Positions 1 to 64,000 of a stretch of DNA of 64,000 nucleotides are shown in pieces (the stretch's first letter is position 1; each line of letters opens with the position of its first letter). The translations under genes and the position numbers were made by a program. This DNA comes from Rhodobacteraceae bacterium (ex Bugula neritina AB1) (GTDB taxonomy: Bacteria > Pseudomonadota > Alphaproteobacteria > Rhodobacterales > Rhodobacteraceae): contig MDLF01000047.1 of NCBI GenBank assembly GCA_001730095.1, positions 49,311 through 113,310 of the forward strand, written 5' to 3'. Below the pieces are notes generated by a model. That model searched no databases, was not told the DNA's origin, and saw only the letters and a program-made list of their open reading frames with translations.

Positions 1-2138
1 CGGCCAGTGGACCGCAGGTAATCGCCTGTGCGGATCTGGAAAATCCTGCTGCGCCGCGCGGTGTGCGTTCTGCGGGTATTCACAATCTCCTGTCGGTTCC
101 GGCGCGATCAGCCCCGGTCAGGACCGAAACTTGGGATAATGGTGTCGTAAGGCTGTATGGTGGCAGGCTGCTGTCCCTGAATGATTTTGACGGGAATGCC
201 CAAGCCGCCGCACCTTCTGCCAGCCAGAATATAGTCTACATCTCAGCGAAAGATTTTTCCGGGATGGGTGTGAAAAATCTGAAGGCAGCGTCAGATTGGT
301 TTGCCAACGCGCTGTCGCAACAGGAACTGGATGGAGATGCGTCGCTATTGCCGATGACGGACATTCAACTGCGCGACGCCTACGGCTTCAAACGGACAGT
401 TTGCCTGCATGTTCTGAAGCCGCTGCAGAATGATCGGGATCAACTTTCCGGGTATTCAGCATTTACAGAGTTTCTCCAGACCGCCGGAATCCCCCATTCC
501 ACCGGAAACCAGTTTGCGGGAGGAACCGACAACGGCTTATGGGTGCCAACCGACTTTCACCAAAAGCACGCTGGAGCCGGTGCCGCAGAACACAGCATGC
601 TGCCTGTGGAAATTGAAAACCAGAGTGGGGTGAAAATCCGGACGGTCAGGCCGTTGAAGCCTGGAATTGGCGTTGCCTTTTTCGCAGAAACAGGCGCCGT
701 TCAAGGGTTGGAGGGCGCGGGTTTCCTGCACTTCCCGCAACGGGTTGTCAGCGATGGCGCTGCGGCGGAACAATTTGTGTCAGCCACGGCGGGAACCGGG
801 GATGTGGTGGTTTTTATACAGCCAGAGTCGATTGCCTTTCCGCCTGAGCGGCGGGCATTGCAAAACCTTTTAAAGGACATGCTCAGGTCTGAGGGGACGA
901 AGTTTCTCCGTCTTGAAAAATTCGTACGAACCGTTGCCCCGGCAGGGCCGCTGCCGGCCCGCTGGAGGAAGACAGCTGCCGCCGCGCCGGAGTTGAAAAA
1001 ACCACGACAAAACCTTTCGGACGCCTGGCGGCGAGAGCTTTTGGAAGATGCCCGTGTTGCTTGGCAGTATTTCGAAAAATTCACTGATCCCAGGACCGGA
1101 TTGTGCCCGGCGACAGTGGACTTTGCGCCGGGGGGGCGGAAACACGAGGCTGTCACGATGTGGGATGTTGGCAGTCACATCAACGGCTTAGTGGCTGCTG
1201 TGCAGATTGGCCTGATAAGCCAGCCGGACTTTGAAACTGCTATCCAGAAGATCCTACCCAATATCACGGGCAGGACCTTCAAGGGGCGTCATTTGCCGCA
1301 GGGATGGATTCGGACGGATCGCCGCAAATGGGGCAACAGGGACTTTGACGGCTCCGACGCAGGTCGCCTGCTTGCTGCCTTGGACAACCTGCGTCGGCAC
1401 AGCAATTTCGGGGAACAACTGGCTAAGTTGGTCTCTTCCTGGGACCTTCGGAAGGTCATCCTTGAGGGCGAAATTCACTCGGTCACAAATGGAGAACTTG
1501 AAACTTCATATGTGTCACATAGTGCCCATTATTCGGCATTGGCCTTTCGGCGGTGGGGGATCGCTGCAAGATCCCCATATGAAGTCTTTACAAGCCGGTC
1601 GGCAGCCGATGGGCAAATGGCTCTGCTGGAAGCCGCAGCCAAAATCGGACCATTTGGCGCAGAACCCCTGTTGCTTGAAGCAATGGAAATGGGGATGTCA
1701 AAGGAAAGCGCCTATCTGGCGGATGTCCTGTTTGCCGCTCAGCTAGAGGACTTTCGCGAGACTGGCCGGCTCATCTGCGTTTCGGAAGGGCCAATCGACA
1801 AGTCGCCCTGGTTCCTCTATCAGGGGCTGCAACTGGATGCAAAGAAACGGACCTGGGCCTTTGACACGGTTGGGCAGGAGCCTGAATACAGAACGCCGGA
1901 GTTTCGCGAGGAAAATCTGGTTCTCAGCAGTAAGGCAGCATTTCTCTGGTCAGCTTATCAGCCACATGAATACTCTGAGAAACTATTCCGGTTCACAAGA
2001 AGTGCTGCCAGAACGAAAAACGGGTTTGCGTCGAGCATCTATCTGAAGACCGGGCGGACGACCGAAGCCTACACAGACTTGAATACAAACGGTGTTATTC
2101 TTCAGGCTATTGCCCATCGTCTTGCCGGCTCCAACTGA
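1..2138 (+). CDS. DUF3131-type protein, 5' end outside the window
   Basis: The reading frame is open from base 3 to the stop at 2136-2138, and the residues before the GTG at 63 look coding, so the true start is probably upstream of the window. The C-terminal half (after about residue 330) matches the DUF3131 pattern: a long helical region with MWDVGSHINGL, PQGWIRTDRRKWGNRDFDGSD and a distal YLKTGRTTEAYTDLNTNG. In known families DUF3131 is a glycoside-hydrolase-like helical toroid found in secreted or membrane-attached proteins. The N-terminal 300 residues were not recognised. No transmembrane segment or signal peptide is visible in the part present. Function is unknown; a role in envelope polysaccharide is only a guess. 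Confidence 0.7.
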   Translation, partial: ASGPQVIACADLENPAAPRGVRSAGIHNLLSVPARSAPVRTETWDNGVVRLYGGRLLSLNDFDGNAQAAAPSASQNIVYISAKDFSGMGVKNLKAASDWFANALSQQELDGDASLLPMTDIQLRDAYGFKRTVCLHVLKPLQNDRDQLSGYSAFTEFLQTAGIPHSTGNQFAGGTDNGLWVPTDFHQKHAGAGAAEHSMLPVEIENQSGVKIRTVRPLKPGIGVAFFAETGAVQGLEGAGFLHFPQRVVSDGAAAEQFVSATAGTGDVVVFIQPESIAFPPERRALQNLLKDMLRSEGTKFLRLEKFVRTVAPAGPLPARWRKTAAAAPELKKPRQNLSDAWRRELLEDARVAWQYFEKFTDPRTGLCPATVDFAPGGRKHEAVTMWDVGSHINGLVAAVQIGLISQPDFETAIQKILPNITGRTFKGRHLPQGWIRTDRRKWGNRDFDGSDAGRLLAALDNLRRHSNFGEQLAKLVSSWDLRKVILEGEIHSVTNGELETSYVSHSAHYSALAFRRWGIAARSPYEVFTSRSAADGQMALLEAAAKIGPFGAEPLLLEAMEMGMSKESAYLADVLFAAQLEDFRETGRLICVSEGPIDKSPWFLYQGLQLDAKKRTWAFDTVGQEPEYRTPEFREENLVLSSKAAFLWSAYQPHEYSEKLFRFTRSAARTKNGFASSIYLKTGRTTEAYTDLNTNGVILQAIAHRLAGSN

Positions 2139-2180
2139 CAGGCTTAGGCCGACAAGACATGGATTAACTACAGCTTCGCA

Positions 2181-2804
2181 TTAAAGGGTGGCACACCCGC
2201 TGGCTGCAATTTCCCCTGGCGAAACCAGATAGCCAGGGCCGGGGTTTAGAATGACCTGCTGAATTCCTGTGATACGGTTCATGCAGCGATCGACCCAATT
2301 TTCGTCGAGACCTTGGCCGCCAACGTAGATATCCAGCCAATCGTGCCCCTGGTAGCCACTGTGGCAGGGGCCCGTTTGAGGTTTTGGCCCGTCGCCGCAA
2401 AGATCCTCAACGATTGCGTATTTCTGCAGATTTTTGACGTAGAATTTCGTGCCTGCAGGGTAGTCCATGTAGCTGCGACCGTTTCGTTTTTCATGCCCAA
2501 CTGCAAGAGTGATTGGGTCCTCGTAGGTTCCTGTTCCGCCAGCCTGCTGGTGGATCACAGGCCGGGCAATCTGCGCCGATCCGCGGGGCGTGTTGTCCCA
2601 GTAGCTGTAACCAGTCAGGAAGACGTTCATGGTTTGTTCTCCGCTATATGCAGAGCTAATTTCACTAGGCATTCCTTCGTCAACTAGGAGGCGGGTGCTT
2701 TGCGCTCCGTTGAGACTGCCATTGGAATTTCCACTCACACTACAAGCAGCTGTTGAAAGTATTGCACCTGTTAAGAGTATAATTCTGGAAACTTTGTAGG
2801 TCAT
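2181..2804 (-). CDS. small secreted lipoprotein, double-psi-beta-barrel-like
   Basis: The 207-residue protein starts with a lipoprotein signal: basic MTYKVSR, a hydrophobic stretch and lipobox LSTAAC, with the modified Cys at residue 21. The mature part carries TGYSYWDNTPRGS, PAGTKFYVKNLQKYAIVEDLCGDG and HDWLDIYVGG. This layout is reminiscent of double-psi beta-barrel (expansin/barwin-like) proteins, in which an early Y/W motif and a late H-D-L-D/Y motif frame the barrel. Three or more Cys in the mature part could form disulfides. It faces the upstream gene tail to tail with a 42-bp gap. It is likely anchored in the outer membrane or periplasm; the substrate is unknown and the fold assignment is tentative. 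Confidence 0.6.
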   Translation of the reverse strand: MTYKVSRIILLTGAILSTAACSVSGNSNGSLNGAQSTRLLVDEGMPSEISSAYSGEQTMNVFLTGYSYWDNTPRGSAQIARPVIHQQAGGTGTYEDPITLAVGHEKRNGRSYMDYPAGTKFYVKNLQKYAIVEDLCGDGPKPQTGPCHSGYQGHDWLDIYVGGQGLDENWVDRCMNRITGIQQVILNPGPGYLVSPGEIAASGCATL

Positions 2805-2909
2805 ACTGCCATCCTGTTTAACTGAGAACTCAGGAAGCCACAGCGCACTTGGACATTGCAGCCACCAACGTCGGCAATATGCATGATGGATGGTAATAAC
2901 GTATTAAAA

Positions 2910-3251
2910 TTATAAGGAGAATTTTAAATCTTCCAATCCTTGGAAGTGAATAACCGCTAACGATTCAAACATCTCGAACGGCGGCATCTGAACATAGTCG
3001 GGATCAACCGCATAGAATGCCTGATTGCCACCATGGCGAATATCGGGCTTCGGCTCAGACTCCTCGTAGTAGGTCTCTGGCAGCCCCTCGATCTGATCGA
3101 CGTTGAAAACCGTGTAGCCCTTGATGAAAGGAATCTCAACTTCGCGGTCTTGACCCGCATCATCGGTCTCAGTCTTGAAAACCTTCGCATGCCTCCAGTG
3201 TTCAATTCTACGGCGTTCTTCTATGCTCGGTTGCGAATATTCGGCGCCCAT
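2910..3251 (-). pseudogene. remnant of an ArdC-type antirestriction / zincin protein
   Basis: The 113-residue frame keeps two ArdC landmarks, EIPFIKGYTVFNVDQIEGLP and DIRHGGNQAFYAVDPDYVQ followed by MPPFEMFES. In complete ArdC-like proteins (about 300 residues) these lie inside a longer protein: an N-terminal ssDNA-binding domain comes before and an HExxH zinc-peptidase motif after. Here the N-terminal domain is replaced by unrelated sequence, the spacer between the two motifs is shortened, and the frame ends before any HExxH. I read this as a decayed gene and a trace of plasmid or conjugative DNA. The flanking DNA (2805-2909 and 3252-3430) is AT-rich and holds no other gene. Confidence 0.65.
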
Positions 3252-3395
3252 GCCAGCCTCTTCTCATTAGATAACCCTTTGGTTTCTAATAGAAGTCGTA
3301 GTTGGGTGTGGCGCGCACCCGGCTACAACATGTTGCAACCAAACGGATTCATAAGCGAAATTTTGTAAAATCCTTCCGAAAGAATAACGTCTGCT

Positions 3396-3421
3396 GCAGG
3401 CTGAAGGTAAACCAAGCCTGC
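3396..3421 (-). terminator. possible terminator of the chemotaxis receptor gene
   Basis: A perfect 7-bp inverted repeat (GCAGGCT at 3396-3402, AGCCTGC at 3415-3421) lies 10 bp beyond the receptor stop codon. The downstream run on the minus strand is only moderately T-rich, so the call is weak. Confidence 0.35.
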
Positions 3422-3430
3422 TAGACGTTT

Positions 3431-5674
3431 TTATGCGCTCAGGCGTTTCTGGTCTGTGGCAAAGTCCGAACCACCACTGTCGCCGCCTAAATCGAAACGG
3501 CCCACGATATCTGCCAGGCTTTGCGATTCATGCTGCAGCAGCTGGCTGGCGGCGGCGGCTTCTTCGGACATGGCGGCGTTCTGCTGTGTCATACTGTCCA
3601 GCTGATGCATGGCGCCGTCGATTTTCTCCAGCCCATCCGACTGCGCGCGCACGCCGTCGGCGATTTCGGTGACCAGCCCGGACACGGCCGAAACCTGATC
3701 AATGATGCGGGTCAGCGCGTCGCCTGCGCGGCCCACCATGGCGACGCCGTTTGCCACATGCTCCTCGCTGGCGGAGGTCAGGCCTTTGATCTGGCCGGCG
3801 GCATTGGAGGCACGCTGCGCCAGCGCCCGCACCTCAGAGGCGACCACTGCAAAACCGGCACCTGCCGGGCCAGCGCGGGCGGCTTCAACGCCTGCGTTCA
3901 GCGCCAGCAGGTTGGTCTGAAAAGCAATGTCGTCAATCATGTTGATGATCTTGGAAATCTCCGATGAGGCTTCCTGGATCTGGTCCATGGCCGCCACGGC
4001 GGAGGTTACGACATCGGTGCTTTGCTCAGCTTCGCTGCGGGCGCCCTGCATGGTTTCATCCATCTGGCCTGCCCGCCCGGCAGTTTCGCGGATGCCACCG
4101 GTCAGTTCGCGGATGGACCCGGCGGTTTCTTCCAGTGTCGCGGCCTGGCTTTCGGTGCGATGCGCCATTTCGGTTGCCGCGCCGCGCTGTTCTTCTGAGA
4201 AACGGTCCACATTTCCCGCCGCGCCAACCACCTCGGCCATGGAGCCGCGCAAACGTTCCAGGCTGCGGTTGAAGTTTTCCCGCAGGGCTTCGTAATGGCC
4301 GCCAAAGGGCGCCCGGATGTCGCAGGCCAGGTTGCCGCGCTGCAGTTCGGACAGGGCTGCGCTCATGCTCTCGACCACGGCGGCGGCGTGGCGGGCGGCC
4401 TCGACTTCGCGGGCGGCGGCCTCATCCGCCTCTTTCAGCTTGCCGCGGAAGGTGTCGAGGCTACGGGCCAGATCGCCCAGTTCATCGCCGCGGGCCAGGC
4501 CTCGGATTTCCGCATTGTAGTTGGCATCGGACAGCGCATTGGTAGCCTCGCGCAGGGCGTGGATCGGGCGGGTGACACTGCGCGCCGCCAGCCAGGACAC
4601 GCCAATGGCTGCCAGCAGCGCAGCGCCGATCATTGCAGCAGCAATCAGGCGGATACGCTCCACCACCGCAAAGGCGGTGTGTTCACCGGTTTCCAGTACC
4701 AGCGACCAATCAAAACCGGGCAGATCCAGTGGCATGACCAGGGCAATGGCGCGCTCGCCGAGCGAGGAGTCGACGCCTTTGAACTGGGTGGCGTGCCGGG
4801 ATTTTGCTGCCTGGATCTGCGGTGTGCCGGGCAGCGTCTGAAGCGCGGGGAATAGGCCCGCGGCTGAAGATGGGCTGCGCGCCACACCATCAGTGCTGAC
4901 CACATAGATGTTCTGGTGGGTGCCGCCAGCCAGATTGCTGGTCAAAGCGCTGACCACTCCGGAAGTGCCGATCTGGATGGCGATCACGCCCGCGATACCG
5001 CCGCGTTTGGTGAACACCGGTGCGGCCATAAAGGCAGCGGCGTCAGGACTGTGGCTGTAGGTGGAAAAATCCGCTGCTGCCACAGTGCCGGCTTCTGCTG
5101 CCAGTGCGGCCTGAAACACTCGGGCCAGGCCGCTGTCCGGTGTCTCATCCACATTGGTCAGGAAATCCCCCTTCTTCTTCACGGAATAGACCACCTGCCC
5201 TGCGGGCGTGATCAGATAAAGATCCTTGTATCCGTTCAGGCGCAGGCTTTGCAGGAAAGTGGGGTGATAGGTGACATGCGACTGATTGTAGTAAGACCCG
5301 TCGCCGGCATCTGTCAGTTCCTCCCGCTGGTCCGCCGGATTTGGGTTTTCGGTGGCATAGGTCTGTTTCAGATAGGCGATGGGGTCGTCTTCCTCGACCA
5401 TGCCGATTACCCGCTCAAAGTTGCTGATGGCCCGGAACACCGCGGGCTGGCCTGCCAGGCTGGAGACATCGGACCGCGCCGCCTTGATCAGGAACCCAAG
5501 CGCCTGAGCACCTGATTTGGCTTCGATCCTCTGGGTGGCAAAGGCGTTTTCTCGGATGCTGCGTTCTGCCATGGAATACACCAGCAGCGATACGGTGACG
5601 AGGAAGACACCAGTCAATGCCACCATGATCAGCGGCAGTTTCAGTTTCAGTGGCAGTTTGGTTAGTCGGGGCAA
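3431..5674 (-). CDS. methyl-accepting chemotaxis protein
   Basis: The 747-residue transducer has membrane segment 1 at about 13-33 ([20 protein letters not shown]) and a large periplasmic sensor of about 300 residues of Cache type (with [19 protein letters not shown] and a second PAS-like half). Membrane segment 2 follows at about 345-365, then a HAMP domain ([12 protein letters not shown]), a second HAMP-like stretch and a cytoplasmic signalling domain. The CheA/CheW hairpin tip is clear: [20 protein letters not shown] followed by [15 protein letters not shown]. It should report an extracellular small molecule to the CheA pathway; the ligand is unknown. The gene stands alone on the minus strand, and the long region at 5675-6044 carries its promoter. 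Confidence 0.95.
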
Positions 5675-5912
5675 TGGTCAGCGTCTCCTGCGGTCTGCGA
5701 CACCCGGGCAGACCGGGTTCGGGAGGAGACATAAGCCGCAAAATCTTGATAAAGTGTGTATCGTAAGGGTATCACAAATGAAGTTTTCCGGAATTCCCAG
5801 GGGAGAGATGTCGCAAAATCGACATTTGCTGTCTGAGGTTTGAGGGAATGTATTTTCTCGCTGATTTTTAGGGATAAATGGGCTGCCCGGAACGCAGAGT
5901 CAGTGGAAAACG

Positions 5913-5927
5913 TGACGCAAAACGTCA
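5913..5927. promoter_or_regulatory. inverted repeat TGACG-CAAAA-CGTCA, possible operator
   Basis: Perfect 5-bp arms around a CAAAA spacer, extending to 8-bp arms with one mismatch (ACGTGACG / CGTCATGT). It lies between the divergent receptor and Lrp-type genes, 118 bp from the Lrp start. Autoregulation by the Lrp protein is a plausible guess. Confidence 0.35.
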
Positions 5928-6027
5928 TGTGGGCGGTTAAATGTATTCGGTGTTTTCGCATGAGAGGGCCAGAACACCCGCCATGGGTAGGAAACGGCCA
6001 GATTTTAAGTTGTCATTCCCGCTGAAC

Positions 6028-6042
6028 CGGATCAAAAATCCG
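6028..6042. promoter_or_regulatory. inverted repeat CGGAT-CAAAA-ATCCG next to the Lrp start
   Basis: Perfect 5-bp arms around the same CAAAA spacer as the upstream site, ending 2 bp before the ATG at 6045. It covers the place where a ribosome binding site would sit, so protein binding here could block translation or transcription. No strong Shine-Dalgarno is visible for this gene. Confidence 0.35.
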
Positions 6043-6044
6043 TT

Positions 6045-6494
6045 ATGGATAATAAAGACCACGAAATTCTGCGGCTGATCCAGTCAAACGCTCAGCTAAC
6101 CGCCGAAGCGATCAGCCAGGAGGTTGGCCTGTCGGCGCCGGCAGTGCAGAAACGGCTGAAGAAGCTGCGCGATACAGGGGTGGTTGAAAGAGATATCGCG
6201 GTCCTGTCGCCGTCCCGGCTGGGCCGTGAAATGACGGTGATCGTGCAGGTGGTGCTGGAACGGGAAAGCCGGATACATCTGGATTCTTTCAAGCGCAAGA
6301 TGCACCAGGCGCCGCAGGTGCAGCAGTGCTATTACACCACGGGTGAGGCGGATTTCATCCTGATCATCATCGTCAAGGACATCAAGGAATACGAGGCTTT
6401 CACTCAGGAGTATTTCTTTGATGAATCCAATGTCAGCCGGTTTACATCGTCTGTTGTGATGGACCGGGTGAAAGTGTCGTTGGACATACTGTAG
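6045..6494 (+). CDS. Lrp/AsnC-family transcriptional regulator
   Basis: The 149-residue protein has the two-part Lrp layout. An N-terminal winged helix-turn-helix (DHEILRLIQSNAQLTAEAIS, then VGLSAPAVQKRLKKL with the recognition helix) is followed by an AsnC/RAM effector domain (MTVIVQVVLERE, CYYTTGEADFILIIIVKDI). Length and order are typical. Such proteins form octamers that bind amino acids and often control their own gene and neighbouring transport genes. It converges on a LysR gene and lies near a TRAP operon; the target is not evident beyond the inverted repeats in its own upstream region. Confidence 0.92.
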   Translation: MDNKDHEILRLIQSNAQLTAEAISQEVGLSAPAVQKRLKKLRDTGVVERDIAVLSPSRLGREMTVIVQVVLERESRIHLDSFKRKMHQAPQVQQCYYTTGEADFILIIIVKDIKEYEAFTQEYFFDESNVSRFTSSVVMDRVKVSLDIL

Positions 6495-6526
6495 CTGCAG
6501 CCGTGAACCAGCTGCACCCGGCGGAT

Positions 6527-6545
6527 GCTACAGTGTCACTGTAGC
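6527..6545. terminator. hairpin between the convergent Lrp and LysR genes
   Basis: Perfect 9-bp arms GCTACAGTG / CACTGTAGC overlap the last codons and stop of the LysR gene and lie 32 bp beyond the Lrp stop. There is no T-run, so it may only be a weak bidirectional terminator. Confidence 0.35.
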
Positions 6546-7463
6546 GCCGGAGTGTGCTGCGACCAGAGTTTTCAGAAACAGCTTTGTTATTCGGGTTGCT
6601 GCAGGGCGTTTGCGGGTGACCGCCGCAAACTGGCTGCGATAGCAGGCTTCTCTTGGCAGCACCTTGCGCATCAGCCCGCTGCCAACAAAACCAGCAGCCA
6701 GATGGTCGGGAAGAAAGCCCAGATAGCTGCCGGACATGATGAGAATCGCAAGAGCTTGTTCGTTTTGAACCTTGGCCGCGCGGCGGAAGCCGAGTGTCTG
6801 GCCGACATGCAGATTCGGAGAGCTGACCCGGATGCCGGCGTAATTCATCGCCTGAACATCTGCCAGGGTGAGCCCACTATGGTCGAGGTCAAAGAAAGGG
6901 TGGCCCTTGCCGCAGTAGAGAAACATGTTTTCCCCGTATAGCGGCATGTACTCCAGGCTGGGCGACGGGCGGTGCAGGGCCAGAATGCCGATGTCAAGTT
7001 CACCGCCGATCACCATGGATTCGATCACGTTCGGTGGTTCCAGCGACAGATCGATTTCGACAGAGGGCGCCGCCTTGTTGAAGGTCCGGATGGCGCCGGC
7101 CAGAAAGGCTTCGGGATTGGAGGCGCATTGATCGAACAGAGCGATTCTAATGGTGCCTGCCAGCTGCTGCTTGATTTCATTCACTTCGGCGCGGAAATCA
7201 GAAACCGAGTTCAACAGATCCTCAGCAGACTTCAGCACCTTCACACCGTCATCCGTGAGAGAGAACCCGGCTGGCCCCCGGTTGCACAGCTTGAGGTCCA
7301 GACGCAGTTCCAGATCGGCGATATATTTGGAAATTGTTGATTTGCCTATATTTAATTCTGTTTCTGCCGCTGCTAGACCACCGCTCTCTGCGACGGCCTT
7401 GAAGACTCGGAGCAATTTCAGGTCGGCGTCGGCGATATGTTTGACACGGGATGCACGGTTCAT
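6528..7463 (-). CDS. LysR-family transcriptional regulator
   Basis: The 311-residue protein has an N-terminal winged HTH (DLKLLRVFKAVAESGGLAAA, with the helix ETELNIGKSTISKYIADLE) and a periplasmic-binding-protein-like effector domain from about residue 95. The gene is divergent from the TRAP operon beginning at 7629, with 165 bp between. In such arrangements the LysR protein usually controls the transporter and senses its substrate or a metabolite. An inverted repeat 19 bp upstream of its own start is a candidate binding site. The sequence does not identify the inducer. Confidence 0.92.
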   Translation of the reverse strand: MNRASRVKHIADADLKLLRVFKAVAESGGLAAAETELNIGKSTISKYIADLELRLDLKLCNRGPAGFSLTDDGVKVLKSAEDLLNSVSDFRAEVNEIKQQLAGTIRIALFDQCASNPEAFLAGAIRTFNKAAPSVEIDLSLEPPNVIESMVIGGELDIGILALHRPSPSLEYMPLYGENMFLYCGKGHPFFDLDHSGLTLADVQAMNYAGIRVSSPNLHVGQTLGFRRAAKVQNEQALAILIMSGSYLGFLPDHLAAGFVGSGLMRKVLPREACYRSQFAAVTRKRPAATRITKLFLKTLVAAHSGATVTL

Positions 7464-7481
7464 TTGAAGGTTCGATATATG

Positions 7482-7497
7482 TGAAACTTTGCTTTCA
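7482..7497. promoter_or_regulatory. candidate LysR box between lysR and the TRAP operon
   Basis: TGAAA and TTTCA form perfect arms around six bases, within a TATGTGAAA...CTTTCATAA context. Position and spacing suit a LysR T-N11-A type site that could repress lysR and activate the divergent TRAP genes. There is no support beyond sequence symmetry and location. Confidence 0.35.
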
Positions 7498-7628
7498 TAA
7501 GTTTACATTCTAGAAACATTAAGTGCAATGTAGCGTCCCGCCAGCCAAGGAATGATCTGACCGGGAGAGTGGTCAGAGAATGTTCCGGCGCAAGTTTTGG
7601 CTCAAGATTGACAATACGGGAGGAAGTT

Positions 7629-8642
7629 ATGTCATTTCTCAAGAAAGTCTGCACACTGACTGCGGCCGTTTCCGCTGCTGCGATGCTGACAACTGGTGCT
7701 GTATCTGCAAAGAATTTCAAGATTGCCGTGGGCGACGGCGCCGGCAGTTCACAGGAAGGCACCGGCAAATTCTTCATTGAAGCGCTGGAAGAAAAGTCCG
7801 GCGGCAAGCACACAGCAACCATGTTCCTGAATGGTCAGCTGGGGTCCGAGCAGGACACCGTCAACGAAGCGGCAATCGGCACCTTGGATATGTCGCTGCT
7901 GGCGATCAACAATGTGACCCCGTTCTCGCCGACCGTTGGCGTGTTCACCCTGCCCTACGTTATCCTGTCTCTGGAAGACGCAGAAAAGCTGACCCAGGGC
8001 CCGATCGGCCAGGAGCTGACGGAAAACACTATCCGTGACGCCGGCGTGCGCATTCTGGCCTGGACCTACACCGGTTTCCGCCGCCTGACCAACTCCAAAA
8101 AGCCGGTCACCACGGTTGCCGACCTGCAGGATCTGGTCATCCGCGTTCCCAAGAACGAAATCATGATCGAGACCTACAAGTCCTGGGGCATCAACCCGAC
8201 TCCGATGGCCTGGTCCGAGACCTTCACCGGTCTGCAGACCAAAGTTGTCGATGGTCAGGACAACCCCTACACCACCATCAACGCGATGAAGTTCTATGAA
8301 GTGCAGGAATATGTGACCAACCTGCGTTACATCTTCTCGATCGAACCGCTGATCGTCTCTGAAGCAGTGTTCCAGGACCTGTCCGAAGAAGACCAGCAGA
8401 TCCTGATCGAAGCGGGCCAGGAAGCGACCGTGAAATCGGCGCAGTACCTGCGCGACATCGAAGCCGAGATCAAGGAAGGTCTGCTCGCCAAGGGTATGAA
8501 GATCGACGATCCGGCAAATGATGAGGCCGAGTTCATCAAGCTGGCAACCGAAGCCGTCTGGCCGCAGTTCTATGACTCCATCGGTGGTGTCGAAAAGCTG
8601 AACACCGTGCTGACCACCATTGGTCGTGACCCGGTCCAGTAA
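7629..8642 (+). CDS. dctP: TRAP transporter solute-binding protein, DctP family
   Basis: The 337-residue periplasmic protein starts at ATG 7629, chosen because GGGAGGAAG precedes it and a Sec signal peptide (MSFLKKVCTLTAAVSAAAML...AVSA) begins there; the longer in-frame start at 7569 would lack both. DctP features include the early GDGAGSSQEGTGKFFIEALEE region, the Arg of FRRLTNSKKPVTT and the following LVIRVPKNEIMIETYK. That Arg usually clamps a carboxylate, so the ligand is probably a carboxylic or amino acid. It is the first gene of a P-Q-M-stress-protein operon and is separated from dctQ by a strong hairpin. The exact substrate cannot be read. Confidence 0.93.
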   Translation: MSFLKKVCTLTAAVSAAAMLTTGAVSAKNFKIAVGDGAGSSQEGTGKFFIEALEEKSGGKHTATMFLNGQLGSEQDTVNEAAIGTLDMSLLAINNVTPFSPTVGVFTLPYVILSLEDAEKLTQGPIGQELTENTIRDAGVRILAWTYTGFRRLTNSKKPVTTVADLQDLVIRVPKNEIMIETYKSWGINPTPMAWSETFTGLQTKVVDGQDNPYTTINAMKFYEVQEYVTNLRYIFSIEPLIVSEAVFQDLSEEDQQILIEAGQEATVKSAQYLRDIEAEIKEGLLAKGMKIDDPANDEAEFIKLATEAVWPQFYDSIGGVEKLNTVLTTIGRDPVQ

Positions 8643-8668
8643 GCCTCTGGTAAATATATAAAAATAAC

Positions 8669-8693
8669 AAAGCAGCGCCACGTGCGCTGCTTT
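8669..8693 (+). terminator. dctP-dctQ intergenic hairpin (attenuator or mRNA stabiliser)
   Basis: A perfect 10-bp stem, AAAGCAGCGC / GCGCTGCTTT, with loop CACGT lies 26 bp after the dctP stop and about 20 bp before dctQ. Hairpins here in P-QM operons are commonly thought to keep binding-protein mRNA in excess by partial termination or by protecting its 3' end. Confidence 0.7.
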
Positions 8694-8713
8694 GCACAGG
8701 GGAGGAGTACATT

Positions 8714-9250
8714 ATGTTCTGGAAATTCCTGGACAATATAGAAAGCTATATCTGCCGCCTATTGCTGTCCGGCTTTGTCATTCTGCTGTTTGTGCAGATC
8801 GTCTCGCGCGAGGCATTTGGCCATTCGTTTTCCTGGATCGAAGAACTGTCGGTCTACATGTTCGTCTGGTTTGTCTATTTTGGGGCCAGTTACGCGGCAC
8901 TGAAGGGTGCGCATAACCGCGTCACCTTCCAGTTCAAATTTCTGCCTGCCGGCTGGATCAAATACATCGAAGCCTTTGCCGACCTCTTCTGGCTGTTCTT
9001 CAACTGCTATTTCCTGTGGCTGGCGACTGATTTCGTCTTCAACAAGATGAACAAGTTCTGGAAGTCACAGACCTTGGGCATCGAGATGAAATATATCTAT
9101 ATCGTGCTGCCCATCGCCTTTGCGCTGATGACGATCCGCATTCTGCAGGTGAATTACCGCAAGCTGATCCGCGGCGAAGATATCCACGATCCCGACCAGA
9201 TCGACCTTGATGAAATCAAGGCCGCTGCTGACGCCGAAAAGAACTCATAG
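8714..9250 (+). CDS. dctQ: TRAP transporter small permease, DctQ family
   Basis: The 178-residue protein has four hydrophobic segments, typical of DctQ. The signature FSWIEELSVYMFVWFVYFGA is present, followed by the A-x-x-x-x-x-H stretch AALKGAHNRV. The ATG at 8714 follows GGGGAGGAG. It should pair with DctM in the inner membrane as the small subunit of a sodium-driven importer fed by the upstream DctP. The acidic C-terminal tail is variable in the family. Confidence 0.92.
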   Translation: MFWKFLDNIESYICRLLLSGFVILLFVQIVSREAFGHSFSWIEELSVYMFVWFVYFGASYAALKGAHNRVTFQFKFLPAGWIKYIEAFADLFWLFFNCYFLWLATDFVFNKMNKFWKSQTLGIEMKYIYIVLPIAFALMTIRILQVNYRKLIRGEDIHDPDQIDLDEIKAAADAEKNS

Positions 9251-9267
9251 AAGGGAGGGATAGCATA

Positions 9268-10608
9268 ATGGAAACTGAAATCGTCACGATCCTGTTCGGA
9301 TCATTCTTGCTGCTTTTGCTGATTGGCGCACCGATCACGGTTGCCCTGGGCGTTTCATCGCTGATCTCCTTCCTGTATCTGGATGAAAATCCGATCAAGT
9401 TTGTGCAGATCGCCTTTACCTCGGTTGGGTCGTTCCCGCTGATGGCGCTGCCCGCCTTTATTCTGGCCGGTGCGCTGATGGAGGCCGCGGGGATCTCCAA
9501 GCGGCTGATCAATGTGGCTGAAAGCCTGGCCGGACCGTTTACCGGCGGCATTTCAGCTGCAACCGTGATGGCCTGTCTGTTCTTTGGCGCGATCTCTGGC
9601 TCTGGCCCGGCCACCACGGCGGCCGTTGGCATGCTGATGATCCCGGCCATGATCAACCGCGGCTATGAAAAGGGCTATGCCTCTGCGGTCACGGCCTCCT
9701 CTGGCGGCCTGGGCATCATCATCCCGCCATCGATTCCGATGGTGATCTTCGGCATTGCAGCCCTTGGCATGGCACCGCCGCCGGAAGCGGTCGAGAAATT
9801 CGGCACATTCCAGTCGGTGTCGATCTCCAAGCTGTTCATCGCTGGCTTCATGCCCGCCTTCCTGATTGCCACCAGCCTTTTGATCCTGAACTATTTCATG
9901 TCAAAAAAACGCGGCTACAAGGGCGTGGCCGAAGGCTGGTCGATCCGCAATGTCGGCTGTGAGATGTACCGGGGCTTCTGGTCGCTGATGGCACCTCTGG
10001 TGATCCTGGGCGGGATCTATACCGGTTTCTTCACCCCGACCGAAGCAGCCATTGTGGCCATTTTCTATACTCTTGTGGTTGGTGTCTTCATCTACCGCGA
10101 GCTGACCTGGTCGTCGCTGTTCCAGTCGCTGGAAGCCACCACTTGGCTGACTGGCCGCGTGCTGCTGATCCTGTTCACCGCAACTGTGTTCGGCCGCCTG
10201 CTGGTGGAAAACCAGATCCCGGCATTGATCGCAGACAGCATGCTGAGCTTCACTCAGAACCTCTATGTGATCTGGGCGCTGATCATCTTCTTCCTGCTGT
10301 TTGTCGGCATGTTCATGGAAACGCTGGCCACCATCCTGATTCTGGTGCCGGTGATGCTGCCAGTGGCCTATTCTGTGGGCATCGACCCGATCCATTTCGG
10401 TGTCGTCATGGTCTGCACGCTGGGCATCGGTTTCCAGACGCCGCCCCTGGGAGAGAACCTGTTCATCGCATCAGGCATCTCGAACATCTCAATCGAGGAG
10501 ATCTCGCTGCGTGCTCTGCCCTTTGCGGCGGTGAACACCATCGCGATCTTTGTTATCGCGTTCTTCCCGGAAATCTCGCTGTGGCTGCCGCGGCTGTTCG
10601 GCTATTGA
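9268..10608 (+). CDS. dctM: TRAP transporter large permease, DctM family
   Basis: The 446-residue protein has about 12 hydrophobic segments and DctM hallmarks such as PLMALPAFILAGALMEAAGI, FGAISGSGPATTAAVGMLMI, GLGIIIPPSIPMVIFGI and GIGFQTPPLGENLF. It carries the sodium-coupled transport path. A Shine-Dalgarno GAAGGGAGGG precedes the start, and the gap to dctQ is 17 bp, so the two genes are one transcription unit. Length is typical for the family. Confidence 0.94.
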   Translation: METEIVTILFGSFLLLLLIGAPITVALGVSSLISFLYLDENPIKFVQIAFTSVGSFPLMALPAFILAGALMEAAGISKRLINVAESLAGPFTGGISAATVMACLFFGAISGSGPATTAAVGMLMIPAMINRGYEKGYASAVTASSGGLGIIIPPSIPMVIFGIAALGMAPPPEAVEKFGTFQSVSISKLFIAGFMPAFLIATSLLILNYFMSKKRGYKGVAEGWSIRNVGCEMYRGFWSLMAPLVILGGIYTGFFTPTEAAIVAIFYTLVVGVFIYRELTWSSLFQSLEATTWLTGRVLLILFTATVFGRLLVENQIPALIADSMLSFTQNLYVIWALIIFFLLFVGMFMETLATILILVPVMLPVAYSVGIDPIHFGVVMVCTLGIGFQTPPLGENLFIASGISNISIEEISLRALPFAAVNTIAIFVIAFFPEISLWLPRLFGY

Positions 10609-10625
10609 TCTGAAAGGGGACTGTT

Positions 10626-11123
10626 ATGAAACCGATGGTGACAAAAATCCTGTTTGCCACTGATCTGTCGCAGAATTCGCCATATGCCATGCGCCACGCG
10701 GCCAGCCTGGCGCAGGCGACTGGGGCGGAAATCCACGTGCTGCATGTGAATGAGCCGATTTCCGAGGATGCGCGCATCACCTTTGAAATGTTCGTGCTGA
10801 ACGATGAGACCCGTAAATCGGCGGCCAAACGGCGGCACGAGATGGTCAAGCAGGTGCTGGCCGAACGGCAAGCCCGGTTCTGGGCTGCGTTTGAAGGCGA
10901 TGATGCCAAGATCCGCGACCAGGTTGCCTCGGTCGAGGTGACTGATGGCCATCCGGCTGAGGTGATCCTGCGTCGTTCGGTAGAGCTGGGCTGCGACCTG
11001 ATTGTGCTGGGCGCCCATGACCACGGGTTTTCCCACACGTTCCTGGGCACGGTTGCCAAGCGGGTTCTGCGCCGTTCGCAGATCCCGACTTTGGTGGTGC
11101 CCTACCAGAACGACGAGAGCTGA
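10626..11123 (+). CDS. universal stress protein of the TRAP-associated (TeaD-like) type
   Basis: The 165-residue UspA-fold protein begins ILFATDLSQNSPYAMRHAA, as in UspA proteins, and ends with the ATP-binding loop pattern LGAHDHGFSHTFLGTVAKRV followed by IPTLVVPY. It lies 17 bp after dctM with Shine-Dalgarno AAAGGGG, so it is the last gene of the operon. In the ectoine TRAP system TeaABC the UspA-like TeaD binds ATP and dampens transport activity. The same position suggests, but does not prove, a similar regulatory role. The hairpin at 11133-11160 closes the operon. Confidence 0.9.
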   Translation: MKPMVTKILFATDLSQNSPYAMRHAASLAQATGAEIHVLHVNEPISEDARITFEMFVLNDETRKSAAKRRHEMVKQVLAERQARFWAAFEGDDAKIRDQVASVEVTDGHPAEVILRRSVELGCDLIVLGAHDHGFSHTFLGTVAKRVLRRSQIPTLVVPYQNDES

Positions 11124-11132
11124 CCACAACGA

Positions 11133-11160
11133 GCAGCCCGCTGCATCTGCGGCGGGCTGC
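11133..11160 (+). terminator. hairpin between convergent genes
   Basis: A perfect 9-bp stem (GCAGCCCGC / GCGGGCTGC) around a 10-base loop, just after the stress-protein stop and 17 bp before the stop of the opposing Na/phosphate gene. No T-run follows on either strand. It probably acts as a bidirectional terminator. Confidence 0.55.
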
Positions 11161-11177
11161 CATTGCGACCCAGATGG

Positions 11178-12875
11178 TCAGCGGCTGGTTTCCTGCAGCT
11201 CGCTGGTCTCACTTTCGGGCATATCCTCGATAAGCCGTGTCTCCAGCAGCTGGCCGTTCTGATAGAGGACAGGATTGGCGACAGCGGCGATATGGCTGTT
11301 GAATTCACGCAGAGCACGCAGGGTTTCCAGATGGATGTCCGAAGTGTCAAAGCTGTCGCGCGCGCCGTTCTGAAGCCGACCCAGATGCCGTTTGCGGCTG
11401 TCGTGCTCCATCCGCTTCAGCTCGGTCTTTTCCAGGCTCAGGAGCCGCGCGCTTTCCAGATCATCGGAAATCAGAACGTTGGAGGCCAGTTGCATATTGG
11501 CCAGGATCGCTTCGTGCATACGGGTGATCTCCAGCCAGCCCTCCTTGGAGAAGCTCAGGCCTTTCTTGTTCAGATTGTCCGCCAGCACCGTCAGGCGGCG
11601 CGCCACCACATCGCCTGCGGTCTCCAGCCGGATCGCGTATTCCATCAGGCTGCGGGCGGTCTTCAATTCCGCCTTGCCAAAACTGTCTTCGGGGATTGCC
11701 GCCACATACTGACGGATGCCAGAGAGGCAATCGTTGACCTCATTGTCCATCCGCTGCACCGCTTTGATCTGCTCCCGGCTGCCGCCCTGATAAAGTTCCA
11801 GCACCGGGCGAAACATGGCGCTGACCTGGTCGGCCATCCGCAGCAGTTCCCGCTTGAGATTGGCCGCAGCCTGTGCGGGTGAGGCATAGTTGCCCTGCTC
11901 CAACGCGCTGACCGGACGACCTGGCTGCACAGGCTCCGTCTGCACCGGCTCCGGGAAGGCGCAGGCAAACAGTCTCTCCAGCGGCGTGCAGGCCGGCAGC
12001 GCCAGCAGCAAAAGCGACCCATTGAACAAAAGATGGGCGCTGACCAGCATCTGTCCGCCTTGCGGATCGCCCAGCCAGCCCTGGCGCAGCGCCAGATTGG
12101 CACCAAACAGGCAGATCACCGCCCAGGTGCCGCGCAAGGCCAGGTTGGCATAGGGAATGCGCCGCGCTCTCAGCGCCATGCCGCGGCTGAGCCAGATCGG
12201 AATGAAAGCAGAGCCGAAATTCGCGCCGAGCACCAGCGAAAGGCCGGCCGCAAAAGGGATAGCGCCGATTTGCACCAGGGTAACGCACATCAGGATCGCG
12301 GCAACAGAAGAATGCATGACAAAGGCCAGCGCGCCGCCGACCAGAAAGGCAGTGATGTAGTCACGGGCCAGGTAGCCTGCGACCGCGGGCAGAAATGCAC
12401 TGTCGCGGATCGGGTCCATCGCCTCGCGCAGGAACCTGAGCGAAATCAGGATGAAAGCCACACCCATCAGAATCCGGCCCAGCTGACGCGCTTTCTTGGC
12501 CTCGGTCTTTACAAACAGATAGCCGCCTGTGGCCAGCAGCACCGGCACCAGCCAATCAAGCTTGAAGGACAGGATCTGGATGATCAGCGCCGAGCCGAGA
12601 TCGCCGCCGAGCACAATCGCCAGCCCCGTCGGAAATGCGAGGTAGCCGCTGGCGGCAAAGCCGGAGGTGAGCAGCGCCACCGCAGCTGAGCTTTGCAGGA
12701 CAATGGCCAGCAAAAGCCCCATCACGCCCGCCTGCAGATGGCTTTGTCGTCCGGTCAGCAGCCGCTGGAATGAGGCGCCGTAGCTGCGCTCTATCCCGGT
12801 CCGCACCATCCGCACTGCATAGAGAAGCAGCATCGTCGCGCCCGCAAGACTGATCAGAAAAGTTAATATTGCCAT
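11178..12875 (-). CDS. Na/phosphate cotransporter family protein with C-terminal PhoU domain
   Basis: The 565-residue protein has an N-terminal membrane half with the two inverted NptA repeats, marked by AIVLQSSAAVALLTSGFAASG and the partner MHSSVAAILMCVTLVQIGAI. From about residue 340 comes a soluble helical PhoU-like domain (AVQRMDNEVNDCLSGIRQY, ARSLMEYAIRLETAGDVV). Such fusions occur widely in bacteria and are thought to carry phosphate with sodium and to sense phosphate status. The start ATG at 12875 is preceded by AAAGGAT and overlaps the upstream small gene by 13 bp, suggesting coupled translation. Confidence 0.92.
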   Translation of the reverse strand: MAILTFLISLAGATMLLLYAVRMVRTGIERSYGASFQRLLTGRQSHLQAGVMGLLLAIVLQSSAAVALLTSGFAASGYLAFPTGLAIVLGGDLGSALIIQILSFKLDWLVPVLLATGGYLFVKTEAKKARQLGRILMGVAFILISLRFLREAMDPIRDSAFLPAVAGYLARDYITAFLVGGALAFVMHSSVAAILMCVTLVQIGAIPFAAGLSLVLGANFGSAFIPIWLSRGMALRARRIPYANLALRGTWAVICLFGANLALRQGWLGDPQGGQMLVSAHLLFNGSLLLLALPACTPLERLFACAFPEPVQTEPVQPGRPVSALEQGNYASPAQAAANLKRELLRMADQVSAMFRPVLELYQGGSREQIKAVQRMDNEVNDCLSGIRQYVAAIPEDSFGKAELKTARSLMEYAIRLETAGDVVARRLTVLADNLNKKGLSFSKEGWLEITRMHEAILANMQLASNVLISDDLESARLLSLEKTELKRMEHDSRKRHLGRLQNGARDSFDTSDIHLETLRALREFNSHIAAVANPVLYQNGQLLETRLIEDMPESETSELQETSR

Positions 12876-13249
12876 GTGGTTATCCTTTGATCAGCGCCGG
12901 TGTGACGACATGCAGCTGCGGCATCGGGCTGGCCGTTCAGGTTGGTGACTACTTTGCCCGCAGTCGAAATCACAGGAGAGACTGGCGGAACGTCATAAGG
13001 CTGCAGATCAAAATCGATGACGGCATCCGCACGACCCCGTACATGGAAAGGTTGCCTGTTCAAAAGCCCCGGCGAAAAGCCGAACAGCGGATGGCCGGAC
13101 CAGAGAGGCCGAATGCCACCGGTGGGATCGGCGCTCCAGTCGTTTTTGCGGCCTGCGCCTGCAGAACTGTGCTCCGGGCCAGGGCTGCGGGCGGTTTCAG
13201 ACGCAGTCTCTGCGGTCCGCAGGGCGTGGTCAGCGTGATCTTTTGTCAT
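12863..13249 (-). CDS. hypothetical protein upstream of the Na/phosphate gene
   Basis: The 128-residue protein was not recognised. ATG 13249 is preceded by AAGGATGCC, codon use resembles the neighbours, and the 3' end overlaps the cotransporter start by 13 bp, all of which favour a real gene. It is hydrophilic with no signal peptide or membrane segment; a central stretch reads GGIRPLWSGHPLFGFSPG and later RADAVIDFDLQPYDVPPVSP. The last 20 residues look less natural than those in the next frame, so a frameshift near the 3' end is possible. A long plus-strand frame covering the same DNA is judged an antisense shadow. Confidence 0.5.
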   Translation of the reverse strand: MTKDHADHALRTAETASETARSPGPEHSSAGAGRKNDWSADPTGGIRPLWSGHPLFGFSPGLLNRQPFHVRGRADAVIDFDLQPYDVPPVSPVISTAGKVVTNLNGQPDAAAACRHTGADQRITTWQY

Positions 13250-13423
13250 GGCATCCTTGCGGCTGTACCGCTGGGCCGAATTTGGCTGGCTTGCGGAAAA
13301 ATCTCATGTAGAATTTGTGAATATGTGGGTTTGGCAAACAAAAATCCAGTGTTTTTGACCGAAAAACCAACATGTGCCAGGGTCGCGCGATCATCCATCC
13401 GCAGGCTGCACGCCCCGCCGGTG

Positions 13424-14224
13424 CTATCCGGCGCCAGTCAAATGCCGTGTCGCCAAGGAAAAGAGCTCTGCCTGGGAGCCGATGCCAAGCTTGGTATAGG
13501 CGTGGTGGCGGTGCACTTTGACGGTGCCTTCTGCGATGCCCAGACAGGCGGCGGCAGACGGGCTGGAATGGCCCTGCAGAATAAGCTGTACCACTTCCCG
13601 TTCCCGCGGGCTGAGAACGCCGGAGCCAAATGTCTGCATCCGGTCTTCCCAATCCGGGGCCTGGGCGCCGTTCGGGGCCGCTTCCTCTTGTCCCCATTGG
13701 CGCAGAACCGATGCTGAGATCAGGTCAAATGCGGCGTTCAGCCGATCTGTGTCCGCCGCCGAAAACCGCTGCTGCCGGGCAAAGCAAGCCAGTGAAACGA
13801 TCAACCAATTCTCTGCCCCGTCCTGTACAAGGATGCCAATTTCGTCACTGATGCTGATCTTGCGGTAAAAGGCACGGTAGTATTCAGAGCGGTAGAAGGC
13901 CTCAGGAGCCAGGTCCAGCAGCCGATAGGCGCCGGGTGTGCACCCGTTGCGGCACGCCTGATAGAGCGGATCCAGAAGATAGGGGCCGCTGGCATAGAAT
14001 TCCACGGTGATCGCCGCCTGCAATTCATCCAGATCCTGATAGAGCGGCACTGGTGGCTGGGTTCCCGCGTAACGCGAGATGACCATGGAATCAAAACTGC
14101 AGCACTGAGACAGAACCTGCCGCAGGGCGCCTGGGAAGCGCTCTGTTGCGACGGTTTCAGCCAGCGCGGTCATTGCTTTGACCCAGCCTGAAGGCATCGG
14201 CGGGAAAGAAGGGGTCTCTGGCAT
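13424..14224 (-). CDS. LuxR-type HTH transcriptional regulator
   Basis: The 266-residue protein ends in a clear LuxR/GerE DNA-binding domain (VLSPREREVVQLILQGHSSP, then the helix IAEGTVKVHRHHAYTKLGI). The N-terminal 180 residues form an unassigned sensor. The conserved aromatic/Asp set of acyl-homoserine-lactone receptors is not obvious, so a quorum-sensing role should not be assumed. The gene is divergent from the agmatinase-like gene, with a 95-bp gap holding a 21-bp dyad that is a good candidate binding site. It probably controls the ureohydrolase and possibly the importer beyond it. Confidence 0.9.
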   Translation of the reverse strand: MPETPSFPPMPSGWVKAMTALAETVATERFPGALRQVLSQCCSFDSMVISRYAGTQPPVPLYQDLDELQAAITVEFYASGPYLLDPLYQACRNGCTPGAYRLLDLAPEAFYRSEYYRAFYRKISISDEIGILVQDGAENWLIVSLACFARQQRFSAADTDRLNAAFDLISASVLRQWGQEEAAPNGAQAPDWEDRMQTFGSGVLSPREREVVQLILQGHSSPSAAACLGIAEGTVKVHRHHAYTKLGIGSQAELFSLATRHLTGAG

Positions 14225-14255
14225 CTATGTCTTTCGATATATATCTTTGGCCAAG

Positions 14256-14276
14256 TTTGCCGGCATAAGCGGCAAA
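14256..14276. promoter_or_regulatory. lux-box-like dyad between luxR and the ureohydrolase gene
   Basis: Perfect 7-bp arms TTTGCCG / CGGCAAA separated by seven bases (21 bp total), 32 bp upstream of the LuxR start and 44 bp upstream of the ureohydrolase start. Size, symmetry and place suit a LuxR-family dimer operator that serves both genes. Confidence 0.5.
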
Positions 14277-14319
14277 GTCAAACTGGGGTCAGACGGATTA
14301 AGAATTTACGGAGCCCCAG

Positions 14320-15291
14320 ATGACCGATTCCTCCAGTGTGAACCCCGTACAGGGAGATCTGGCCTTTACCCGTGAAAGCGACCGTGGCGTGGTGGCCGAA
14401 GCCAGCTACGCCGGCGCGCTCAGCTTCATGCGGCGGCGCTATTCCCGCGATCTCAGCCGCGCTGATGTGGCGGTGATGGGGGTTCCTTTCGATCTGTCGG
14501 TGTCCAGCCGCTCGGGGACCCGGCTGGGGCCGAGGGCGGTGCGCTCTGGCTCCAGCCACATTGCCTGGTCCAAACCCTGGCCATGGGAGGTTGACCCCTA
14601 TGAAGTGCTTCGGGTGGTCGACTATGGCGATTGCGAGTTCGACTATGGCTACCCGCATAAAGTACCGGGGGAAATCGTGCAGACCGCGCGGGATGTTCTG
14701 GCCACGGATACAGCGCTGCTGTCGATCGGCGGTGACCATTTCATCACCTACCCTTTGCTGCAGGCCCATGTGGAGAAACATGGCCCCCTGAGCCTGATCC
14801 AGTTTGATGCCCATTCCGATACCTGGGCCGACGAGGAAGGCCGGATCGACCATGGCACCATGCTGTGGCACGCTATCCGTGAAGGGCTGGTGGACCCCGC
14901 CCGCTCTGTTCAGGTCGGCATCCGCACCCACAACCCCGATCCGCTGGGCATGAACATCATTGATGCAATCGAGGTGCAAAAATCCGGGCCGGAAGCCGTC
15001 GCAGACAAGATCCGCAGCATTGTTGGCGGTCACAAGACCTATGTGACCTTTGATATTGATGCGCTGGAGCCGGATTCTGCCCCCGGTACCGGCACCCCGG
15101 TGATCGGTGGCCTGACGCCTTATCAGGCGCAGGAAATCATCCGCGGGCTGGCCGGGACAAATGTGGTGGGCATGGATGTGGTGGAGGTCGCCCCGGCCTA
15201 TGATGTTTCCGAAATCACGGCCATCGCTGCGGCTACGATCGCCAACGATCTGCTGTGCCTTTACGCTGCGGGGCCTTCCGGCCGGCGCTGA
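14320..15291 (+). CDS. speB: agmatinase-like ureohydrolase
   Basis: The 323-residue arginase-superfamily enzyme has all binuclear-manganese motifs: IGGDHFITYP (His), IQFDAHSDTW (D-A-H-x-D) and FDIDALEPDSAPGTGTP (D-x-D). These proteins hydrolyse a guanidino group, releasing urea; in SpeB agmatine becomes putrescine. Bacterial relatives act on guanidinobutyrate, guanidinopropionate or other guanidino acids, so the substrate is open. It neighbours a LuxR-type regulator and a polyamine-type ABC importer. The 3' end overlaps the convergent TetR gene by 31 bp. Confidence 0.88.
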   Translation: MTDSSSVNPVQGDLAFTRESDRGVVAEASYAGALSFMRRRYSRDLSRADVAVMGVPFDLSVSSRSGTRLGPRAVRSGSSHIAWSKPWPWEVDPYEVLRVVDYGDCEFDYGYPHKVPGEIVQTARDVLATDTALLSIGGDHFITYPLLQAHVEKHGPLSLIQFDAHSDTWADEEGRIDHGTMLWHAIREGLVDPARSVQVGIRTHNPDPLGMNIIDAIEVQKSGPEAVADKIRSIVGGHKTYVTFDIDALEPDSAPGTGTPVIGGLTPYQAQEIIRGLAGTNVVGMDVVEVAPAYDVSEITAIAAATIANDLLCLYAAGPSGRR

Positions 15292-15965
15292 GGCGCTTCA
15301 ACGGGGGGAGCGTCTGCTTCTCCCTGGTCTGGGCGGATTGCGCCAGTCAGCGCGAAATGCGCCGGGAACATCGCCGCCAGAAACCGAAAGATGATCCGGG
15401 CGGCTTCGTCCCTGTCAAAGCGGTCGGGGTGCAGCAGAAAGTCGGTCCACATACCTTCGAGCAGCGCCAGAGTGCCATGGGTCGCATCACGCGCCACACC
15501 AGGGGCATCCGGTGTTCCGGCCTCGCGCACGATCCGGGAAAAAGCGTTGTGGATCATGCCGCGCAGCCGCCCGTCGCGGGTGTCGGAGTATTCGGCAATG
15601 GCTGTACGGTTGCGCGCCTCGCCTCGGAAGGCATACCAGATACTGACGTTGCGCCGGTTCAGGATCCGTTCACTGAGATCGCCGCGCACGATCATTTCGA
15701 TCCGTTTTTGCGGGCTGTCACCCGCAGTCTGCAGCAGGGCCTCGATGCCGTCGTAATACTCCTGCGAAGAATGGTGCGCTGCTGCTTGGACCAGATTGTC
15801 CTTGCCGCCAAAGTGCAAATGTATCATGCCGCGCGACAGGCCGGCCCGCTGGATAATTTCGCTGACAGAGGTCTCGGAGATCCCCTTCTCTGCCACCGAA
15901 TCCAGAACAGCGCAGATCAGGGCCAGGCGGTTCTGCTCGCGGTTCTGTTCCCGTTTCCCGGTCAT
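15261..15965 (-). CDS. TetR-family regulator, BetI-like
   Basis: The 234-residue protein has an N-terminal HTH (RLALICAVLDSVAEKGISET, then IIQRAGLSRGMIHLHFGGKD with GMIHLHF in the recognition helix) and a helical ligand domain with ARNRTAIAEYSDTRDGRL as in the BetI/TetR_C_6 group. The start at 15965 (MTGKREQ) is chosen because it directly precedes the HTH; an in-frame ATG at 16061 would add 32 residues of unlikely sequence. It is divergent from the ABC importer operon, with two matching dyads in the gap, and should repress that operon until a quaternary-amine-type or related ligand appears. The ligand is inferred from the BetI resemblance. Confidence 0.88.
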   Translation of the reverse strand: MTGKREQNREQNRLALICAVLDSVAEKGISETSVSEIIQRAGLSRGMIHLHFGGKDNLVQAAAHHSSQEYYDGIEALLQTAGDSPQKRIEMIVRGDLSERILNRRNVSIWYAFRGEARNRTAIAEYSDTRDGRLRGMIHNAFSRIVREAGTPDAPGVARDATHGTLALLEGMWTDFLLHPDRFDRDEAARIIFRFLAAMFPAHFALTGAIRPDQGEADAPPVEAPQRRPEGPAA

Positions 15966-16086
15966 TTGATTCCGATTTCCCGATGTCTGCCGCATTTGGG
16001 CGGTGCTGATACGTGGTGCAGACCACTGCGGCAAGCGGTGGCTTTCCAACAGTCTAGGCACATAAAGACGGTTTCTTCAAACATAA

Positions 16087-16100
16087 TGGACGTTTGTACA
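16087..16100. promoter_or_regulatory. candidate TetR operator 1 (imperfect copy)
   Basis: TGGAC-GTTT-GTACA has the same half-site and spacing as the perfect dyad 64 bp downstream, with one mismatch in the second arm. It lies between the divergent TetR and importer genes, followed by a T-run. Confidence 0.45.
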
Positions 16101-16150
16101 TTTTTTGAGAAACATGTTGACAGAACAGCCTGCCGAGCCGCAAGTTTTGA

Positions 16151-16164
16151 TGGACGATTGTCCA
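16151..16164. promoter_or_regulatory. candidate TetR operator 2 (perfect dyad)
   Basis: TGGAC-GATT-GTCCA has perfect 5-bp arms and is followed by a T-run, like the first copy. It lies 49 bp upstream of the permease start at 16213. Placing the permease start further upstream would put this site inside the gene, which supports the later start. Confidence 0.5.
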
Positions 16165-16212
16165 TTTTTGATGATGGCGCCCCACCCTGAAAACAGCAGG
16201 CAACAAAGAGAC

Positions 16213-17076
16213 ATGGCCGGATTTCTTAGAACCGAGGCTGGAAAAGGTCTGGCGCTCAGCGCCCCGGCTTCGCTCTATGTGGGGCTCTTGGTGGCTGCGC
16301 CGCTGGGCATTCTGGTGGCCTACAGCTTCTGGACGCAAACCTATGTCGAGATCGACAAGACGCCGTCCTGGGCCAATTATCTGGAGGCTGCCACTGATCC
16401 GCTGGTGCGTCACCTGATGCTGCGGTCGATCCTGATTGCGGCAGCCGTCACTGCGGCGACAGTGGCACTGGCCTATCCGATTGCCTATTTCATCGCCTTT
16501 CGCACACATCGGAAAACCCTGTGGCTTTTGCTGATCACCATCCCGTTCTGGTCCAGCTATCTGCTGCGGGTGTTCAGCTGGAAACTGATCCTTGGTTTCA
16601 ACGGTGTGATGAATTCGGCGCTGATTTCGCTGGGGATGATTGATGAGCCACTGACCTTCCTGCTGTATAATGAATTTGCGGTGGTGCTGACGCTGGCCCA
16701 TGCTTGGGCGCCGTTCGCGATTTTGCCGATTTATGTTTCACTGCAAAAAATCGACCGCTCGCTTTTGGAAGCCGCAACAGACCTTGGCTGTTCGAAACTG
16801 GAGCGCTTTGTCCGTGTAACCCTGCCATTGACGGTGCCCGGCATTATCGCCGCCAGTCTGATCATCTTCATTCCGACCGTTGGCGATTATGTCACCCCCT
16901 CTCTGGTCGGCGGATCGCAGGGCAAAATGGTGGCGAACCTTATCCAGGTGCAGTTCGGCCCTGCCAACAACTGGCCTTTGGGCGCAACCCTGTCGCTGGT
17001 TGCCATGGCCTCAGTTGGCTTTGTGGCAGTCCTGTTTGTCATCCTTGCGACGGCGCTGGGGAGGAGAATTCGGTGA
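16213..17076 (+). CDS. ABC transporter permease, PotB type
   Basis: The 287-residue inner-membrane protein has six hydrophobic segments and the EAA loop LLEAATDLGCSKLERFVRVT followed by LPLTVPGI, typical of spermidine/putrescine-type importers. ATG 16213 is chosen because AAAGAG precedes it and the two TetR-like operators lie upstream. An earlier in-frame ATG at 16105 would place one operator inside the coding region. It forms the permease pair with the next gene, which overlaps its stop codon. Substrate is likely a polyamine-like or related cationic compound. Confidence 0.92.
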   Translation: MAGFLRTEAGKGLALSAPASLYVGLLVAAPLGILVAYSFWTQTYVEIDKTPSWANYLEAATDPLVRHLMLRSILIAAAVTAATVALAYPIAYFIAFRTHRKTLWLLLITIPFWSSYLLRVFSWKLILGFNGVMNSALISLGMIDEPLTFLLYNEFAVVLTLAHAWAPFAILPIYVSLQKIDRSLLEAATDLGCSKLERFVRVTLPLTVPGIIAASLIIFIPTVGDYVTPSLVGGSQGKMVANLIQVQFGPANNWPLGATLSLVAMASVGFVAVLFVILATALGRRIR

Positions 17077-17924
17077 ACACTCCGACAAGCGAACCCTTGG
17101 CCAAAGCACTGACACCCGCCATCAGAAAGCCGCGGCGCAGGTCTTTGCGATTTCCCTGGCTGCTGGTCTATGCCATCGCCTATTTGGTTTTCCTGTATCT
17201 GCCGGTGCTGCTGCTGCCGCTGTTCTCCTTTAACGACGGCACCATTGTTGCGTTCCCGATGAAGGGTTTCACTCTGAAATGGTACGCGCAGCTGGGTGCG
17301 CAGGACACGCTGCTGCAGGCGATGGTGAATTCTCTGATTGTCGGCAGTGTGACCGCGCTTGCGGCCACCTCGCTGGGCCTGTTTGCGGCGCGGGCCTATG
17401 TCCGCTACCGCTTCAAGGGGCGTGAGCTGTCGGAAGGGCTGGTGATGCTGCCGCTGGTCATTCCCGGCATCATCGTGGCGTCTTCCATGCTGGTGCTGTT
17501 CATCGCGCTGGGGCTGAAACCGTCGCTCACCACGGTGATCCTGGGGCATGTCTTTGTTGCCCTGCCCTTTGCGGTTTCGATCATGAAATCTGCCTTTGAC
17601 GACTTTGACCAGTCGCTGGAGGAAGCGGCCTTCGATCTTGGTGAAAGCGTCATTGGCACGTTCCGCCGGGTGACCTTGCCCATCGTGGCTCCGGGGATTG
17701 TGGCCAGCCTGCTGGTGACCTTCACCGTTTCCTTTGATGAATTTGTGCTGGCCTTTTTCCTGTCGGGCAACCAGCCCACCTTGCCGGTCTACATCTGGAG
17801 CCAGATCCGCTTTCCGGCCAAGCTGCCGAACACGCTGGCGCTTGGCTCGCTCTTGCTGCTCGCCTCGGTGGTGCTGCTGCTGATCGCCGAATACTTCCGC
17901 CGCCGTTCAAACAAATCCGCTTGA
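17073..17924 (+). CDS. ABC transporter permease, PotC type
   Basis: The 283-residue protein begins with GTG at 17073, overlapping the preceding stop (GTGA) with GAGGAGAA in front. The frame continues upstream but there only mirrors the previous gene. Six hydrophobic segments follow, with YLPVLLLPLFSFNDGTIVAF at the start and the EAA motif LEEAAFDLGESVIGTFRRVT near the end, as in PotC/YdcV. It partners the PotB-type permease. The short overlap implies translational coupling. Confidence 0.92.
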   Translation: MNTPTSEPLAKALTPAIRKPRRRSLRFPWLLVYAIAYLVFLYLPVLLLPLFSFNDGTIVAFPMKGFTLKWYAQLGAQDTLLQAMVNSLIVGSVTALAATSLGLFAARAYVRYRFKGRELSEGLVMLPLVIPGIIVASSMLVLFIALGLKPSLTTVILGHVFVALPFAVSIMKSAFDDFDQSLEEAAFDLGESVIGTFRRVTLPIVAPGIVASLLVTFTVSFDEFVLAFFLSGNQPTLPVYIWSQIRFPAKLPNTLALGSLLLLASVVLLLIAEYFRRRSNKSA

Positions 17925-17938
17925 TCAAGGATATGAAG

Positions 17939-19039
17939 ATGACCCGTCAGAACATCATCGAAATTTCCGGAGTGGAAAAGCGGTTCGGCTCCTTCATCGC
18001 TGTGCGCGATCTGAACCTCTCTCTGAAAGAGGGCGAATTCTTCTCTCTGCTTGGTCCTTCGGGCTGCGGCAAGACCACGGCTTTGCGGATGATTGCTGGG
18101 TTTCAGGATCATGATGCCGGTACAATCCGCATCGACGGGCAGGATATGGCGCAGATCCCTGCCAACAAGCGGCCGACCAATATGGTGTTTCAATCCTATG
18201 CGATCTTTCCGCATCTGAACGTCGGCGACAATGTGGCCTTTGGCCTGCGCAAGCTGAATCTGGGCAAGGCCGAAACAGACGCCCGCGTTGCCGAGGCGCT
18301 GGAGATGGTGGAGCTCGGCGGGCTGCAGTCGCGCAAGGCCACAGAGCTTTCGGGCGGCCAGCGCCAGCGGGTTGCCCTGGCCCGGGCCCTGGTGATGCGG
18401 CCCAAGGTTTTGCTGCTGGATGAACCACTGTCGGCGCTGGACAAGAACCTGCGCGAGGCGATGCAGTTCGAAATGCGGCGGCTTCAGCAAAAGCTGGGCA
18501 TCACCTTTGTGATGGTCACCCACGACCAGTATGAGGCGATGACCATGTCCGACCGCATCGGCGTGATGTTCAAGGGGCAGCTCAAGCAGGTCGACAAGCC
18601 CGAGGTGCTTTATGCCCGCCCCTGCAGCCGGGAAGTCGCGGCCTTCATTGGCGGCATGAATTTCCTGGATGCCTCAGTGACTGCAAAGGCAGAAGGAAAA
18701 CTGCAGGCCCAGGTGCAGGGCTTCGGGCCGCTGGCCATCGATGTGAACCCCAATGTGACGCGGCGTGGAACCAAGCTGCTGACGGGCATCCGGCCAGAGC
18801 AGCTGGAGATTTCGGCGAAGAAACCCGAAGGCTATGACGGCTATCTGCAAGGCACCGTCACCAATGCCGCTTTCTACGGCGAAAACGTTCACTACCACGT
18901 GACGGCTGCGGGCGTGCCGCAGCCCATCGCAGTGTCGGTTCCGAACTATTTCCACACGGTTGATCACCAGCAGGGCGATCCGGTCTGGCTGGGCGTGCAG
19001 AACGCTTCAGTCATCGATCTGGGCGCCCGCGAGGCATGA
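17939..19039 (+). CDS. ABC transporter ATP-binding protein, PotA type
   Basis: The 366-residue ATPase has Walker A GPSGCGKTT, the Q-loop VFQSYAIFPHL, signature LSGGQRQRVALARAL, Walker B VLLLDEPLSALD and the switch His in VMVTHDQYEAMTM. A TOBE-type regulatory domain (LLTGIRPEQLEIS) follows from about residue 285, as in PotA/FbpC importers. ATG 17939 is preferred because AAGGA lies eight bases upstream; ATG 17933 is a nearby alternative. It powers the two preceding permeases. Confidence 0.94.
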   Translation: MTRQNIIEISGVEKRFGSFIAVRDLNLSLKEGEFFSLLGPSGCGKTTALRMIAGFQDHDAGTIRIDGQDMAQIPANKRPTNMVFQSYAIFPHLNVGDNVAFGLRKLNLGKAETDARVAEALEMVELGGLQSRKATELSGGQRQRVALARALVMRPKVLLLDEPLSALDKNLREAMQFEMRRLQQKLGITFVMVTHDQYEAMTMSDRIGVMFKGQLKQVDKPEVLYARPCSREVAAFIGGMNFLDASVTAKAEGKLQAQVQGFGPLAIDVNPNVTRRGTKLLTGIRPEQLEISAKKPEGYDGYLQGTVTNAAFYGENVHYHVTAAGVPQPIAVSVPNYFHTVDHQQGDPVWLGVQNASVIDLGAREA

Positions 19040-19059
19040 GATAAATGGGAGGAAAGAAA

Positions 19060-20118
19060 ATGAAACATCTGAAAACGGTACTGGCCGCTGCGACAGCCTT
19101 ATCTGCTTCGGCGGGGATCGCATCCGCCGATGCGTCCAGCCTGTCGGTCTTTGACTGGTCCGGCTACGAGGATCAGGGCTTTTATGGCGATTACGTTGCC
19201 AAATACGGCGGCGCGCCCAGCTATACCTATTTCGGCAGCGTCGAGGAGGCCTTTACCAAGCTGCAATCGGGCTTTGCCGCCGACCTGGCCCACCCCTGCA
19301 CTGACGGGCTGCGCAAATGGGTGGCCGCGGGGCTGGTAAAACCCATCGACACCGCAAAAATCGCCAACTGGGACAGCCTGCTGCCGCAGATCAAGGATGT
19401 CGATGGCATCACCATCGATGGCAACACCTATATGGTGCCGTTTGAATGGGGCAACACCGGGCTGATCTACCGCACCGACCAGATCGACGGGGCTGCGGTG
19501 TCTTTGCAATTGCTGGCGGACCCCGCCTACCAGGGCAAGATTGCGATCCCCGATGCGGCGTCCTCGGCCTATGCAATGGCGGCTCTGGCGACGGGCGCTT
19601 CCAGCTACACGGATATGAGCGACGAGGAGTTTCAGAAGGCCTCGGACTTCTTGCGTGCGATCCACCCGAACATGCGGTTCTACTGGTCTGATGCGGGCCA
19701 GCTGGATCAGGCCATTGCCTCTGGCGAGGTGCTGATGGGCTGGGGATGGAACCAGTCAGAGCTGAACCTGATCTGGAACGAAACACCGGCCAAGATGATG
19801 CGCGACGTGGAAAAAGGCATTGCGACCTGGGTCTGCGGCTATGTGCATCTGAACGCATCCACCCAAAGCGACGAGCAGGTCTATGACATGCTGAACGCGC
19901 TGAGCGCCGAGGCCAGCGGAAAATACATTATCGAAAACTGGGGCTATGCCCATTCCAATGCCGCAGCCTTCAAGTCCGCGGATCAGAGCCTGATCGAATC
20001 CTACGGTTTTGCTGACGTCGACAAATTCTTTGCCAGCAGCCTGTTCTTTGATGCGGTCAATCCTGAGCTGGAGGGCCGCATGCTGAAGGAGTTCGAGCGC
20101 ATCAAAGCCGGCTTCTGA
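19060..20118 (+). CDS. ABC transporter periplasmic binding protein, PotD-like
   Basis: The 352-residue protein starts at ATG 19060 after GGGAGGAAAG and has a Sec signal peptide (MKHLKTVLAAATALSASAGIASA). The mature part follows the spermidine/putrescine-binding layout: LSVFDWSGYED at the front, YMVPFEWGNTGLIYRTDQI in the hinge and MGWGWNQSELNL later. These are cluster D proteins that bind polyamines or related cations with aromatic and acidic residues. It is the last importer gene, and a strong hairpin follows it. The catabolic neighbours suggest an N-methylated amine as cargo, which is inference. Confidence 0.92.
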   Translation: MKHLKTVLAAATALSASAGIASADASSLSVFDWSGYEDQGFYGDYVAKYGGAPSYTYFGSVEEAFTKLQSGFAADLAHPCTDGLRKWVAAGLVKPIDTAKIANWDSLLPQIKDVDGITIDGNTYMVPFEWGNTGLIYRTDQIDGAAVSLQLLADPAYQGKIAIPDAASSAYAMAALATGASSYTDMSDEEFQKASDFLRAIHPNMRFYWSDAGQLDQAIASGEVLMGWGWNQSELNLIWNETPAKMMRDVEKGIATWVCGYVHLNASTQSDEQVYDMLNALSAEASGKYIIENWGYAHSNAAAFKSADQSLIESYGFADVDKFFASSLFFDAVNPELEGRMLKEFERIKAGF

Positions 20119-20126
20119 GCATTTCT

Positions 20127-20152
20127 GGCGGCGGGTGCTGAGACCCGCCGCC
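20127..20152 (+). terminator. hairpin after the binding-protein gene
   Basis: A perfect 10-bp GC stem, GGCGGCGGGT / ACCCGCCGCC, with a 6-base loop starts 9 bp after the binding-protein stop. There is no T-run. It probably causes partial termination or protects the upstream mRNA, and it argues that the downstream gene starts at 20195, not inside the hairpin. Confidence 0.6.
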
Positions 20153-20194
20153 CCGCAAACCATAGACAACCCCTGCAACAAAGGATGTGCCAGT

Positions 20195-22270
20195 ATGCCA
20201 GGCGCAAATGGGTATTCCATTCTGTTCGAACCGGTTAAAATCGGCCCGGTCACCACCCGCAACCGCTTTTTCCAGGTGCCGCATTGCACCGGCCTGGGCC
20301 ATGTGCGCCCGCAGGCCGAAGCTGCCGTGCGCGCAATGAAGGCAGAGGGCGGCTGGTCTGTGGTTTCCACGCAGGAGACCGAGATCCACCCGACCTCGGA
20401 TCTTGGCCCCTATGCCGAACACCGGCTGTGGGACAGGCACGACATCCCGGCGTTGCAGCTGATGACGGAGCAGGTTCATGCCAAAGAGGCGCTGGCCGCG
20501 ATCCAGCTGGCCCATAACGGCCATCATGCCACCAACCATCTGACCCGCGCCCCGGCGCTGGGGGTCTGCGACCGGCCCATTGATGCGATCTATCCGAAAC
20601 AGGCCCGCGCCATGGACAAACAGGACATCCGTGACCTGCGCCGCTGGCACCGCGATGCGGCGCTTCGTGCGCGCGCGGCGGGGTTTGACATCGTCTATGT
20701 CTATGCGGGCCACCAGATGACCTTGGCGCATCATTTCCTGCTGCCCCAGTACAATACCCGCAGCGACGAATACGGCGGCAGTCTGGAAAACCGCGTCCGC
20801 CTGACCCGCGAACTTCTGGAAGACACCCGCGAGGTGCTGGACGGCCACTGCGCCGTCGCCTTCCGCTTTGCGGTGGATCAGATGATGGGGGCAGACGGCA
20901 TGCAGGCCAGCGAAGAAGGTCGTGCCGTGGTGGAGATGCTGGCGGATCTGCCCGACCTTTGGGATGTGAATGTAGCTGATTGGAGCAACGACAGTATGAC
21001 CACCCGCTTTCAGCCCGAAGACGGCTATCAGATCCCCTATACCGATTTCGTGAAACAGGTGACGAACAAACCTGTGGTCGGCGTCGGGCGGTTCACCTCG
21101 CCCGACCTGATGACCTCGCTGGTTTCCAAAGGTGTGCTGGACCTGATCGGCGCAGCCCGGCCGTCAATCGCCGATCCCTTCCTGCCCAAGAAGATTGAGG
21201 AAGGCCGGATCGAGGAGATCCGCGAATGCATTGGCTGCAACATCTGTGTGTCAGCTGACAATCTTGGGGTTCCGATCCGCTGCACTCAGAACCCGACAAT
21301 GGGAGAGGAATGGCGGCGAAAATGGCACCCGGAGCTGATCGCCTCCAAGCAGCAGGAAGAGACCGCGCTGGTGGTCGGCTCCGGACCGGCGGGTCTGGAA
21401 TGCGCCATGCAGCTGGCCAAGCGCGGCTATCAGGTAACGCTGGCCGAAGCCGCAGGGGAATTCGGCGGCCGGGTGTTGAAGGAAAGCAGGCTGAAAGGGC
21501 TGTCCGCCTGGAAGCGGGTTGCCGACAACCGCCTGTGGGACCTGCAGCAGCGGGGCAATGTGCAGATGTTCACCAGCAGCCCGGTCACCGCAGCTGAGAT
21601 CGCGGATCTGGCCATCCCCAATGTGTTCCTGGCCACCGGCAGCAGCTGGCACCGGGACGGACGCGGGCGCACGTCACCGCTGCCTTTAGATATCAAGGAC
21701 ATACCCGTGTTCACCCCTGACGACGTGATGGAAGGCGCTTTGCCGCCGGACAATCGCCCGGTACTGCTTTATGACGACGATCAGGGGTATTTGGGCGGTG
21801 TGCTGGCCAGCCATTTGGCCGCCGCAAACCGCAAGGTGGTCCTGGTAACACCTGGCGCCATCGCCTCTGCCTTTACCGAACTCACCCTGGAACAGCACCG
21901 GGTGCAAGCAGAGCTGCTGGAGGCAGGGGTGGAGATCCTTCCGCTGCATACCCTGCAATCTGCGGATGGTTCCGGTGCCACGCTGACCTGTGTTTACACA
22001 AGCCGCAGCCGCCGCGTGGAATGTGCCAGCCTGCTGTTGGTCACCTCGCGCCAGCGCAGCACCGCGCTGCATGATGAGCTGGCGACAAATCACGCAGACA
22101 GCCTGACGACGCTGGAACTGATCGGTGACGCAGCAGCCCCCGGCCTGATTGCCGATGCAGTTTTTGCCGGTCACCTTGCGGCCCGCAATTTCGAACGCGA
22201 TCCGGCGGCGGCGGATGCCGACTGGTTCCGCCGTGAACTGATTTCCCTCAAAGACATGGGAGGCGCATGA
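20195..22270 (+). CDS. trimethylamine-dehydrogenase-like FMN/4Fe-4S/FAD oxidoreductase
   Basis: The 691-residue protein starts at ATG 20195 with AAGGA nine bases upstream. Residues 1-345 are an old-yellow-enzyme barrel (SILFEPVKIGPVTTRNRFFQ, YGGSLENRVRLTRELLEDTR), then comes a 4Fe-4S cluster site (CIGCNICVS plus a fourth Cys 12 residues later). The C-terminal half binds a dinucleotide (ALVVGSGPAGLECAMQLAKR). This layout matches trimethylamine dehydrogenase and StcD-type N-methylproline demethylases, which oxidise N-methyl groups to formaldehyde. The overlapping Rieske gene strengthens the link to a betaine pathway, as in stachydrine breakdown. The substrate is not proven. Confidence 0.85.
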   Translation: MPGANGYSILFEPVKIGPVTTRNRFFQVPHCTGLGHVRPQAEAAVRAMKAEGGWSVVSTQETEIHPTSDLGPYAEHRLWDRHDIPALQLMTEQVHAKEALAAIQLAHNGHHATNHLTRAPALGVCDRPIDAIYPKQARAMDKQDIRDLRRWHRDAALRARAAGFDIVYVYAGHQMTLAHHFLLPQYNTRSDEYGGSLENRVRLTRELLEDTREVLDGHCAVAFRFAVDQMMGADGMQASEEGRAVVEMLADLPDLWDVNVADWSNDSMTTRFQPEDGYQIPYTDFVKQVTNKPVVGVGRFTSPDLMTSLVSKGVLDLIGAARPSIADPFLPKKIEEGRIEEIRECIGCNICVSADNLGVPIRCTQNPTMGEEWRRKWHPELIASKQQEETALVVGSGPAGLECAMQLAKRGYQVTLAEAAGEFGGRVLKESRLKGLSAWKRVADNRLWDLQQRGNVQMFTSSPVTAAEIADLAIPNVFLATGSSWHRDGRGRTSPLPLDIKDIPVFTPDDVMEGALPPDNRPVLLYDDDQGYLGGVLASHLAAANRKVVLVTPGAIASAFTELTLEQHRVQAELLEAGVEILPLHTLQSADGSGATLTCVYTSRSRRVECASLLLVTSRQRSTALHDELATNHADSLTTLELIGDAAAPGLIADAVFAGHLAARNFERDPAAADADWFRRELISLKDMGGA

Positions 22271-23469
22271 TGCCCAAAGATGACCTGCAAGTGATGCGTG
22301 AGCTGATGGAGAACCACCGCGAGGGCTTTGCGCTGGAGCGGCATTTCTATACCTCTGAAGCGGTTTATGAGCACGACATCAAGATGTTCTGGAACCGCAA
22401 CTGGATCTGGGTTGGCCATGTCAGCCAGATTGCAGAGCCGGGGGACTATTTCCTGTTCGACTACGGTCCGGAATCGGTGATCGTGGTGCGTGACCGCGAG
22501 GGCGAGGTCCGCGCACATCTGAACGTCTGCCGCCATCGCGGCTCTCGCGTGTGTCTGGAAAAACAGGGAACGGCGCGGGTGTTTTCCTGCCCCTATCATG
22601 CCTGGACGTTTGGCCTGGACGGGAAACTGCGCGGCGGCCGCGCCATGGGGCCGGATTTCGACCCCGCTGAATACGGGCTGTTTCCGGTGCAAGTGCAGAT
22701 TTTTCAGGGCCTTATCTTTGTCTGCGCCGATGAAAACCCGCCGCCGCTGACAGGTGGTCTGGACCAGCTGTTGCCGCTTGCAGCGCCGATGCAGCTTGAG
22801 AACCTGACACTGGCGCATGAGGCCTCCTATCCGGTTCCCGCCAATTGGAAACTGGCGCTTGAAAACTACCTTGAGTGCTATCACTGCGCGCCATCGCACC
22901 AGGATTATTCCCGCAGCCATTCGCTGAAAGACCCGGCAGACGTCCAGAAATACGGTGAAGCGCTGCGCACGAGGTCCGCCGCAATCGGCCTGCCTTCAGA
23001 AGAACTGGACCTGACTGGCCCCAACGCGCAGGCGCCCGGCGCGGATGTCTATTGGCGCCGCTATCCTCTGCTCCCTGGCTATCAGACCGGCAGCGAGGAT
23101 GGCGCGCCATTGGCGCCGCCCTTGGGCGCGCTGACTGGCCATGACGGCGGCGCCACGGATCTGACCATCGGCATCCTGAACAATTTCCTGATCTATGCCG
23201 ACCATCTGGTCGGCTACCGCTTTGTGCCCCGCGGCCTGCAGGAGACCGACATTCAGGTCGCCTGGTATGTGCGTGGCGATGCCAAAGAGGGGCGTGATTA
23301 CGACAAAGAGGCGCTCACCTGGCTGTGGCATGTCACCTCGCTCGATGATGAACGCATCATTCGCCACAATCAGGAGGGCGTGAATTCGCACCGTTTCGCA
23401 CCCGGCCCGCTGTCCGAGATGGAATGGAGCCTGTCCAGCTTCTATCGCAGCTATTTCAGGATGATCTGA
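22267..23469 (+). CDS. Rieske aromatic-ring-hydroxylating-type oxygenase, betaine demethylase-like
   Basis: The 400-residue alpha subunit has a Rieske 2Fe-2S site with CRHRG (C88, H90) and CPYHAW (C108, H111), and a mononuclear iron site with ENYLECYHCAPSH. This is the form seen in quaternary-ammonium demethylases such as GbcA and Stc2, which remove one methyl from glycine betaine or proline betaine. The start overlaps the previous stop by four bases, so it is in the same operon as the flavoprotein that could remove the next methyl. No reductase partner gene lies next to it, so electrons must come from elsewhere. Confidence 0.88.
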   Translation: MMPKDDLQVMRELMENHREGFALERHFYTSEAVYEHDIKMFWNRNWIWVGHVSQIAEPGDYFLFDYGPESVIVVRDREGEVRAHLNVCRHRGSRVCLEKQGTARVFSCPYHAWTFGLDGKLRGGRAMGPDFDPAEYGLFPVQVQIFQGLIFVCADENPPPLTGGLDQLLPLAAPMQLENLTLAHEASYPVPANWKLALENYLECYHCAPSHQDYSRSHSLKDPADVQKYGEALRTRSAAIGLPSEELDLTGPNAQAPGADVYWRRYPLLPGYQTGSEDGAPLAPPLGALTGHDGGATDLTIGILNNFLIYADHLVGYRFVPRGLQETDIQVAWYVRGDAKEGRDYDKEALTWLWHVTSLDDERIIRHNQEGVNSHRFAPGPLSEMEWSLSSFYRSYFRMI

Positions 23470-23622
23470 ACAGTCAGAACCCGAAACTCTAGCGCAGGCC
23501 GCAGGCCCGGTCTGCTTGCCCCCGCCCGCACGATGTCGGGCAGGATCCTGGGCGCGCATTTTCCAAACTACCGCTGCCGCAAGCTGGAGGCCGAGGGTCG
23601 CACCAAATTCCTGATAAAACTG

Positions 23623-23648
23623 CCGCCGGAGACCATGCGCCCCGGCGG
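23623..23648. terminator. hairpin between the Rieske and enolase-superfamily genes
   Basis: Perfect 7-bp arms CCGCCGG / CCGGCGG around 12 bases in the 195-bp gap between convergent genes. No T-run is evident. It may serve both strands. Confidence 0.4.
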
Positions 23649-23664
23649 CTGACGCTGTGGGCGC

Positions 23665-24873
23665 TTACTGAACCACCGGCTCCTGTGCCAGCTCCAGATG
23701 CAGCTCGCTGCCGGTATAGGGGCTGGCGGCGATTGCCGCATCGTCCAGCTCAACCCCCAAGCCCGGTTCGCGGGAGGGGATCACATAGCCGTCTTCCCAG
23801 GTGATCGCGGACTTCAGGCAGGACATATAGGGGCCTTCAAAAGTGCCGATGCTTTCCAGGATCAGGAAATTCGGGCTGCAAGTGGCGATCTGGATGTTCG
23901 CCGCGGCCACCACCGGCCCGCAGTAAAGATGCGGTGCGATCTGGGCCTGCCGGGTTTCGGCCATGGATGCGATTTTCTTGGCTTCCAACAGGCCGCCGAC
24001 CCGGCCCAGATTCATCTGCAGGATGGAGGCGGAACCTGCTTCGAGAACCCGCGCGAATTCATGTTTGGTGCACAGCCGTTCACCGGTTGAGACCGGCACC
24101 GACGTGAACCGCGCCACTTCTGCCATGTCGGCCGGGTTTTCCGGTGTTGTGGGTTCTTCGAACCAAAGGGGTTCATAAGGTTCCAGCCGCCGAGCCATCC
24201 GCTTGGCGCCAGAGACGGTGAACTGCCCATGGGTGCCGAACAGCAGATCCGCACGGGTGCCGACCGCCTCTCGGATGCGCTTCACGAACATCTCGCTGCG
24301 CTCCAGATCCTCCAGCCGCGGTTGATGGCCGTCAAAGATTGTATAGGGGCCTGCGGGGTCGAACTTCACTGCGGTGAAGCCTTTGTCCACCTGGATCAGC
24401 GCTGCCTCTGCCGCCATGTCAGGGTCGTTGTAGACATTGGGCGTGTCCGGGTCCGGGTAGACATCGCCTTCAGCCGGGTAGAGGTAGGTATAGCTGCGCA
24501 GCCGGTCATGCACCTGGCCGCCCATCAGCTCATAGACCGGCTTGCCCGCCGCCTTGCCGATGATGTCCCAACAGGCCATTTCCAGACCGCTCAAGACCCC
24601 CATCACTGTCACATCGGGCCGCATCGAGTAGCCGGCGCCATAGGATTTGCGCCACAGCTTTTCGATATGATGCGGATCGCAGCCTTCAAACTGGCGGCCA
24701 AACATATCCTGCGCCATGGCGCAGCACAGATCGGGACCGAAGGTTGCGTTGTAAATTTCGCCAACGCCCGTAATGCCGCAGGCCGTGGTCAGACGCACAA
24801 AGATGAAATAGCGGCCGCCGTGGCGCGGCGGCGGATTGCCGAACACAAAGGTTTCGATTTTGTCGAGTTTCAT
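23665..24873 (-). CDS. mandelate racemase/enolase-superfamily enzyme
   Basis: The 402-residue protein starts at MKLDKIETFVFGN, as family members do; an ATG at 24891 overlapping the previous stop is an alternative. Enolase-fold markers are KFDPAG (strand-2 Lys), FGTHGQFTVSGAKRMARRLE, WFEEPTTPEN (Glu ligand), STGERL (Glu ligand) and IAPHLYCGPV (likely catalytic His). The GTHGQ form with a late His resembles sugar-acid dehydratases/cycloisomerases more than mandelate racemase, which uses K-x-K. It probably acts on a hydroxy acid or lactone. It shares a unit with the GMC oxidoreductase gene, so an alcohol-to-acid-to-dehydration order is possible. Confidence 0.85.
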   Translation of the reverse strand: MKLDKIETFVFGNPPPRHGGRYFIFVRLTTACGITGVGEIYNATFGPDLCCAMAQDMFGRQFEGCDPHHIEKLWRKSYGAGYSMRPDVTVMGVLSGLEMACWDIIGKAAGKPVYELMGGQVHDRLRSYTYLYPAEGDVYPDPDTPNVYNDPDMAAEAALIQVDKGFTAVKFDPAGPYTIFDGHQPRLEDLERSEMFVKRIREAVGTRADLLFGTHGQFTVSGAKRMARRLEPYEPLWFEEPTTPENPADMAEVARFTSVPVSTGERLCTKHEFARVLEAGSASILQMNLGRVGGLLEAKKIASMAETRQAQIAPHLYCGPVVAAANIQIATCSPNFLILESIGTFEGPYMSCLKSAITWEDGYVIPSREPGLGVELDDAAIAASPYTGSELHLELAQEPVVQ

Positions 24874-24887
24874 CCGTGAATTTCCCG

Positions 24888-26546
24888 TCATTCAGCCGCC
24901 AAGGGCCCATTTTCATTGTCTTCCAAAACCATTTCCGCTCCGCGCGCGGCCAGCATCAGTGTCGGCGCATTGGTGTTGCCCGAGGTCACATTCGGAAACG
25001 ATGAGGCATCAATCACCCGCAGCCCCGCCATCCCGTGCACCCGAAGCCGCGCATCCAGAACCGAGTCCGCCGCAGTATGTCCCATCCGACAGGTGCAGCT
25101 TGCGTGAAACACGCTGCCTGCGCGTTCGCGGAAATTCTCCAGCAGTGCTGCGTCATCCATGCCGAGAATATCCGGATCGCGCCGTTCCTTGGTGACGCTT
25201 TTCATGGTCGGGGTGGAAGCCAGGGCTTGCAGCAGGTGGCTGGCGCGAATGGCTGCGGCCTGATCCTCTTCAGCCGAGAGCGAGTTCGGCTCAATCAGCG
25301 GTGCCTGGCGCGGGTCTGCGGATGTGATGTTGATCTGTCCGCGGCTGACCGGACGGCCAGGCTGCACACACAGCAAGAAGCCGTTGTCCCGGTCGATCTG
25401 CGGTTTGCCGTTGGTTTGCGTCGAATAGGACGCCGGGTTGCAGTAGACCTGCACATCGGGCTGTGCCGCGCCTTTGGTCCGGACAAAACCGCTGCACTGA
25501 TTGACCGGCACGCTCAGTGGCCCCTTGCGGGTCAGCACATATTGCATTCCGGCTTTCATCTGCTTGGCAAAACTGCCCAGCCGCTCATTCAATGTGGCGC
25601 GATTGGCCCAGAAGAAATGCGAGACCGCCAAGTGATCCTGCAGGCCCTGCCCCACCTGCGGCAAATCTTGGGTGACCTCGATACCATGGCGCTGCAACAG
25701 CTTTGCCGGGCCGATCCCCGACAGTTGCAGCAGCTGCGGCGAGTTTACAGCGCCGGCGCTCAGGATCACTTCCCGGGCAGCAAGCGCCTGCTCTGTCTGG
25801 CCCTTTGTTTTGTAGGCAACACCGGTCGCCCTGCCGCCGGATGTCAGAACCTTCTCAACCAATGCACCGCTGACCACGGTCAGATTGTCGCGTTTCATTG
25901 CGGGCCTTAGAAAGGCGTCAGCCGAAGACCAGCGCCGCCCGTCCTTCACGGTGCTGCGCACATAGCCCATGCCTTCGCTCGGCAGGGTGTTGGCACCGGT
26001 TTCTGCCGCGGCATTCATGTCCTGAAGGAATGGCCAGCCCATATCCTGCGCCGCTGACAGAAAATTGCGGGCAAAGGGATGCATCCGCTCGCTCAGGTCC
26101 GTGACGCGAACAGGGCCCGTGCCGCGCAGCCTGCGGCGGCCTTCGTGCCATTCGTCATTGCTTTCCAGTGCTTCATAGCTGCGGCGCACGTTGTTCCAGC
26201 CCCAGCCGGTGGCGCCTGCGGTCTCCCAGTCGTCGAAGTCATGCGGCAGCCCGCGCACATAGGCCATCGCGTTGATCGAGCTCGACCCGCCCAGCACCTT
26301 GCCTCGCGGCCAATAGGCCTCGCGCCCGTTCAGCCCCGGATCAGCGGCCGCAGAGTAGCGCCAGTTCACTTTCGGGTCGGAGAAGGTAAAGCCGTACCCC
26401 ACCGGAATTTTGATCCAGAACCGCCGGTCGCTGCCACCGGCCTCGATCAGCAACACCTTGTAGCGGCCATTGGCCGTCAGCTTGTCTGCCAGCACGCAGC
26501 CCGCCGATCCGGCCCCTACGATAATGAAATCAAATGTTTGCGCCAT
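24888..26546 (-). CDS. GMC-family FAD oxidoreductase, choline dehydrogenase-like
   Basis: The 552-residue flavoenzyme has the N-terminal FAD site (FDFIIVGAGSAGCVLADKLT), GMC signature 1 (WPRGKVLGGSSSINAMAYVR), signature 2 (SAGAVNSPQLLQLSGIGP) and the C-terminal RVIDASSFPNVTSGNTNAPT. The catalytic His is likely that of FHASCTCRMG. Relatives oxidise primary alcohols such as choline or sugar alcohols to aldehydes. It is the first gene of a two-gene minus unit and is divergent from a GcvA-type regulator that may control it. Confidence 0.9.
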   Translation of the reverse strand: MAQTFDFIIVGAGSAGCVLADKLTANGRYKVLLIEAGGSDRRFWIKIPVGYGFTFSDPKVNWRYSAAADPGLNGREAYWPRGKVLGGSSSINAMAYVRGLPHDFDDWETAGATGWGWNNVRRSYEALESNDEWHEGRRRLRGTGPVRVTDLSERMHPFARNFLSAAQDMGWPFLQDMNAAAETGANTLPSEGMGYVRSTVKDGRRWSSADAFLRPAMKRDNLTVVSGALVEKVLTSGGRATGVAYKTKGQTEQALAAREVILSAGAVNSPQLLQLSGIGPAKLLQRHGIEVTQDLPQVGQGLQDHLAVSHFFWANRATLNERLGSFAKQMKAGMQYVLTRKGPLSVPVNQCSGFVRTKGAAQPDVQVYCNPASYSTQTNGKPQIDRDNGFLLCVQPGRPVSRGQINITSADPRQAPLIEPNSLSAEEDQAAAIRASHLLQALASTPTMKSVTKERRDPDILGMDDAALLENFRERAGSVFHASCTCRMGHTAADSVLDARLRVHGMAGLRVIDASSFPNVTSGNTNAPTLMLAARGAEMVLEDNENGPLAAE

Positions 26547-26650
26547 TGCGGGCTCCGACTCCCCTAGTATCGCCTAGCTTGCCCGCAGACGGACGGTTAA
26601 TTCAAACAATGTGTTTTACCCCTAAGGCTAAACTGTGCTTAAACATAGCC

Positions 26651-27538
26651 ATGACTGACCTGCCCCATGTTACTTGGCTGAAAGCCTTTGAAGCTGCTGC
26701 GCGGCTCAACAGTTTTTCTGCTGCTGCCGAAGAACTGGGCCTGACGCCTGCGGCCATCAGCCAGCAGATCAGGCTGCTGGAGAAACATCTGAATGCCCAG
26801 CTTTTCAAACGACTGCCGCGCGGCGTTGCGCTGACCGGAACTGGTCAAGCCTATGCGCAACCGATCCGAAAATCCTTTAACGACATGCAACTGGCCACCG
26901 CCGGTCTGTTCGGCAAACAGCGCAAACGTGTGGTCCGGGTGCGGGCCTCAATCTCTTGCGCGGCCTTGGTGCTTGCGCCGCAGCTGGCCCGTTTCCAGGT
27001 TGCGCATCCGGATATCCTCATCAAGCTTACAACGTCTATCTGGGCCAACCGGTTCGACGAGGAAGGGCTGGATATTGATATTCGCTATGGCGGCGACTGG
27101 CAGGACATCGAAACGCTGCATCTGGGCCATGAAAACGCGGTGCCGGTCTGCAGCCCGGCCTATCTGCAAAGCCTGGGCGGAAGTCCCACAATCCACGATC
27201 TGGCGGGTGCAGATGTGGTCCAGATTTTCGGGTCGGAAACAGATTGGGGGCGCTTGTCGGATTTGCATGGGCTGAACCTGCAATCACCGACAGACTGGCT
27301 CAAGGCTGACTCGTCACTGCTGGCGCTGCAGACGATTGCCGCGGGGCATGGTGTCACCATGGTGCTGGAAAGCTTTGCCAAGCAGTACGTGGAGCAGGGC
27401 CTGGTTGTTACCCCGACCCCATTCAAACTGCCCAAGCGCCGCTCTCACTATGTGGTGATGAATGATCGCGCGGGTCAGCGGGAGGAGGTGAAGACCTTCT
27501 GCAACTGGCTTATGTCCCTGTATCAGGAGATACTCTGA
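26651..27538 (+). CDS. LysR-family regulator, GcvA type
   Basis: The 295-residue protein begins MTDLPHVTWLKAFEAAARLN, the typical GcvA-group start. Its HTH follows (FSAAAEELGLTPAAISQQIR), then the effector-binding domain (HGVTMVLESFAKQYVEQGLV near the end). An in-frame frame further upstream lacks a plausible start, so ATG 26651 is used. The gene is divergent from the GMC oxidoreductase with 104 bp between, which suggests control of that unit. Confidence 0.9.
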   Translation: MTDLPHVTWLKAFEAAARLNSFSAAAEELGLTPAAISQQIRLLEKHLNAQLFKRLPRGVALTGTGQAYAQPIRKSFNDMQLATAGLFGKQRKRVVRVRASISCAALVLAPQLARFQVAHPDILIKLTTSIWANRFDEEGLDIDIRYGGDWQDIETLHLGHENAVPVCSPAYLQSLGGSPTIHDLAGADVVQIFGSETDWGRLSDLHGLNLQSPTDWLKADSSLLALQTIAAGHGVTMVLESFAKQYVEQGLVVTPTPFKLPKRRSHYVVMNDRAGQREEVKTFCNWLMSLYQEIL

Positions 27539-27570
27539 GGTCCCGCGCCCTTTTTCTTTCTTGCCAACAC

Positions 27571-28686
27571 CTATGCAACAACTGCCTGCAGTGATGCCTG
27601 CATCGCCTGCCACAGCTCTTCGGCAGGTTCGGTGCCGACTGAGATCCGGATGAAACCCGGCGCCACTGCATCCCCCCAGCGGGCGCGACGTTCGGCTGAG
27701 GTATGGACACCGCCAAAGGATGTCGCAGCGCGGATCAGCGGGCACCCGTTGATGAAGGCATCGGCCTGTTCCGCGCTGTCCAGAGTGATCGAGATCAGAA
27801 AGCCAAACCTGGCCATCTGCTGTTTTGCCAGCGCATGCGAAGGGTCGGAGGCCAGCCCCGGAAAGCGGATCTGGCGCACCAGCGGATGCGCGGCCAGCCG
27901 TTCGGCCAGCACGTCTGCGGTGCTGCACATCCGGTCAAAACGCACCTCCAGCGTCTCCAGTCCCCGGTGCGCCAGCCAGGCCTCGTGCGGGCCGGGGATG
28001 CCGCCGCCGAACTGGCGCCATTCGCGCGCCGCCTGCAGCACATCTGCATTGCGGGTGGCCAGATGCCCCATCAGCACATCCGAATGGCCGCCCGGCGCCT
28101 TGGTGTCGGACGCCACCACCACATCCGCACCCAGCTCCAGCGGGCGCTGGCCCAGCGGTGTCATGGTGGTGTTGTCGACGATCAGCAGCCCGCCTGCCGC
28201 GTGGACCTCCTCCGAGATTGCAGGCAGGTCGCAGAGATCCAGCCCGGGGTTCGAAGGTGTCTCTGCAAAGACAACGTCAAATCCCGCAAGCCCGCCCTCG
28301 CAAAAGGCAGCGGTCGGGCGCTGCACGACCTCAACGCCAAGGTTCTGCAGAAACCGCTCGCCGAGCCTGCGGGTCACATAGTAGCCGTCCGAAGGGATCA
28401 GAATCCGGGATCCTGCCTTGACCGTGGCAAACAGCGCCGCCGAGATTGCCGCCATGCCTGACGGGAAGGCCAGGGTCGGCGCGTCTTCCAGAAAGGCCAG
28501 CACATGCTCCAGATGCTCCCAGGTGGCATTGTCCGCCCGGCCATAGCTGGGACCGCCGGTCCAGTCGCCCGGCAGGTGGTACATTGAGCTTTGGGTCAGC
28601 GGCAGCGCCACCGGCTCGCCTTCGGACAGCCTGTTGCCGCGCAGGTGCAGCATGGCGCCGGCTTTGGGGGCGGTGGGTGTGTCCAT
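27571..28686 (-). CDS. Cys/Met-metabolism PLP-dependent enzyme
   Basis: The 371-residue fold-type I PLP enzyme of the cystathionine gamma-synthase/beta-lyase family has LAFPSGMAAISAALFATVKA in the cofactor-binding region, LLIVDNTTMTP with the ring-stacking Asp, and ASDTKAPGGHSDVLMG with the PLP Lys. An Arg near the C-terminus (FIRISVGTEP) binds the substrate carboxylate. Family members catalyse gamma or beta replacement or elimination of sulfur amino acids, and some act as racemases; the exact reaction cannot be told. It runs parallel to the ThDP enzyme gene, separated from it by a terminator. Confidence 0.88.
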   Translation of the reverse strand: MDTPTAPKAGAMLHLRGNRLSEGEPVALPLTQSSMYHLPGDWTGGPSYGRADNATWEHLEHVLAFLEDAPTLAFPSGMAAISAALFATVKAGSRILIPSDGYYVTRRLGERFLQNLGVEVVQRPTAAFCEGGLAGFDVVFAETPSNPGLDLCDLPAISEEVHAAGGLLIVDNTTMTPLGQRPLELGADVVVASDTKAPGGHSDVLMGHLATRNADVLQAAREWRQFGGGIPGPHEAWLAHRGLETLEVRFDRMCSTADVLAERLAAHPLVRQIRFPGLASDPSHALAKQQMARFGFLISITLDSAEQADAFINGCPLIRAATSFGGVHTSAERRARWGDAVAPGFIRISVGTEPAEELWQAMQASLQAVVA

Positions 28687-28751
28687 GATCTGGCGCCTTT
28701 CTTAACTACCGGTTCCACAAATTCATAACGGGCGCCCCGTAACAGAAACAA

Positions 28752-28776
28752 GGCCGGGAACAGATGTTTCCCGGCC
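28752..28776 (-). terminator. terminator of the ThDP enzyme gene
   Basis: GGCCGGGAA / TTCCCGGCC form a perfect 9-bp stem starting 27 bp beyond the ThDP enzyme stop. On the minus strand it is followed by the T-rich stretch TTGTTTCTGTT, as in an intrinsic terminator. Confidence 0.65.
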
Positions 28777-28802
28777 CAGAAGGTGCTTTGCGCAATAAAT
28801 GG

Positions 28803-30482
28803 TCAACCCATCCAGCGGCGCACCGGTGCGGCGGCCTCTTCGAGCGTCTGGCAGACCACATCAATCAATGTCGGGCCGTCATGGGCAAAGGCGTCCTTGA
28901 TCGCCCGGTCCAGCTCTTCCGGCCTTTCCACCCGCCAGGTCTTGACCCCGAATGCCTCAGCCACCGCGGCGTGGTTGGTGCGGTTGAAGTCCACATTGTA
29001 GTAGCGCTTTTCGTAGCCATCCCGCTGGCTCGCCTTGATCCAGCCAAAGTTGGCGTTGGAAAACACCACATAGGTAATGGGCGCGTTGCAGCGGACCACG
29101 GTTTCCAGCTCACCACAGGTGAAGTTGAAGGACCCGTCGCCCATCATCCCCACAACCTTGGCATCAGGCCGCCCGAACCAGGCCCCGAGCGAGGCCGACA
29201 GCGAGTACCCCAAAGCCCCATGCGCGCGATTGGTGATGTAGTGACGGCCCGGATGTTTCTGCTGTGAGTAGGCATTGTAATAGGGGCAGCTGGTGCCGGG
29301 GTCAGAGACCACGATGGCGTTATCGGGCAAGTTTCGGTTCAAGGCGTGGATGATCTGCTCCGGCAATACCTGATCGGTCTTGCTGTTTGCCAGCGCCTCG
29401 AACTTGGCGAACTTGCGCTGCTTGATATCGGCGATTTTGACAGCAGCGCCAAAGGACGGCAGATCGTCTTTGCGACTGTCCAGATAGGCGTTCACCGCCT
29501 GCAGGCTCAGCTTCAGGTCGGCCACCACCCCCACCTCGGTCGGGTAGTTGGCGCCGATGGTCATCGGATCATTGTCGAAATGCACAATGCGCTTGCCGGG
29601 CTTCGGCGCCTCCCAGCGGGACGTGGTGGTTGATCCCGCCCGGCAGCCCATGAAGACAACCAGATCCGCATTTTCCATCATCTCCCAGGTCTCATCGGTG
29701 CCGCCGTTGGAGCCGACCACGCCCAGCATCTGCGGGTGGGTGTCGGCCAGCGATCCCTTGCCAGAGATCGATGTGCCCACAGCAATGTCGAGGCGGGAGG
29801 CCAATGTGCCTAGTTCCTCCATTGCGTCGGAAATCACCACGCCGCCGCCGCAGACAATCAGCGGCGATTTGGCGGTGAGGATGGCCTGCGCCGCAGCCTC
29901 TGCTGCTCCCGGTTCGGGGGCCGCGCGGTAGGCAGGGTAGCTGTGATGCTTGGGGTCGGCCCAGATGTCATCCGCTGCCACGTCGTCATATTGAATGTCA
30001 TAAGGCAGCCCCAGATGCGCCGAGCCAGAGCGGCCGGTGGTCATCGCCCGGAACGCCTGGCGCACCATGCGCGGGATGTGGTCGGCGCGTTTGATCACCG
30101 TGTTGAACTTGGTCAGCGGCCCCATCAGGACCTCCTGGTTGACCTCAGTCAGCGGGTATTTTCCGTATGATCCGATCGAAATGTCAGTGGTGATCGCCAG
30201 CACCGCATAAGAGCTTTCGTTGGCCTCAATCAGCCCCGGCAGGATATAGGTTGCACCGCCGCCGGACGGCCCCTCGCAGACCCCCACCCGTCCCGTCACA
30301 CGGGAAAAGCCGTCAGCCATATAGGCCGCGCTGCGCTCGTCGCGGGTCAGGACATGGGTAATGCCGTGCTCCAGCCGGTTCATCGCATCATAAAAAGGCA
30401 GCGTGGTATCGCCGCAAAGGCCGAAAATATGGCTGACCCCATGCGCCTCCAAGGCGCGCACCATCGCTTCGGCGCCGTTCAT
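28803..30482 (-). CDS. thiamine-diphosphate-dependent enzyme, acetolactate-synthase family
   Basis: The 559-residue protein starts at ATG 30482 after AGGAAG. It has the three-domain ThDP layout: N-terminal PYR domain (ALEAHGVSHIFGLCGDTTLP with the cofactor Glu in VCEGPSGGGATY), a central Rossmann domain, and a C-terminal PP domain with GDGSFNFTCGELETVVRCNA for Mg-ThDP. Family members decarboxylate 2-oxo acids or join aldehydes. No marker of oxalyl-CoA decarboxylase, sulfoacetaldehyde acetyltransferase or true acetolactate synthase stands out, so the reaction is unassigned. A palindromic site lies about 80 bp upstream. Confidence 0.87.
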   Translation of the reverse strand: MNGAEAMVRALEAHGVSHIFGLCGDTTLPFYDAMNRLEHGITHVLTRDERSAAYMADGFSRVTGRVGVCEGPSGGGATYILPGLIEANESSYAVLAITTDISIGSYGKYPLTEVNQEVLMGPLTKFNTVIKRADHIPRMVRQAFRAMTTGRSGSAHLGLPYDIQYDDVAADDIWADPKHHSYPAYRAAPEPGAAEAAAQAILTAKSPLIVCGGGVVISDAMEELGTLASRLDIAVGTSISGKGSLADTHPQMLGVVGSNGGTDETWEMMENADLVVFMGCRAGSTTTSRWEAPKPGKRIVHFDNDPMTIGANYPTEVGVVADLKLSLQAVNAYLDSRKDDLPSFGAAVKIADIKQRKFAKFEALANSKTDQVLPEQIIHALNRNLPDNAIVVSDPGTSCPYYNAYSQQKHPGRHYITNRAHGALGYSLSASLGAWFGRPDAKVVGMMGDGSFNFTCGELETVVRCNAPITYVVFSNANFGWIKASQRDGYEKRYYNVDFNRTNHAAVAEAFGVKTWRVERPEELDRAIKDAFAHDGPTLIDVVCQTLEEAAAPVRRWMG

Positions 30483-31007
30483 CGTGTTCTTCCTAAGAGC
30501 CCTTTGAAACCGCTGTGGCCTTGTCCCAGACTGCAATTCGGGATTCGCATTCTGAACTGTATACAATATTGTAGATAGATGTGAAGACCAAATTTGCCTC
30601 ACGGCAGCCCACTGCCCGCCAATGGCAATTCATCCAGATCATGCCCCCAACAGCCGTAACGCTCCGAATTTGCTGAACGGGTGGGGCCTGGGCCAGCAGG
30701 TCGCGCAGCATGGGAGCATCCCTTGCGTTGCTGCCGACATTTGCTGCTCGGCGACGGTGCAACTGCGCATGCCTTCCGGCGATTGCGCCGAAGGCCTACA
30801 GTGAATCCCATCACAAGATTTCTGCAGCAAAGCCTTCAGACACCATATCCGCAGGCTGTCAAAATTTGATATGGTCATGGCAGCCGCACACATCATTGCC
30901 GACAGGGGCGACACCGCTGATTGATTGCGGCGCCTGCTTGCATCGGCAGTCAAAGACGCCTCCGGCAATCAACCGGACGGCACATTCAGAACAATCGAGT
31001 TATTTGC
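30483..31007. other. 525-bp divergent intergenic region
   Basis: No convincing gene. It should hold the promoters for the ThDP enzyme (minus) and the hotdog thioesterase (plus). It contains a GntR-type palindrome near the ThDP side and a bulged hairpin at 30771-30795 (GCCTTCCGGCG / CGCCGAAGGC). Short open frames here overlap one another on both strands and were not accepted. Confidence 0.55.
30556..30573. promoter_or_regulatory. GntR-type palindromic operator upstream of the ThDP gene
   Basis: The sequence holds a perfect 12-bp palindrome TACAATATTGTA overlapping GTATAC. On the minus strand it reads ATTGTATACAG, close to the ATTGTATACAAT pattern bound by FadR/VanR-type GntR regulators. It lies 74-91 bp upstream of the ThDP start. 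No GntR gene is in the window. Confidence 0.4.
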
Positions 31008-31493
31008 ATGACAGAAGCAGAACAGAACAATCCACAGGCACGCCCGCTTCCCCTGACCTCCGCAGACCTGCCTGGCGGTCTTTGGTCAAAGACGCATATC
31101 TTCCGGCACGGCCAATGCGATCCGGCCGGGATCGTCTACACGCCCAAGTTTTTTGACGTATTCAATCAGGTGGTAGAAGCCTGGTTCTGCGAACGCCTGG
31201 GCATTGATTATTACGAGATCATCGGCCCGCGCCGCACCGGTCTGGGTTATGCAAGCGTTGGGGCGACGTTCTTTTCGCCCTGTATGATGGGCGATGAAAT
31301 CGACGTCTTTGTTACCGTGGCCGCTATTGGCAGCAAATCCTACCAATTGCAGCTGCATGCACTGAAAGGCGGCAGCGAAGCCCTGCGCGGAAACCTCACA
31401 ACTGTCACAACATGCCTGAAGGAACACCGTGCCATCGGGATTCCCGAAGATATCAAGGCGGCACTGGCTGCCTATGCCGAACTCAGCAATTAG
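31008..31493 (+). CDS. hotdog-fold acyl-CoA thioesterase, 4HBT family
   Basis: The 161-residue protein starts at ATG 31008; an extended frame upstream has no support. The active-site region HGQCDPAGIVYTPKFFDVFN carries the Asp and layout of 4-hydroxybenzoyl-CoA thioesterases of the Pseudomonas type, followed by the long helix VVEAWFCERLGIDYYEI. It should hydrolyse an acyl-CoA in the cytosol as a tetramer. It is alone on the plus strand between a minus-strand ThDP gene and a convergent unknown gene, so the pathway is unclear. Confidence 0.88.
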   Translation: MTEAEQNNPQARPLPLTSADLPGGLWSKTHIFRHGQCDPAGIVYTPKFFDVFNQVVEAWFCERLGIDYYEIIGPRRTGLGYASVGATFFSPCMMGDEIDVFVTVAAIGSKSYQLQLHALKGGSEALRGNLTTVTTCLKEHRAIGIPEDIKAALAAYAELSN

Positions 31494-31538
31494 GCCCGAC
31501 ATACCGCTGCACAGACAGGGATGCATGCCGGCAGGCTG

Positions 31539-32195
31539 TTACCCGCAGTGCCCGTGAGACACCTGTTCAGGTTCAGCAGAAATTGGGAAGAACTCGGCAG
31601 CAAGCGCCAGCAAAAACCTGACCACGGCTTCTCTGGCCTGCTCTTGGGATTTTTTCGCGCGCAGCTTGCGGGCCAGCGCAGAGCTGCGGGTGTCGGCCTC
31701 CTGCGTCAGCAGCAGCAGAGCAATTTCCCTGAGCTGGTGCATCGCCAGGTCAGCCTCGTCCTCAGCCAGCCTTTCCAAAAGCTCTGCAGGCGCTGCGCAT
31801 TCAGCAAGCAGGCGTTTCAGGGCGGGCCCGTGTTTTGATCCCTCGGCCCGGGCAAAGCAGATGTCGGTTATGCCCGCCATTTCAGCGTCAAAGGCCGCAA
31901 CAGGTATACAGGCGCTCTGCTTGGAGTAGCCAGCCTGCCGCACCACATGGAGATCCCGCTGCGCCGGGTCATAGGATATCTCAAGCCCTTGGGTTGATAC
32001 CCTTGCACTGACTGGATGGCCGAAACGCTTGCGCAGGCTGAGCGCCTCTGCAAAGAGCACCAGCTGCACAAGGTCAGCATGCTGCAAGTCGCAGGAAATA
32101 CGCTGGATGCCACTGCGCCCCGCGTGCTTGTAACTCAGCGCAAGCCATGCTCCGCCGTCCTCCCGCATCTCTAGTGAAAAATTCTCTGCTGGCAT
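31539..32195 (-). CDS. hypothetical protein
   Basis: The 218-residue protein was not recognised. It begins MPAENFSLEMREDGGAWLAL and has no signal peptide or membrane segment. The first 90 residues look like beta strands; the C-terminal half is helical and charged (ERLAEDEADLAMHQLREIAL, ALARKLRAKKSQEQAREAVV). The coding frame is clean over its length, but no good Shine-Dalgarno is visible upstream of the ATG at 32195. It converges on the hotdog thioesterase gene and is divergent from the second TRAP operon. A regulatory or scaffold role is possible, but nothing shows it. Confidence 0.6.
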   Translation of the reverse strand: MPAENFSLEMREDGGAWLALSYKHAGRSGIQRISCDLQHADLVQLVLFAEALSLRKRFGHPVSARVSTQGLEISYDPAQRDLHVVRQAGYSKQSACIPVAAFDAEMAGITDICFARAEGSKHGPALKRLLAECAAPAELLERLAEDEADLAMHQLREIALLLLTQEADTRSSALARKLRAKKSQEQAREAVVRFLLALAAEFFPISAEPEQVSHGHCG

Positions 32196-32407
32196 GTTGC
32201 GGGTTATATGGATGGAGCCCGGACCTTCAAGCCTCAGCGGACAGGCATGCTTGTGCCAGGCGGCTCGGCGCCTAAGCTGAGATGTTTCATGGGGGCAGAT
32301 TATTTGCCTTCTGAATGGGTTATCGGGCTCTGCTCAGCTTGTGCTTCCACCTGGGATTTTTTACCCTACAAGCAGCTTTGTGGTCAAAATGCCAATTCAC
32401 GTACTGA

Positions 32408-32420
32408 AAACCGCCGGTTT
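32408..32420. promoter_or_regulatory. palindrome AAACCG-C-CGGTTT upstream of the second TRAP operon
   Basis: A perfect 13-bp dyad lies 53 bp upstream of the binding-protein start, in a promoter-like position. It may be an operator, but no regulator gene lies beside this operon. Confidence 0.3.
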
Positions 32421-32472
32421 GGAGTAAGACTTGGACCTGGGTTTTGTGCTCTACTCTTAAGGAGGTTCCAAG

Positions 32473-33480
32473 ATGAGATTTCTGAAACAGACGATTGCCG
32501 CTGGTACGGCAGCGGTCAGCCTGGCCGTATCAGCAGCCGGGGCGGATGAATGGAGGTTCAACAATTTCCTGCCGGACACCCGGCCGGAAACTGCCGAGCT
32601 GGAAAAGTTTGCCTCAGACGTAAATGCGGCGCTTGGTGCGGACAAAATCAAGATGTACAGCGGTGGCTCGCTGGGACTGCCGAATACCGACACGCTGCGT
32701 TTCCTGCCCAAAGGGGCTGTTGAGATGAGCCTGATGTGGGCAAATTACCTGGGCCGCGATGCACCTGCGCTCAGTTCTGTTGTCGTGCAGGGCACCATTG
32801 GTTCGATTGAGGAGTTCGAAAAGGCAATCCCGGCGGTCCGTGAAATCTATGAGGAAGAATTTGCAGACTGGGGCGTGTCTTCGGTTGGGTATGTGGCGAT
32901 CCCGATGCTGTCGGTGTCAGTATTCTGCCGCGACGAACCCGTGCACACGCTGGACGCTCTGAAAACCAAGAAACTGCGGGTCTGGGCACGTGATCAGGTC
33001 GAGACCTTCACCCGGCTGGGCGTCGCCGCGCAGATCATTCCCCAAGAAGAAATGTATGTCGCCATGAAAACCGGGGTGGTGGATTGTGCACTGTACCCGG
33101 CGCTTTACGCCCATACGGTTTCGCTGCAGGAGGTCGCAAGCTACGCCTCCTTCCTCTATCCGATGGCGTCTGGCCCCTATGTGATTGGCGTCGCATCTGA
33201 CAAATGGGAGGCCACCGACGAAGCCACCAAGGCCGCCATTGCCACAGCGGCAAAGGACCTGTGGGACCGCACCAACCAGTATGAAGATGACTTTGAGCGT
33301 GAACTGGCAGCGCGGGAGGAATTGGGAAAGAACGGCGTCACCTGGGGCGACGACTTCCCGCAGGAAGACCGCGACCTGTTTGTTGCTGCGGTCACGGAAA
33401 CCTGGGCCATGCTGGCCGAGGAGGCGGGCGGCAAGGCGCCAGCCTACCGTGAACGCGTGCTGACTGCATTGGGCCGCTGA
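32473..33480 (+). CDS. TRAP transporter solute-binding protein, DctP family (second system)
   Basis: The 335-residue protein has a near-perfect Shine-Dalgarno (TTAAGGAGGTTCC) before ATG 32473 and a Sec signal peptide ending near VSAAGA. The mature chain shows the TRAP P1 layout, including YSGGSLGLPNTDTLRFLPKG and the Arg-bearing KKLRVWARDQVETFTRLGV. It diverges from the first DctP in this window, so the ligand probably differs. It starts a P-Q-M operon that continues into an OsmC-like protein and a P450. Confidence 0.92.
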   Translation: MRFLKQTIAAGTAAVSLAVSAAGADEWRFNNFLPDTRPETAELEKFASDVNAALGADKIKMYSGGSLGLPNTDTLRFLPKGAVEMSLMWANYLGRDAPALSSVVVQGTIGSIEEFEKAIPAVREIYEEEFADWGVSSVGYVAIPMLSVSVFCRDEPVHTLDALKTKKLRVWARDQVETFTRLGVAAQIIPQEEMYVAMKTGVVDCALYPALYAHTVSLQEVASYASFLYPMASGPYVIGVASDKWEATDEATKAAIATAAKDLWDRTNQYEDDFERELAAREELGKNGVTWGDDFPQEDRDLFVAAVTETWAMLAEEAGGKAPAYRERVLTALGR

Positions 33481-33487
33481 TCCGGAC

Positions 33488-34024
33488 ATGACCCGGACTG
33501 CAAGGAACTTTGTCGCGCTGGGGCTGGACCGTCTGGCCCTGGCCTGCGCAGGTGCGGCTGCACTGTGCATGATCGCCATTGTCGGCATCATTGTCACCAG
33601 CGTGCTGATGCGCAAATTCGCCAACACCCCGCTGCACTTCACGGAGGAAGTGGTCGGCCTGCTGCTGAGCGTGTCGCTGTTCCTGGGACTGCCAATGGTG
33701 ACATTGCGGGCCAAACACGTCCGGGTGGCGCTGTTGGCGGATTTCCTGAAAGGACGCGCCCATGCAGCGGTTCAGATCGCTGCGCTTCTGGTGGGCTGTG
33801 TCTTCTTCTTCTGGCTGATCGTCGAGACGGTTCCCTGGTTCGAATTTGCCTTCAAACGCAACCTGAAAACCGAAACCTCGCGGGTGCTGCTGTACCCCTG
33901 GATGGCCGTCATGCCGCTGTCTCTGACGCTGACCGCTGCGGTGCTGGTGGCCCGGCTGACCGGGCTGATAGAGCGGCGAGACGACAGCGAGGCGGATCGC
34001 CCTTTCACGGATGAGGCTTCCTGA
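33488..34024 (+). CDS. TRAP transporter small permease, DctQ family (second system)
   Basis: The 178-residue protein has four hydrophobic segments, with the DctQ motif LHFTEEVVGLLLSVSLFLGL and the following TLRAKHVRVALL. It begins seven bases after the binding-protein stop, and its stop overlaps the DctM start by one base. It is the small membrane subunit of the second TRAP importer. Confidence 0.9.
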   Translation: MTRTARNFVALGLDRLALACAGAAALCMIAIVGIIVTSVLMRKFANTPLHFTEEVVGLLLSVSLFLGLPMVTLRAKHVRVALLADFLKGRAHAAVQIAALLVGCVFFFWLIVETVPWFEFAFKRNLKTETSRVLLYPWMAVMPLSLTLTAAVLVARLTGLIERRDDSEADRPFTDEAS

Positions 34025-35316
34025 TGGCATTCTGGCTGACGTTGATTGGCGGGTTGGTGGCGACCGCCGGCACCGGTGTCGCCCTGGGCGCCGCATTGGG
34101 GCTCACCGGGCTTTTGATCCTGCACTTCTTTTCCAACGGCGCAACCTCGCTGGCGGTGGACGCGATCTGGAGTGTTTTCAACTCTTTCACCCTCAGTGCG
34201 GTGCCGATGTTCATCCTGCTGGGCGAAGTCCTGTTGCGCAGCGGTATCAGCGAGAAGGCCTATTCCGCCTTTTCGCCGCTGTTCCGGCGGATCCCTGGCG
34301 GGCTGTTGCACACCAATATCGCAGTCTGCACGTTGTTTGGCGCAGTCAGCGGCTCCAGCCTGTCGACCGCTGCTGCAGTGGGGTCAGTGGCCTATCCAGA
34401 GATGTCCAGGCGCGGCTATGACAAAGATGCCATTGTCGGCAGCCTGGCCGGCGGCGGCACCCTTGGGCTGCTGATCCCGCCCAGCCTGTCGTTTCTGATT
34501 TACGGCGCCCTGACAGAGACCTCAATCGGGCGGCTGTTCGCGGCGGGCATTATTCCGGGTTTTCTGGTGGGGGCGATGTTCATGGCCTATCTGCTGGTCA
34601 AATCCATTCGGAACCCCGCCATTGCACCGCGCAGCGAGACCCCGGTGCCGCTGGGCCAGGCCCTGGCGGGTTTTGCGCAGATTTGGCCGCTGCTGGCGCT
34701 GATCCTTGCGGTGATCGGCAGCATTGTCGGCGGTCTTGCGACCCCAACCGAGGCCGCGGGCGTTGGCGTGGTTCTGGCTGTCATCATCTGTTCCATCTGG
34801 GGGGATCTGACCTGGCAGAAACTGGGTGAAGCGGTCTATCATTCGGTGCTTTTGTTCACCTCTGTCGGCTTTCTGGTGCTGGGGGCAACCATTCTGGCAA
34901 AGTCGGCCAGCATCCTAGGCATTCCGCAGCAGGTGCTGGAAGCCGTGTCTGAAAGCGGACTGGGAACCTACAGCGTTCTGCTGATCGTCGTGCTGATCTA
35001 TCTGCTGCTGGGCTGTTTCTTTGACGGGCTGTCACTGATGATCATGACCCTGCCGGTGGTGTTTCCGCTGCTGACAGGGCTGGGCTTCGACCCGGTCTGG
35101 ATCGGGGTGATCATCACCATTGTGATCGAAATCGGCCAGGTGACGCCGCCGGTCGGGCTGAACCTGTCGGTGCTGACGGCGCTGACCGGCAATGACGTCA
35201 GTCTGGGCCGTGTTGCCATTGCCACGGTGCCCTATTGGCTGATCCACCTGTTTGCCATCCTGCTGCTCGCCTTGTTCCCGGCCCTGGCACTGTTCCTGCC
35301 CGGCCTGCTGTTCTGA
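34024..35316 (+). CDS. TRAP transporter large permease, DctM family (second system)
   Basis: The 430-residue polytopic protein has DctM motifs: VPMFILLGEVLLRSGISEKA, FGAVSGSSLSTAAAVGSVAY, GGTLGLLIPPSLSFLIYGAL and EIGQVTPPVGLNLSVL. Its start shares a base with the DctQ stop. It provides the sodium-driven transport path. Length and order are normal. Confidence 0.93.
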   Translation: MAFWLTLIGGLVATAGTGVALGAALGLTGLLILHFFSNGATSLAVDAIWSVFNSFTLSAVPMFILLGEVLLRSGISEKAYSAFSPLFRRIPGGLLHTNIAVCTLFGAVSGSSLSTAAAVGSVAYPEMSRRGYDKDAIVGSLAGGGTLGLLIPPSLSFLIYGALTETSIGRLFAAGIIPGFLVGAMFMAYLLVKSIRNPAIAPRSETPVPLGQALAGFAQIWPLLALILAVIGSIVGGLATPTEAAGVGVVLAVIICSIWGDLTWQKLGEAVYHSVLLFTSVGFLVLGATILAKSASILGIPQQVLEAVSESGLGTYSVLLIVVLIYLLLGCFFDGLSLMIMTLPVVFPLLTGLGFDPVWIGVIITIVIEIGQVTPPVGLNLSVLTALTGNDVSLGRVAIATVPYWLIHLFAILLLALFPALALFLPGLLF

Positions 35317-35332
35317 TTTAGGAAATCTGAAA

Positions 35333-35737
35333 ATGGTTGTGAAAGTGAAACCCAAAAGCTTTGGCCCGGTGTTCGTCTTGTTTGATGGCAGCGCAGAGCT
35401 GCTCTACGCCTATGGCGACCCGTCGCAAACCAGCCCCTATCCGCCGGTCACCTCGCCGGTTGATACGATGCTGGCGTCTTTGGCGGCCTGTATCGTGCGG
35501 TCAGTGGAATGGGCCGCAAACCAGCACAAAGCCCCGCTCAGCCCTTTTCAGGTCAGGGTGGACGGGCTGAAATCAGCCGAACTGCCAGGACGGATTGAAA
35601 CGGCCCGGATCACTGTCATTGGCAGCTTGGTTGAGGATGCTGAAGTCGCCGCCAGAATTCTGAAGCAGGCCAAATCGATCTGCACAGTCAGCAACTCAAT
35701 GAACACCGAAGTCACGGTAACCCTGCAGCCGGATTGA
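35333..35737 (+). CDS. OsmC/Ohr-family protein
   Basis: The 134-residue protein starts at ATG 35333 with TTAGGAAAT in front; the frame extends upstream only as a shadow of dctM. OsmC-fold markers are PVDTMLASLAACIVRSVEWA, with the first redox Cys, and AKSICTVSNSM, with the second Cys near the end. Proteins of this family reduce organic peroxides with a two-Cys centre. It lies 16 bp after dctM and before a P450, so it may protect against peroxides made in this pathway. That link is inference. Confidence 0.8.
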   Translation: MVVKVKPKSFGPVFVLFDGSAELLYAYGDPSQTSPYPPVTSPVDTMLASLAACIVRSVEWAANQHKAPLSPFQVRVDGLKSAELPGRIETARITVIGSLVEDAEVAARILKQAKSICTVSNSMNTEVTVTLQPD

Positions 35738-35785
35738 CACAGCGGCCCCAGCCGCGGTTTGCCCGCTGCTCACCTGGAAACACAG

Positions 35786-36964
35786 ATGACTGATCAGATG
35801 ATGAATGCCGGCGACATTCCCGTTGATACGCTGACCACATTGGAGATGCTGGACCGGGATCCCGCTGCCGTCTACCGGCGCTTGCGGCGGGAAACCCCGG
35901 TTGTCAGGATCAAGGCGATCAACCGGATCGTGCTGACCAAAGCAGACGATTGCCATCTGGCCAAGACGGACACCCGCCATTTCCACTCCACCGACAGCAC
36001 AAGCGCGATGCAGCGGGCGTTTGGTGGCCACACCTTGATGCGCAAGGATGGACCTGCGCATCTGCAGGAGCGGCAGGCCATGTGTCCAAGTTTTCATGCC
36101 AGTCACATGTGCAGCACATGGCAGCAATTGTTCGATCAAGTTGCCGATGCGGTGGTCGCTGCGCTGCCAAACGCCGGCGTCACTGATCTTCGTCAGTCTC
36201 TGGCGGCTCCTTTGTCGGCGCTTTACGTGCAACAGGTTCTGGGGATTGAGCCCAGCAGCCAAGATCAGCTGTTCGAATGGGCCAATGCGCTGATCACCGG
36301 CGCGATGAATGCAGGCTTCGATCCGGCGGTCTTTGCCATCAGCGACCGCGCCAACGACGAGATGAACGCCTGTTTCGACCAGATGATCATCCATCATCGC
36401 CGCAATCCCAATGCGTCTCTTTTGTCGGTGATGGCAAATGCTGCTGATCCGCTGCCGCTGAGCCAGATCCGTACCAACATGAAAATCTGTGTCGGCGGGT
36501 CGGTGGTTGAAAGCCGGGATGCGATCCTGTCCACTCTGGACGGGTTGTTGCGAAACCCTGACCAGTTGCGGTTCTCGATTGAAACCGGCCGCTGGGATCT
36601 GGCCTGCGAAGAAGGCCTGCGCTGGGTCGCGCCGATACAGGCCAGCCCGCGCATCATCGCCAAAGCTGTTGCGCTGCGCGGCGTGACCCTGCCCCAAGGA
36701 GAAACGATTATGGTGATCCAGGGGTCTGCCAACCACGACGAGGACTATTGGCAAAACCCGGAGCAATTCGACATTCACCGCCCGCAGATCGCGAACCAGA
36801 CCTTTGGCCTTGGCCCGCATCGCTGCATGGGCGGCGATATGTACCGCCGCCTGGTCAGCGACGCCTTGCTCCCCAAGTTGTTCGAGCGGTTTCCGGATTT
36901 GACCGCAGCAGCAGACACCCCGGTGGAATACCGCGGCTTTGCCTTTCGCTGTCGGAACCACTGA
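35786..36964 (+). CDS. cytochrome P450
   Basis: The 392-residue P450 starts at ATG 35786. The haem loop FGLGPHRCMGGDMYR has the axial Cys at residue 347, the ExxR pair is in EEGLRWVAP, and the I-helix reads VGGSVVESRDAI in place of the usual A-G-x-E/D-T-T. That form occurs in a bacterial P450 group with GGxxExRD. It is soluble, so it needs separate ferredoxin partners, which are not nearby. It is the last gene of the TRAP-OsmC-P450 run, and its substrate may be what the transporter brings in. The Tn7-like element begins just beyond it. Confidence 0.9.
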   Translation: MTDQMMNAGDIPVDTLTTLEMLDRDPAAVYRRLRRETPVVRIKAINRIVLTKADDCHLAKTDTRHFHSTDSTSAMQRAFGGHTLMRKDGPAHLQERQAMCPSFHASHMCSTWQQLFDQVADAVVAALPNAGVTDLRQSLAAPLSALYVQQVLGIEPSSQDQLFEWANALITGAMNAGFDPAVFAISDRANDEMNACFDQMIIHHRRNPNASLLSVMANAADPLPLSQIRTNMKICVGGSVVESRDAILSTLDGLLRNPDQLRFSIETGRWDLACEEGLRWVAPIQASPRIIAKAVALRGVTLPQGETIMVIQGSANHDEDYWQNPEQFDIHRPQIANQTFGLGPHRCMGGDMYRRLVSDALLPKLFERFPDLTAAADTPVEYRGFAFRCRNH

Positions 36965-37000
36965 AAAACTGCCATTGATGCCCACGCCCGCCTCGTAAGC

Positions 37001-37115
37001 TGTTGTTTTTTAATATCCCATATCTGCACAAACCAGTCGGGGCGGCTTTTCTGCCATTTTCCACGGAATTATCTGCCATCGAAAGTTCCAAAAAATTGCC
37101 ACCCGAAGGCGGCAA
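37001..37115. repeat. candidate transposon end with repeated TnsB-type sites
   Basis: Short direct repeats with core ATCTGCC or ATTGCC occur at 37022 (ATCTGCACAAACC), 37050 (TCTGCCATTTTCC), 37071 (ATCTGCCATCGAAAG) and 37096 (TTGCCACCCGAAGG), spaced 22-27 bp. TGTTGTTTTTTAATATCCC at 37001 would be the outer tip, since Tn7-like ends begin with TGT. The array lies 26-140 bp beyond the tniQ stop. The reading is based on layout only; the inverted partner was not found. Confidence 0.5.
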
Positions 37116-37140
37116 TATGGATGGTTTGTACGTTGGAGCG

Positions 37141-38991
37141 CTAGAGCTCCAAGGCTTTCGGCAAGTCAGCCCGTCGGTAGAGAATCGCGCCCAGGGTCTT
37201 GGCGTCGAATGCCGGCTTCACTTCATGTGCAGCAAGTATCCACTTCAATTGCGTCTGCTTGCATTTCGCCTCGATCAGAAGACTCTTGAAGGTCACGAAC
37301 TTGCTGCGGAAGCAGGCCATGGCTTCGGGCGTGACCCACGGCTCGGCTTCACCCGGTACGGAAACCGTTTCCAGAACAGCTTCACCGGTCTTCTCCGCAA
37401 GCAGCCGCTTACCCGCAGCTTCCCCAATACCCAGCATCATAAATGCACAGCTGGCAGTCATGCCGGGCCTGCTGAGAGATGTGAGGGCCTTGATCTCCTT
37501 CGGATCGACCAGGAGACCGCCAATACCAGGCGTCGTTTCAAGCCGCATAACACGCCGAAACTGGCCATCAAACAGAGCAGCCAATACCAAATGCATGTTC
37601 TTCTGAGTGATTGCAGCACTCTTCGTCAGCCGCACCATGGTACCAGGGGCCTTGGACACAGGCATAGCGATGCGTTCAAGGCGCGTGAGAAGCGCGTTAA
37701 CCTGCTCGCGGTCGACCGCCCGTCTGATTTTGGCATTCGACAACCCGCCGTCGTGTAACAGGGTCAAGATCCCCCCGTCCAAAAGCGCTGCAACCATGTT
37801 TCTGGATGCATTGAGCATTTGCGGCAGCAGGGTAACTGCTACCGCCCGTTTCACTTCCTCTGAGACGGCTTTACCTGTCTCATAATCCACCAGCACATGG
37901 GAACCAGGCAGCTCTGCCTCGGCTTCTGTGATCATGCCTTTGGCCAGCAGAGCATTTTTCAAAGTGGCACTATGCACGCCTTCGGAAGCGGCCAAGGAGG
38001 CAAGGCTGCTCCGGGGCGGGTTCACCACGGCCGTTCCAAGCAGCAGCTGGCCCGCCTGTACGTCCAGGTTATCCAGAATGTGCTCGCGAAGGACGTCCCT
38101 AATCGGGCCAGGGTCTTTTGACAGCTTTGAGGACCCGAGCCAAGAGTACAGCATTCCATATGCCGACAGGCGCCGCAGCGGGCCGTCCGCCGTCATCCGG
38201 GCACGTTCCAAAAGCTGCTCCAATGCGGTCCTGACGCCGTCCTCCCCGCTAGTTACATATCGCCAGCCAGCCTGCCCTGCCGCATCCCAATCCATCTGTT
38301 CCAGTTCGGCCGCTTTTGTTCGAGAACCGAACGTCAAAACAGCTCCCAGCATCTCGGTTGCCCGGACGGCCTGTTCGATCCCCTGATCATCAAGCCATCC
38401 CGGCCCCTTGACGCCTTCCAGGCGGCCAAGGACGTAGTCCTGAAGCGGTGACGGTGAGCGTTCAGGCAGCGGCTCAGCCAAGGCCTGCAGCGCGGATCCG
38501 GTTTCAGGCACCAGCATTTGCAACTCCCGAGACAAGTCATCCTGGGCGTCATGCAGCCGCTCCATGAGCGGCTGCTGATGGCGCGGGCAAACCCTGACCG
38601 GAGCCAGCAGCCACTCCAGCCGCCCCCGCCGCCGCGCGTGGGGACGGCTGGCGCCATCTTCATCCTCCGCCAGGCAGGCAGGGCAGAAGCGGGTCGCACG
38701 GCCAGTCATGAAGTCCTTGGAAAACACCTCGCCGCGCAGTTCAAAACGCCTGCCGTCCAGGCTGCGGATGGTGTTGTGCTCCACCACCTTGTGGTCCTGA
38801 CAAGCAAGATCACAGAGGCGCCGGATCGCGTCTGGATGCCCGCCCGCGAGCCGCATGAACGGCACGTCCATGTCGTTGAGGAAAGGCCGGAGGCTGCCAC
38901 CGGTGTGCAGGGCTGCAAGACGCGCAGCCCAGGACAGCGGCGTCTCGCCAGGTGCAAACGGAAGAGAGGGATACAGCTTGTCCATGGTCAT
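37141..38991 (-). CDS. tniQ: TniQ/TnsD-family target-selection protein
   Basis: The 616-residue protein begins like TniQ (YPSLPFAPGETPLSWAARLA) and has a zinc-binding set FCPACLAED (C103, C106) and VRVCPRHQQPL (C135, H138). About 400 more residues follow, helical with several HTH-like stretches. Tn5053 TniQ is near 400 residues and Tn7 TnsD near 500, so this long form suggests a TnsD-like role: binding a specific attachment site and recruiting the ATPase. Its start overlaps the tniB stop by four bases. The putative transposon end follows directly downstream. Confidence 0.88.
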   Translation of the reverse strand: MTMDKLYPSLPFAPGETPLSWAARLAALHTGGSLRPFLNDMDVPFMRLAGGHPDAIRRLCDLACQDHKVVEHNTIRSLDGRRFELRGEVFSKDFMTGRATRFCPACLAEDEDGASRPHARRRGRLEWLLAPVRVCPRHQQPLMERLHDAQDDLSRELQMLVPETGSALQALAEPLPERSPSPLQDYVLGRLEGVKGPGWLDDQGIEQAVRATEMLGAVLTFGSRTKAAELEQMDWDAAGQAGWRYVTSGEDGVRTALEQLLERARMTADGPLRRLSAYGMLYSWLGSSKLSKDPGPIRDVLREHILDNLDVQAGQLLLGTAVVNPPRSSLASLAASEGVHSATLKNALLAKGMITEAEAELPGSHVLVDYETGKAVSEEVKRAVAVTLLPQMLNASRNMVAALLDGGILTLLHDGGLSNAKIRRAVDREQVNALLTRLERIAMPVSKAPGTMVRLTKSAAITQKNMHLVLAALFDGQFRRVMRLETTPGIGGLLVDPKEIKALTSLSRPGMTASCAFMMLGIGEAAGKRLLAEKTGEAVLETVSVPGEAEPWVTPEAMACFRSKFVTFKSLLIEAKCKQTQLKWILAAHEVKPAFDAKTLGAILYRRADLPKALEL

Positions 38992-39962
38992 GCCCTCTGC
39001 TTCCGCTTGCGTTTGACCGGCTTCCTGGACTCTTCCTCTTCATCGGAAGCATCCGGGTCGATCGTCCACCACTCCGGAACCTCGAACACATTCTGGTCGA
39101 GCGGGCATCCCTCGTCGAACGCCCAGGCTTCCGAGAAATGCCAGATATCCAGAGCCGCCTCACCATGGTTCAGCGCCTGCTCGATTGCCGCATTGATGGT
39201 CTCGATGCAGCGCCCGAACCTGTAGCGGGAGGCATGGAACAGCCTGTCGACCAGGTCCTCTTGCTGAGGCGGCTCCAGATCCGCGCGGGCGCAGTATTGC
39301 TCGATCAGGGCAGCGAACTGTTCCTTGTCAGTATGCACTGCGACCGGTTTCAGATTGATGGTGGAAAACCGGCGCTTAACCTGCGCGTCCGTACGGATGA
39401 TTTCCCGGAGCCTTTCGGTGCCGGACAGGATCACAATCACCGGGTGCTCCCCCTGCATCAGCGTCTTCACCGCCCTGAGGATCAGGTTCCGGTCGGCACA
39501 GAACAGATCGTGCGCCTCGTCAATCCACAGGACGGCGATCCCGAGCAAGTGGAGCCGTTCACGGAACACCTGGAGCTGGCTCCAGACCTCGCTGCGGCCG
39601 GATTTCACGGGGTAGCCGCTGCGGGTCAAAAGCTCCTGCGTCACGCTCTTCAGGGTCGCGGGGCTCGGCACCACCGTATCCAGGTAGAGAGGGCGCCCCT
39701 CCGGCATCTGGGAGAGCACAGGGTGCCGGGAAAGGCCCCGGTCCACCAAAGTAGATTTACCGCCGCCGGGTCCGTCGATCACCAGGATGCCGCGCGTCTC
39801 GCCGGTGGAGGTGAAGCGCAAAGCCTCAGGCAGCAGGTTGCCCGAGTTATCGCGTTTCAGGAGCCGGTCGAGGTGGGACGCGAATTCCGCGTCCCTGGGA
39901 GATCCGACATGAAGGTTGCGCAGGGTTTCCAGCGTGTCGGCGATCTTTGCATGGTCAGTCAT
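38988..39962 (-). CDS. tniB: TnsC/TniB-family AAA+ ATPase
   Basis: The 324-residue ATPase has Walker A DGPGGGKSTLV (about 63-73), Walker B AVLWIDEAHDLF and a sensor region VIVILSGTERLREI, as in TniB/TnsC. In Tn7-like systems it forms filaments on target DNA and bridges TniQ to the transposase. The gap to tnsB is two bases and it overlaps tniQ by four, so all are co-translated. The C-terminus is basic (SRKPVKRKRKQRA), which may contact the transposase or DNA. Confidence 0.92.
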   Translation of the reverse strand: MTDHAKIADTLETLRNLHVGSPRDAEFASHLDRLLKRDNSGNLLPEALRFTSTGETRGILVIDGPGGGKSTLVDRGLSRHPVLSQMPEGRPLYLDTVVPSPATLKSVTQELLTRSGYPVKSGRSEVWSQLQVFRERLHLLGIAVLWIDEAHDLFCADRNLILRAVKTLMQGEHPVIVILSGTERLREIIRTDAQVKRRFSTINLKPVAVHTDKEQFAALIEQYCARADLEPPQQEDLVDRLFHASRYRFGRCIETINAAIEQALNHGEAALDIWHFSEAWAFDEGCPLDQNVFEVPEWWTIDPDASDEEEESRKPVKRKRKQRA

Positions 39963-39964
39963 GA

Positions 39965-42124
39965 TCAGTTGTCCTCGATGGTCAGGTTGGAAGGTTTGGT
40001 TCCACGGCGTGCAGAGGCCGGTTTCTTGCTGGCGGTTTTCTCGGTTTCGCTGGTTTCCGCTTCTGGGGCAGGGAAAGAACTGCCGATGCCGTCCTTGGCC
40101 TTCTGCAACGGCTTGTGTTTGCCGAACCGGACGCCCCGGAAGATCCGTTTTTCCTCCCGCGCAATGCGCTCCGGCGACCAGTCCTCGACCACCAGATTGG
40201 CAAGTGCCATGGCCTCGGCGTTGCGTTCGGAGATCGCTTTGATCGCCTGCTGAACAACCTCGGTGTTGATCCGCTTTGCCTTGGGGTTCCTGGAACGCAC
40301 GTCCCGGGTGGCCGACAGCCAGATCTGCGCGGGCACGCCATCAAGCTCATGGTCGATGGCGGGAACAGTGAACCAGTCGCTGCCAAGCCGCACTTCGATG
40401 GCGCCGATGTCCTTGGGGTGCCAGCGCACGTCGACATCGCATTTGTCCTTGCGCAGCATCCAGTCGGCCAGCCGTTCCGAATGGTAGCGGACGCCAAGAA
40501 CGGTCAAGCCTTCCTTGCTGAGGACACGCGTCATCCGGTGGCCGAAGACGAGCCGGCTGCGGCGCATGTCCGGAGACGGCCGAACACCCCATTTCCCCAT
40601 CAAACGGCGCCAGGTCTCGGCGGGCGTCTTGCCGTCCAAACCGCGGTGCGGAGTGTTGTGGTAGATGTCTACAACCCAGCGCACCAGAACGAAGGCCAGG
40701 TCGTCGAAGGTCAGAGCTGCGCGCTCTTCCGGCTTTGCGTCCCCCTTGCTGACGACGTCGGAAAACGTGCGACCGGACAGGCGGGGCAGCAGGTCCAAGG
40801 CGACAGTGTTGAACACACGCTCAATGGTCCCGCGGACTTCCGGGCAGCCCGCGATTGCCAGTTCCTTGGTGATCCCAAGATCGGCACAAGCGAAGCGGAA
40901 GGCCTGCGACTTGAACGCAACTCCGCAGTCCGTGACGATCAGTTCCGGAATACCATACATGTCCCAATGACCGAGTGCGCCAACCAGATCAGCCCATTGG
41001 CCTTTGTTGGACACAACCATCTGGAGCACCTGTACCGCGGCCCGCGCTTTCGGCGCCGTGGAAATGACCATCCCCACGATGCAGCGGGTGGTGCAGCAGA
41101 TCGCCACCGTCAGCGTCCAACGCTTCGCGGTCTTGTCCAGGCCCAGCTGGAGGCGTTCCTCTTCAGTGAACAGGTCGATGAGCCCGCTGGAATGCATCAG
41201 CGTCATCAGATCGATTTCCCATTCATCGATCTCGACCCGCTGAAGCGGGCGGGTCAGGTCAAGCCCGTTCAGAACCGGCTTGAACTTTTTACGGGCAGCC
41301 GCTTCGCCGTAGCGGGCCGTGATCACCGCAAACGGGTCGAGCGCCCGGATCGCACGGCGTGTGGTTTCCCGGCTGGGCACTTTGAAGGAAGGCAGCCCGC
41401 GTTCTTTCCGCTCGGCATTCCGGTCCTCAAAGGCGATCTGAACATTTTCGTGGATCGTCTTGATGGTTGGCCTCTCAAGGCTCATGTAGCCGCGCACTTC
41501 CTTCATCAGCAGACCGACTTCTTCCGGTCCAAGAACCCGGTTGCGGTTCCCGCGCAAATGCATCGCGTCCAGCAAGCCCGCCTGGCCATCAAGTTCAGCA
41601 GCCTTGATCCAGTTTCGCAGCGTCCGGGGCTTTGGCGGAATCGAAATGTCCGCCGATTTTCCCGGCTCGGCCACACCCAAAGGATTGAGGTTTTCCGCAA
41701 ACTGCGTTGCCTTGCCGATCAGAACTTCGGTGTTGGCCTTGATCGCAGCATCGGTGCGGTTGATCTTACCCTCACGCTCCATTTCGAGGAACGCCTCGAC
41801 ATAGGCGCTGCGTTTTGCGACCCGGGCGTTATGGGTCAACGGCAAAGCGGACAGAAGGCTGGTGCTGGACTGCTGCTGCCGGGCCGCCTTTTCCGGATGG
41901 AAAAAATTCGGCTCAATGCGGAGACGACCCAGCGACGACAGGCGGCTCAGTTCCTCATGCGAGAACTGATAGGCCCGGCCGGTTCCATCCTCCATTTTCA
42001 GCGTTTTCCCAGCTTCATTCTCGAAGAGGAAGCTGTAAGACACCTCATTGACGGTAATGCGGTCGAAGGCACCGATTGCGATGCGGGTTTGGCGATAGTC
42101 GTAAGTCAGTTTCATCATTGCCAT
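39965..42124 (-). CDS. tnsB: TnsB/TniA-family DDE transposase
   Basis: The 719-residue transposase has N-terminal helical DNA-binding domains (about 90-270), a retroviral-integrase-fold core and a Mu-type C-terminal beta barrel. The catalytic triad can be read as D300 in RVEIDEWEID (or D305), D399 in ELIVTDCGVAF and E435 in VRGTIERVFN. It cuts and joins the 3' ends. Its start shares a base with the stop of the mini-ORF. A stretch at residues about 283-328 is repeated in that mini-ORF. Confidence 0.93.
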   Translation of the reverse strand: MAMMKLTYDYRQTRIAIGAFDRITVNEVSYSFLFENEAGKTLKMEDGTGRAYQFSHEELSRLSSLGRLRIEPNFFHPEKAARQQQSSTSLLSALPLTHNARVAKRSAYVEAFLEMEREGKINRTDAAIKANTEVLIGKATQFAENLNPLGVAEPGKSADISIPPKPRTLRNWIKAAELDGQAGLLDAMHLRGNRNRVLGPEEVGLLMKEVRGYMSLERPTIKTIHENVQIAFEDRNAERKERGLPSFKVPSRETTRRAIRALDPFAVITARYGEAAARKKFKPVLNGLDLTRPLQRVEIDEWEIDLMTLMHSSGLIDLFTEEERLQLGLDKTAKRWTLTVAICCTTRCIVGMVISTAPKARAAVQVLQMVVSNKGQWADLVGALGHWDMYGIPELIVTDCGVAFKSQAFRFACADLGITKELAIAGCPEVRGTIERVFNTVALDLLPRLSGRTFSDVVSKGDAKPEERAALTFDDLAFVLVRWVVDIYHNTPHRGLDGKTPAETWRRLMGKWGVRPSPDMRRSRLVFGHRMTRVLSKEGLTVLGVRYHSERLADWMLRKDKCDVDVRWHPKDIGAIEVRLGSDWFTVPAIDHELDGVPAQIWLSATRDVRSRNPKAKRINTEVVQQAIKAISERNAEAMALANLVVEDWSPERIAREEKRIFRGVRFGKHKPLQKAKDGIGSSFPAPEAETSETEKTASKKPASARRGTKPSNLTIEDN
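41175..41285. repeat. tnsB segment duplicated at 42295-42408
   Basis: This part of tnsB (TnsB residues about 281-317) is repeated in the chimeric mini-ORF with clear but diverged identity at DNA and protein level. A second repeat pair, 42125-42175 and 42451-42500, covers the 3' ends of the mini-ORF and tnsA. Confidence 0.7.
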
Positions 42125-42450
42125 CAGACCTGCTCCTTCCTGAGGACCTGAGATTTCGGGGAGATATGCGCGTAGCTGACGCCCTGGAGGAAGCCGTCCT
42201 CATTGTGCCATTCGAAGCCGGCCTGTTCGCAGACCTCACCAGTCTCCGGTCCGGAAGAAACTCCGAACAGGAGCCATTCCTCTTCATTGAAAACGTCGAT
42301 GCGGCCGCTGGATTGCATCAGCGTCGTCAGATCGATGTTCCAGTCATCGATCTCAATCCGCTGGAGCGGATGGTGCAGGTCCAGCACGTTCAGAACCGGC
42401 TCGAACGCCGCGTGTGCGGCTGCATTGTGGTAATCGTAGGACAGCTTCAT
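42124..42450 (-). CDS. chimeric mini-ORF made of TnsB and TnsA fragments
   Basis: The 108-residue protein is a mosaic of both neighbours. Its start MKLSYDY matches TnsB MKLTYDY; FEPVLNVLDLHHPLQRIEID onward matches TnsB residues about 281-328, including the first catalytic Asp region. PETGEVCEQAGFEWHNEDG then matches TnsA 62-80, and HISPKSQVLRKEQV matches the TnsA C-terminus. Each junction with its neighbours is the same TGATG stop-start overlap. The simplest origin is duplication of the tnsA-tnsB junction with internal deletions. The frame is intact despite clear divergence from the parent genes, so a role as a regulator or inhibitor is possible but unproven. Confidence 0.7.
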   Translation of the reverse strand: MKLSYDYHNAAAHAAFEPVLNVLDLHHPLQRIEIDDWNIDLTTLMQSSGRIDVFNEEEWLLFGVSSGPETGEVCEQAGFEWHNEDGFLQGVSYAHISPKSQVLRKEQV

Positions 42451-43127
42451 CAGACCTGCTCCCTTTTGAAGACCTGGGATTTCGGGGAAATGCGCTCGTG
42501 GCTTACGAGCTGAAGATGGCGGGACCGGAGCAGCCGGATCAGCGCCCGGAAGCCCATGGCGCCGCAGCCAGCACGGTCCCTGAGAGCCTCCAGAGTTTCG
42601 ATGCCCTGCATGTCCCGAACGGCTTTCCGCGCCGCGTCATCGGCCTCCGGATCCTCCTCGCGAACGGAATGAAGCAGTTCGGCATTGAACAGCTCGACGG
42701 GGTCCAGGTCCTCTTCCGTCAGCAGGCGGACATCGGCAACGAAGCCTGCTTTCCGCGCCTGATCCGAGATCCGGCACATCTCCTCGAAAAACGCGTCGCT
42801 CACGCCATAGGTAGGCCGCACGGAATAGGCGATAACCACTCCATCAGTCTGCACCACCACGAAGTCGAAGTAGTGGGGGTGGAGCTCGCCGTCTGCATCG
42901 TGCCATTCAAAGCTAACCTGCTCGTAGATCTCGCCGGTTTCCGGCCGGGCGGCCAGGCAAAGGCAGAACTGCAGCTCGTGATGGCTTTCGAGTTGGACAA
43001 TGCGTCCAGGGCCATCGCCCAGGACGGCGTGGCCGGTGAAGTGCCCCTTGGAGGCCGCCGCGACATCGCGGTTGGCAAGGCTGGGTTCAGGAAGCCGGAT
43101 GCCTCCCCGTTGAAAAGGATAGGACAT
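42450..43127 (-). CDS. TnsA-like endonuclease
   Basis: The 225-residue protein matches the TnsA N-terminal nuclease: an acidic start VQLESHHELQF (E47), QVSFEWHDADGELHPHYFDF with D88 in the F-D-F position, and AYSVRP where E-V-K-P is expected. The last motif has Arg in place of the catalytic Lys, so activity is uncertain. The C-terminal half is helical (DPVELFNAELLHSVREEDPE) and should bind TnsC. In Tn7, TnsA cuts the 5' ends so that transposition is cut-and-paste. It is the first gene of the transposition operon. Confidence 0.72.
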   Translation of the reverse strand: MSYPFQRGGIRLPEPSLANRDVAAASKGHFTGHAVLGDGPGRIVQLESHHELQFCLCLAARPETGEIYEQVSFEWHDADGELHPHYFDFVVVQTDGVVIAYSVRPTYGVSDAFFEEMCRISDQARKAGFVADVRLLTEEDLDPVELFNAELLHSVREEDPEADDAARKAVRDMQGIETLEALRDRAGCGAMGFRALIRLLRSRHLQLVSHERISPKSQVFKREQV

Positions 43128-43715
43128 TGATGTGTCTCACAGTTGAGTGGCCCGCCGCCCGGAACTGGGCAGCGGTGATCGCTCGCGGCCGGCACCAGGC
43201 ACAGCTCTTCCGGCGCTCCGCCCCGGTAAAAACCGAATGCGAAACCTGGGAGCTGACCGGTGCAGCGCGTGCTCCATCGGCCCCGGACGCAAAGCGTCCA
43301 GGCCGCATGCAGCTGTATTGGTGAGGCAGTCGCCGTCCTTGAAATCCGGAGCCGGATTTGCTATCAGACCATTGCTACGTGGCGGACATTGAGCTGCCTA
43401 CAATGAACGCGCTCGTTCCTTTGCCGAGGTTCGGGCGCTTTCATTTTGAAGGGGTCATTTCTTCATCGGCGTTTCTCCTCGTTCAGTCAGTTTCAAATCG
43501 AGCCGGATCCTGAGCGAAAATCCCAGCACCGGGCACCCGGAGACGATAACAACCTGACCGCCTTCCGAGAAGGATTTTTGTTGTTTTGTTTCAACGCGAT
43601 ACAATGCAAATCAAAGTTCCGTTTTCACTCCCGGCCGCTAGATCAGAACCTTACAAATTGTGCCTGCGCCAGACTGTGGCACAAGTTTCAGCAGTCCTAC
43701 CGGCCGGGCAGAAAT

Positions 43716-43755
43716 CCGAAAAAGAAAAGGCCGCTGCGTGTTTTCGCAAACGGCC
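43716..43755 (-). terminator. possible terminator for leftward NRPS operon transcripts
   Basis: GGCCG (43729-43733) pairs with CGGCC (43751-43755), with inner TGCG/CGCA pairs. On the minus strand it is followed by CCTTTTCTTTTTC. It lies 665 bp beyond the last NRPS operon gene, so it is a late or back-up stop. Confidence 0.4.
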
Positions 43756-44162
43756 CGGTCTCAAGGATAGGGAATGATCTGTCTTATACGTTCCGGCTCA
43801 CTGGTCTTCGCGAAATCCAGAGGCTGAAAACGGCATTCCGCGGCCACTGATTCGGTGAAGTTCGATGTGAGCAGGAGCGGTGAACTGAACAGTACCCTGC
43901 GCCCGATCCGGGAGGATCAGCCTATGAGGCGCGGGGCCGCAGATGCGATATGGCGGTTCATGTTCATGGGGAAAGAAGTAACTGATGCACAACCGGAGGG
44001 TCAAGCAGGTTTTGTGAGGGCTTCTGAAATATTTTGAAACCTTTTGAAGGCCGCCGCAAACGCGGCGAGCGCATTCACGGTTTTCTAAGTTCCTAAGCGG
44101 AGGCTGCGCTGCACCTCTTGGGAGTTTCGCGCGCACAAAGCACAGCCACGGATAGAGAGGTA

Positions 44163-44217
44163 TACCTGAGTATCTTTTGGTGGAGTACTGTACACCAAGG
44201 CAGGATACTTGGGGGTA
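44163..44217. repeat. imperfect 55-bp dyad
   Basis: TACC...AGTATC...TTGGTG on the left pairs with CACCAA...GATACT...GGTA on the right around a centre containing AGTACT. It could fold as a bulged hairpin or be a binding or recombination site. The function is unknown. Confidence 0.4.
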
Positions 44218-44419
44218 CTAAGAGCCGCTTCGCCACAGGGCGGCAGCGGTCCGGCGTTTCCCAAATCAGAGCAGGATACGTTTTTTGTCTCGTAGAGCTC
44301 TGATGCTGTAACCGCCCCCCGACGGTCCAGATGAGCCAGAAACCTTCCATTATACAAATCCTTCAATCAGGCCGACAGGTGCTGATGTCAGACATATCTC
44401 AGGTTAAAAGTCGGATACT

Positions 44420-45673
44420 CTAGTCCAATGAAACCGCCCATTCTCCTTTGCGCATCACGTGAACAATCTCCCCAGTTTTGGACACACCATCAATATCCAG
44501 CTGTGCAGACCCTATCATCCAGTCCACATGGATCATGCTTTGATTGCAGCCCCGCTCCCGCAACGTGCTGAGCGGTAACCCGCTTCCGGCTTCAATGGTG
44601 CTCGAGTAGCTTTGCCCGAAAGCCAGATGACACGAGGCATTCTCGTCAAAGAGGGTATTGTAGAACAAAACACCCGACCGGCTTATTGGAGACGAGTCTG
44701 GAACCAGAGCCACCTCGCCGATCCTGCAGGCCCCCTCATCCGTCTCGAGCAGTTCCCGCAGAGCATCCTGGCCCTTTGCGGCGTGCGCCGAGACCGCTTT
44801 TCCAGCTTCAAACCTGACCTTGATGCCGTCTATCAGTTGACCCTGGTAGGAGAGCGGCTTGGTCCCTGAAACAAGACCGCTTACCCTGTCGGCGTGCGGG
44901 CAGGTGAATACTTCCTCGGTGGGAATATTGGGCTGAAAGGCAACGCCGTTTCCAGCCAGTGACCTACCCCCTTTCCAAACATGACCGTCCGGCAATCCAA
45001 TCGTCAGATCCGTCCCCGGGCCTCTGTAACGCAACTCGGAAAACCTGCAGGTGTTCAGCCAATCTATGCGGGTCTTCAAATTCCTGGAATGCGCATCCCA
45101 ATTCGCAACCGGGTCCGGGCCCTCCAGGCGCGAGGCATTGAAGATCATGTCCATCAGCATTTTTTGGGCTTTTTCAGGCGCTTCCGAAGGAAAGACCTGA
45201 GATGCCCAGGCGGCGCCGGGAAAAGCAGTTACACACCAATTGACATCGAAATTGGCAATCGGTTTTGTTGCCGGTTTTGCGGCCCGGGACACCGCCTTGC
45301 TCAGCCGGGCGGCGCAATCCGGGTCCTGGTGCGCCAGCAGCATCGGATCGTTCCCCAAAATGCTCAGCCGGGCGGCGCCGTTCTCCAGGGCTTTGGCGAT
45401 CCCCTCATAGTACCACTCGGACGCATGGTCGAAACTCTCCGACGGCGCATGGAGAAACCGGGCCAGAGTCATTTCATCATCCGTGAAAAACGGAACTACA
45501 GCATTGGCACCTGCCTTGTAGGCATGAACGGCTACGCGGCGTATTAGCGGCAGAGCCTCTGCCGGGGCAAACACCACAAGTTCCTGGCCGGATTGCAGGT
45601 TCAGCCCGGTGCGCACTGTAATTTCCGCCAGTTTGTCGAGCTGGTCCGGGTCAATTCCGTGGGGCAACGTCAA
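44420..45673 (-). CDS. M29-family aminopeptidase
   Basis: The 417-residue protein matches thermophilic-type (AmpS/AmpT) M29 aminopeptidases. Metal ligands are in IPTEEVFTCPH (E253/E254), IGEVALVP (E320), SCHLAFGQSY (H349) and IHVDWMIG (H382, D384). The start is TTG 45673 behind GGAAGAGGAAT; no in-frame ATG fits. It is the last gene of the NRPS operon, 54 bp after the type II thioesterase. M29 enzymes remove N-terminal residues from peptides. Here it could mature the product, remove a protecting residue, or give self-protection by degrading it; none is shown. Confidence 0.88.
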   Translation of the reverse strand: MTLPHGIDPDQLDKLAEITVRTGLNLQSGQELVVFAPAEALPLIRRVAVHAYKAGANAVVPFFTDDEMTLARFLHAPSESFDHASEWYYEGIAKALENGAARLSILGNDPMLLAHQDPDCAARLSKAVSRAAKPATKPIANFDVNWCVTAFPGAAWASQVFPSEAPEKAQKMLMDMIFNASRLEGPDPVANWDAHSRNLKTRIDWLNTCRFSELRYRGPGTDLTIGLPDGHVWKGGRSLAGNGVAFQPNIPTEEVFTCPHADRVSGLVSGTKPLSYQGQLIDGIKVRFEAGKAVSAHAAKGQDALRELLETDEGACRIGEVALVPDSSPISRSGVLFYNTLFDENASCHLAFGQSYSSTIEAGSGLPLSTLRERGCNQSMIHVDWMIGSAQLDIDGVSKTGEIVHVMRKGEWAVSLD

Positions 45674-45727
45674 ATTCCTCTTCCGTGAAGTTTCTCATGC
45701 AAGCCTTCTGCAGACAGGTCCGCATTC

Positions 45728-46504
45728 TCAGGCGGTCACCGGCATCGGGCTGCGGACCCGGCAGTCGGCCAACTGCTCCTGCAGGTATTCCGCCAGTGGC
45801 TCCAGCCGCTCCTGAAAATACAAATGCGCCCCGGCAAACCCCTGCAGGTCAAAACCGCCGCCCGCAAATGCGCGCCATTGCGCCAGGCTTTCCTTCGGCG
45901 CTCGGCGGTCGCCCTCTCCGAACAGCGCAGAGACCGGAACCGGCAGTGGCGCTGCGGCGCTTACGCTGTGGGTTTCCGCGGCTTTGAGATCGGCCCTTAA
46001 GATCGGCAGTGCAAGTTCGGCCAAAACAGGGTCCCGCAACAGCTCGGCACCGGGGCCGCCAAACCCTTCAACCGCAGCGATCAAGCCGGAATCGGAAAGT
46101 TTGTGAACCGGCTCGGGGCGCGGCGCGGCCTGCGGCCCATGCGCTGACAGGAAAATGTGGCACAGCCGGTCGCCGCGCTGCAGCATCCTGCAAGCAAGCT
46201 CATAGGCGATCAATGCGCCGTAGCTGTGACCAAACAGAGCAACAGGCCCGTCCATGACAGCAGGGAGCTCAGCGAAAACAGCGTCGCAGAGAGCATTCAG
46301 TTCTTCGTGGGGCGCCTCTCTTAGCCGGTCCTGGCGGCCCGGATACTGAACGGCCACCACCTCAACGGCCGGAGACAGTCGCTGCGCGAGATCATAGAAG
46401 TTCCCCGCCACGCCGCCGGCAAACGGCAAGCAGATCAAACGGACAGCGTCTGGGCGGGCCCGCTGGTATTGACGGAACCAAAGCTTGTTTAACGTTTGTC
46501 TCAT
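45728..46504 (-). CDS. type II thioesterase (canonical Ser)
   Basis: The 258-residue alpha/beta hydrolase has the usual type II form: RLICLPFAGGVAGNFYDLAQ at the front, nucleophile elbow FGHSYGALIAYEL with Ser94, the acid in FGEGDRRAP and the His in FAGAHLYFQE. Such proteins clear misloaded or stalled acyl groups from NRPS carrier domains. It lies six bases after the nitrilase-family gene. Its normal Ser elbow contrasts with the Cys elbow of the other thioesterase homologue in this operon, which suggests separate jobs. Confidence 0.9.
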   Translation of the reverse strand: MRQTLNKLWFRQYQRARPDAVRLICLPFAGGVAGNFYDLAQRLSPAVEVVAVQYPGRQDRLREAPHEELNALCDAVFAELPAVMDGPVALFGHSYGALIAYELACRMLQRGDRLCHIFLSAHGPQAAPRPEPVHKLSDSGLIAAVEGFGGPGAELLRDPVLAELALPILRADLKAAETHSVSAAAPLPVPVSALFGEGDRRAPKESLAQWRAFAGGGFDLQGFAGAHLYFQERLEPLAEYLQEQLADCRVRSPMPVTA

Positions 46505-46510
46505 CGCGGA

Positions 46511-47362
46511 TTACAGGACAAACGACTGGAACGGGCCCGGATCACGGCCGGGGAAGTCGGCCAGCATAGTTTCCTCGCTTCGCACCCGCCGCAGTTCATC
46601 CGGGTACAAAACCGCTACGACCACCGTCTCGCTCTCCGCATCCGCCTCAGCCAGAACGGACCCGTAGGGTGACCAGATCGCGCTTGAGCCGCAGACGTCC
46701 CAGCCGCCGGTTTTCCCAACATGGTTGGACAGGACGCAGTAGAGAGTGTTGTCCAGCGCCCGGGCCGGATACCAGACGCGGGATTCGTGATAGCCGTTGC
46801 CCTGGCTGCACAAGGCGCTGGCAAGATACACATGGCACCCTTGCAGCGCCGCCGACCTCGCATGTTCAGGGAACCCCGCATCATAGCAGATCGCAAGCCC
46901 GAACCGCCATCCGTCCAGTTCCAGCGACACCCCGGTCTTGCCCGGGGCATAAAGCTGGCGTTCAGTGTGGAACAGGAACTGCTTGTGATACAAGCCGCGG
47001 ACCTCACCCGCGCGGTCAACAATCAAGGACGAAACGTGCAGCGCCCCCGCTTCAAAGGCTGCTGCGCCGACAACGGCGGCCATGTTTGCTTCGCGGCACG
47101 CGTCAAGTATCGGCTGGATGCGCGGATCGCCGCTGCGGACGGCATACCGTTCCGGATCCGAAGCGATCAGCCCGGTTTCATAACCGGTCAGGAATTTCTC
47201 AGGGAAGACAATGATCTCGGCTCCGGCTTGTTTTGCCTCCATGATCATTCTGGCGGCCTTTTCGGCATTTGCCTCGACATCCCCGGCAACCGGCTGGGCC
47301 TGAGCAGCTGCAACGGCAACAGGACGCGCCGGCATAGCAATGGTCTTCAAAGTGTTCGCCAT
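46511..47362 (-). CDS. nitrilase-superfamily amidohydrolase
   Basis: The 283-residue C-N hydrolase has the full E-K-C triad: E55 in VFPEKFLTGYE, K127 in LYHKQFLFHTER and C159 in AICYDAGFPEHAR. The order and length match N-carbamoylputrescine amidase/beta-ureidopropionase-like members. It starts three bases after the NRPS-3 stop behind GAGGAG, so it is tightly co-expressed. It could hydrolyse an amide in the peptide, or work in reverse to transfer an acyl group; the sequence does not decide. Confidence 0.88.
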   Translation of the reverse strand: MANTLKTIAMPARPVAVAAAQAQPVAGDVEANAEKAARMIMEAKQAGAEIIVFPEKFLTGYETGLIASDPERYAVRSGDPRIQPILDACREANMAAVVGAAAFEAGALHVSSLIVDRAGEVRGLYHKQFLFHTERQLYAPGKTGVSLELDGWRFGLAICYDAGFPEHARSAALQGCHVYLASALCSQGNGYHESRVWYPARALDNTLYCVLSNHVGKTGGWDVCGSSAIWSPYGSVLAEADAESETVVVAVLYPDELRRVRSEETMLADFPGRDPGPFQSFVL

Positions 47363-47365
47363 TTC

Positions 47366-50300
47366 TCAGGTCTCCTCAAGCTTCGGGGATTTGGCTGCAA
47401 CGTCGCAAACGAGCTTCGCAGCGTCATAGGGGCGTGTGCCCATGAAATAGTGCCCGCCGTCTTGCAGCACCTTGACCTCAAGCTGGCCTGCCAGCGGTTC
47501 CCAGCCGTGATGGCGGCCGTCAAACTGCGCTGTGGCCGGATCGTCTGAGGCCAGCACCAGAGTCACTGGCGCCGCAAGCTGCAGGTGGCGCGCACCGCGC
47601 AGCCGGTTCAGCAGGTATCCGTTTGCTTCCAAGGAATCGTGACGGAAGACGTCAACGATAAAGGTTTCAAAATCCGGCCCGGCGTTCACCAAGCCGTCCT
47701 CTCCAGCCCATTCCTTGTACAGATCCCGGATGTCGTCAAACCGCAAGTTGCGGGCGTTTTCCATTGTCGCGGCAACTTCCTCCGGTTCCGGCAGGATCTT
47801 TGCTGCCAGAAAAACATGCTGCAGTACCTGTGGAGCAGTTTCCTGCAGCCGTTCAGCAACCGCTATGGCCAGTGCAGACCCGACACAGTGCCCCCAAATG
47901 CAGACCGGGCCATCACCGCGTTTCTCTATCTCTTCGGCAATCTGCGCAACCGTGGTCTCGAAGTCTGCCAGCCCTGCGGCCGCACCTCCGAACGTGTGGC
48001 CGGGAAGCTCTGCCCCCAGAACGGCAAACTCAGGCCAGAGTTTTGCCAGGGCCCGCGCAAACGGGAGAAAGTGCCCGGCGTTTCCGCCCGCATATGGCAG
48101 ACAGACCACGGTTGGAGCTCTGGCTTCTGCGCTGCCGGCCAGATGCATCAGGATAGGCTGCCCGCCGGCCTCTGCCTCCGGCCCAGCAACGGCTGCTGCC
48201 ATTTCAGACAACCGGGAATGCTGCATGAACTCACGCAGTGAAATCTTCCCATCCAGCTCCAGAACAACCCGCAGCGCCGAAAGTGAATTGCCGCCAATTT
48301 CGAAAAAGTCGCTGTCCTTGTGAAGGCTGGTTCCTGACAGTTTGAGGATTTTTTCCCAAACAGCTGCAAGCTCGGCCTCGAAAGCAGTCAGCGGCGCATC
48401 CTCCGCGGGACTGCCAGCCGTCCGCATTTCTTCAACAGCGGATGCCCCTAGGCGGGTCAAACCCCCCTTGCTGTCCCACTTTGCAATCTCACCCGAGGCT
48501 TCGATCCGGCCGTAGGTTCCGATCGGTGCCAGATTGCCGCTGCCATCTAGGATCGCGCTGCGGTCTTCCTGTGCAGCCGAGAAGGCGTCAATTTCCGCCT
48601 GTTCGCCCGGCGACAGAAGTGCGGAAGCATTATGATCCGCATCAGGAGTTTCCAGCATGCGCCGGAGAGCCTCGACAAAATAGCCGCCAATCCTGAAAAT
48701 GTGGCTCTCGTCAAAGCTGGCGGTGTGATAGTGCAGGCTGAGGTTCACTTCATCGGTGTAGAAATGCTGTGACACTTCCACCCGCAGCGGGAATTCGGTG
48801 ATCGCTGCCGCACGCACATCCAGCAGGGTGAACTCGGGCAGCTTTTTTAGCTCCTTGAGCGAGTAGAAGTGAGTGAAGTTGAACACCGTTTCAAAAAGCA
48901 GATCTGTCGTTCCGCGGTCTTGCTTAACCTGCGCCATCGGGTAGCGTCGGTACGGCAGAACCGAGGCCTCCGCCTCGTAGGTCTGGCGGATCAGGTCACG
49001 CCAGCTGCCTGCAGCCAGGCTGACCCGGAAGGGCATGGTGTTAAGAAAAACGCCAAGCGCTCGTTCCGCCCCCGGCAATTCCGGCCGCCCGCCGATTTCA
49101 TACCCGGTAAAGACATCCGGGCTGCCGCTGATGACGCTCAGCACTTTCAGATGCGCCGCCAGCAAAACATCCTTGAGCGGAACGCCCTGCTCTTGCGCCA
49201 GGGCCACAATCCGGTCCGACATCCCCGGCGGCAATTCGATGTCGCGGAAGCTGACATCAATTGTTTCACCTGGGACGGCCTCACGCAGGCGGGGAACATC
49301 CGTCTGCGGGCAGTTTTCCAGATGCGCTTCCCAGAAAGTGCGGAATGCCGGCGACTGGATAGCGTGCTGTTCCAGCCCGATGAAATTGCGCAGATGGTGA
49401 TCCGCTGCGCGATCTTCATAAACTCTGCCTTCCTTCAGGCCATGGTAAATCTTGAACAGTTCGGTGTGGAGTTGGTTCATGCTCCAGCCGTCCAGCATCG
49501 AGTTGTGCTGGCTGATGCTGTACCGGAACAGATCATCCGCCAGAATGTGAATATGCAGCCGTACGATTCCGGGTTGCTGCCAGTCAAACGGCCGGCTCTG
49601 CTCCTGCTGGAACCAGCTGGCATAGTGCGCGTCCTGTTCTTCCTCCGAGACAACGCCGCGCAGGTCATCAATAACTAGAGGCAGATCTCTAACTTCGGAA
49701 TGCACATACTGCATGTACTGCTCGTGTTCCTTGAGACGGTAGCTGGTGCGCAGAATCGGGTTGGACCTGACGAGCAACCCTACTGCTTCAGTAAACAGCT
49801 CCGTGTCGATTTCGCCTTGGATCAGGAAGCTGACAATGTCGTGGTAACTGGTGTTCCCATGCATCATTTCGCTTTGAAAGATCAGCCCGGCCTGCAGCAT
49901 CGACATCGGATATGCGTCTTCGATGCCGGCCGGAATCCGGGCACGGTCGGCTTCCGAGATGAGCGAAAAGGCCTCAAACTCCCGGGGCGCAGCATCCCCC
50001 TCCGCCAAAGGTTCCGCGGCATGGACGATCTCGCGAATGGTCGGGTGGCTGAATAGCTGCTGGAAGGAGAAATCCAATCCCTGAGCCCGCGCCTTGGCCA
50101 GAACCGAAACAAAGTGGATGGAATTGCCGCCAAGTGCAAAGAAGCTCTCAGTGACACTGATCCGCTCAAGGCCAAGAACCTCTTGCCAGATCTCTGCCAG
50201 CGCTTTCTCCTCTGCGGTTTCCGGCGCGGCATATTCGGCACGCTCTGAGACCGGATCCGGCAGCGCGTTGCGGTCGAGCTTGCCGCTTTGCGACAACGGA

Positions 50301-52492
50301 AAAGCTTCCAGACGAAGTATCCGTTCCGGCACCATGTATTCCGGCAGGTGTTCTGCCAGCCTGGCGCGCATTTCCGCCTCATCCGCAATGTCATTTCCCA
50401 GAAGGTAAGCCCAGAGATGCTGCTGGCAGTCGCTTCCTTCACGGACAATGGCCACAGCATTTGAGACACCCGGAAGTTCCAACAGCCGGCTTTCAATTTC
50501 TCCGAGCTCGATCCGGAAACCGCGCAGCTTCACTTGGAAGTCGTTCCTGCCAAGGTATTCAACCGTGCCGTCCTGCCGCCATCTGGCGAGATCGCCGGTC
50601 CGGTACAGCCGCTCCTCGCCTACAGTTTCGCCGTCTACGAAACGATCTGCTGTCAGCTCCGGGTTGTTTATATACCCCCGGGCAAGCCCGCGTCCGGCAA
50701 GATACAGTTCACCCGCCATATCCACCCCGCAAGGCGCCATCGAAGAATCGAGAATATACAGCCGCGTATTGGCGATCGGGGCGCCGATCGGCACAATTGT
50801 CTCATCCCCCTTGAGGGCGAAATGGGTCACGTCCACAGTCGCTTCGGTCGGGCCGTAGAGGTTGATCAGGCGGCATCCCTCTTCGCCGAATGCTTTGAAA
50901 AATACCTGCACCTGATTGACTTGCAAGGCTTCGCCACTGGTGAAAACCTGTCTCAGCGATTGCAGACGAGTGCCCTCGTCCAAAGTGCTCGTGTAGTCAA
51001 GAAACGCGCCGAGCATTGTGGGGACGAAATGCATGACCGTCACACCGAACTGCTCAATTGCTTCAATCAATGCCGCTGGTTCTTTCTCCGCTCCTGGTGC
51101 GGGCACAGCAAGCCTGGCGCCTTCAGTCAACCACCAGAACAATTCCCAGACCGAAACGTCGAAGGTCAGCGGCGTCTTCTGGATCAAGCAATCGCCGCCG
51201 GTCAGCGGGTAGGAAGCCTGCATCCACTGCAAGCGGTTGACCGCACTGTGGTGCTCAACCAGCACCCCCTTGGGTTGGCCCGTCGAGCCGGACGTATATA
51301 TCACGTAAGCGCCAGCCCGGGGATCGACGTCCGGCAGACCGGCACGGTCCAGCAAGGGCACGCCGCGGTGGGAAAGGTCAAAGACCGGCACGGAGCCATC
51401 CAGGTTATGTCGGTTCTCTTCAGCGCAGAAGACGGCCTGCGCACCGCTGTTGGACAAACAATAGCGGATGCGGCTTTCCGGCTGCGCTGGGTCCATCGGC
51501 AGATAGGCCCCCCCTGCCCGCAGGATGCCGATAATCGCCGCCAGTGTTTCGAAAGACCGCGGCGCCAGGACGCCGATCACCGGATTTTCCCCAAGGTCTG
51601 CACTCAGCACTTCCGATGCTACATGGCGCGACGCTATTTCCAGCTCGGCGAAACTGTAGACGCCGGTGCTGGTCAGGACCGCTGGATCCATCCCGCGGGC
51701 TTCAAATGTTCTGTCAAACAAGGCCGTCAGAGAAGTGACAGGAATTTCCGCATCGGTCCGGTTGGCCGACGCAATCAACGCTTGGTCCTGGTCCGTCATC
51801 AGGCTGCACATTGAAAGAGGCGCCTTGGCATTTTCCACGGCATAGGCTGCCAGTTTCAGGAACCGGCGCGCGAAACGTTCCGCAGCCGCAAATGAAAGCT
51901 CTGCAGGGTTCGCATAGATTTCAATCCGCGGCCTATCCGGCTGACGGCGGTATACCAGAAGCAGAGACACATTCTCCTGCATTTGGGGAAGCTCGTCCCC
52001 ATCGCAGACAGCAACCGCAACCCGAGTGTCCGGCGCTGAGAGATCAAAGGGGTAATCCCGGTTGCGAAGCGCCAATTCGCCGTTTTTGGCAGTGCGGGAC
52101 AGAAGCGTTTGCAATGTCTCTCCGGGCTCGAACTGAGACCGGATGGGTAACAGGAGGCGTCCGCCCGTGCGCGGGTTCTCCCACCACAGCGACAGAACCC
52201 CGTCATCGGCACCTTCCAGGCGCCAAATCAGCGCAGACGCCATTGCCACAGTAAACATCTGCAAAGCCGATTTGTCCTGCTTGCTGCCGCGCCAGATCCG
52301 GCTATCCAGGTCCTGCGGCATGTCCAGGCCCGCGCATAGCTCCAGCGCGTTTCCTGGGCTTAGCCTGACACCGTCGCTGGACAGCGAAAAGGCGGCAGCG
52401 CCGTCCAGAAATCCGGTCCAGAATTCTTGGGCTTCAGGGTTGAGGTTGGCGTTGATTCTGCGTTCGCCAACAGTCATGTGAATGGTTTTCAT
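47366..52492 (-). CDS. NRPS-3: half-C, A(Ser), PCP, C, PCP, TE
   Basis: The 1708-residue synthetase starts at ATG 52492 (GGAAA upstream). Residues 1-235 are only the second lobe of a C domain. A domain about 260-750 gives the specificity code D-V-W-H-F-S-L-V-D-K, the serine code of EntF. PCP1 has S791 in LGGNSIHF. The C domain, about 850-1280, has QHNSMLDGW with Asn997 where the catalytic second His is expected. A linker of about 90 residues follows, then PCP2 (S1403 in IGGNSLSAL) with no A domain, and a thioesterase from about 1440 with WGHCVGS, so the nucleophile is Cys1536. The last module therefore must be loaded in trans. It overlaps neither neighbour; NRPS-2 ends 16 bases upstream. Confidence 0.93.
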   Translation of the reverse strand: MKTIHMTVGERRINANLNPEAQEFWTGFLDGAAAFSLSSDGVRLSPGNALELCAGLDMPQDLDSRIWRGSKQDKSALQMFTVAMASALIWRLEGADDGVLSLWWENPRTGGRLLLPIRSQFEPGETLQTLLSRTAKNGELALRNRDYPFDLSAPDTRVAVAVCDGDELPQMQENVSLLLVYRRQPDRPRIEIYANPAELSFAAAERFARRFLKLAAYAVENAKAPLSMCSLMTDQDQALIASANRTDAEIPVTSLTALFDRTFEARGMDPAVLTSTGVYSFAELEIASRHVASEVLSADLGENPVIGVLAPRSFETLAAIIGILRAGGAYLPMDPAQPESRIRYCLSNSGAQAVFCAEENRHNLDGSVPVFDLSHRGVPLLDRAGLPDVDPRAGAYVIYTSGSTGQPKGVLVEHHSAVNRLQWMQASYPLTGGDCLIQKTPLTFDVSVWELFWWLTEGARLAVPAPGAEKEPAALIEAIEQFGVTVMHFVPTMLGAFLDYTSTLDEGTRLQSLRQVFTSGEALQVNQVQVFFKAFGEEGCRLINLYGPTEATVDVTHFALKGDETIVPIGAPIANTRLYILDSSMAPCGVDMAGELYLAGRGLARGYINNPELTADRFVDGETVGEERLYRTGDLARWRQDGTVEYLGRNDFQVKLRGFRIELGEIESRLLELPGVSNAVAIVREGSDCQQHLWAYLLGNDIADEAEMRARLAEHLPEYMVPERILRLEAFPLSQSGKLDRNALPDPVSERAEYAAPETAEEKALAEIWQEVLGLERISVTESFFALGGNSIHFVSVLAKARAQGLDFSFQQLFSHPTIREIVHAAEPLAEGDAAPREFEAFSLISEADRARIPAGIEDAYPMSMLQAGLIFQSEMMHGNTSYHDIVSFLIQGEIDTELFTEAVGLLVRSNPILRTSYRLKEHEQYMQYVHSEVRDLPLVIDDLRGVVSEEEQDAHYASWFQQEQSRPFDWQQPGIVRLHIHILADDLFRYSISQHNSMLDGWSMNQLHTELFKIYHGLKEGRVYEDRAADHHLRNFIGLEQHAIQSPAFRTFWEAHLENCPQTDVPRLREAVPGETIDVSFRDIELPPGMSDRIVALAQEQGVPLKDVLLAAHLKVLSVISGSPDVFTGYEIGGRPELPGAERALGVFLNTMPFRVSLAAGSWRDLIRQTYEAEASVLPYRRYPMAQVKQDRGTTDLLFETVFNFTHFYSLKELKKLPEFTLLDVRAAAITEFPLRVEVSQHFYTDEVNLSLHYHTASFDESHIFRIGGYFVEALRRMLETPDADHNASALLSPGEQAEIDAFSAAQEDRSAILDGSGNLAPIGTYGRIEASGEIAKWDSKGGLTRLGASAVEEMRTAGSPAEDAPLTAFEAELAAVWEKILKLSGTSLHKDSDFFEIGGNSLSALRVVLELDGKISLREFMQHSRLSEMAAAVAGPEAEAGGQPILMHLAGSAEARAPTVVCLPYAGGNAGHFLPFARALAKLWPEFAVLGAELPGHTFGGAAAGLADFETTVAQIAEEIEKRGDGPVCIWGHCVGSALAIAVAERLQETAPQVLQHVFLAAKILPEPEEVAATMENARNLRFDDIRDLYKEWAGEDGLVNAGPDFETFIVDVFRHDSLEANGYLLNRLRGARHLQLAAPVTLVLASDDPATAQFDGRHHGWEPLAGQLEVKVLQDGGHYFMGTRPYDAAKLVCDVAAKSPKLEET

Positions 52493-52508
52493 GGCCGGGT
52501 TTCCAATT

Positions 52509-55500
52509 TCAAAAATCAAATTCCAATTCCGCCTCAGGCCGGGCTTGCCCGGCCGGTGTGGAAGGCAGAACTCCTAAGCGGGAGACCGGCAGCGTATCAG
52601 CAGCCGGGTCTGTCAGCTGATCCACAAGATCCAGCAGAATCCCTTGCAGGGCCACGACTGTGTCTCGCTGGAACAAGCTCGCGTCATACTCCCACTCGGC
52701 ATCGATTCCGGTGTCCGATTGGTAGAGCTGCAGATTGAGATCAAACATGGCCTGGCCCGGAGGAAGCGGGCGCAACAAGTGCTTCGCCCCAAGGAAATCA
52801 ACCGTCAGGCTGTCTCTGGTTTGCAGCGCAAACAGCGTGTCGAACAAGGGGTTACGCGCCGGATTTCCTGCGCTTTCAGTCATGTCCACAAGATCGCGGA
52901 AGGGGAAATGCTGATGCGCGATCGAGTCTCTGAGCACTTGGCCCGACGTCCGCAGGAACGCGCCTGCTGCCGCATCTCCGCCGGTCTCGAGCCTTACGCA
53001 AACCGTATTTGCCAGCATGCCATAGGCCTCGGAAAACCCGGTTTCTGCCCGGGCATGCGCCGGGATGCCGAAGGTGACAGTCTGCTCTCCGGTAACCCGT
53101 GAGAGAAACAGGCCGTAAACACCTGCCAGCAACTCAAACAGGGTCAGCCGGTAATTCTTTGCGGCCAGTTTGCAGCGCTGCAACCGTGCCGCGCCTAGGT
53201 CGAAGCGCAGAACCCCGCTTTCTCTGCTGCGCTCCGGGGTCCGCGGAAAATCCATAGGCAGACTGTCCCGCAGAACCGGGGTGTCCTGCAGCCGGGACCT
53301 CCAGAATGCACGCTGCGCCTCACGCAGCTCAGCTCCGGCTCCCTCATGCGCCCACTGGGAGATTTCGGCAAAGGAAGCGCCCGCAGCGCTCAGGGCCTCA
53401 CCTCTGTACAACCTGTCCAGATCGCCCAGAACCATGGCCAGCGTCACCCCGTCCGCAATGATGTGGTGCATGTCGAGGAACAATTGCCAGCCGCTGCCGG
53501 TGTCGTGAAGGCTTGCCCGCCAAAGTGGCCCGGTTTGCAGATCAAATGGGCGGATGTCCTGCTTAGGATCCACGGCCCTCGGGACACGCGGCAAGGCAAC
53601 CGGTGTCATTCCGGCAATCCGCTGGCTGGGCGGTTGCGACAACTGCATAACCAATCGCAGAGCCTCCCTCTGCTGGACCAGTTCCGACAGCGCCTGCTCA
53701 AGCCTGTCAAAGTCGGTGTCCGTCGGTAGATCAATCATCACAGGCACGTTGTACCGCACTGAGGCCGGGTTCTTCATTTGCTCGACGTACAAAGGCATCT
53801 GTTGCGGCGTGAGCGGAAAGACTCCGTCCAGACCCGGTGCGGGTGAAACCGGGGGTTCGCTTTGCGGCTTGCAGTCCTTGCTTTGCAGAAAGGTGCTCAA
53901 CTCAGCGATTGACGGATGCGCCAGAAGCGAAGTCACCGGAACATGAATGCCGGTTTCCTTTTGCAATGCAGCAGAAATTCGCGCTGCAGCCAGGGAGTCG
54001 ATACCAAGATCAAAAAATGAATCCGCCGTTCCCGCACCGTCCAGCCCGGTGCATTGGGAAATCACGTCCGCCAGCTGGAGCTCCAGCTCCGTTTCAGGCG
54101 CAACATATTCCGGGCTTAGAAGATCGAATTCCTCCAGCGTCGGAAGCCTGCTGCGGTCGACCTTGCCATGGGAGGTGAGCGGAAGCGCCTCCAGGAAAAC
54201 AATGAAATGCGGAACCATGTGGCCGGGAAGAACCGATAAAAGATAGGAACGCAGGTCCAGATCGCTGATCGTCTCGTCTGCAACCGCATAGACAACCAGT
54301 TTTGGGCCCAGCGGCGACTCCGCGACCGCAGCCACAGCTTCGGAGACCTCTTCATGCTCCCGCAGGAGGTTTTCAATTTCTCCAAGCTCGATCCGGTAGC
54401 CCCGAACCTTTACCTGGCTGTCCCGGCGGCCAAGGAACACGATTTCCCCATCCTTGCGCTGCCGCACCAGATCTCCGGTCCGGTACATCCTGCCCTTGCC
54501 AGTGAATGGATCAGGCAGGAATCTCTCGGCCGTCAGCTCTGCCTGGTTGAGGTAACCGAGCGCGACACCGTCGCCTCCGACAAAAAGCTCACCCTCGGTT
54601 CCCGGCGCAGCAGGACTTCCCTGATTGTCAAGAACGTAGGCAGTGGAATAGGCGATCGGCAGACCGATCGGAACATCCATGGCAGGGTCGTCATGCTGAA
54701 TGACGTGCATGGTGGAAAATGTTGTGTTCTCCGTCGGCCCGTATCCGTTTACTACGGTCAGCCCCGGACAGGATGCCTGGACTGCCTGCACATGCCTGCG
54801 CACAACCACATCTCCGCCGACAATCAGATGAGACAATGGCTTGAAGGCCGCGCTGTCTTCCGCGGCAAGCTGGTTGAATAGCGGCGAGGTCAGCCAAAGC
54901 GTGGTAGCCTGGCGGGCGGCCAGCTCCTTACCAAGCGCCGCGGCGCTCAGGATGGTATCTTCGCCAGGCAGGATTACACAGCCGCCATTCAGCAGCGTTC
55001 CCCAGATTTCGAAAGTGACCGCATCGAACGTCGGTGCGCCCGTCTGCATGGTCCGTGTACCGGGCCCCAGCGGAACCGGGTTGCGGCCCTGTGTCAGCCG
55101 CAGGATGTTGCGGTGGCTGACAACCACCCCCTTTGGTTTGCCGGTGCTGCCCGAAGTGTACATGACATAGGCAGCGCGGTCCTCGCAAAGGCCTTCGGCA
55201 TCCGGTTCAGAAGATGCGCTTTGCCGATTTTCGATTCTGAATTCTCCTGCAACCCTGCTTGGCTTCAGGATCAACCGCGGCCGCGCATCCTCAAGCAACG
55301 CCGCGACCCTGGCCTCCGGATCCTTGGGGTTAAGCGGAAGGTAGCAACCGCCGGCCTTGAGCACAGCCAGCATGGCCACAATCCACTCAGCACAGCGGGT
55401 GAACCGGATCCCGATTATCTCATTGGCAACAGTCGTCTCGCGCCTCAGTCGCGCCGCCAAATCATCTGCAGCCCGGTTCAAGGCTGCAAAGCTCAGGCTA

Positions 55501-55658
55501 CCCTGCGGACTCTCAACTGCAATCGCATCTGGCCGCAGGTCCACTTGGGTTTCAAAAACCCCATGCACGGACGCAGGCAGAGCGGCCCCCAAGGGGCCGG
55601 ACATAACCGGCTCTGCCTTGCGGGCTGCCGGCAGGCTGTCAAAGGTAGAATTCATCAT
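52509..55658 (-). CDS. NRPS-2: A(Val), PCP, C
   Basis: The 1049-residue synthetase has an A domain at about 30-510 (YVMYTSGSTGKPKG; ending TSHGKVDR). Its specificity code reads D-A-F-W-I-G-G-T-F-K, the valine code of gramicidin S and surfactin synthetases. The PCP has S555 in LGIDSLAAAR, and the C domain at about 610-1030 has an intact MHHIIADGVT. It starts without a C domain, so Val is the first residue it handles. Its C-terminal C domain should join Val to the Ser on NRPS-3, whose own N-terminal C domain is truncated. The start overlaps the ATP-grasp stop (ATGA). Confidence 0.93.
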   Translation of the reverse strand: MMNSTFDSLPAARKAEPVMSGPLGAALPASVHGVFETQVDLRPDAIAVESPQGSLSFAALNRAADDLAARLRRETTVANEIIGIRFTRCAEWIVAMLAVLKAGGCYLPLNPKDPEARVAALLEDARPRLILKPSRVAGEFRIENRQSASSEPDAEGLCEDRAAYVMYTSGSTGKPKGVVVSHRNILRLTQGRNPVPLGPGTRTMQTGAPTFDAVTFEIWGTLLNGGCVILPGEDTILSAAALGKELAARQATTLWLTSPLFNQLAAEDSAAFKPLSHLIVGGDVVVRRHVQAVQASCPGLTVVNGYGPTENTTFSTMHVIQHDDPAMDVPIGLPIAYSTAYVLDNQGSPAAPGTEGELFVGGDGVALGYLNQAELTAERFLPDPFTGKGRMYRTGDLVRQRKDGEIVFLGRRDSQVKVRGYRIELGEIENLLREHEEVSEAVAAVAESPLGPKLVVYAVADETISDLDLRSYLLSVLPGHMVPHFIVFLEALPLTSHGKVDRSRLPTLEEFDLLSPEYVAPETELELQLADVISQCTGLDGAGTADSFFDLGIDSLAAARISAALQKETGIHVPVTSLLAHPSIAELSTFLQSKDCKPQSEPPVSPAPGLDGVFPLTPQQMPLYVEQMKNPASVRYNVPVMIDLPTDTDFDRLEQALSELVQQREALRLVMQLSQPPSQRIAGMTPVALPRVPRAVDPKQDIRPFDLQTGPLWRASLHDTGSGWQLFLDMHHIIADGVTLAMVLGDLDRLYRGEALSAAGASFAEISQWAHEGAGAELREAQRAFWRSRLQDTPVLRDSLPMDFPRTPERSRESGVLRFDLGAARLQRCKLAAKNYRLTLFELLAGVYGLFLSRVTGEQTVTFGIPAHARAETGFSEAYGMLANTVCVRLETGGDAAAGAFLRTSGQVLRDSIAHQHFPFRDLVDMTESAGNPARNPLFDTLFALQTRDSLTVDFLGAKHLLRPLPPGQAMFDLNLQLYQSDTGIDAEWEYDASLFQRDTVVALQGILLDLVDQLTDPAADTLPVSRLGVLPSTPAGQARPEAELEFDF

Positions 55659-56878
55659 GTTGAAATCTCCATGTGCAATAAGTCGTTGATCTGCTTGGCC
55701 GCCGCCGCAAAAGATCCGCTGTCGGCGGCTTGCCCGTAAACAACCCCCAAAAGCCCCTGGGTGCCGTCCTCCGCGCTGAGCAGGTCACCTGGCTGCGCCC
55801 GGACCTCGACCTGCCGGACCCCTTCGATCTCCGAGATGGAGTCGATGCCTCCAATCCGTCCGATCCGGCCTGCAGCCCGATCCGGCGGCGTCAGGAAAAC
55901 CTGGTACGTGACGCCCTCGAAGCCCGGTTCAGCCACAGACGGCAGCTTTCCGACCGCCAGCAGCAAAGCCAACTGCACCAGGTTCACATCCGAGGCTCGT
56001 TTGAGGATTTCCGGTACATACCCGCCCAATCTCCCGTTGACCTCGATGATTTTCGGCCCGCTGCTGGTCAGTTTGATCTCAGTATGGGTAATGCCATGCC
56101 GGACGCCAAGCGCCGCAACGGCCTGCGCTTCCAGCGCACGGACTTCCGCAAGCACCGGCTGCGGGAGCGAACACGGTAAAAACATACCCGTTTCCCGGAA
56201 AGACGGCGTTAAGGGCAGCTTGCCGGTGACACAGATCTGCTGGGACTGCCCGTCGCAATGCAGGCTTTCCACCGAGACATAATCGCCAAAATCTGCTCCC
56301 GCGACGGCCGGGTCGCCTTGGAAAAACTCCTCGACAATGAAATCTATACCCTGGGGCGCCTGTGCAAGCGCGTACCTGAACTCGGTCTCATCCCTGACAA
56401 GCAGGGTATGCACACTCCCGGCGCCGACAACCGGCTTCAAAACGGCCGGAAAGACCATGCCTGGCGGCACTCCGCAGCTGCCTGCCGGCAGATGTTCGAA
56501 CCTGCAAGCGTGAACACCTGCGGCGCTGAGCGCTTCCCGCTGCACGGTTTTCTCTGTCAGCGCCTTGACCGTCCCAGCATCGTGCCCAGGCAACCCGAGC
56601 GCACAAGCTAGAGCTGATGCCCGGGGCAGCGCATACTCGCTGAACGTCGTGATCCCTTTGAGGGAAAAGCCTGCAAGAGTGTTTCCGGCCTGCTTGTCCG
56701 ATTGACCGGTGATATCTGCCAGCAGTGCCCTTGGCGGCAGCTGCTGCATCTGATCCTCGGCTCCCGGCAGCTGCCTGTCCAGCACAAAAACCGGTGTGAC
56801 CTTACGCGCGGCTGCGGCCAGAACCGTGGGAACCGAAGCCGAGCCTAACCCAAGCACGATGCCAACGGCATCAGGCAT
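55655..56878 (-). CDS. ATP-grasp carboxylate-amine ligase
   Basis: The 407-residue protein has the ATP-grasp layout: an N-terminal preATP domain (GIVLGLGSASVPTVLAAA), PAVLKPVVGAGSVHTLLV with the ATP Lys, DFIVEEFFQGD with the adenine-binding Glu, and the metal site HTEIKLTSSGPKIIEVNGRL. It resembles L-amino-acid ligases that join two amino acids or tag a carboxylate, using ATP. It lies between two NRPS genes with a 36-bp gap and a 4-bp overlap. Its job could be to add a further residue to the peptide or make a dipeptide unit. The gap upstream is in the same frame as NRPS-1 with only its stop between. Confidence 0.88.
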   Translation of the reverse strand: MPDAVGIVLGLGSASVPTVLAAAARKVTPVFVLDRQLPGAEDQMQQLPPRALLADITGQSDKQAGNTLAGFSLKGITTFSEYALPRASALACALGLPGHDAGTVKALTEKTVQREALSAAGVHACRFEHLPAGSCGVPPGMVFPAVLKPVVGAGSVHTLLVRDETEFRYALAQAPQGIDFIVEEFFQGDPAVAGADFGDYVSVESLHCDGQSQQICVTGKLPLTPSFRETGMFLPCSLPQPVLAEVRALEAQAVAALGVRHGITHTEIKLTSSGPKIIEVNGRLGGYVPEILKRASDVNLVQLALLLAVGKLPSVAEPGFEGVTYQVFLTPPDRAAGRIGRIGGIDSISEIEGVRQVEVRAQPGDLLSAEDGTQGLLGVVYGQAADSGSFAAAAKQINDLLHMEIST

Positions 56879-56914
56879 CCGGCTGGCGAGGCGGTTGCGT
56901 GTATTAGCATTGCC

Positions 56915-59749
56915 TCACGCCCGGTCTTCAGTGGCAGCCAAATGCGCATTCAAGGAGGCAGGCGTCGGCTTCAGGTAGAGATCCTTGAGCGTGACATGCC
57001 CGTACATGGTCTTGCGGATTTCCGAGACCAGGCGCACCGCGGTCAATGAATTGCCGCCAATGAGGAAGAACTCGTCTCCAGCGCCGGTTTCCCCGTCGAA
57101 GAAGAGATTCCAGATGCCGAGCATTTGCTGCAGATCATCCTGCGGCTGTACGCGGCCTCCTCCTGCGCTCCCGTCTAGCACGCTCTCCGTTTCACGGGCT
57201 CTTTCACGCAGTGTCTTGACGTCGAGCTTGCCATTGACCGTGAGCGTCAGCTCTTCCACCGGCAAAATGATAGACGGCATCATGTAGGCCGGCAGATATT
57301 TCGAAACCGATTGCCGGACAATCTCCGGAGTGATCCGGTTCTCCAGCACCACAAAGGCATCCAGCCGTGCGCTTGATGGGTCGCCTTCACGGGCTTCGGT
57401 CACCACTACTGCTGCTGCCTTGACCCCTGCAACGTTCTGGATCACCGATCGGACTTCTTCCAGTTCAATCCGGAAACCCCGGATCTTCACCTGGCTGTCA
57501 ATGCGGCCCATGTGCTCCAGGACGCCTCCGGGCAGCAGCCGCCCTAGATCCCCGCTACGGTACATCCGCTGACCCGATACAGGGTCGGAAATGAAGCGCT
57601 CTGCGGTGAGATCCGGCTGGTTCAGATAACCTTCCGCCAGACCGGCGCCGCCAACATAAATCTCACCAGGTACCCCCAAGGGCTGCACCTCACCATCGTT
57701 GTTGCGGACTGAAACCGACCATCCCGGAAGCGCCGGTCCAACCGCCATCGAGCCTGCAAGGGCAAGCTGCGGTGAAAACTCTTGCAGGGTGACATGCACG
57801 GTAGTCTCCGTGATCCCGAACATGTTGATCATCCGGCATCGTGCCCCCGGGTACTTGCGGTACCAGGGCAGCAGTACCTGCGCGTTCAGCGCTTCGCCTC
57901 CAAAGATCACCAGCCGCAGCTTTTCCAGCATTGGCCGGCCGCGGTCGGCCTGGCACAATGCATTGAAAGCCGAGGGGGTCTGGTTCAGAACTGTGACACC
58001 CTGTGCTGCAAGCAGGTCATGAAAGTCCTCCGGCGACCGGCTGACCCAATAGGGCACGACGACCAAAGTACCACCGGTCAGGAGGCAGCCCCAGATCTCC
58101 CATACAGAAAAGTCGAACGCTGCGGAATGGAAGAAAGTCCAGACATCTTCTGCACCGAGTTTCATGGTCTCGCAGGTTGCGCTGACCAGGGCCGACACAT
58201 TCCGGTTCGGAACCCCGACGCCTTTCGGACGTCCAGTGGAGCCGGAGGTGAAGATCACATACGCTGTTTTGTCCGGGTCCGCATTAGAGGCCGTGAGTTC
58301 ATCCCCGCCGGCGCAGTCTTCCAACTCATCAGGTGCTATCCGCCGCACGCCCTCAACTTCAGGAAAGGCATCCTCGGCGGAGATCACGGTCGTTAGCTCG
58401 GCCTGTTCAGCAGTGTAGCGCAGCCGTTCTTCCGGGTAGTCCGGATCCATCGGCACATAGGCTGCGCCGATACGGGCTGCTGCCAGCATCGAAGCGATAA
58501 GCTCAATGCCTCGGTCCAGGCACAAGCCGACCCGGCCGCCTGCAGTTACGCCCAGCTCCAGCAGCCCCGACGCCAAACGGCCCGACATTGCCAGCAACTG
58601 TGCATAGCTGACCTCCTGGCCTTCAAACCTGAGCGCGACGGCATCCGGTGTGTCCGCCGCAACGCGTTCGAACATTGCAGCAATGCTCACGGGGGCGCCG
58701 GTAGCTTCCTGTGAGCAGCCGCCAAGATCCAGAATCTCACCAACTTCCTTCTCTGAAAGCACCGGTACGCTGGCCGCGTGCCCCGAAATAGTGCCCACTG
58801 AGAGATTCCGCGCAATCCGGCCCAGCTGCCGGGCAGTGCGCTGCGCTATCGGGCTCGACAACAGGCATGTGTCGAAATCCAGTTCTGCTCTGGCAGAGGC
58901 GCCGCTGCTGGTCTGGAATATGCGCAGAGAGACCGTAAAAGGCGAAGGGAAGCACGGCGTATAAACCTCTTCGCCTTGCAGCACAGCCAGTTCGACGCCG
59001 ATTTCAAACGGCTCCGCCCTGTCAGCGGGAAAGGCCTGCACAGTCAAAGCCTCTGCCCCCGCAAGGAAATCCTCGACGGTGTCATTGGGAGTGAGGCCTG
59101 CAAAAAAGGAGCCAAAAACAGCCCCCTCTGCCTGGCTGGCCGCGAGCACAGGCAAGACCGGGTTCTGGACGCCGTAACGTGCAAGCAGGATGCCGAGCGC
59201 AGCCACCAGGACTTTGCCGACGCTGTCCGCCGGAAGGCCTTCCAGGTCCAGTGCAACAGTCTGCCTGCCCTCTGGGCCTTTGCGGCTGCCCAGCCCCCAT
59301 TCGCAGGTTTGCGCCCCCCAAACCACCTCCGAAGCGGGATCGCCAGAACGTACGGGAAGCGGTTGTGCCGGTGCCCCGGCCGGGGTTCCCAACACAGCCG
59401 ATGAAAGCCGGCTGAGATCCTGCAGAGTGTATTGGCTCATGCGCCCGGTAAGCGTCAGGACGCCTTCTCCGTCCGGAGCCGCAAACAAGACCGCCCTGCC
59501 TTCTCCATTGCCGGTTTTGCGGCGCTGCTCACGCCCGATCAACCGCTCGGAATGCGGGTGGTTCACTGAGTTAGCAAGCGGTTCGGCCCAGACGCTGAAA
59601 CCATGCTCCTCCAAGGTCCTGAACCGTGCGCGCACCCGCTCCAGCGCCTCACTGCCGGACACACTACAAGTCAGCGTGTGATAGCCGCGGACCGGAAGCT
59701 CGCTCCCCACCGGTGTGAAGCCTGTGCTCAAGTTAAATGAAGTATTCAT
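56915..59749 (-). CDS. NRPS-1: degenerate C, A(Thr), PCP
   Basis: The 944-residue synthetase has about 350 N-terminal residues resembling a worn condensation domain without any HHxxxDG. An A domain follows (A3 YVIFTSGSTGRPKG at 497-510; FGITETTVHVT; LTVNGKLD), then a PCP with S901 in IGGNSLTAVRL. The A-domain specificity code reads D-F-W-N-I-G-M-V-H-K, the classic threonine code. No C or TE domain follows. NRPS-2 has no N-terminal C domain either, so Thr cannot pass to Val in the normal way; delivery to the A-less last module of NRPS-3 is the best fit. Shine-Dalgarno GGAAA precedes ATG 59749. Confidence 0.92.
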   Translation of the reverse strand: MNTSFNLSTGFTPVGSELPVRGYHTLTCSVSGSEALERVRARFRTLEEHGFSVWAEPLANSVNHPHSERLIGREQRRKTGNGEGRAVLFAAPDGEGVLTLTGRMSQYTLQDLSRLSSAVLGTPAGAPAQPLPVRSGDPASEVVWGAQTCEWGLGSRKGPEGRQTVALDLEGLPADSVGKVLVAALGILLARYGVQNPVLPVLAASQAEGAVFGSFFAGLTPNDTVEDFLAGAEALTVQAFPADRAEPFEIGVELAVLQGEEVYTPCFPSPFTVSLRIFQTSSGASARAELDFDTCLLSSPIAQRTARQLGRIARNLSVGTISGHAASVPVLSEKEVGEILDLGGCSQEATGAPVSIAAMFERVAADTPDAVALRFEGQEVSYAQLLAMSGRLASGLLELGVTAGGRVGLCLDRGIELIASMLAAARIGAAYVPMDPDYPEERLRYTAEQAELTTVISAEDAFPEVEGVRRIAPDELEDCAGGDELTASNADPDKTAYVIFTSGSTGRPKGVGVPNRNVSALVSATCETMKLGAEDVWTFFHSAAFDFSVWEIWGCLLTGGTLVVVPYWVSRSPEDFHDLLAAQGVTVLNQTPSAFNALCQADRGRPMLEKLRLVIFGGEALNAQVLLPWYRKYPGARCRMINMFGITETTVHVTLQEFSPQLALAGSMAVGPALPGWSVSVRNNDGEVQPLGVPGEIYVGGAGLAEGYLNQPDLTAERFISDPVSGQRMYRSGDLGRLLPGGVLEHMGRIDSQVKIRGFRIELEEVRSVIQNVAGVKAAAVVVTEAREGDPSSARLDAFVVLENRITPEIVRQSVSKYLPAYMMPSIILPVEELTLTVNGKLDVKTLRERARETESVLDGSAGGGRVQPQDDLQQMLGIWNLFFDGETGAGDEFFLIGGNSLTAVRLVSEIRKTMYGHVTLKDLYLKPTPASLNAHLAATEDRA

Positions 59750-59766
59750 TGGCTGTTTCCAACTCG

Positions 59767-60591
59767 TTACCGGGCAGTAAAGCCCGCATCCACAGTGGTG
59801 ATTGTTCCCGTAACCCGGCGCGACTTTCCGCTCGCCAGCCAGACCATCGCGTCGGCGACATCCAATGGGTCGACAACCGAAGACATGGCAACCGACTCAA
59901 GATCCACGGCCTCCTGCTCCTCCAGTTCCAACCCGAGCGCATCAGCAACAACGCCAGTCATATGGCCGTCCATTACCGGATCGTCGCGAACAGGGCCGGG
60001 GCAAAGAGCGTTCACGCGGACATTCATTTTCGCATAGTCCAAGGCGGCCGATTTCGTCAGGCCGATCACCGCATGCTTGGACGCCACATAGGCACCGAAG
60101 CGGCGGTATCCGACCAGGCCGGCGGTTGAAGCCACGTTGATGATGCTGCCCTGGGATTGCTCAACCATGACCGGAGCAACCGCCGCAATCATGCGCCAGA
60201 CACCGCTCAGGTTCACGTCCATCATGACCTGCCATTCCGCTTCCGAATACTCGTGTGCCATCTTGCCGGCCGGTGCCCCGACAGCAGCGTTGTTTACAAG
60301 GACGTCGATACTGCCAAACCGCTCTTTGGCCAGCGCGGCGGTCCGGCGACAATCCTCCATGTTACGGACATCAGCGATGACCGGCAGCACGGCAGCGCCC
60401 AGCTCTCTGCACATCTCTGCGGTCCGCTCGATCTGCGCACTGCTGGCCAGCCGGTACGGCACGTCTGGCAGAGCGGCGTCCACATCGGTGATGACAATAT
60501 TGGCGCCTTCTTCCGCTGCACGCAGCGCGCATGCACGGCCAATGCCGCGCCCGGCCCCGGTGATCACAACGGTGCGGTCAGACAGCAGCAT
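59767..60591 (-). CDS. short-chain dehydrogenase/reductase
   Basis: The 274-residue SDR starts at ATG 60591 behind GGGGAGG; earlier in-frame starts lie deep in the preceding gene. It has the nucleotide site VVITGAGRGIGRACALRAAE, D in ITDVD (NAD preference), VLVNNAAVGA, and catalytic Ser/Tyr/Lys in NVASTAGLVGYRRFGAYVAS and the next K. An extra stretch after the Asp (DVPYRLASSAQIERTAEM) resembles the insertion of mycofactocin-associated SDRs, which hold NAD tightly. In this operon it could oxidise the Thr or Ser hydroxyl or reduce a carbonyl in the product. It overlaps the upstream thioesterase gene by 14 bases. Confidence 0.9.
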   Translation of the reverse strand: MLLSDRTVVITGAGRGIGRACALRAAEEGANIVITDVDAALPDVPYRLASSAQIERTAEMCRELGAAVLPVIADVRNMEDCRRTAALAKERFGSIDVLVNNAAVGAPAGKMAHEYSEAEWQVMMDVNLSGVWRMIAAVAPVMVEQSQGSIINVASTAGLVGYRRFGAYVASKHAVIGLTKSAALDYAKMNVRVNALCPGPVRDDPVMDGHMTGVVADALGLELEEQEAVDLESVAMSSVVDPLDVADAMVWLASGKSRRVTGTITTVDAGFTAR

Positions 60592-61321
60592 AGCGGGCCT
60601 CCCCGGCTTCGGCGCCGATCTCGGCCAAAATAGCGAACAGCTCGCTGGGATCGCTTGCGAGATACATATGGCCTCCCCGGACATCCTTGAGAGTGAAAGA
60701 ACTGCTAGTGTAATCGGACCAGGCCATCACTTCCTCGCGCGCCACCAAAGCATCCTGATCGGCTGCAATCGCCGTGATCGGCACCGGAAGCTTACGGACG
60801 CCGGAAGAAACATATGTCTCGTCCATGATGAAATCGGCCCGCAACGGCGGCAGCAACAGCTCCCGCATTTCCGGAATATCCATCGCCTCATGCGTGTAGC
60901 CGGTGGTTGACTTCACCAATTCAAGAAAGGCGTCATCCGACATGGAGCCCGTTCCTAGCTGCCGGGAAATTTCCGGAACCCGCGAGGCGCTGACCACAAG
61001 GTGGCGCACCAGGCCCGGTTTGGCAGCAATCAACCTATGGGTGATTTCGTAGGCCAGCACAGACCCCAAGAAGCAGTGCCCGAACACAATCAGAGCCTCA
61101 TCTCCAGCGCCGCCGACTTCCGCCAGAATATTGCCTGCCAGTTCACCCGCGGCCTTCTGCAGGCAGGTGAAAGGCGGCTCGGCAATCAGCCGTTCACGCC
61201 CCGGCAGCATTACCGGAGACAGCTTAAATGCGGAGAACCCTGCATGCGCCCACCCATGATAAAAACTGGCACCCGCACCTGCAAATGGAACGCAAATCAG
61301 CTTCATCGTCGTTAATTCCAT
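60578..61321 (-). CDS. thioesterase-like aminoacyl-shuttle candidate with Cys nucleophile
   Basis: The 247-residue alpha/beta hydrolase looks like a type II thioesterase (LICVPFAGAGASFYHGWAHA at the front). The elbow reads VFGHCFLGSVLAYEI, with Cys83 in place of Ser and one extra residue in the loop. The acid and His are in AADQDALVARE and VRGGHMYLAS. Cys nucleophiles are found in the SyrC and CmaE acyltransferases, which move an aminoacyl group from one carrier domain to another. Here it could carry Thr from NRPS-1 to the A-less end of NRPS-3. Start ATG 61321 follows AAAGAGAG; ATG 61306 is an alternative. Confidence 0.85.
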   Translation of the reverse strand: MELTTMKLICVPFAGAGASFYHGWAHAGFSAFKLSPVMLPGRERLIAEPPFTCLQKAAGELAGNILAEVGGAGDEALIVFGHCFLGSVLAYEITHRLIAAKPGLVRHLVVSASRVPEISRQLGTGSMSDDAFLELVKSTTGYTHEAMDIPEMRELLLPPLRADFIMDETYVSSGVRKLPVPITAIAADQDALVAREEVMAWSDYTSSSFTLKDVRGGHMYLASDPSELFAILAEIGAEAGEARYAAV

Positions 61322-61361
61322 TTCTCTCTTTCCAAATTTTGACGTCCATTTTCAAATAGAG

Positions 61362-62603
61362 TTAGCTGACAGATACTGACCCCGCTGCATTTTCTCCCGG
61401 CGCGGTCATTTCGGTCAATTTCCTGTCCGTCGCCTTTTTCAAAGCAATCATTACAAACACATTTCCAACGAGGCAGATGCCGGACAATCCGAACAGCATG
61501 GCATTGATGCCGATGCGTTCACTGAACACGCTAACGATCAGACCTGCGAGCGGGTAGGAAAATACAATTACCAACACCATTAATCCCAAGGTCTTCCCAA
61601 GGTCCTGTTTTGGGATATTCTTCACCCGTTCTGTCCGCAAATAAACACCGGCTGATGCATCGGCCATGACCACAACCGCGAACCCTACGAAGAACACCCA
61701 GTACTGCGAGGCTAAAGCCGCAATAAACCCGCCCAGAGAGACCCCCAGGAACGACGCCACGCCGACAAAAAAAATCGAATAGCGGCGGGACAGAACCGGT
61801 ACAATGAACATGCTGCAGATCGTTACCGCGGCGGCGGTGAAACTGAGCGCGCCAAAGTAGAATTCGGGAAGGCCAAAGGTGCCGGTCACCATTGCTGCAC
61901 CGATCGACAGCAGCGAGCAGTATACAACATTGACCAAGATCCCGTAGGCGCAAAGAAGCATAAGAGAATGATTCGAAATCAGGATTTTCGCCCCATGCAA
62001 GATATCCGCCAATGGTGCCCCGGCGTCCCCCCGTTCAGCAGCAGCATTCACGCCACGTGAAAGCAGCATATTCAGCAAGCTGACAAAAAAGGCAGATCCG
62101 GCGATCAGATAGAGAACCTCTTTGTCTACAACCGCAAGCAAAGCCGCCGCAGCAACCGGCCCCAGCAGCAGGCTGAACTGATCCACTGCCTGCAGCATGG
62201 ATTGCGCTTTGTGTAATTCTTCGGACGGCATGTATTTGGGTATCAGCGTTTCTAGCGCCACAAACGCCTGATTGAGGCAGAAACACATTATGCCCGCTGA
62301 AATGCTAACAATCAGAAATGCATGCTGCGGGGCCGCGTTGAGAAGCAGGAAAACGGTTGCGCACGCAAAAAGGCGTATTCCATCCGAAACAGCGTAGAGG
62401 CGTGAACCGCCGATCCGGTCCGCCATAATGCCAGCAAAAGGCAGGGCCAGCAACCCGACCCCCCATTCGATAGCAAAACTCAAACCAGCCTTGGAAACGC
62501 TCCCGGTGATTTGGAATACGATCAAAGGCGCAGCAAACAGCGTTATTTGCGTTCCCAATGCGGACAAAAATCTTGCCAACAGGAACCGATAGAATGCGGT
62601 CAT
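61362..62603 (-). CDS. MFS exporter
   Basis: The 413-residue protein starts at ATG 62603 behind GAGAGGTTGGG; a longer frame upstream is not supported. About 12 membrane segments are visible, with MFS motif-A-like FAGIMADRIGGSRLYAVSDG after segment 2 and a central loop near residue 195. It resembles the MFS_3/enterobactin-exporter (EntS-like) group that often travels with NRPS clusters. It is likely to export the peptide and give self-resistance. A 15-bp palindrome lies about 140 bp upstream, so this gene may have its own promoter. Confidence 0.88.
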   Translation of the reverse strand: MTAFYRFLLARFLSALGTQITLFAAPLIVFQITGSVSKAGLSFAIEWGVGLLALPFAGIMADRIGGSRLYAVSDGIRLFACATVFLLLNAAPQHAFLIVSISAGIMCFCLNQAFVALETLIPKYMPSEELHKAQSMLQAVDQFSLLLGPVAAAALLAVVDKEVLYLIAGSAFFVSLLNMLLSRGVNAAAERGDAGAPLADILHGAKILISNHSLMLLCAYGILVNVVYCSLLSIGAAMVTGTFGLPEFYFGALSFTAAAVTICSMFIVPVLSRRYSIFFVGVASFLGVSLGGFIAALASQYWVFFVGFAVVVMADASAGVYLRTERVKNIPKQDLGKTLGLMVLVIVFSYPLAGLIVSVFSERIGINAMLFGLSGICLVGNVFVMIALKKATDRKLTEMTAPGENAAGSVSVS

Positions 62604-62740
62604 CCCAACCTCTCGAATTTTGACGGACTCCGGCCTAATTTTCCGAAAATGGAATCTCCTCGGCCTTTCCGTAATTCTATTATAGGGAGCGTTGAGTTTG
62701 ATCAATACTCTCTAAAGGATATTACTGCCACAGCCAACAT

Positions 62741-62755
62741 TTTTGCATTGCAAAA
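62741..62755. promoter_or_regulatory. palindrome TTTTGCA-T-TGCAAAA upstream of the exporter gene
   Basis: Perfect 7-bp arms, 11 bp beyond the stop of the small upstream gene and 138 bp before the exporter start. The 162-bp gap is AT-rich and promoter-like. It may be an operator or a short hairpin. Confidence 0.35.
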
Positions 62756-62765
62756 GGTGAACCGC

Positions 62766-63143
62766 TTAGGCGGCGCCGGGCGCGGCATGTGCCGGAAATC
62801 CCCCACAGCCGAGCGCGTGATGCAAATCCGCTAGCTTCTCAATATGCTCAGGTTGCAGAACCCGGTGGTCCAGGTCCCAATGACGCAGCCGGCTGCACAG
62901 ATCCTCAAGAGCCATCGCAGCGACGTCCTGCGGCAATGGAGACAAGGACAAAGCCCGGTCAATCATTTCGGCCCGGCACAACAGGACCGTCAGTTCGTCC
63001 AGAGCCAGCTGGCGGGCGTCTCCCGCTGACGAATGCCCATGCAGGCGCTGATAACAACTTAGAGCAAAGCCGTGCAGCAGTTTGAGCTGGTCCGCAACAT
63101 CCGCAGAAAGTGGCCTTTGCTGAAACATCGAAATTCCAGACAT
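62766..63143 (-). CDS. small hypothetical protein in the NRPS operon
   Basis: The 125-residue protein starts at ATG 63143, five bases after the aldolase stop; a frame extending to 63218 overlaps the aldolase and is less likely. It is mostly helical (SADVADQLKLLHGFALSCYQ, AMALEDLCSRLRHWDLDHRV) with no signal peptide or membrane segment. No family was recognised. Tight coupling to the aldolase gene suggests a partner or a small helical accessory protein. Confidence 0.6.
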   Translation of the reverse strand: MSGISMFQQRPLSADVADQLKLLHGFALSCYQRLHGHSSAGDARQLALDELTVLLCRAEMIDRALSLSPLPQDVAAMALEDLCSRLRHWDLDHRVLQPEHIEKLADLHHALGCGGFPAHAAPGAA

Positions 63144-63148
63144 TGCTT

Positions 63149-63910
63149 TCAGTACCTTTGCTGCGGCAGCTGCCGGCCTTCGCGGACACGAGCCAGCTTG
63201 CGCTCGAGATAACTCCAATACGTGCTGACAGCCGCGTCGGAAAAGATGAACTCTTCCTTCTCCGTGATGTCACTCCCCTCGGATCCGGAGATATGGCCGC
63301 TTGCCTCTGCCCTTAGCTGCAAGGCGCAGGCTTGCTCCAGGCAAACAGCCAGAACTGCAGCTTCCTGGATTGTACCGCCAACCGTAACCAGACCGTGGTT
63401 CTTCAGCAGCACCGCCTTGCCAGCGCCCAGGGCGTCCGCCAGCCGGCCTGCCGTGTTTAAGTCCAGAATAGTATTGGTGGTCAGGTCAAAGTAGCCGAGC
63501 GCCCCCGCAAAAACGCATCCATCATGGCTCAGCGGGACTAGCGGCCGCCGCTTCGCACCAAAAATGAGCGCGTTGGGAGCATGTGTGTGAACAATGGCGT
63601 TTACTCCCGGGCAGCGCGCATAGACAGCGCTGTGAATGGGCCACTCGGGAGGGACGGTCACTGTACCAGACAGCCTGCCGCCATCCATGCCGCATAGAGC
63701 GAATGATGTGCTGGACGCCTCTTCAAACCCCATCGCCGCGCCCCGGATCCAATATTCGGCGGAAGATCCACGGCGTGCAGAGATCTGGCCATGGTTCAGG
63801 TCGTTTTGCCCTTCCATGTACAGGATGTGGCAAGCCGTGGTCAGCCGTTTGATCAGCGCCTTGTCCAGCGGCGCCCCCACTGCGCCCTCAGCACGAGCCG
63901 GCATATTCAT
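63149..63910 (-). CDS. class II aldolase/adducin-family protein
   Basis: The 253-residue protein carries the zinc ligands of this family in VHTHAPNALIF (two His) and LLKNHGLVTVGG (third His). Family members cleave or form C-C bonds next to a carbonyl (fuculose phosphate aldolase type), and some are decarboxylases or have lost catalysis. In this operon it may supply or edit a beta-hydroxy building block. Its start overlaps the upstream carrier-like gene (ATGA), so it belongs to the operon. Confidence 0.85.
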   Translation of the reverse strand: MNMPARAEGAVGAPLDKALIKRLTTACHILYMEGQNDLNHGQISARRGSSAEYWIRGAAMGFEEASSTSFALCGMDGGRLSGTVTVPPEWPIHSAVYARCPGVNAIVHTHAPNALIFGAKRRPLVPLSHDGCVFAGALGYFDLTTNTILDLNTAGRLADALGAGKAVLLKNHGLVTVGGTIQEAAVLAVCLEQACALQLRAEASGHISGSEGSDITEKEEFIFSDAAVSTYWSYLERKLARVREGRQLPQQRY

Positions 63911-64000
63911 GCCACCACCTCCAGTGCCAACTGCACCTGGACAAACTCTGCGATGGTTGCAGTGTTTTGCAGGAAAGAAGCATCCTCATTCATGTCGATA
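63907..64000 (-). CDS. C-terminal tail of an unknown protein, possibly a carrier protein
   Basis: Only the last 30 residues are inside the window (ending ATIAEFVQVQLALEVVA). The pattern, an acidic stretch then a helix with a conserved-type V/F spacing, resembles the last helix of free-standing acyl or peptidyl carrier proteins. Too little is present to be sure. Its stop overlaps the aldolase start by four bases, so the operon continues to the right. Confidence 0.4.
   Translation of the reverse strand, partial: IDMNEDASFLQNTATIAEFVQVQLALEVVA

Follow-up and report, generated by a model that had tools for sequence, protein, structure and literature searches.

Organization of the NRPS operon

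The window analysed is a 64,000-nt stretch of DNA from Rhodobacteraceae bacterium (ex Bugula neritina AB1) (GCA_001730095.1, contig MDLF01000047.1, positions 49,311-113,310 of the forward strand). Positions 44,420-64,000 of the window were in view and contain a nonribosomal peptide synthetase (NRPS) operon whose genes all lie on the (-) strand, with the open reading frames at the positions given in an initial annotation. Along that strand are an MFS exporter (61362..62705; Pfam scan), a type II thioesterase-like protein (60578..61321), an SDR (59767..60591), NRPS-1 (56915..59749), an ATP-grasp ligase with a LAL_C2 domain (55655..56878; domain scan), NRPS-2 (52509..55658), NRPS-3 (47366..52519), a carbon-nitrogen hydrolase (46511..47362; Pfam scan) and a second type II thioesterase of the Ser type (45728..46504; Pfam scan, motif GHSYG), which probably has a housekeeping role. 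The SDR probably starts at the ATG at 60591, preceded by GGGGAGG, and not at 60684. Only two condensation matches were detected in the host genome at E <=0.001, both within the operon. As the initial annotation had it, a SyrB2-type halogenase was absent, none being found among the scanned operon proteins or the ten upstream ORFs. Upstream lie an AMP-ligase gene (L003:1471-2928), which might be another loader and counts against the explanation that we prefer, and a gene for a SagB-like dehydrogenase on the same strand (L003:5946-7166).

The domain content predicted for the three synthetases was confirmed. In NRPS-1, Pfam detects AMP-binding, AMP-binding_C and PP-binding (PCP, 56939-57127) only, consistent with an A-PCP protein that has no working C domain, and the A-domain code is DFWNIGMVHK. 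Its N-terminal ~350 residues (58700-59749) are a full-length degenerate C domain by profile match, and this extension is common to other cassettes of the kind described below (20-29% identity across 14 aligned Streptomyces loci). NRPS-2 comprises an A domain (code DAFWIGGTFK), a PCP and one Condensation domain (core motif HHIIADG), and ends in an acidic tail (ELEFDF). NRPS-3 has one A domain (code DVWHFSLVDK), one Condensation domain, two PCP domains and one Thioesterase domain in the Pfam scan, and the profile match assigns its N-terminal 262 residues (51734-52519) to the C-lobe of a C domain only, giving the order half-C-A-PCP1-C-PCP2-TE. The terminal C-PCP-TE module (C, 48590-49921; PCP2, 48185-48367; TE, 47369-48136) thus has no A domain of its own. 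The A10 lysine is kept in the A domains of all three proteins, and we take the three codes to specify Thr, Val and Ser, respectively. The core motif of the last C domain of NRPS-3 reads HNSMLDG (49487..49507), with Asn replacing the second His of HHxxxDG, a substitution that puts normal condensation in doubt and counts against our preferred explanation; among 27 C-domain hits, 24 had HH, two HN and one HA.

The A-domain scar and the Thr cassette

The line TE-SDR-NRPS1-NRPS2-NRPS3 recurs on plasmid p2 of Vibrio tasmaniensis and in a Streptomyces genome (G1072). In all three clusters the A-domain codes are of the Thr (or Thr-like), aliphatic and Ser kinds; they also share an HNxxxDG C domain, a terminal TE of the Cys type with its residues placed as in the obafluorin beta-lactone TE, and a short segment between the last C domain and PCP2 (48449..48565 in the window) which appears to be the remnant of a lost A domain. 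Taken singly, the three segments scored 3.0, 4.4 and 1.6 bits in HMM searches against 3.2 bits for the best shuffle, which is noise; the joint three-cluster profile matches A-domain columns 344-418 with a score that none of 150 column shuffles reached, and the segment falls at the same A-domain columns in all three clusters. This three-sequence profile is the only convincing evidence for the scar. If the last module of NRPS-3 has lost its A domain in this way, PCP2 (motif GGNSL) must be loaded in trans. The proposal of a Val-Ser-Thr type peptide, with Thr reaching PCP2 in trans, is therefore supported by domain order and codes, and the adjacent thioesterase-like protein is the likely carrier.

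An ATP-grasp homologue (48% identical) occupies the same place in Streptomyces G1072, and a search of the Vibrio locus (34.6 kb; E 0.01) gave no match. The initial annotation had treated the SDR and the ATP-grasp ligase as additions to the operon; both are present, but it had missed that the SDR is conserved in the cassette and that two of the three clusters share the ATP-grasp ligase. The Vibrio cluster also has a carbon-nitrogen hydrolase, 28% identical to that of the window, and the window protein gave a single 55-residue match in 55.9 kb around the Streptomyces cluster, ~18 kb beyond the type II thioesterase gene of that cluster. An MFS gene lies directly 3' of NRPS-3 in Streptomyces G1072, and the MFS protein of the window was too dissimilar to it for tblastn at E 0.01. 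With the window's own genome included in each search, the next best score for the ATP-grasp protein was 75 bits in 385 genomes of the class, and for the C-to-TE region of NRPS-3 it was 75 bits in 149 genomes of the family and 166 bits in 398 of the phylum, so that among the genomes sampled the cluster occurs only sporadically. That the line recurs on a Vibrio plasmid and in a Streptomyces genome as well as in the window genome suggests a product worth retaining after transfer, and we know of no product for any of the three.

The first genes of the line form a cassette of adjacent type II thioesterase, SDR and stand-alone A-PCP protein with a Thr code, here combined with an A-less C-PCP receiver. 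For sequence comparison, 20 Streptomyces loci (of 37 matches) were used in place of the named Glob, WS, Hmt and Rth proteins. The order TE-SDR-A/PCP holds in most of these loci and also on a Vibrio plasmid; the thioesterase adjoins the SDR in 19 of the 20, and an NRPS-1 homologue does so in 18. The cassette A-domain codes are DFWN(I/V)GMVH (L004, L005, L006, L008, L034, L085) or DFWSVGMVH (L083, L084). Two of the loci with the first of these codes, L004 and L005, have the thioesterase and the A-PCP protein with no SDR match alongside, so the pair may function without an SDR.

The assignment of the 60578..61321 product as a candidate Thr or allo-Thr shuttle draws on its Pfam Thioesterase match, its position in the cassette, its nucleophile motif (GHCFLG, Cys83) and its best PDB matches, which are type II thioesterases (e.g., 6vap, RifR). 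The initial annotation had regarded it as a Cys-dependent Thr carrier. The Cys is indeed in the nucleophile motif, but it is not what marks shuttle function, since the Ser-type LgnA shuttles Thr in vitro and 17 of 19 thioesterases of the Streptomyces cassettes have Ser. Type II thioesterases usually have an editing role, and the protein might accordingly only edit, with Thr-loaded NRPS-1 as the direct acceptor of the last C domain and its degenerate C domain docking with NRPS-3. We regard this arrangement as decidedly improbable, because PCP2 and the terminal TE of NRPS-3 retain their active-site motifs; moreover, in excerpts of the legonmycin study, LgnA hydrolyses the aberrant acyl-Thr that the stand-alone A-T protein carries, and its S77A variant abolishes the legonmycin product (PMC8748450).

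The SDR has the catalytic YxxxK. For the cassette SDRs, TIGR03971 was the best family in all six scanned, with scores (254-296 bits) that in each case lie below the curated cut-off of 300 bits. The window protein aligns through the NAD-site insertion, with one single-residue gap, with PDB 3tsc, which we take to be a mycobacterial TIGR03971 SDR. In TIGR03971 (mycofactocin-coupled) SDRs this insertion buries the NAD, according to excerpts of PMC5264612. By analogy with the described cassettes, formation of allo-Thr by SDR epimerization is likely: the enzyme would probably oxidize the beta-hydroxyl of NRPS-1-bound Thr and re-reduce it from the other face to give L-allo-Thr, making it a proposed C-beta epimerase. 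An SDR with YxxxK might instead stop at beta-keto Thr, so that the peptide ends in 2-amino-3-ketobutyrate or a derived methyloxazole, and the SagB-like gene upstream would be in keeping with such an outcome. This seems unlikely, given that, in the partial accounts available, clusters combining a Thr A-T protein with an SDR and a type II thioesterase yield products that contain allo-Thr, Thr or D-Thr (himastatin), that neither the Streptomyces region (55.9 kb) nor the Vibrio region (34.6 kb) matched the SagB-like protein at E 0.01, and that a buried NAD would presumably favour a closed redox cycle.

Bringing these elements together, our preferred scheme is that NRPS-2 begins with Val, which its C domain would join to the Ser bound to PCP1 of NRPS-3; NRPS-1 would activate Thr separately; the SDR would epimerize it; the thioesterase-like protein would carry (allo)Thr to PCP2; the second C domain of NRPS-3 would condense Val-Ser with that residue; and release of the aliphatic(Val)-Ser-(allo)Thr product would fall to the Cys-type TE. 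The supports are sequence-based, namely domain order, codes, the A-domain scar, cassette conservation and TE residues. Trans loading of the last residue is well supported by analogy with described systems, and we consider the scheme as a whole probable. That the ATP-grasp ligase might attach another residue is speculative.

The terminal thioesterase and product release

A Cys is more striking in the terminal TE of NRPS-3 than in the thioesterase-like protein of the cassette, as the aligned residues place the triad (Cys1545, 47885-47887; Asp1660, 47540-47542; His1690, 47450-47452) in the layout of the obafluorin beta-lactone TE. The GxCxG nucleophile motif is shared with the Vibrio and Streptomyces G1072 homologues, and the catalytic Asp at position II is invariant in all eight aligned TEs. 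Position I, placed by the alignment with ObiF1, is Ala in the window and in G1072 and Gly in Vibrio, with no Asp; according to excerpts of two papers, an ObiF-type TE has its catalytic Asp at position II and lacks one at position I (PMC6668435, PMC11298585). In the TE tree, the window TE falls in a large clade with the TE of an obafluorin cluster (L054), with unsettled inner forks and a long branch for L054, and the three NRPS-3 TEs group with support of only 71/73.

Beta-lactone release is a speculative hypothesis. In the Cys TE, attack of the allo-Thr beta-hydroxyl on the thioester would form a trans-beta-lactone warhead, a reactive four-membered ring, and the buried NAD of the SDR would be reduced and re-oxidized within one cycle, so that neither free NAD nor mycofactocin would be needed. 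CysD and BelU add a further residue on beta-lactone peptides, and the ATP-grasp ligase would act likewise. In its broadest form, the proposal is of a minimal, horizontally spread line for allo-Thr tripeptide beta-lactones, in which an A domain was lost once, an allo-Thr cassette was wired in, the Cys TE forms the trans-beta-lactone, the SDR is a self-contained C-beta epimerase and the ATP-grasp ligase adds a residue; we offer this only tentatively, and consider it rather doubtful in full.

Trans loading may equally proceed as proposed and the TE simply hydrolyse or macrocyclize, giving an ordinary Val-Ser-Thr peptide, linear or cyclic, in which the Cys has no special meaning. Cys-type TEs from four other loci (L038, L039, L040, L048) are in the same clade, which means that a Cys is not enough to predict the reaction, and to our knowledge the clusters that hold them have no known product. 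AB3403 too combines a Cys nucleophile in its TE with the usual Asp position, and excerpts of PMC11298585 describe it as uncharacterized. We give this outcome slightly less than an even chance, the Asp position and the beta-hydroxy last residue both being a fit for a beta-lactone.

Comparison with known systems

The initial annotation had compared the operon with syringomycin biosynthesis, in which, according to partial accounts of the SyrB1/SyrB2/SyrC/SyrE system, a stand-alone Thr A-PCP protein likewise serves an A-less C-PCP-TE terminal module. The trans-loading logic fits; however, the window operon has no halogenase, the products differ, also in size, the likeness to SyrC is by description, and of the kinds described so far the TEII-SDR-A/PCP cassette, seen in the biosynthesis of actinobacterial antibiotics and reported for globomycin, WS9326A, himastatin and rotihibin, comes nearest. 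GlobC/D/E, HmtF/G, WS20/21/22 and RthB/C/D, which we compared by description, bring the same three kinds of protein close together with Thr specificity, and most are reported, in the partial accounts available, to work with an A-less C-PCP module. In the window, by contrast, the NRPS served by the cassette is very small and would receive the residue at its C-terminal module, and the cassette thioesterase has Cys where Ser is usual. Excerpts of the 2023 globomycin paper state that globomycin keeps an A domain in the receiving module, that the Glob, Hmt and WS sets are proposed to make L-allo-Thr, with the SDR step a proposal there too, and that on-carrier formation of L-allo-Thr was not elucidated (PMC9943842). 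According to excerpts of the respective papers, the RthB/C/D set accompanies a rotihibin product with L-allo-Thr (PMC8552735) and enduracidin, whose residue 8 is allo-Thr, is lost on deletion of endD (PMC13320435). PM130391, whose Streptomyces tuirus cluster holds one of our cassettes (L008), is reported with Thr, its configuration not being given in the text available. As a three-protein NRPS that could be purified whole, the window system offers a direct test bed for on-carrier L-allo-Thr formation.

Globomycin modules 5-7 specify Val/aIle-Ser-aThr, the same residue order, in excerpts of PMC9943842, and two lspA matches were found in the host genome, so a globomycin-like LspA inhibitor was considered. 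It was rejected as highly improbable, since the three NRPSs lack a Gly module and any loading domain of the fatty-acid or PKS type, both lspA genes are on other contigs, and at least two lspA matches are not rare in the family (nine of 60 other genomes searched; 10/61 including the host). A ThrRS target with an immunity copy likewise drew no support, with a single match above the thrS cut-off in the genome.

In legonmycin biosynthesis (LgnA/LgnB/LgnD), a type II thioesterase similarly takes Thr, in vitro, off a stand-alone A-T protein and delivers it to a T domain in another subunit, but in the excerpted text no SDR step is described and Thr becomes dehydrobutyrine (PMC8748450). The terminal TE resembles that of obafluorin (ObiF/ObiF1) in its Cys nucleophile, Asp at position II and His, together with a beta-hydroxy last residue, whereas the NRPS-3 line has two more modules and trans loading, and Pfam finds no aryl-activating or MbtH domain in NRPS-3. 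Excerpts of the ObiF1 paper state that its C1146S variant turns to hydrolysis. The same NRPS may serve to test if a Cys TE with the obafluorin triad forms beta-lactones from other beta-hydroxy residues. A sister cluster lies on a plasmid of Streptomyces sp. NBC_01431 (L035), with A(Val code)-T-C and A(Ser code)-T-C-...-T-TE proteins, the latter with a ~260 aa N-terminal extension, and with MFS and LAL_C2 ATP-grasp genes as in the window. It differs in having sbnA/sbnB, a Ser-type TE, no match for an SDR or a TEII among the genes listed for the locus, and a last module that retains its A domain (code DIWELTADD). The A-domain scar and this sister cluster may together illustrate how a module shifts from cis to trans loading.

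The operon and its relatives

The minus-strand operon encodes, in order, an MFS exporter, a thioesterase-like protein (TEII, 60578-61321), an SDR (59767-60591), NRPS-1 (56915-59749), an ATP-grasp ligase (55655-56878), NRPS-2 (52509-55658), NRPS-3 (47366-52519), a carbon-nitrogen hydrolase, a second thioesterase and an M29 aminopeptidase; from the MFS gene onward, neighbouring genes overlap slightly or lie no more than 60 bases apart. Just two Condensation domains were detected in the host genome at a threshold of E 0.001, and both lie inside this operon. Upstream, past the window edge, further minus-strand genes encode a class II aldolase, an AMP-ligase, a weakly acyl-CoA-dehydrogenase-like ORF and an alpha/beta hydrolase, and the run continues with a DapB-like reductase, a SagB-like dehydrogenase, an MFS gene and an AraC regulator. 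The genes from the AMP-ligase to the AraC regulator (1471-9782 of the upstream locus L003) resemble a second biosynthetic unit; they had no match at E 0.01 around the related Streptomyces and Vibrio clusters, save for A-domain cross-matches of the AMP-ligase. Tn7/Tn5053-like transposition genes (37141-43127; TniQ, TniB, an rve/Mu-C transposase and a 225 aa ORF) stop approximately 1.3 kb from the 3' end of the operon. The ORF (42450-43127) is without a Pfam match and TnsA-like by eye, and two diverged direct repeats lie within the stretch (41142-41285 with 42263-42406, 83%; 42122-42189 with 42448-42515, 79%).

The same assembly line is present on plasmid p2 of Vibrio tasmaniensis LMG 20012 (TE, SDR, NRPS-1, NRPS-2, NRPS-3, then AzlC/AzlD, C-N hydrolase and PPTase), where matched parts share 37% (TE), 51% (SDR), 44% (NRPS-1), 34% (NRPS-2) and 42% (NRPS-3) identity with the window and an ATP-grasp match is absent from the locus. 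Among 72,556 plasmid records, p2 was the sole holder of this stretch at megablast identity. Streptomyces G1072 carries TE, SDR, NRPS-1, ATP-grasp, NRPS-2 and NRPS-3, followed by an MFS gene (TE 48%, SDR 66%, ATP-grasp 48%, NRPS-3 C domain 65% and NRPS-3 TE 43% identity to the window). A close copy was not found in the sampled 149 host-family and 398 phylum genomes, both including the host, and none of the three clusters turned up in literature searches for the assembly line.

NRPS modules and the A-less last module

Pfam searches resolved NRPS-1 as A-PCP, NRPS-2 as A-PCP-C and NRPS-3 as A-PCP-C-PCP-TE, with ten-letter A-domain codes DFWNIGMVHK, DAFWIGGTFK and DVWHFSLVDK, which we take to specify Thr, Val and Ser, respectively. 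Against a profile built from 58 C domains, the first ~350 residues of NRPS-1 align as a full-length but degenerate C domain (hhalign probability 97.9; columns 17-340 versus 38-461), and the first 262 residues of NRPS-3 as the C-terminal lobe of a C domain only (probability 99.6). The initial annotation was therefore right that NRPS-1 has no working C domain, and the domain layout it described is confirmed by the Pfam domains, codes and profile comparison. Across the three clusters the codes are Thr or Thr-like (DFWSVGMVH in G1072), aliphatic and Ser; the aliphatic code of Vibrio NRPS-2, DAFLLGAVI, is unlike the Val codes of the window and G1072. NRPS-2 ends in short acidic tails in the three clusters (ELEFDF, EIEFEF and AFDFDF; window 52512 onward), possible docking elements for the N-terminal C-lobe of NRPS-3.

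Between the last C domain and the final carrier domain of NRPS-3 (PCP2), a stretch matches A-domain columns 344-418 in the window, Vibrio and Streptomyces. The three-sequence profile of this scar scored 57.4, a value reached by none of 150 column shuffles (best 27.6), and the reversed profile scored 20.3. Searched singly by ordinary HMM the scar sequences were at noise level; as single hhalign queries they gave probabilities of 35, 82 and 81 at the same A-domain place. Judged from its sequence, the A-less last module of NRPS-3 is a product of A-domain loss. In a related plasmid cluster from Streptomyces (L035), the layout is shared and the last module retains its A domain (code DIWELTADD). This locus (10865-25018, Streptomyces sp. 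NBC_01431 plasmid) combines the NRPS-2/NRPS-3 layout and a complete last module with sbnA/sbnB and a LAL_C2 ATP-grasp gene, and is a sister system, its product perhaps ending in diaminopropionate. The core motif of the last NRPS-3 C domain is HNSxLDG in all three clusters, and HH is kept in the NRPS-2 C domain of all three; the 27 C-domain motifs in the fetched loci, Vibrio and G1072 included, comprise 24 HH, 2 HN and 1 HA (L035).

The terminal thioesterase of NRPS-3

The terminal TE has the nucleophile motif GHCVG, and its best PDB match is holo-ObiF1 (5.6e-24), above RifR and 8w2c/8w2d, both labelled only NRPS in the table and taken by us to be SulM. In eight aligned TEs the Asp and His are invariant and the nucleophile is Cys in seven and Ser in L035; position I is occupied by Ala in the window and G1072 and by Gly in Vibrio. 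The TEs of ObiF1 and SulM are described in their papers as alike in using a Cys nucleophile and in having the Asp relocated to position II. In the tree, these terminal TEs fall in one large clade with the TE of an obafluorin cluster (L054), apart from the cassette TEIIs, with weak inner support and a long L054 branch; the L054 NRPS matches ObiF1 across nearly its full length. An obafluorin-like cluster (L087, G786:C1:4690000-4704000) has an NRPS matching ObiF1 over its length and a DHB-AMP ligase domain, and NRPSs of Embleya (L098) and S. clavuligerus (L099) carry GHCGV Cys-type TEs with a 31-35% match to that of NRPS-3.

With a beta-hydroxy amino acid as the last residue, NRPS-3 could release its product as a beta-lactone; if derived from L-allo-Thr, such a lactone would have the trans configuration. 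The ATP-grasp ligases CysD and BelU are described as finishing other beta-lactone peptides (PMC11427300), a precedent that offers a candidate job, by analogy, for the ligase at 55655-56878.

The TEII-SDR-A/PCP cassette and probable trans-loading of Thr

At a threshold of E 1e-65, an SDR search of 199 Streptomyces genomes gave 37 matches in 33 genomes, of which 20 loci were fetched. The SDR adjoins a TEII homologue in 19 of these 20 (the exception is L074) and a homologue of NRPS-1 in 18 (the contig ends there at L073, and none was seen at L078). S. tuirus (G889) was missed by the search, apparently owing to an assembly in which its SDR spans two frames, yet SDR pieces adjoin a TE and an A-PCP there; the describers of that cluster suspect sequencing errors elsewhere in it. 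The trio is also present on Vibrio p2 and, in the order TE, A-PCP, SDR, in Amycolatopsis coloradensis (L006), and in S. albireticuli (L004) and S. eurocidicus (L005) the TE and A-PCP lack an adjoining SDR match. In G984 the cassette adjoins a different NRPS.

Of the 19 Streptomyces TEIIs read, 17 have a Ser nucleophile, as do those of Vibrio (L034), L004, L005, L006 and the S. tuirus locus (L008); among the TEs read, Cys (GHCFLG) occurs only in the window, G1072 (L063) and G984 (L064), which cluster together in the tree (support 88/74). Cys is therefore a subclade feature. TIGR03971 was the best NCBIfam model for all six cassette SDRs scanned, each under cut-off, and the window SDR aligns with PDB 3tsc through the insertion that is described as burying NAD in members of this family, said to be restricted to species with mycofactocin markers (PMC5264612). 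An enzyme that takes a hydride from one substrate and gives it back would be well served by a captive NAD.

In the globomycin proposal, Thr loaded by GlobE is oxidised and then re-reduced at C-beta by GlobD, with GlobC shuttling or freeing the residue; that paper counts HmtF/G and WS20-22 as the same set and states that how L-allo-Thr arises has not been elucidated (PMC9943842). RthB, RthC (SDR) and RthD (TEII) are described with L-allo-Thr at an A-less module (PMC8552735), and endD deletion is reported to abolish enduracidin (PMC13320435). LgnA, a Ser-type TEII, was shown in vitro to transfer A-T-protein-bound Thr to the T domain of a separate protein (PMC8748450). The enduracidin and ramoplanin A-T proteins are described with an N-terminal extension of ~300 aa, needed in ramoplanin for trans-complementation (PMC8949500); the N-terminal extension of NRPS-1 can be aligned with its counterparts in 14 Streptomyces cassettes (20-29% identity). 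Locus L008 sits on contig JAGTPG010000001 of S. tuirus PHM034, for which a comparison with SyrC has been made and the product residue reported as Thr (PMC10609185); we read the beta-proton shift of this residue as suggesting an ester. Trans-loading of Thr, as the initial annotation proposed, is the best explanation. The system is an allo-Thr cassette joined to a minimal NRPS that carries an A-domain scar and an ObiF-like TE. The kind of cassette is already known; its attachment to such an NRPS appears, from the literature searched, to be new.
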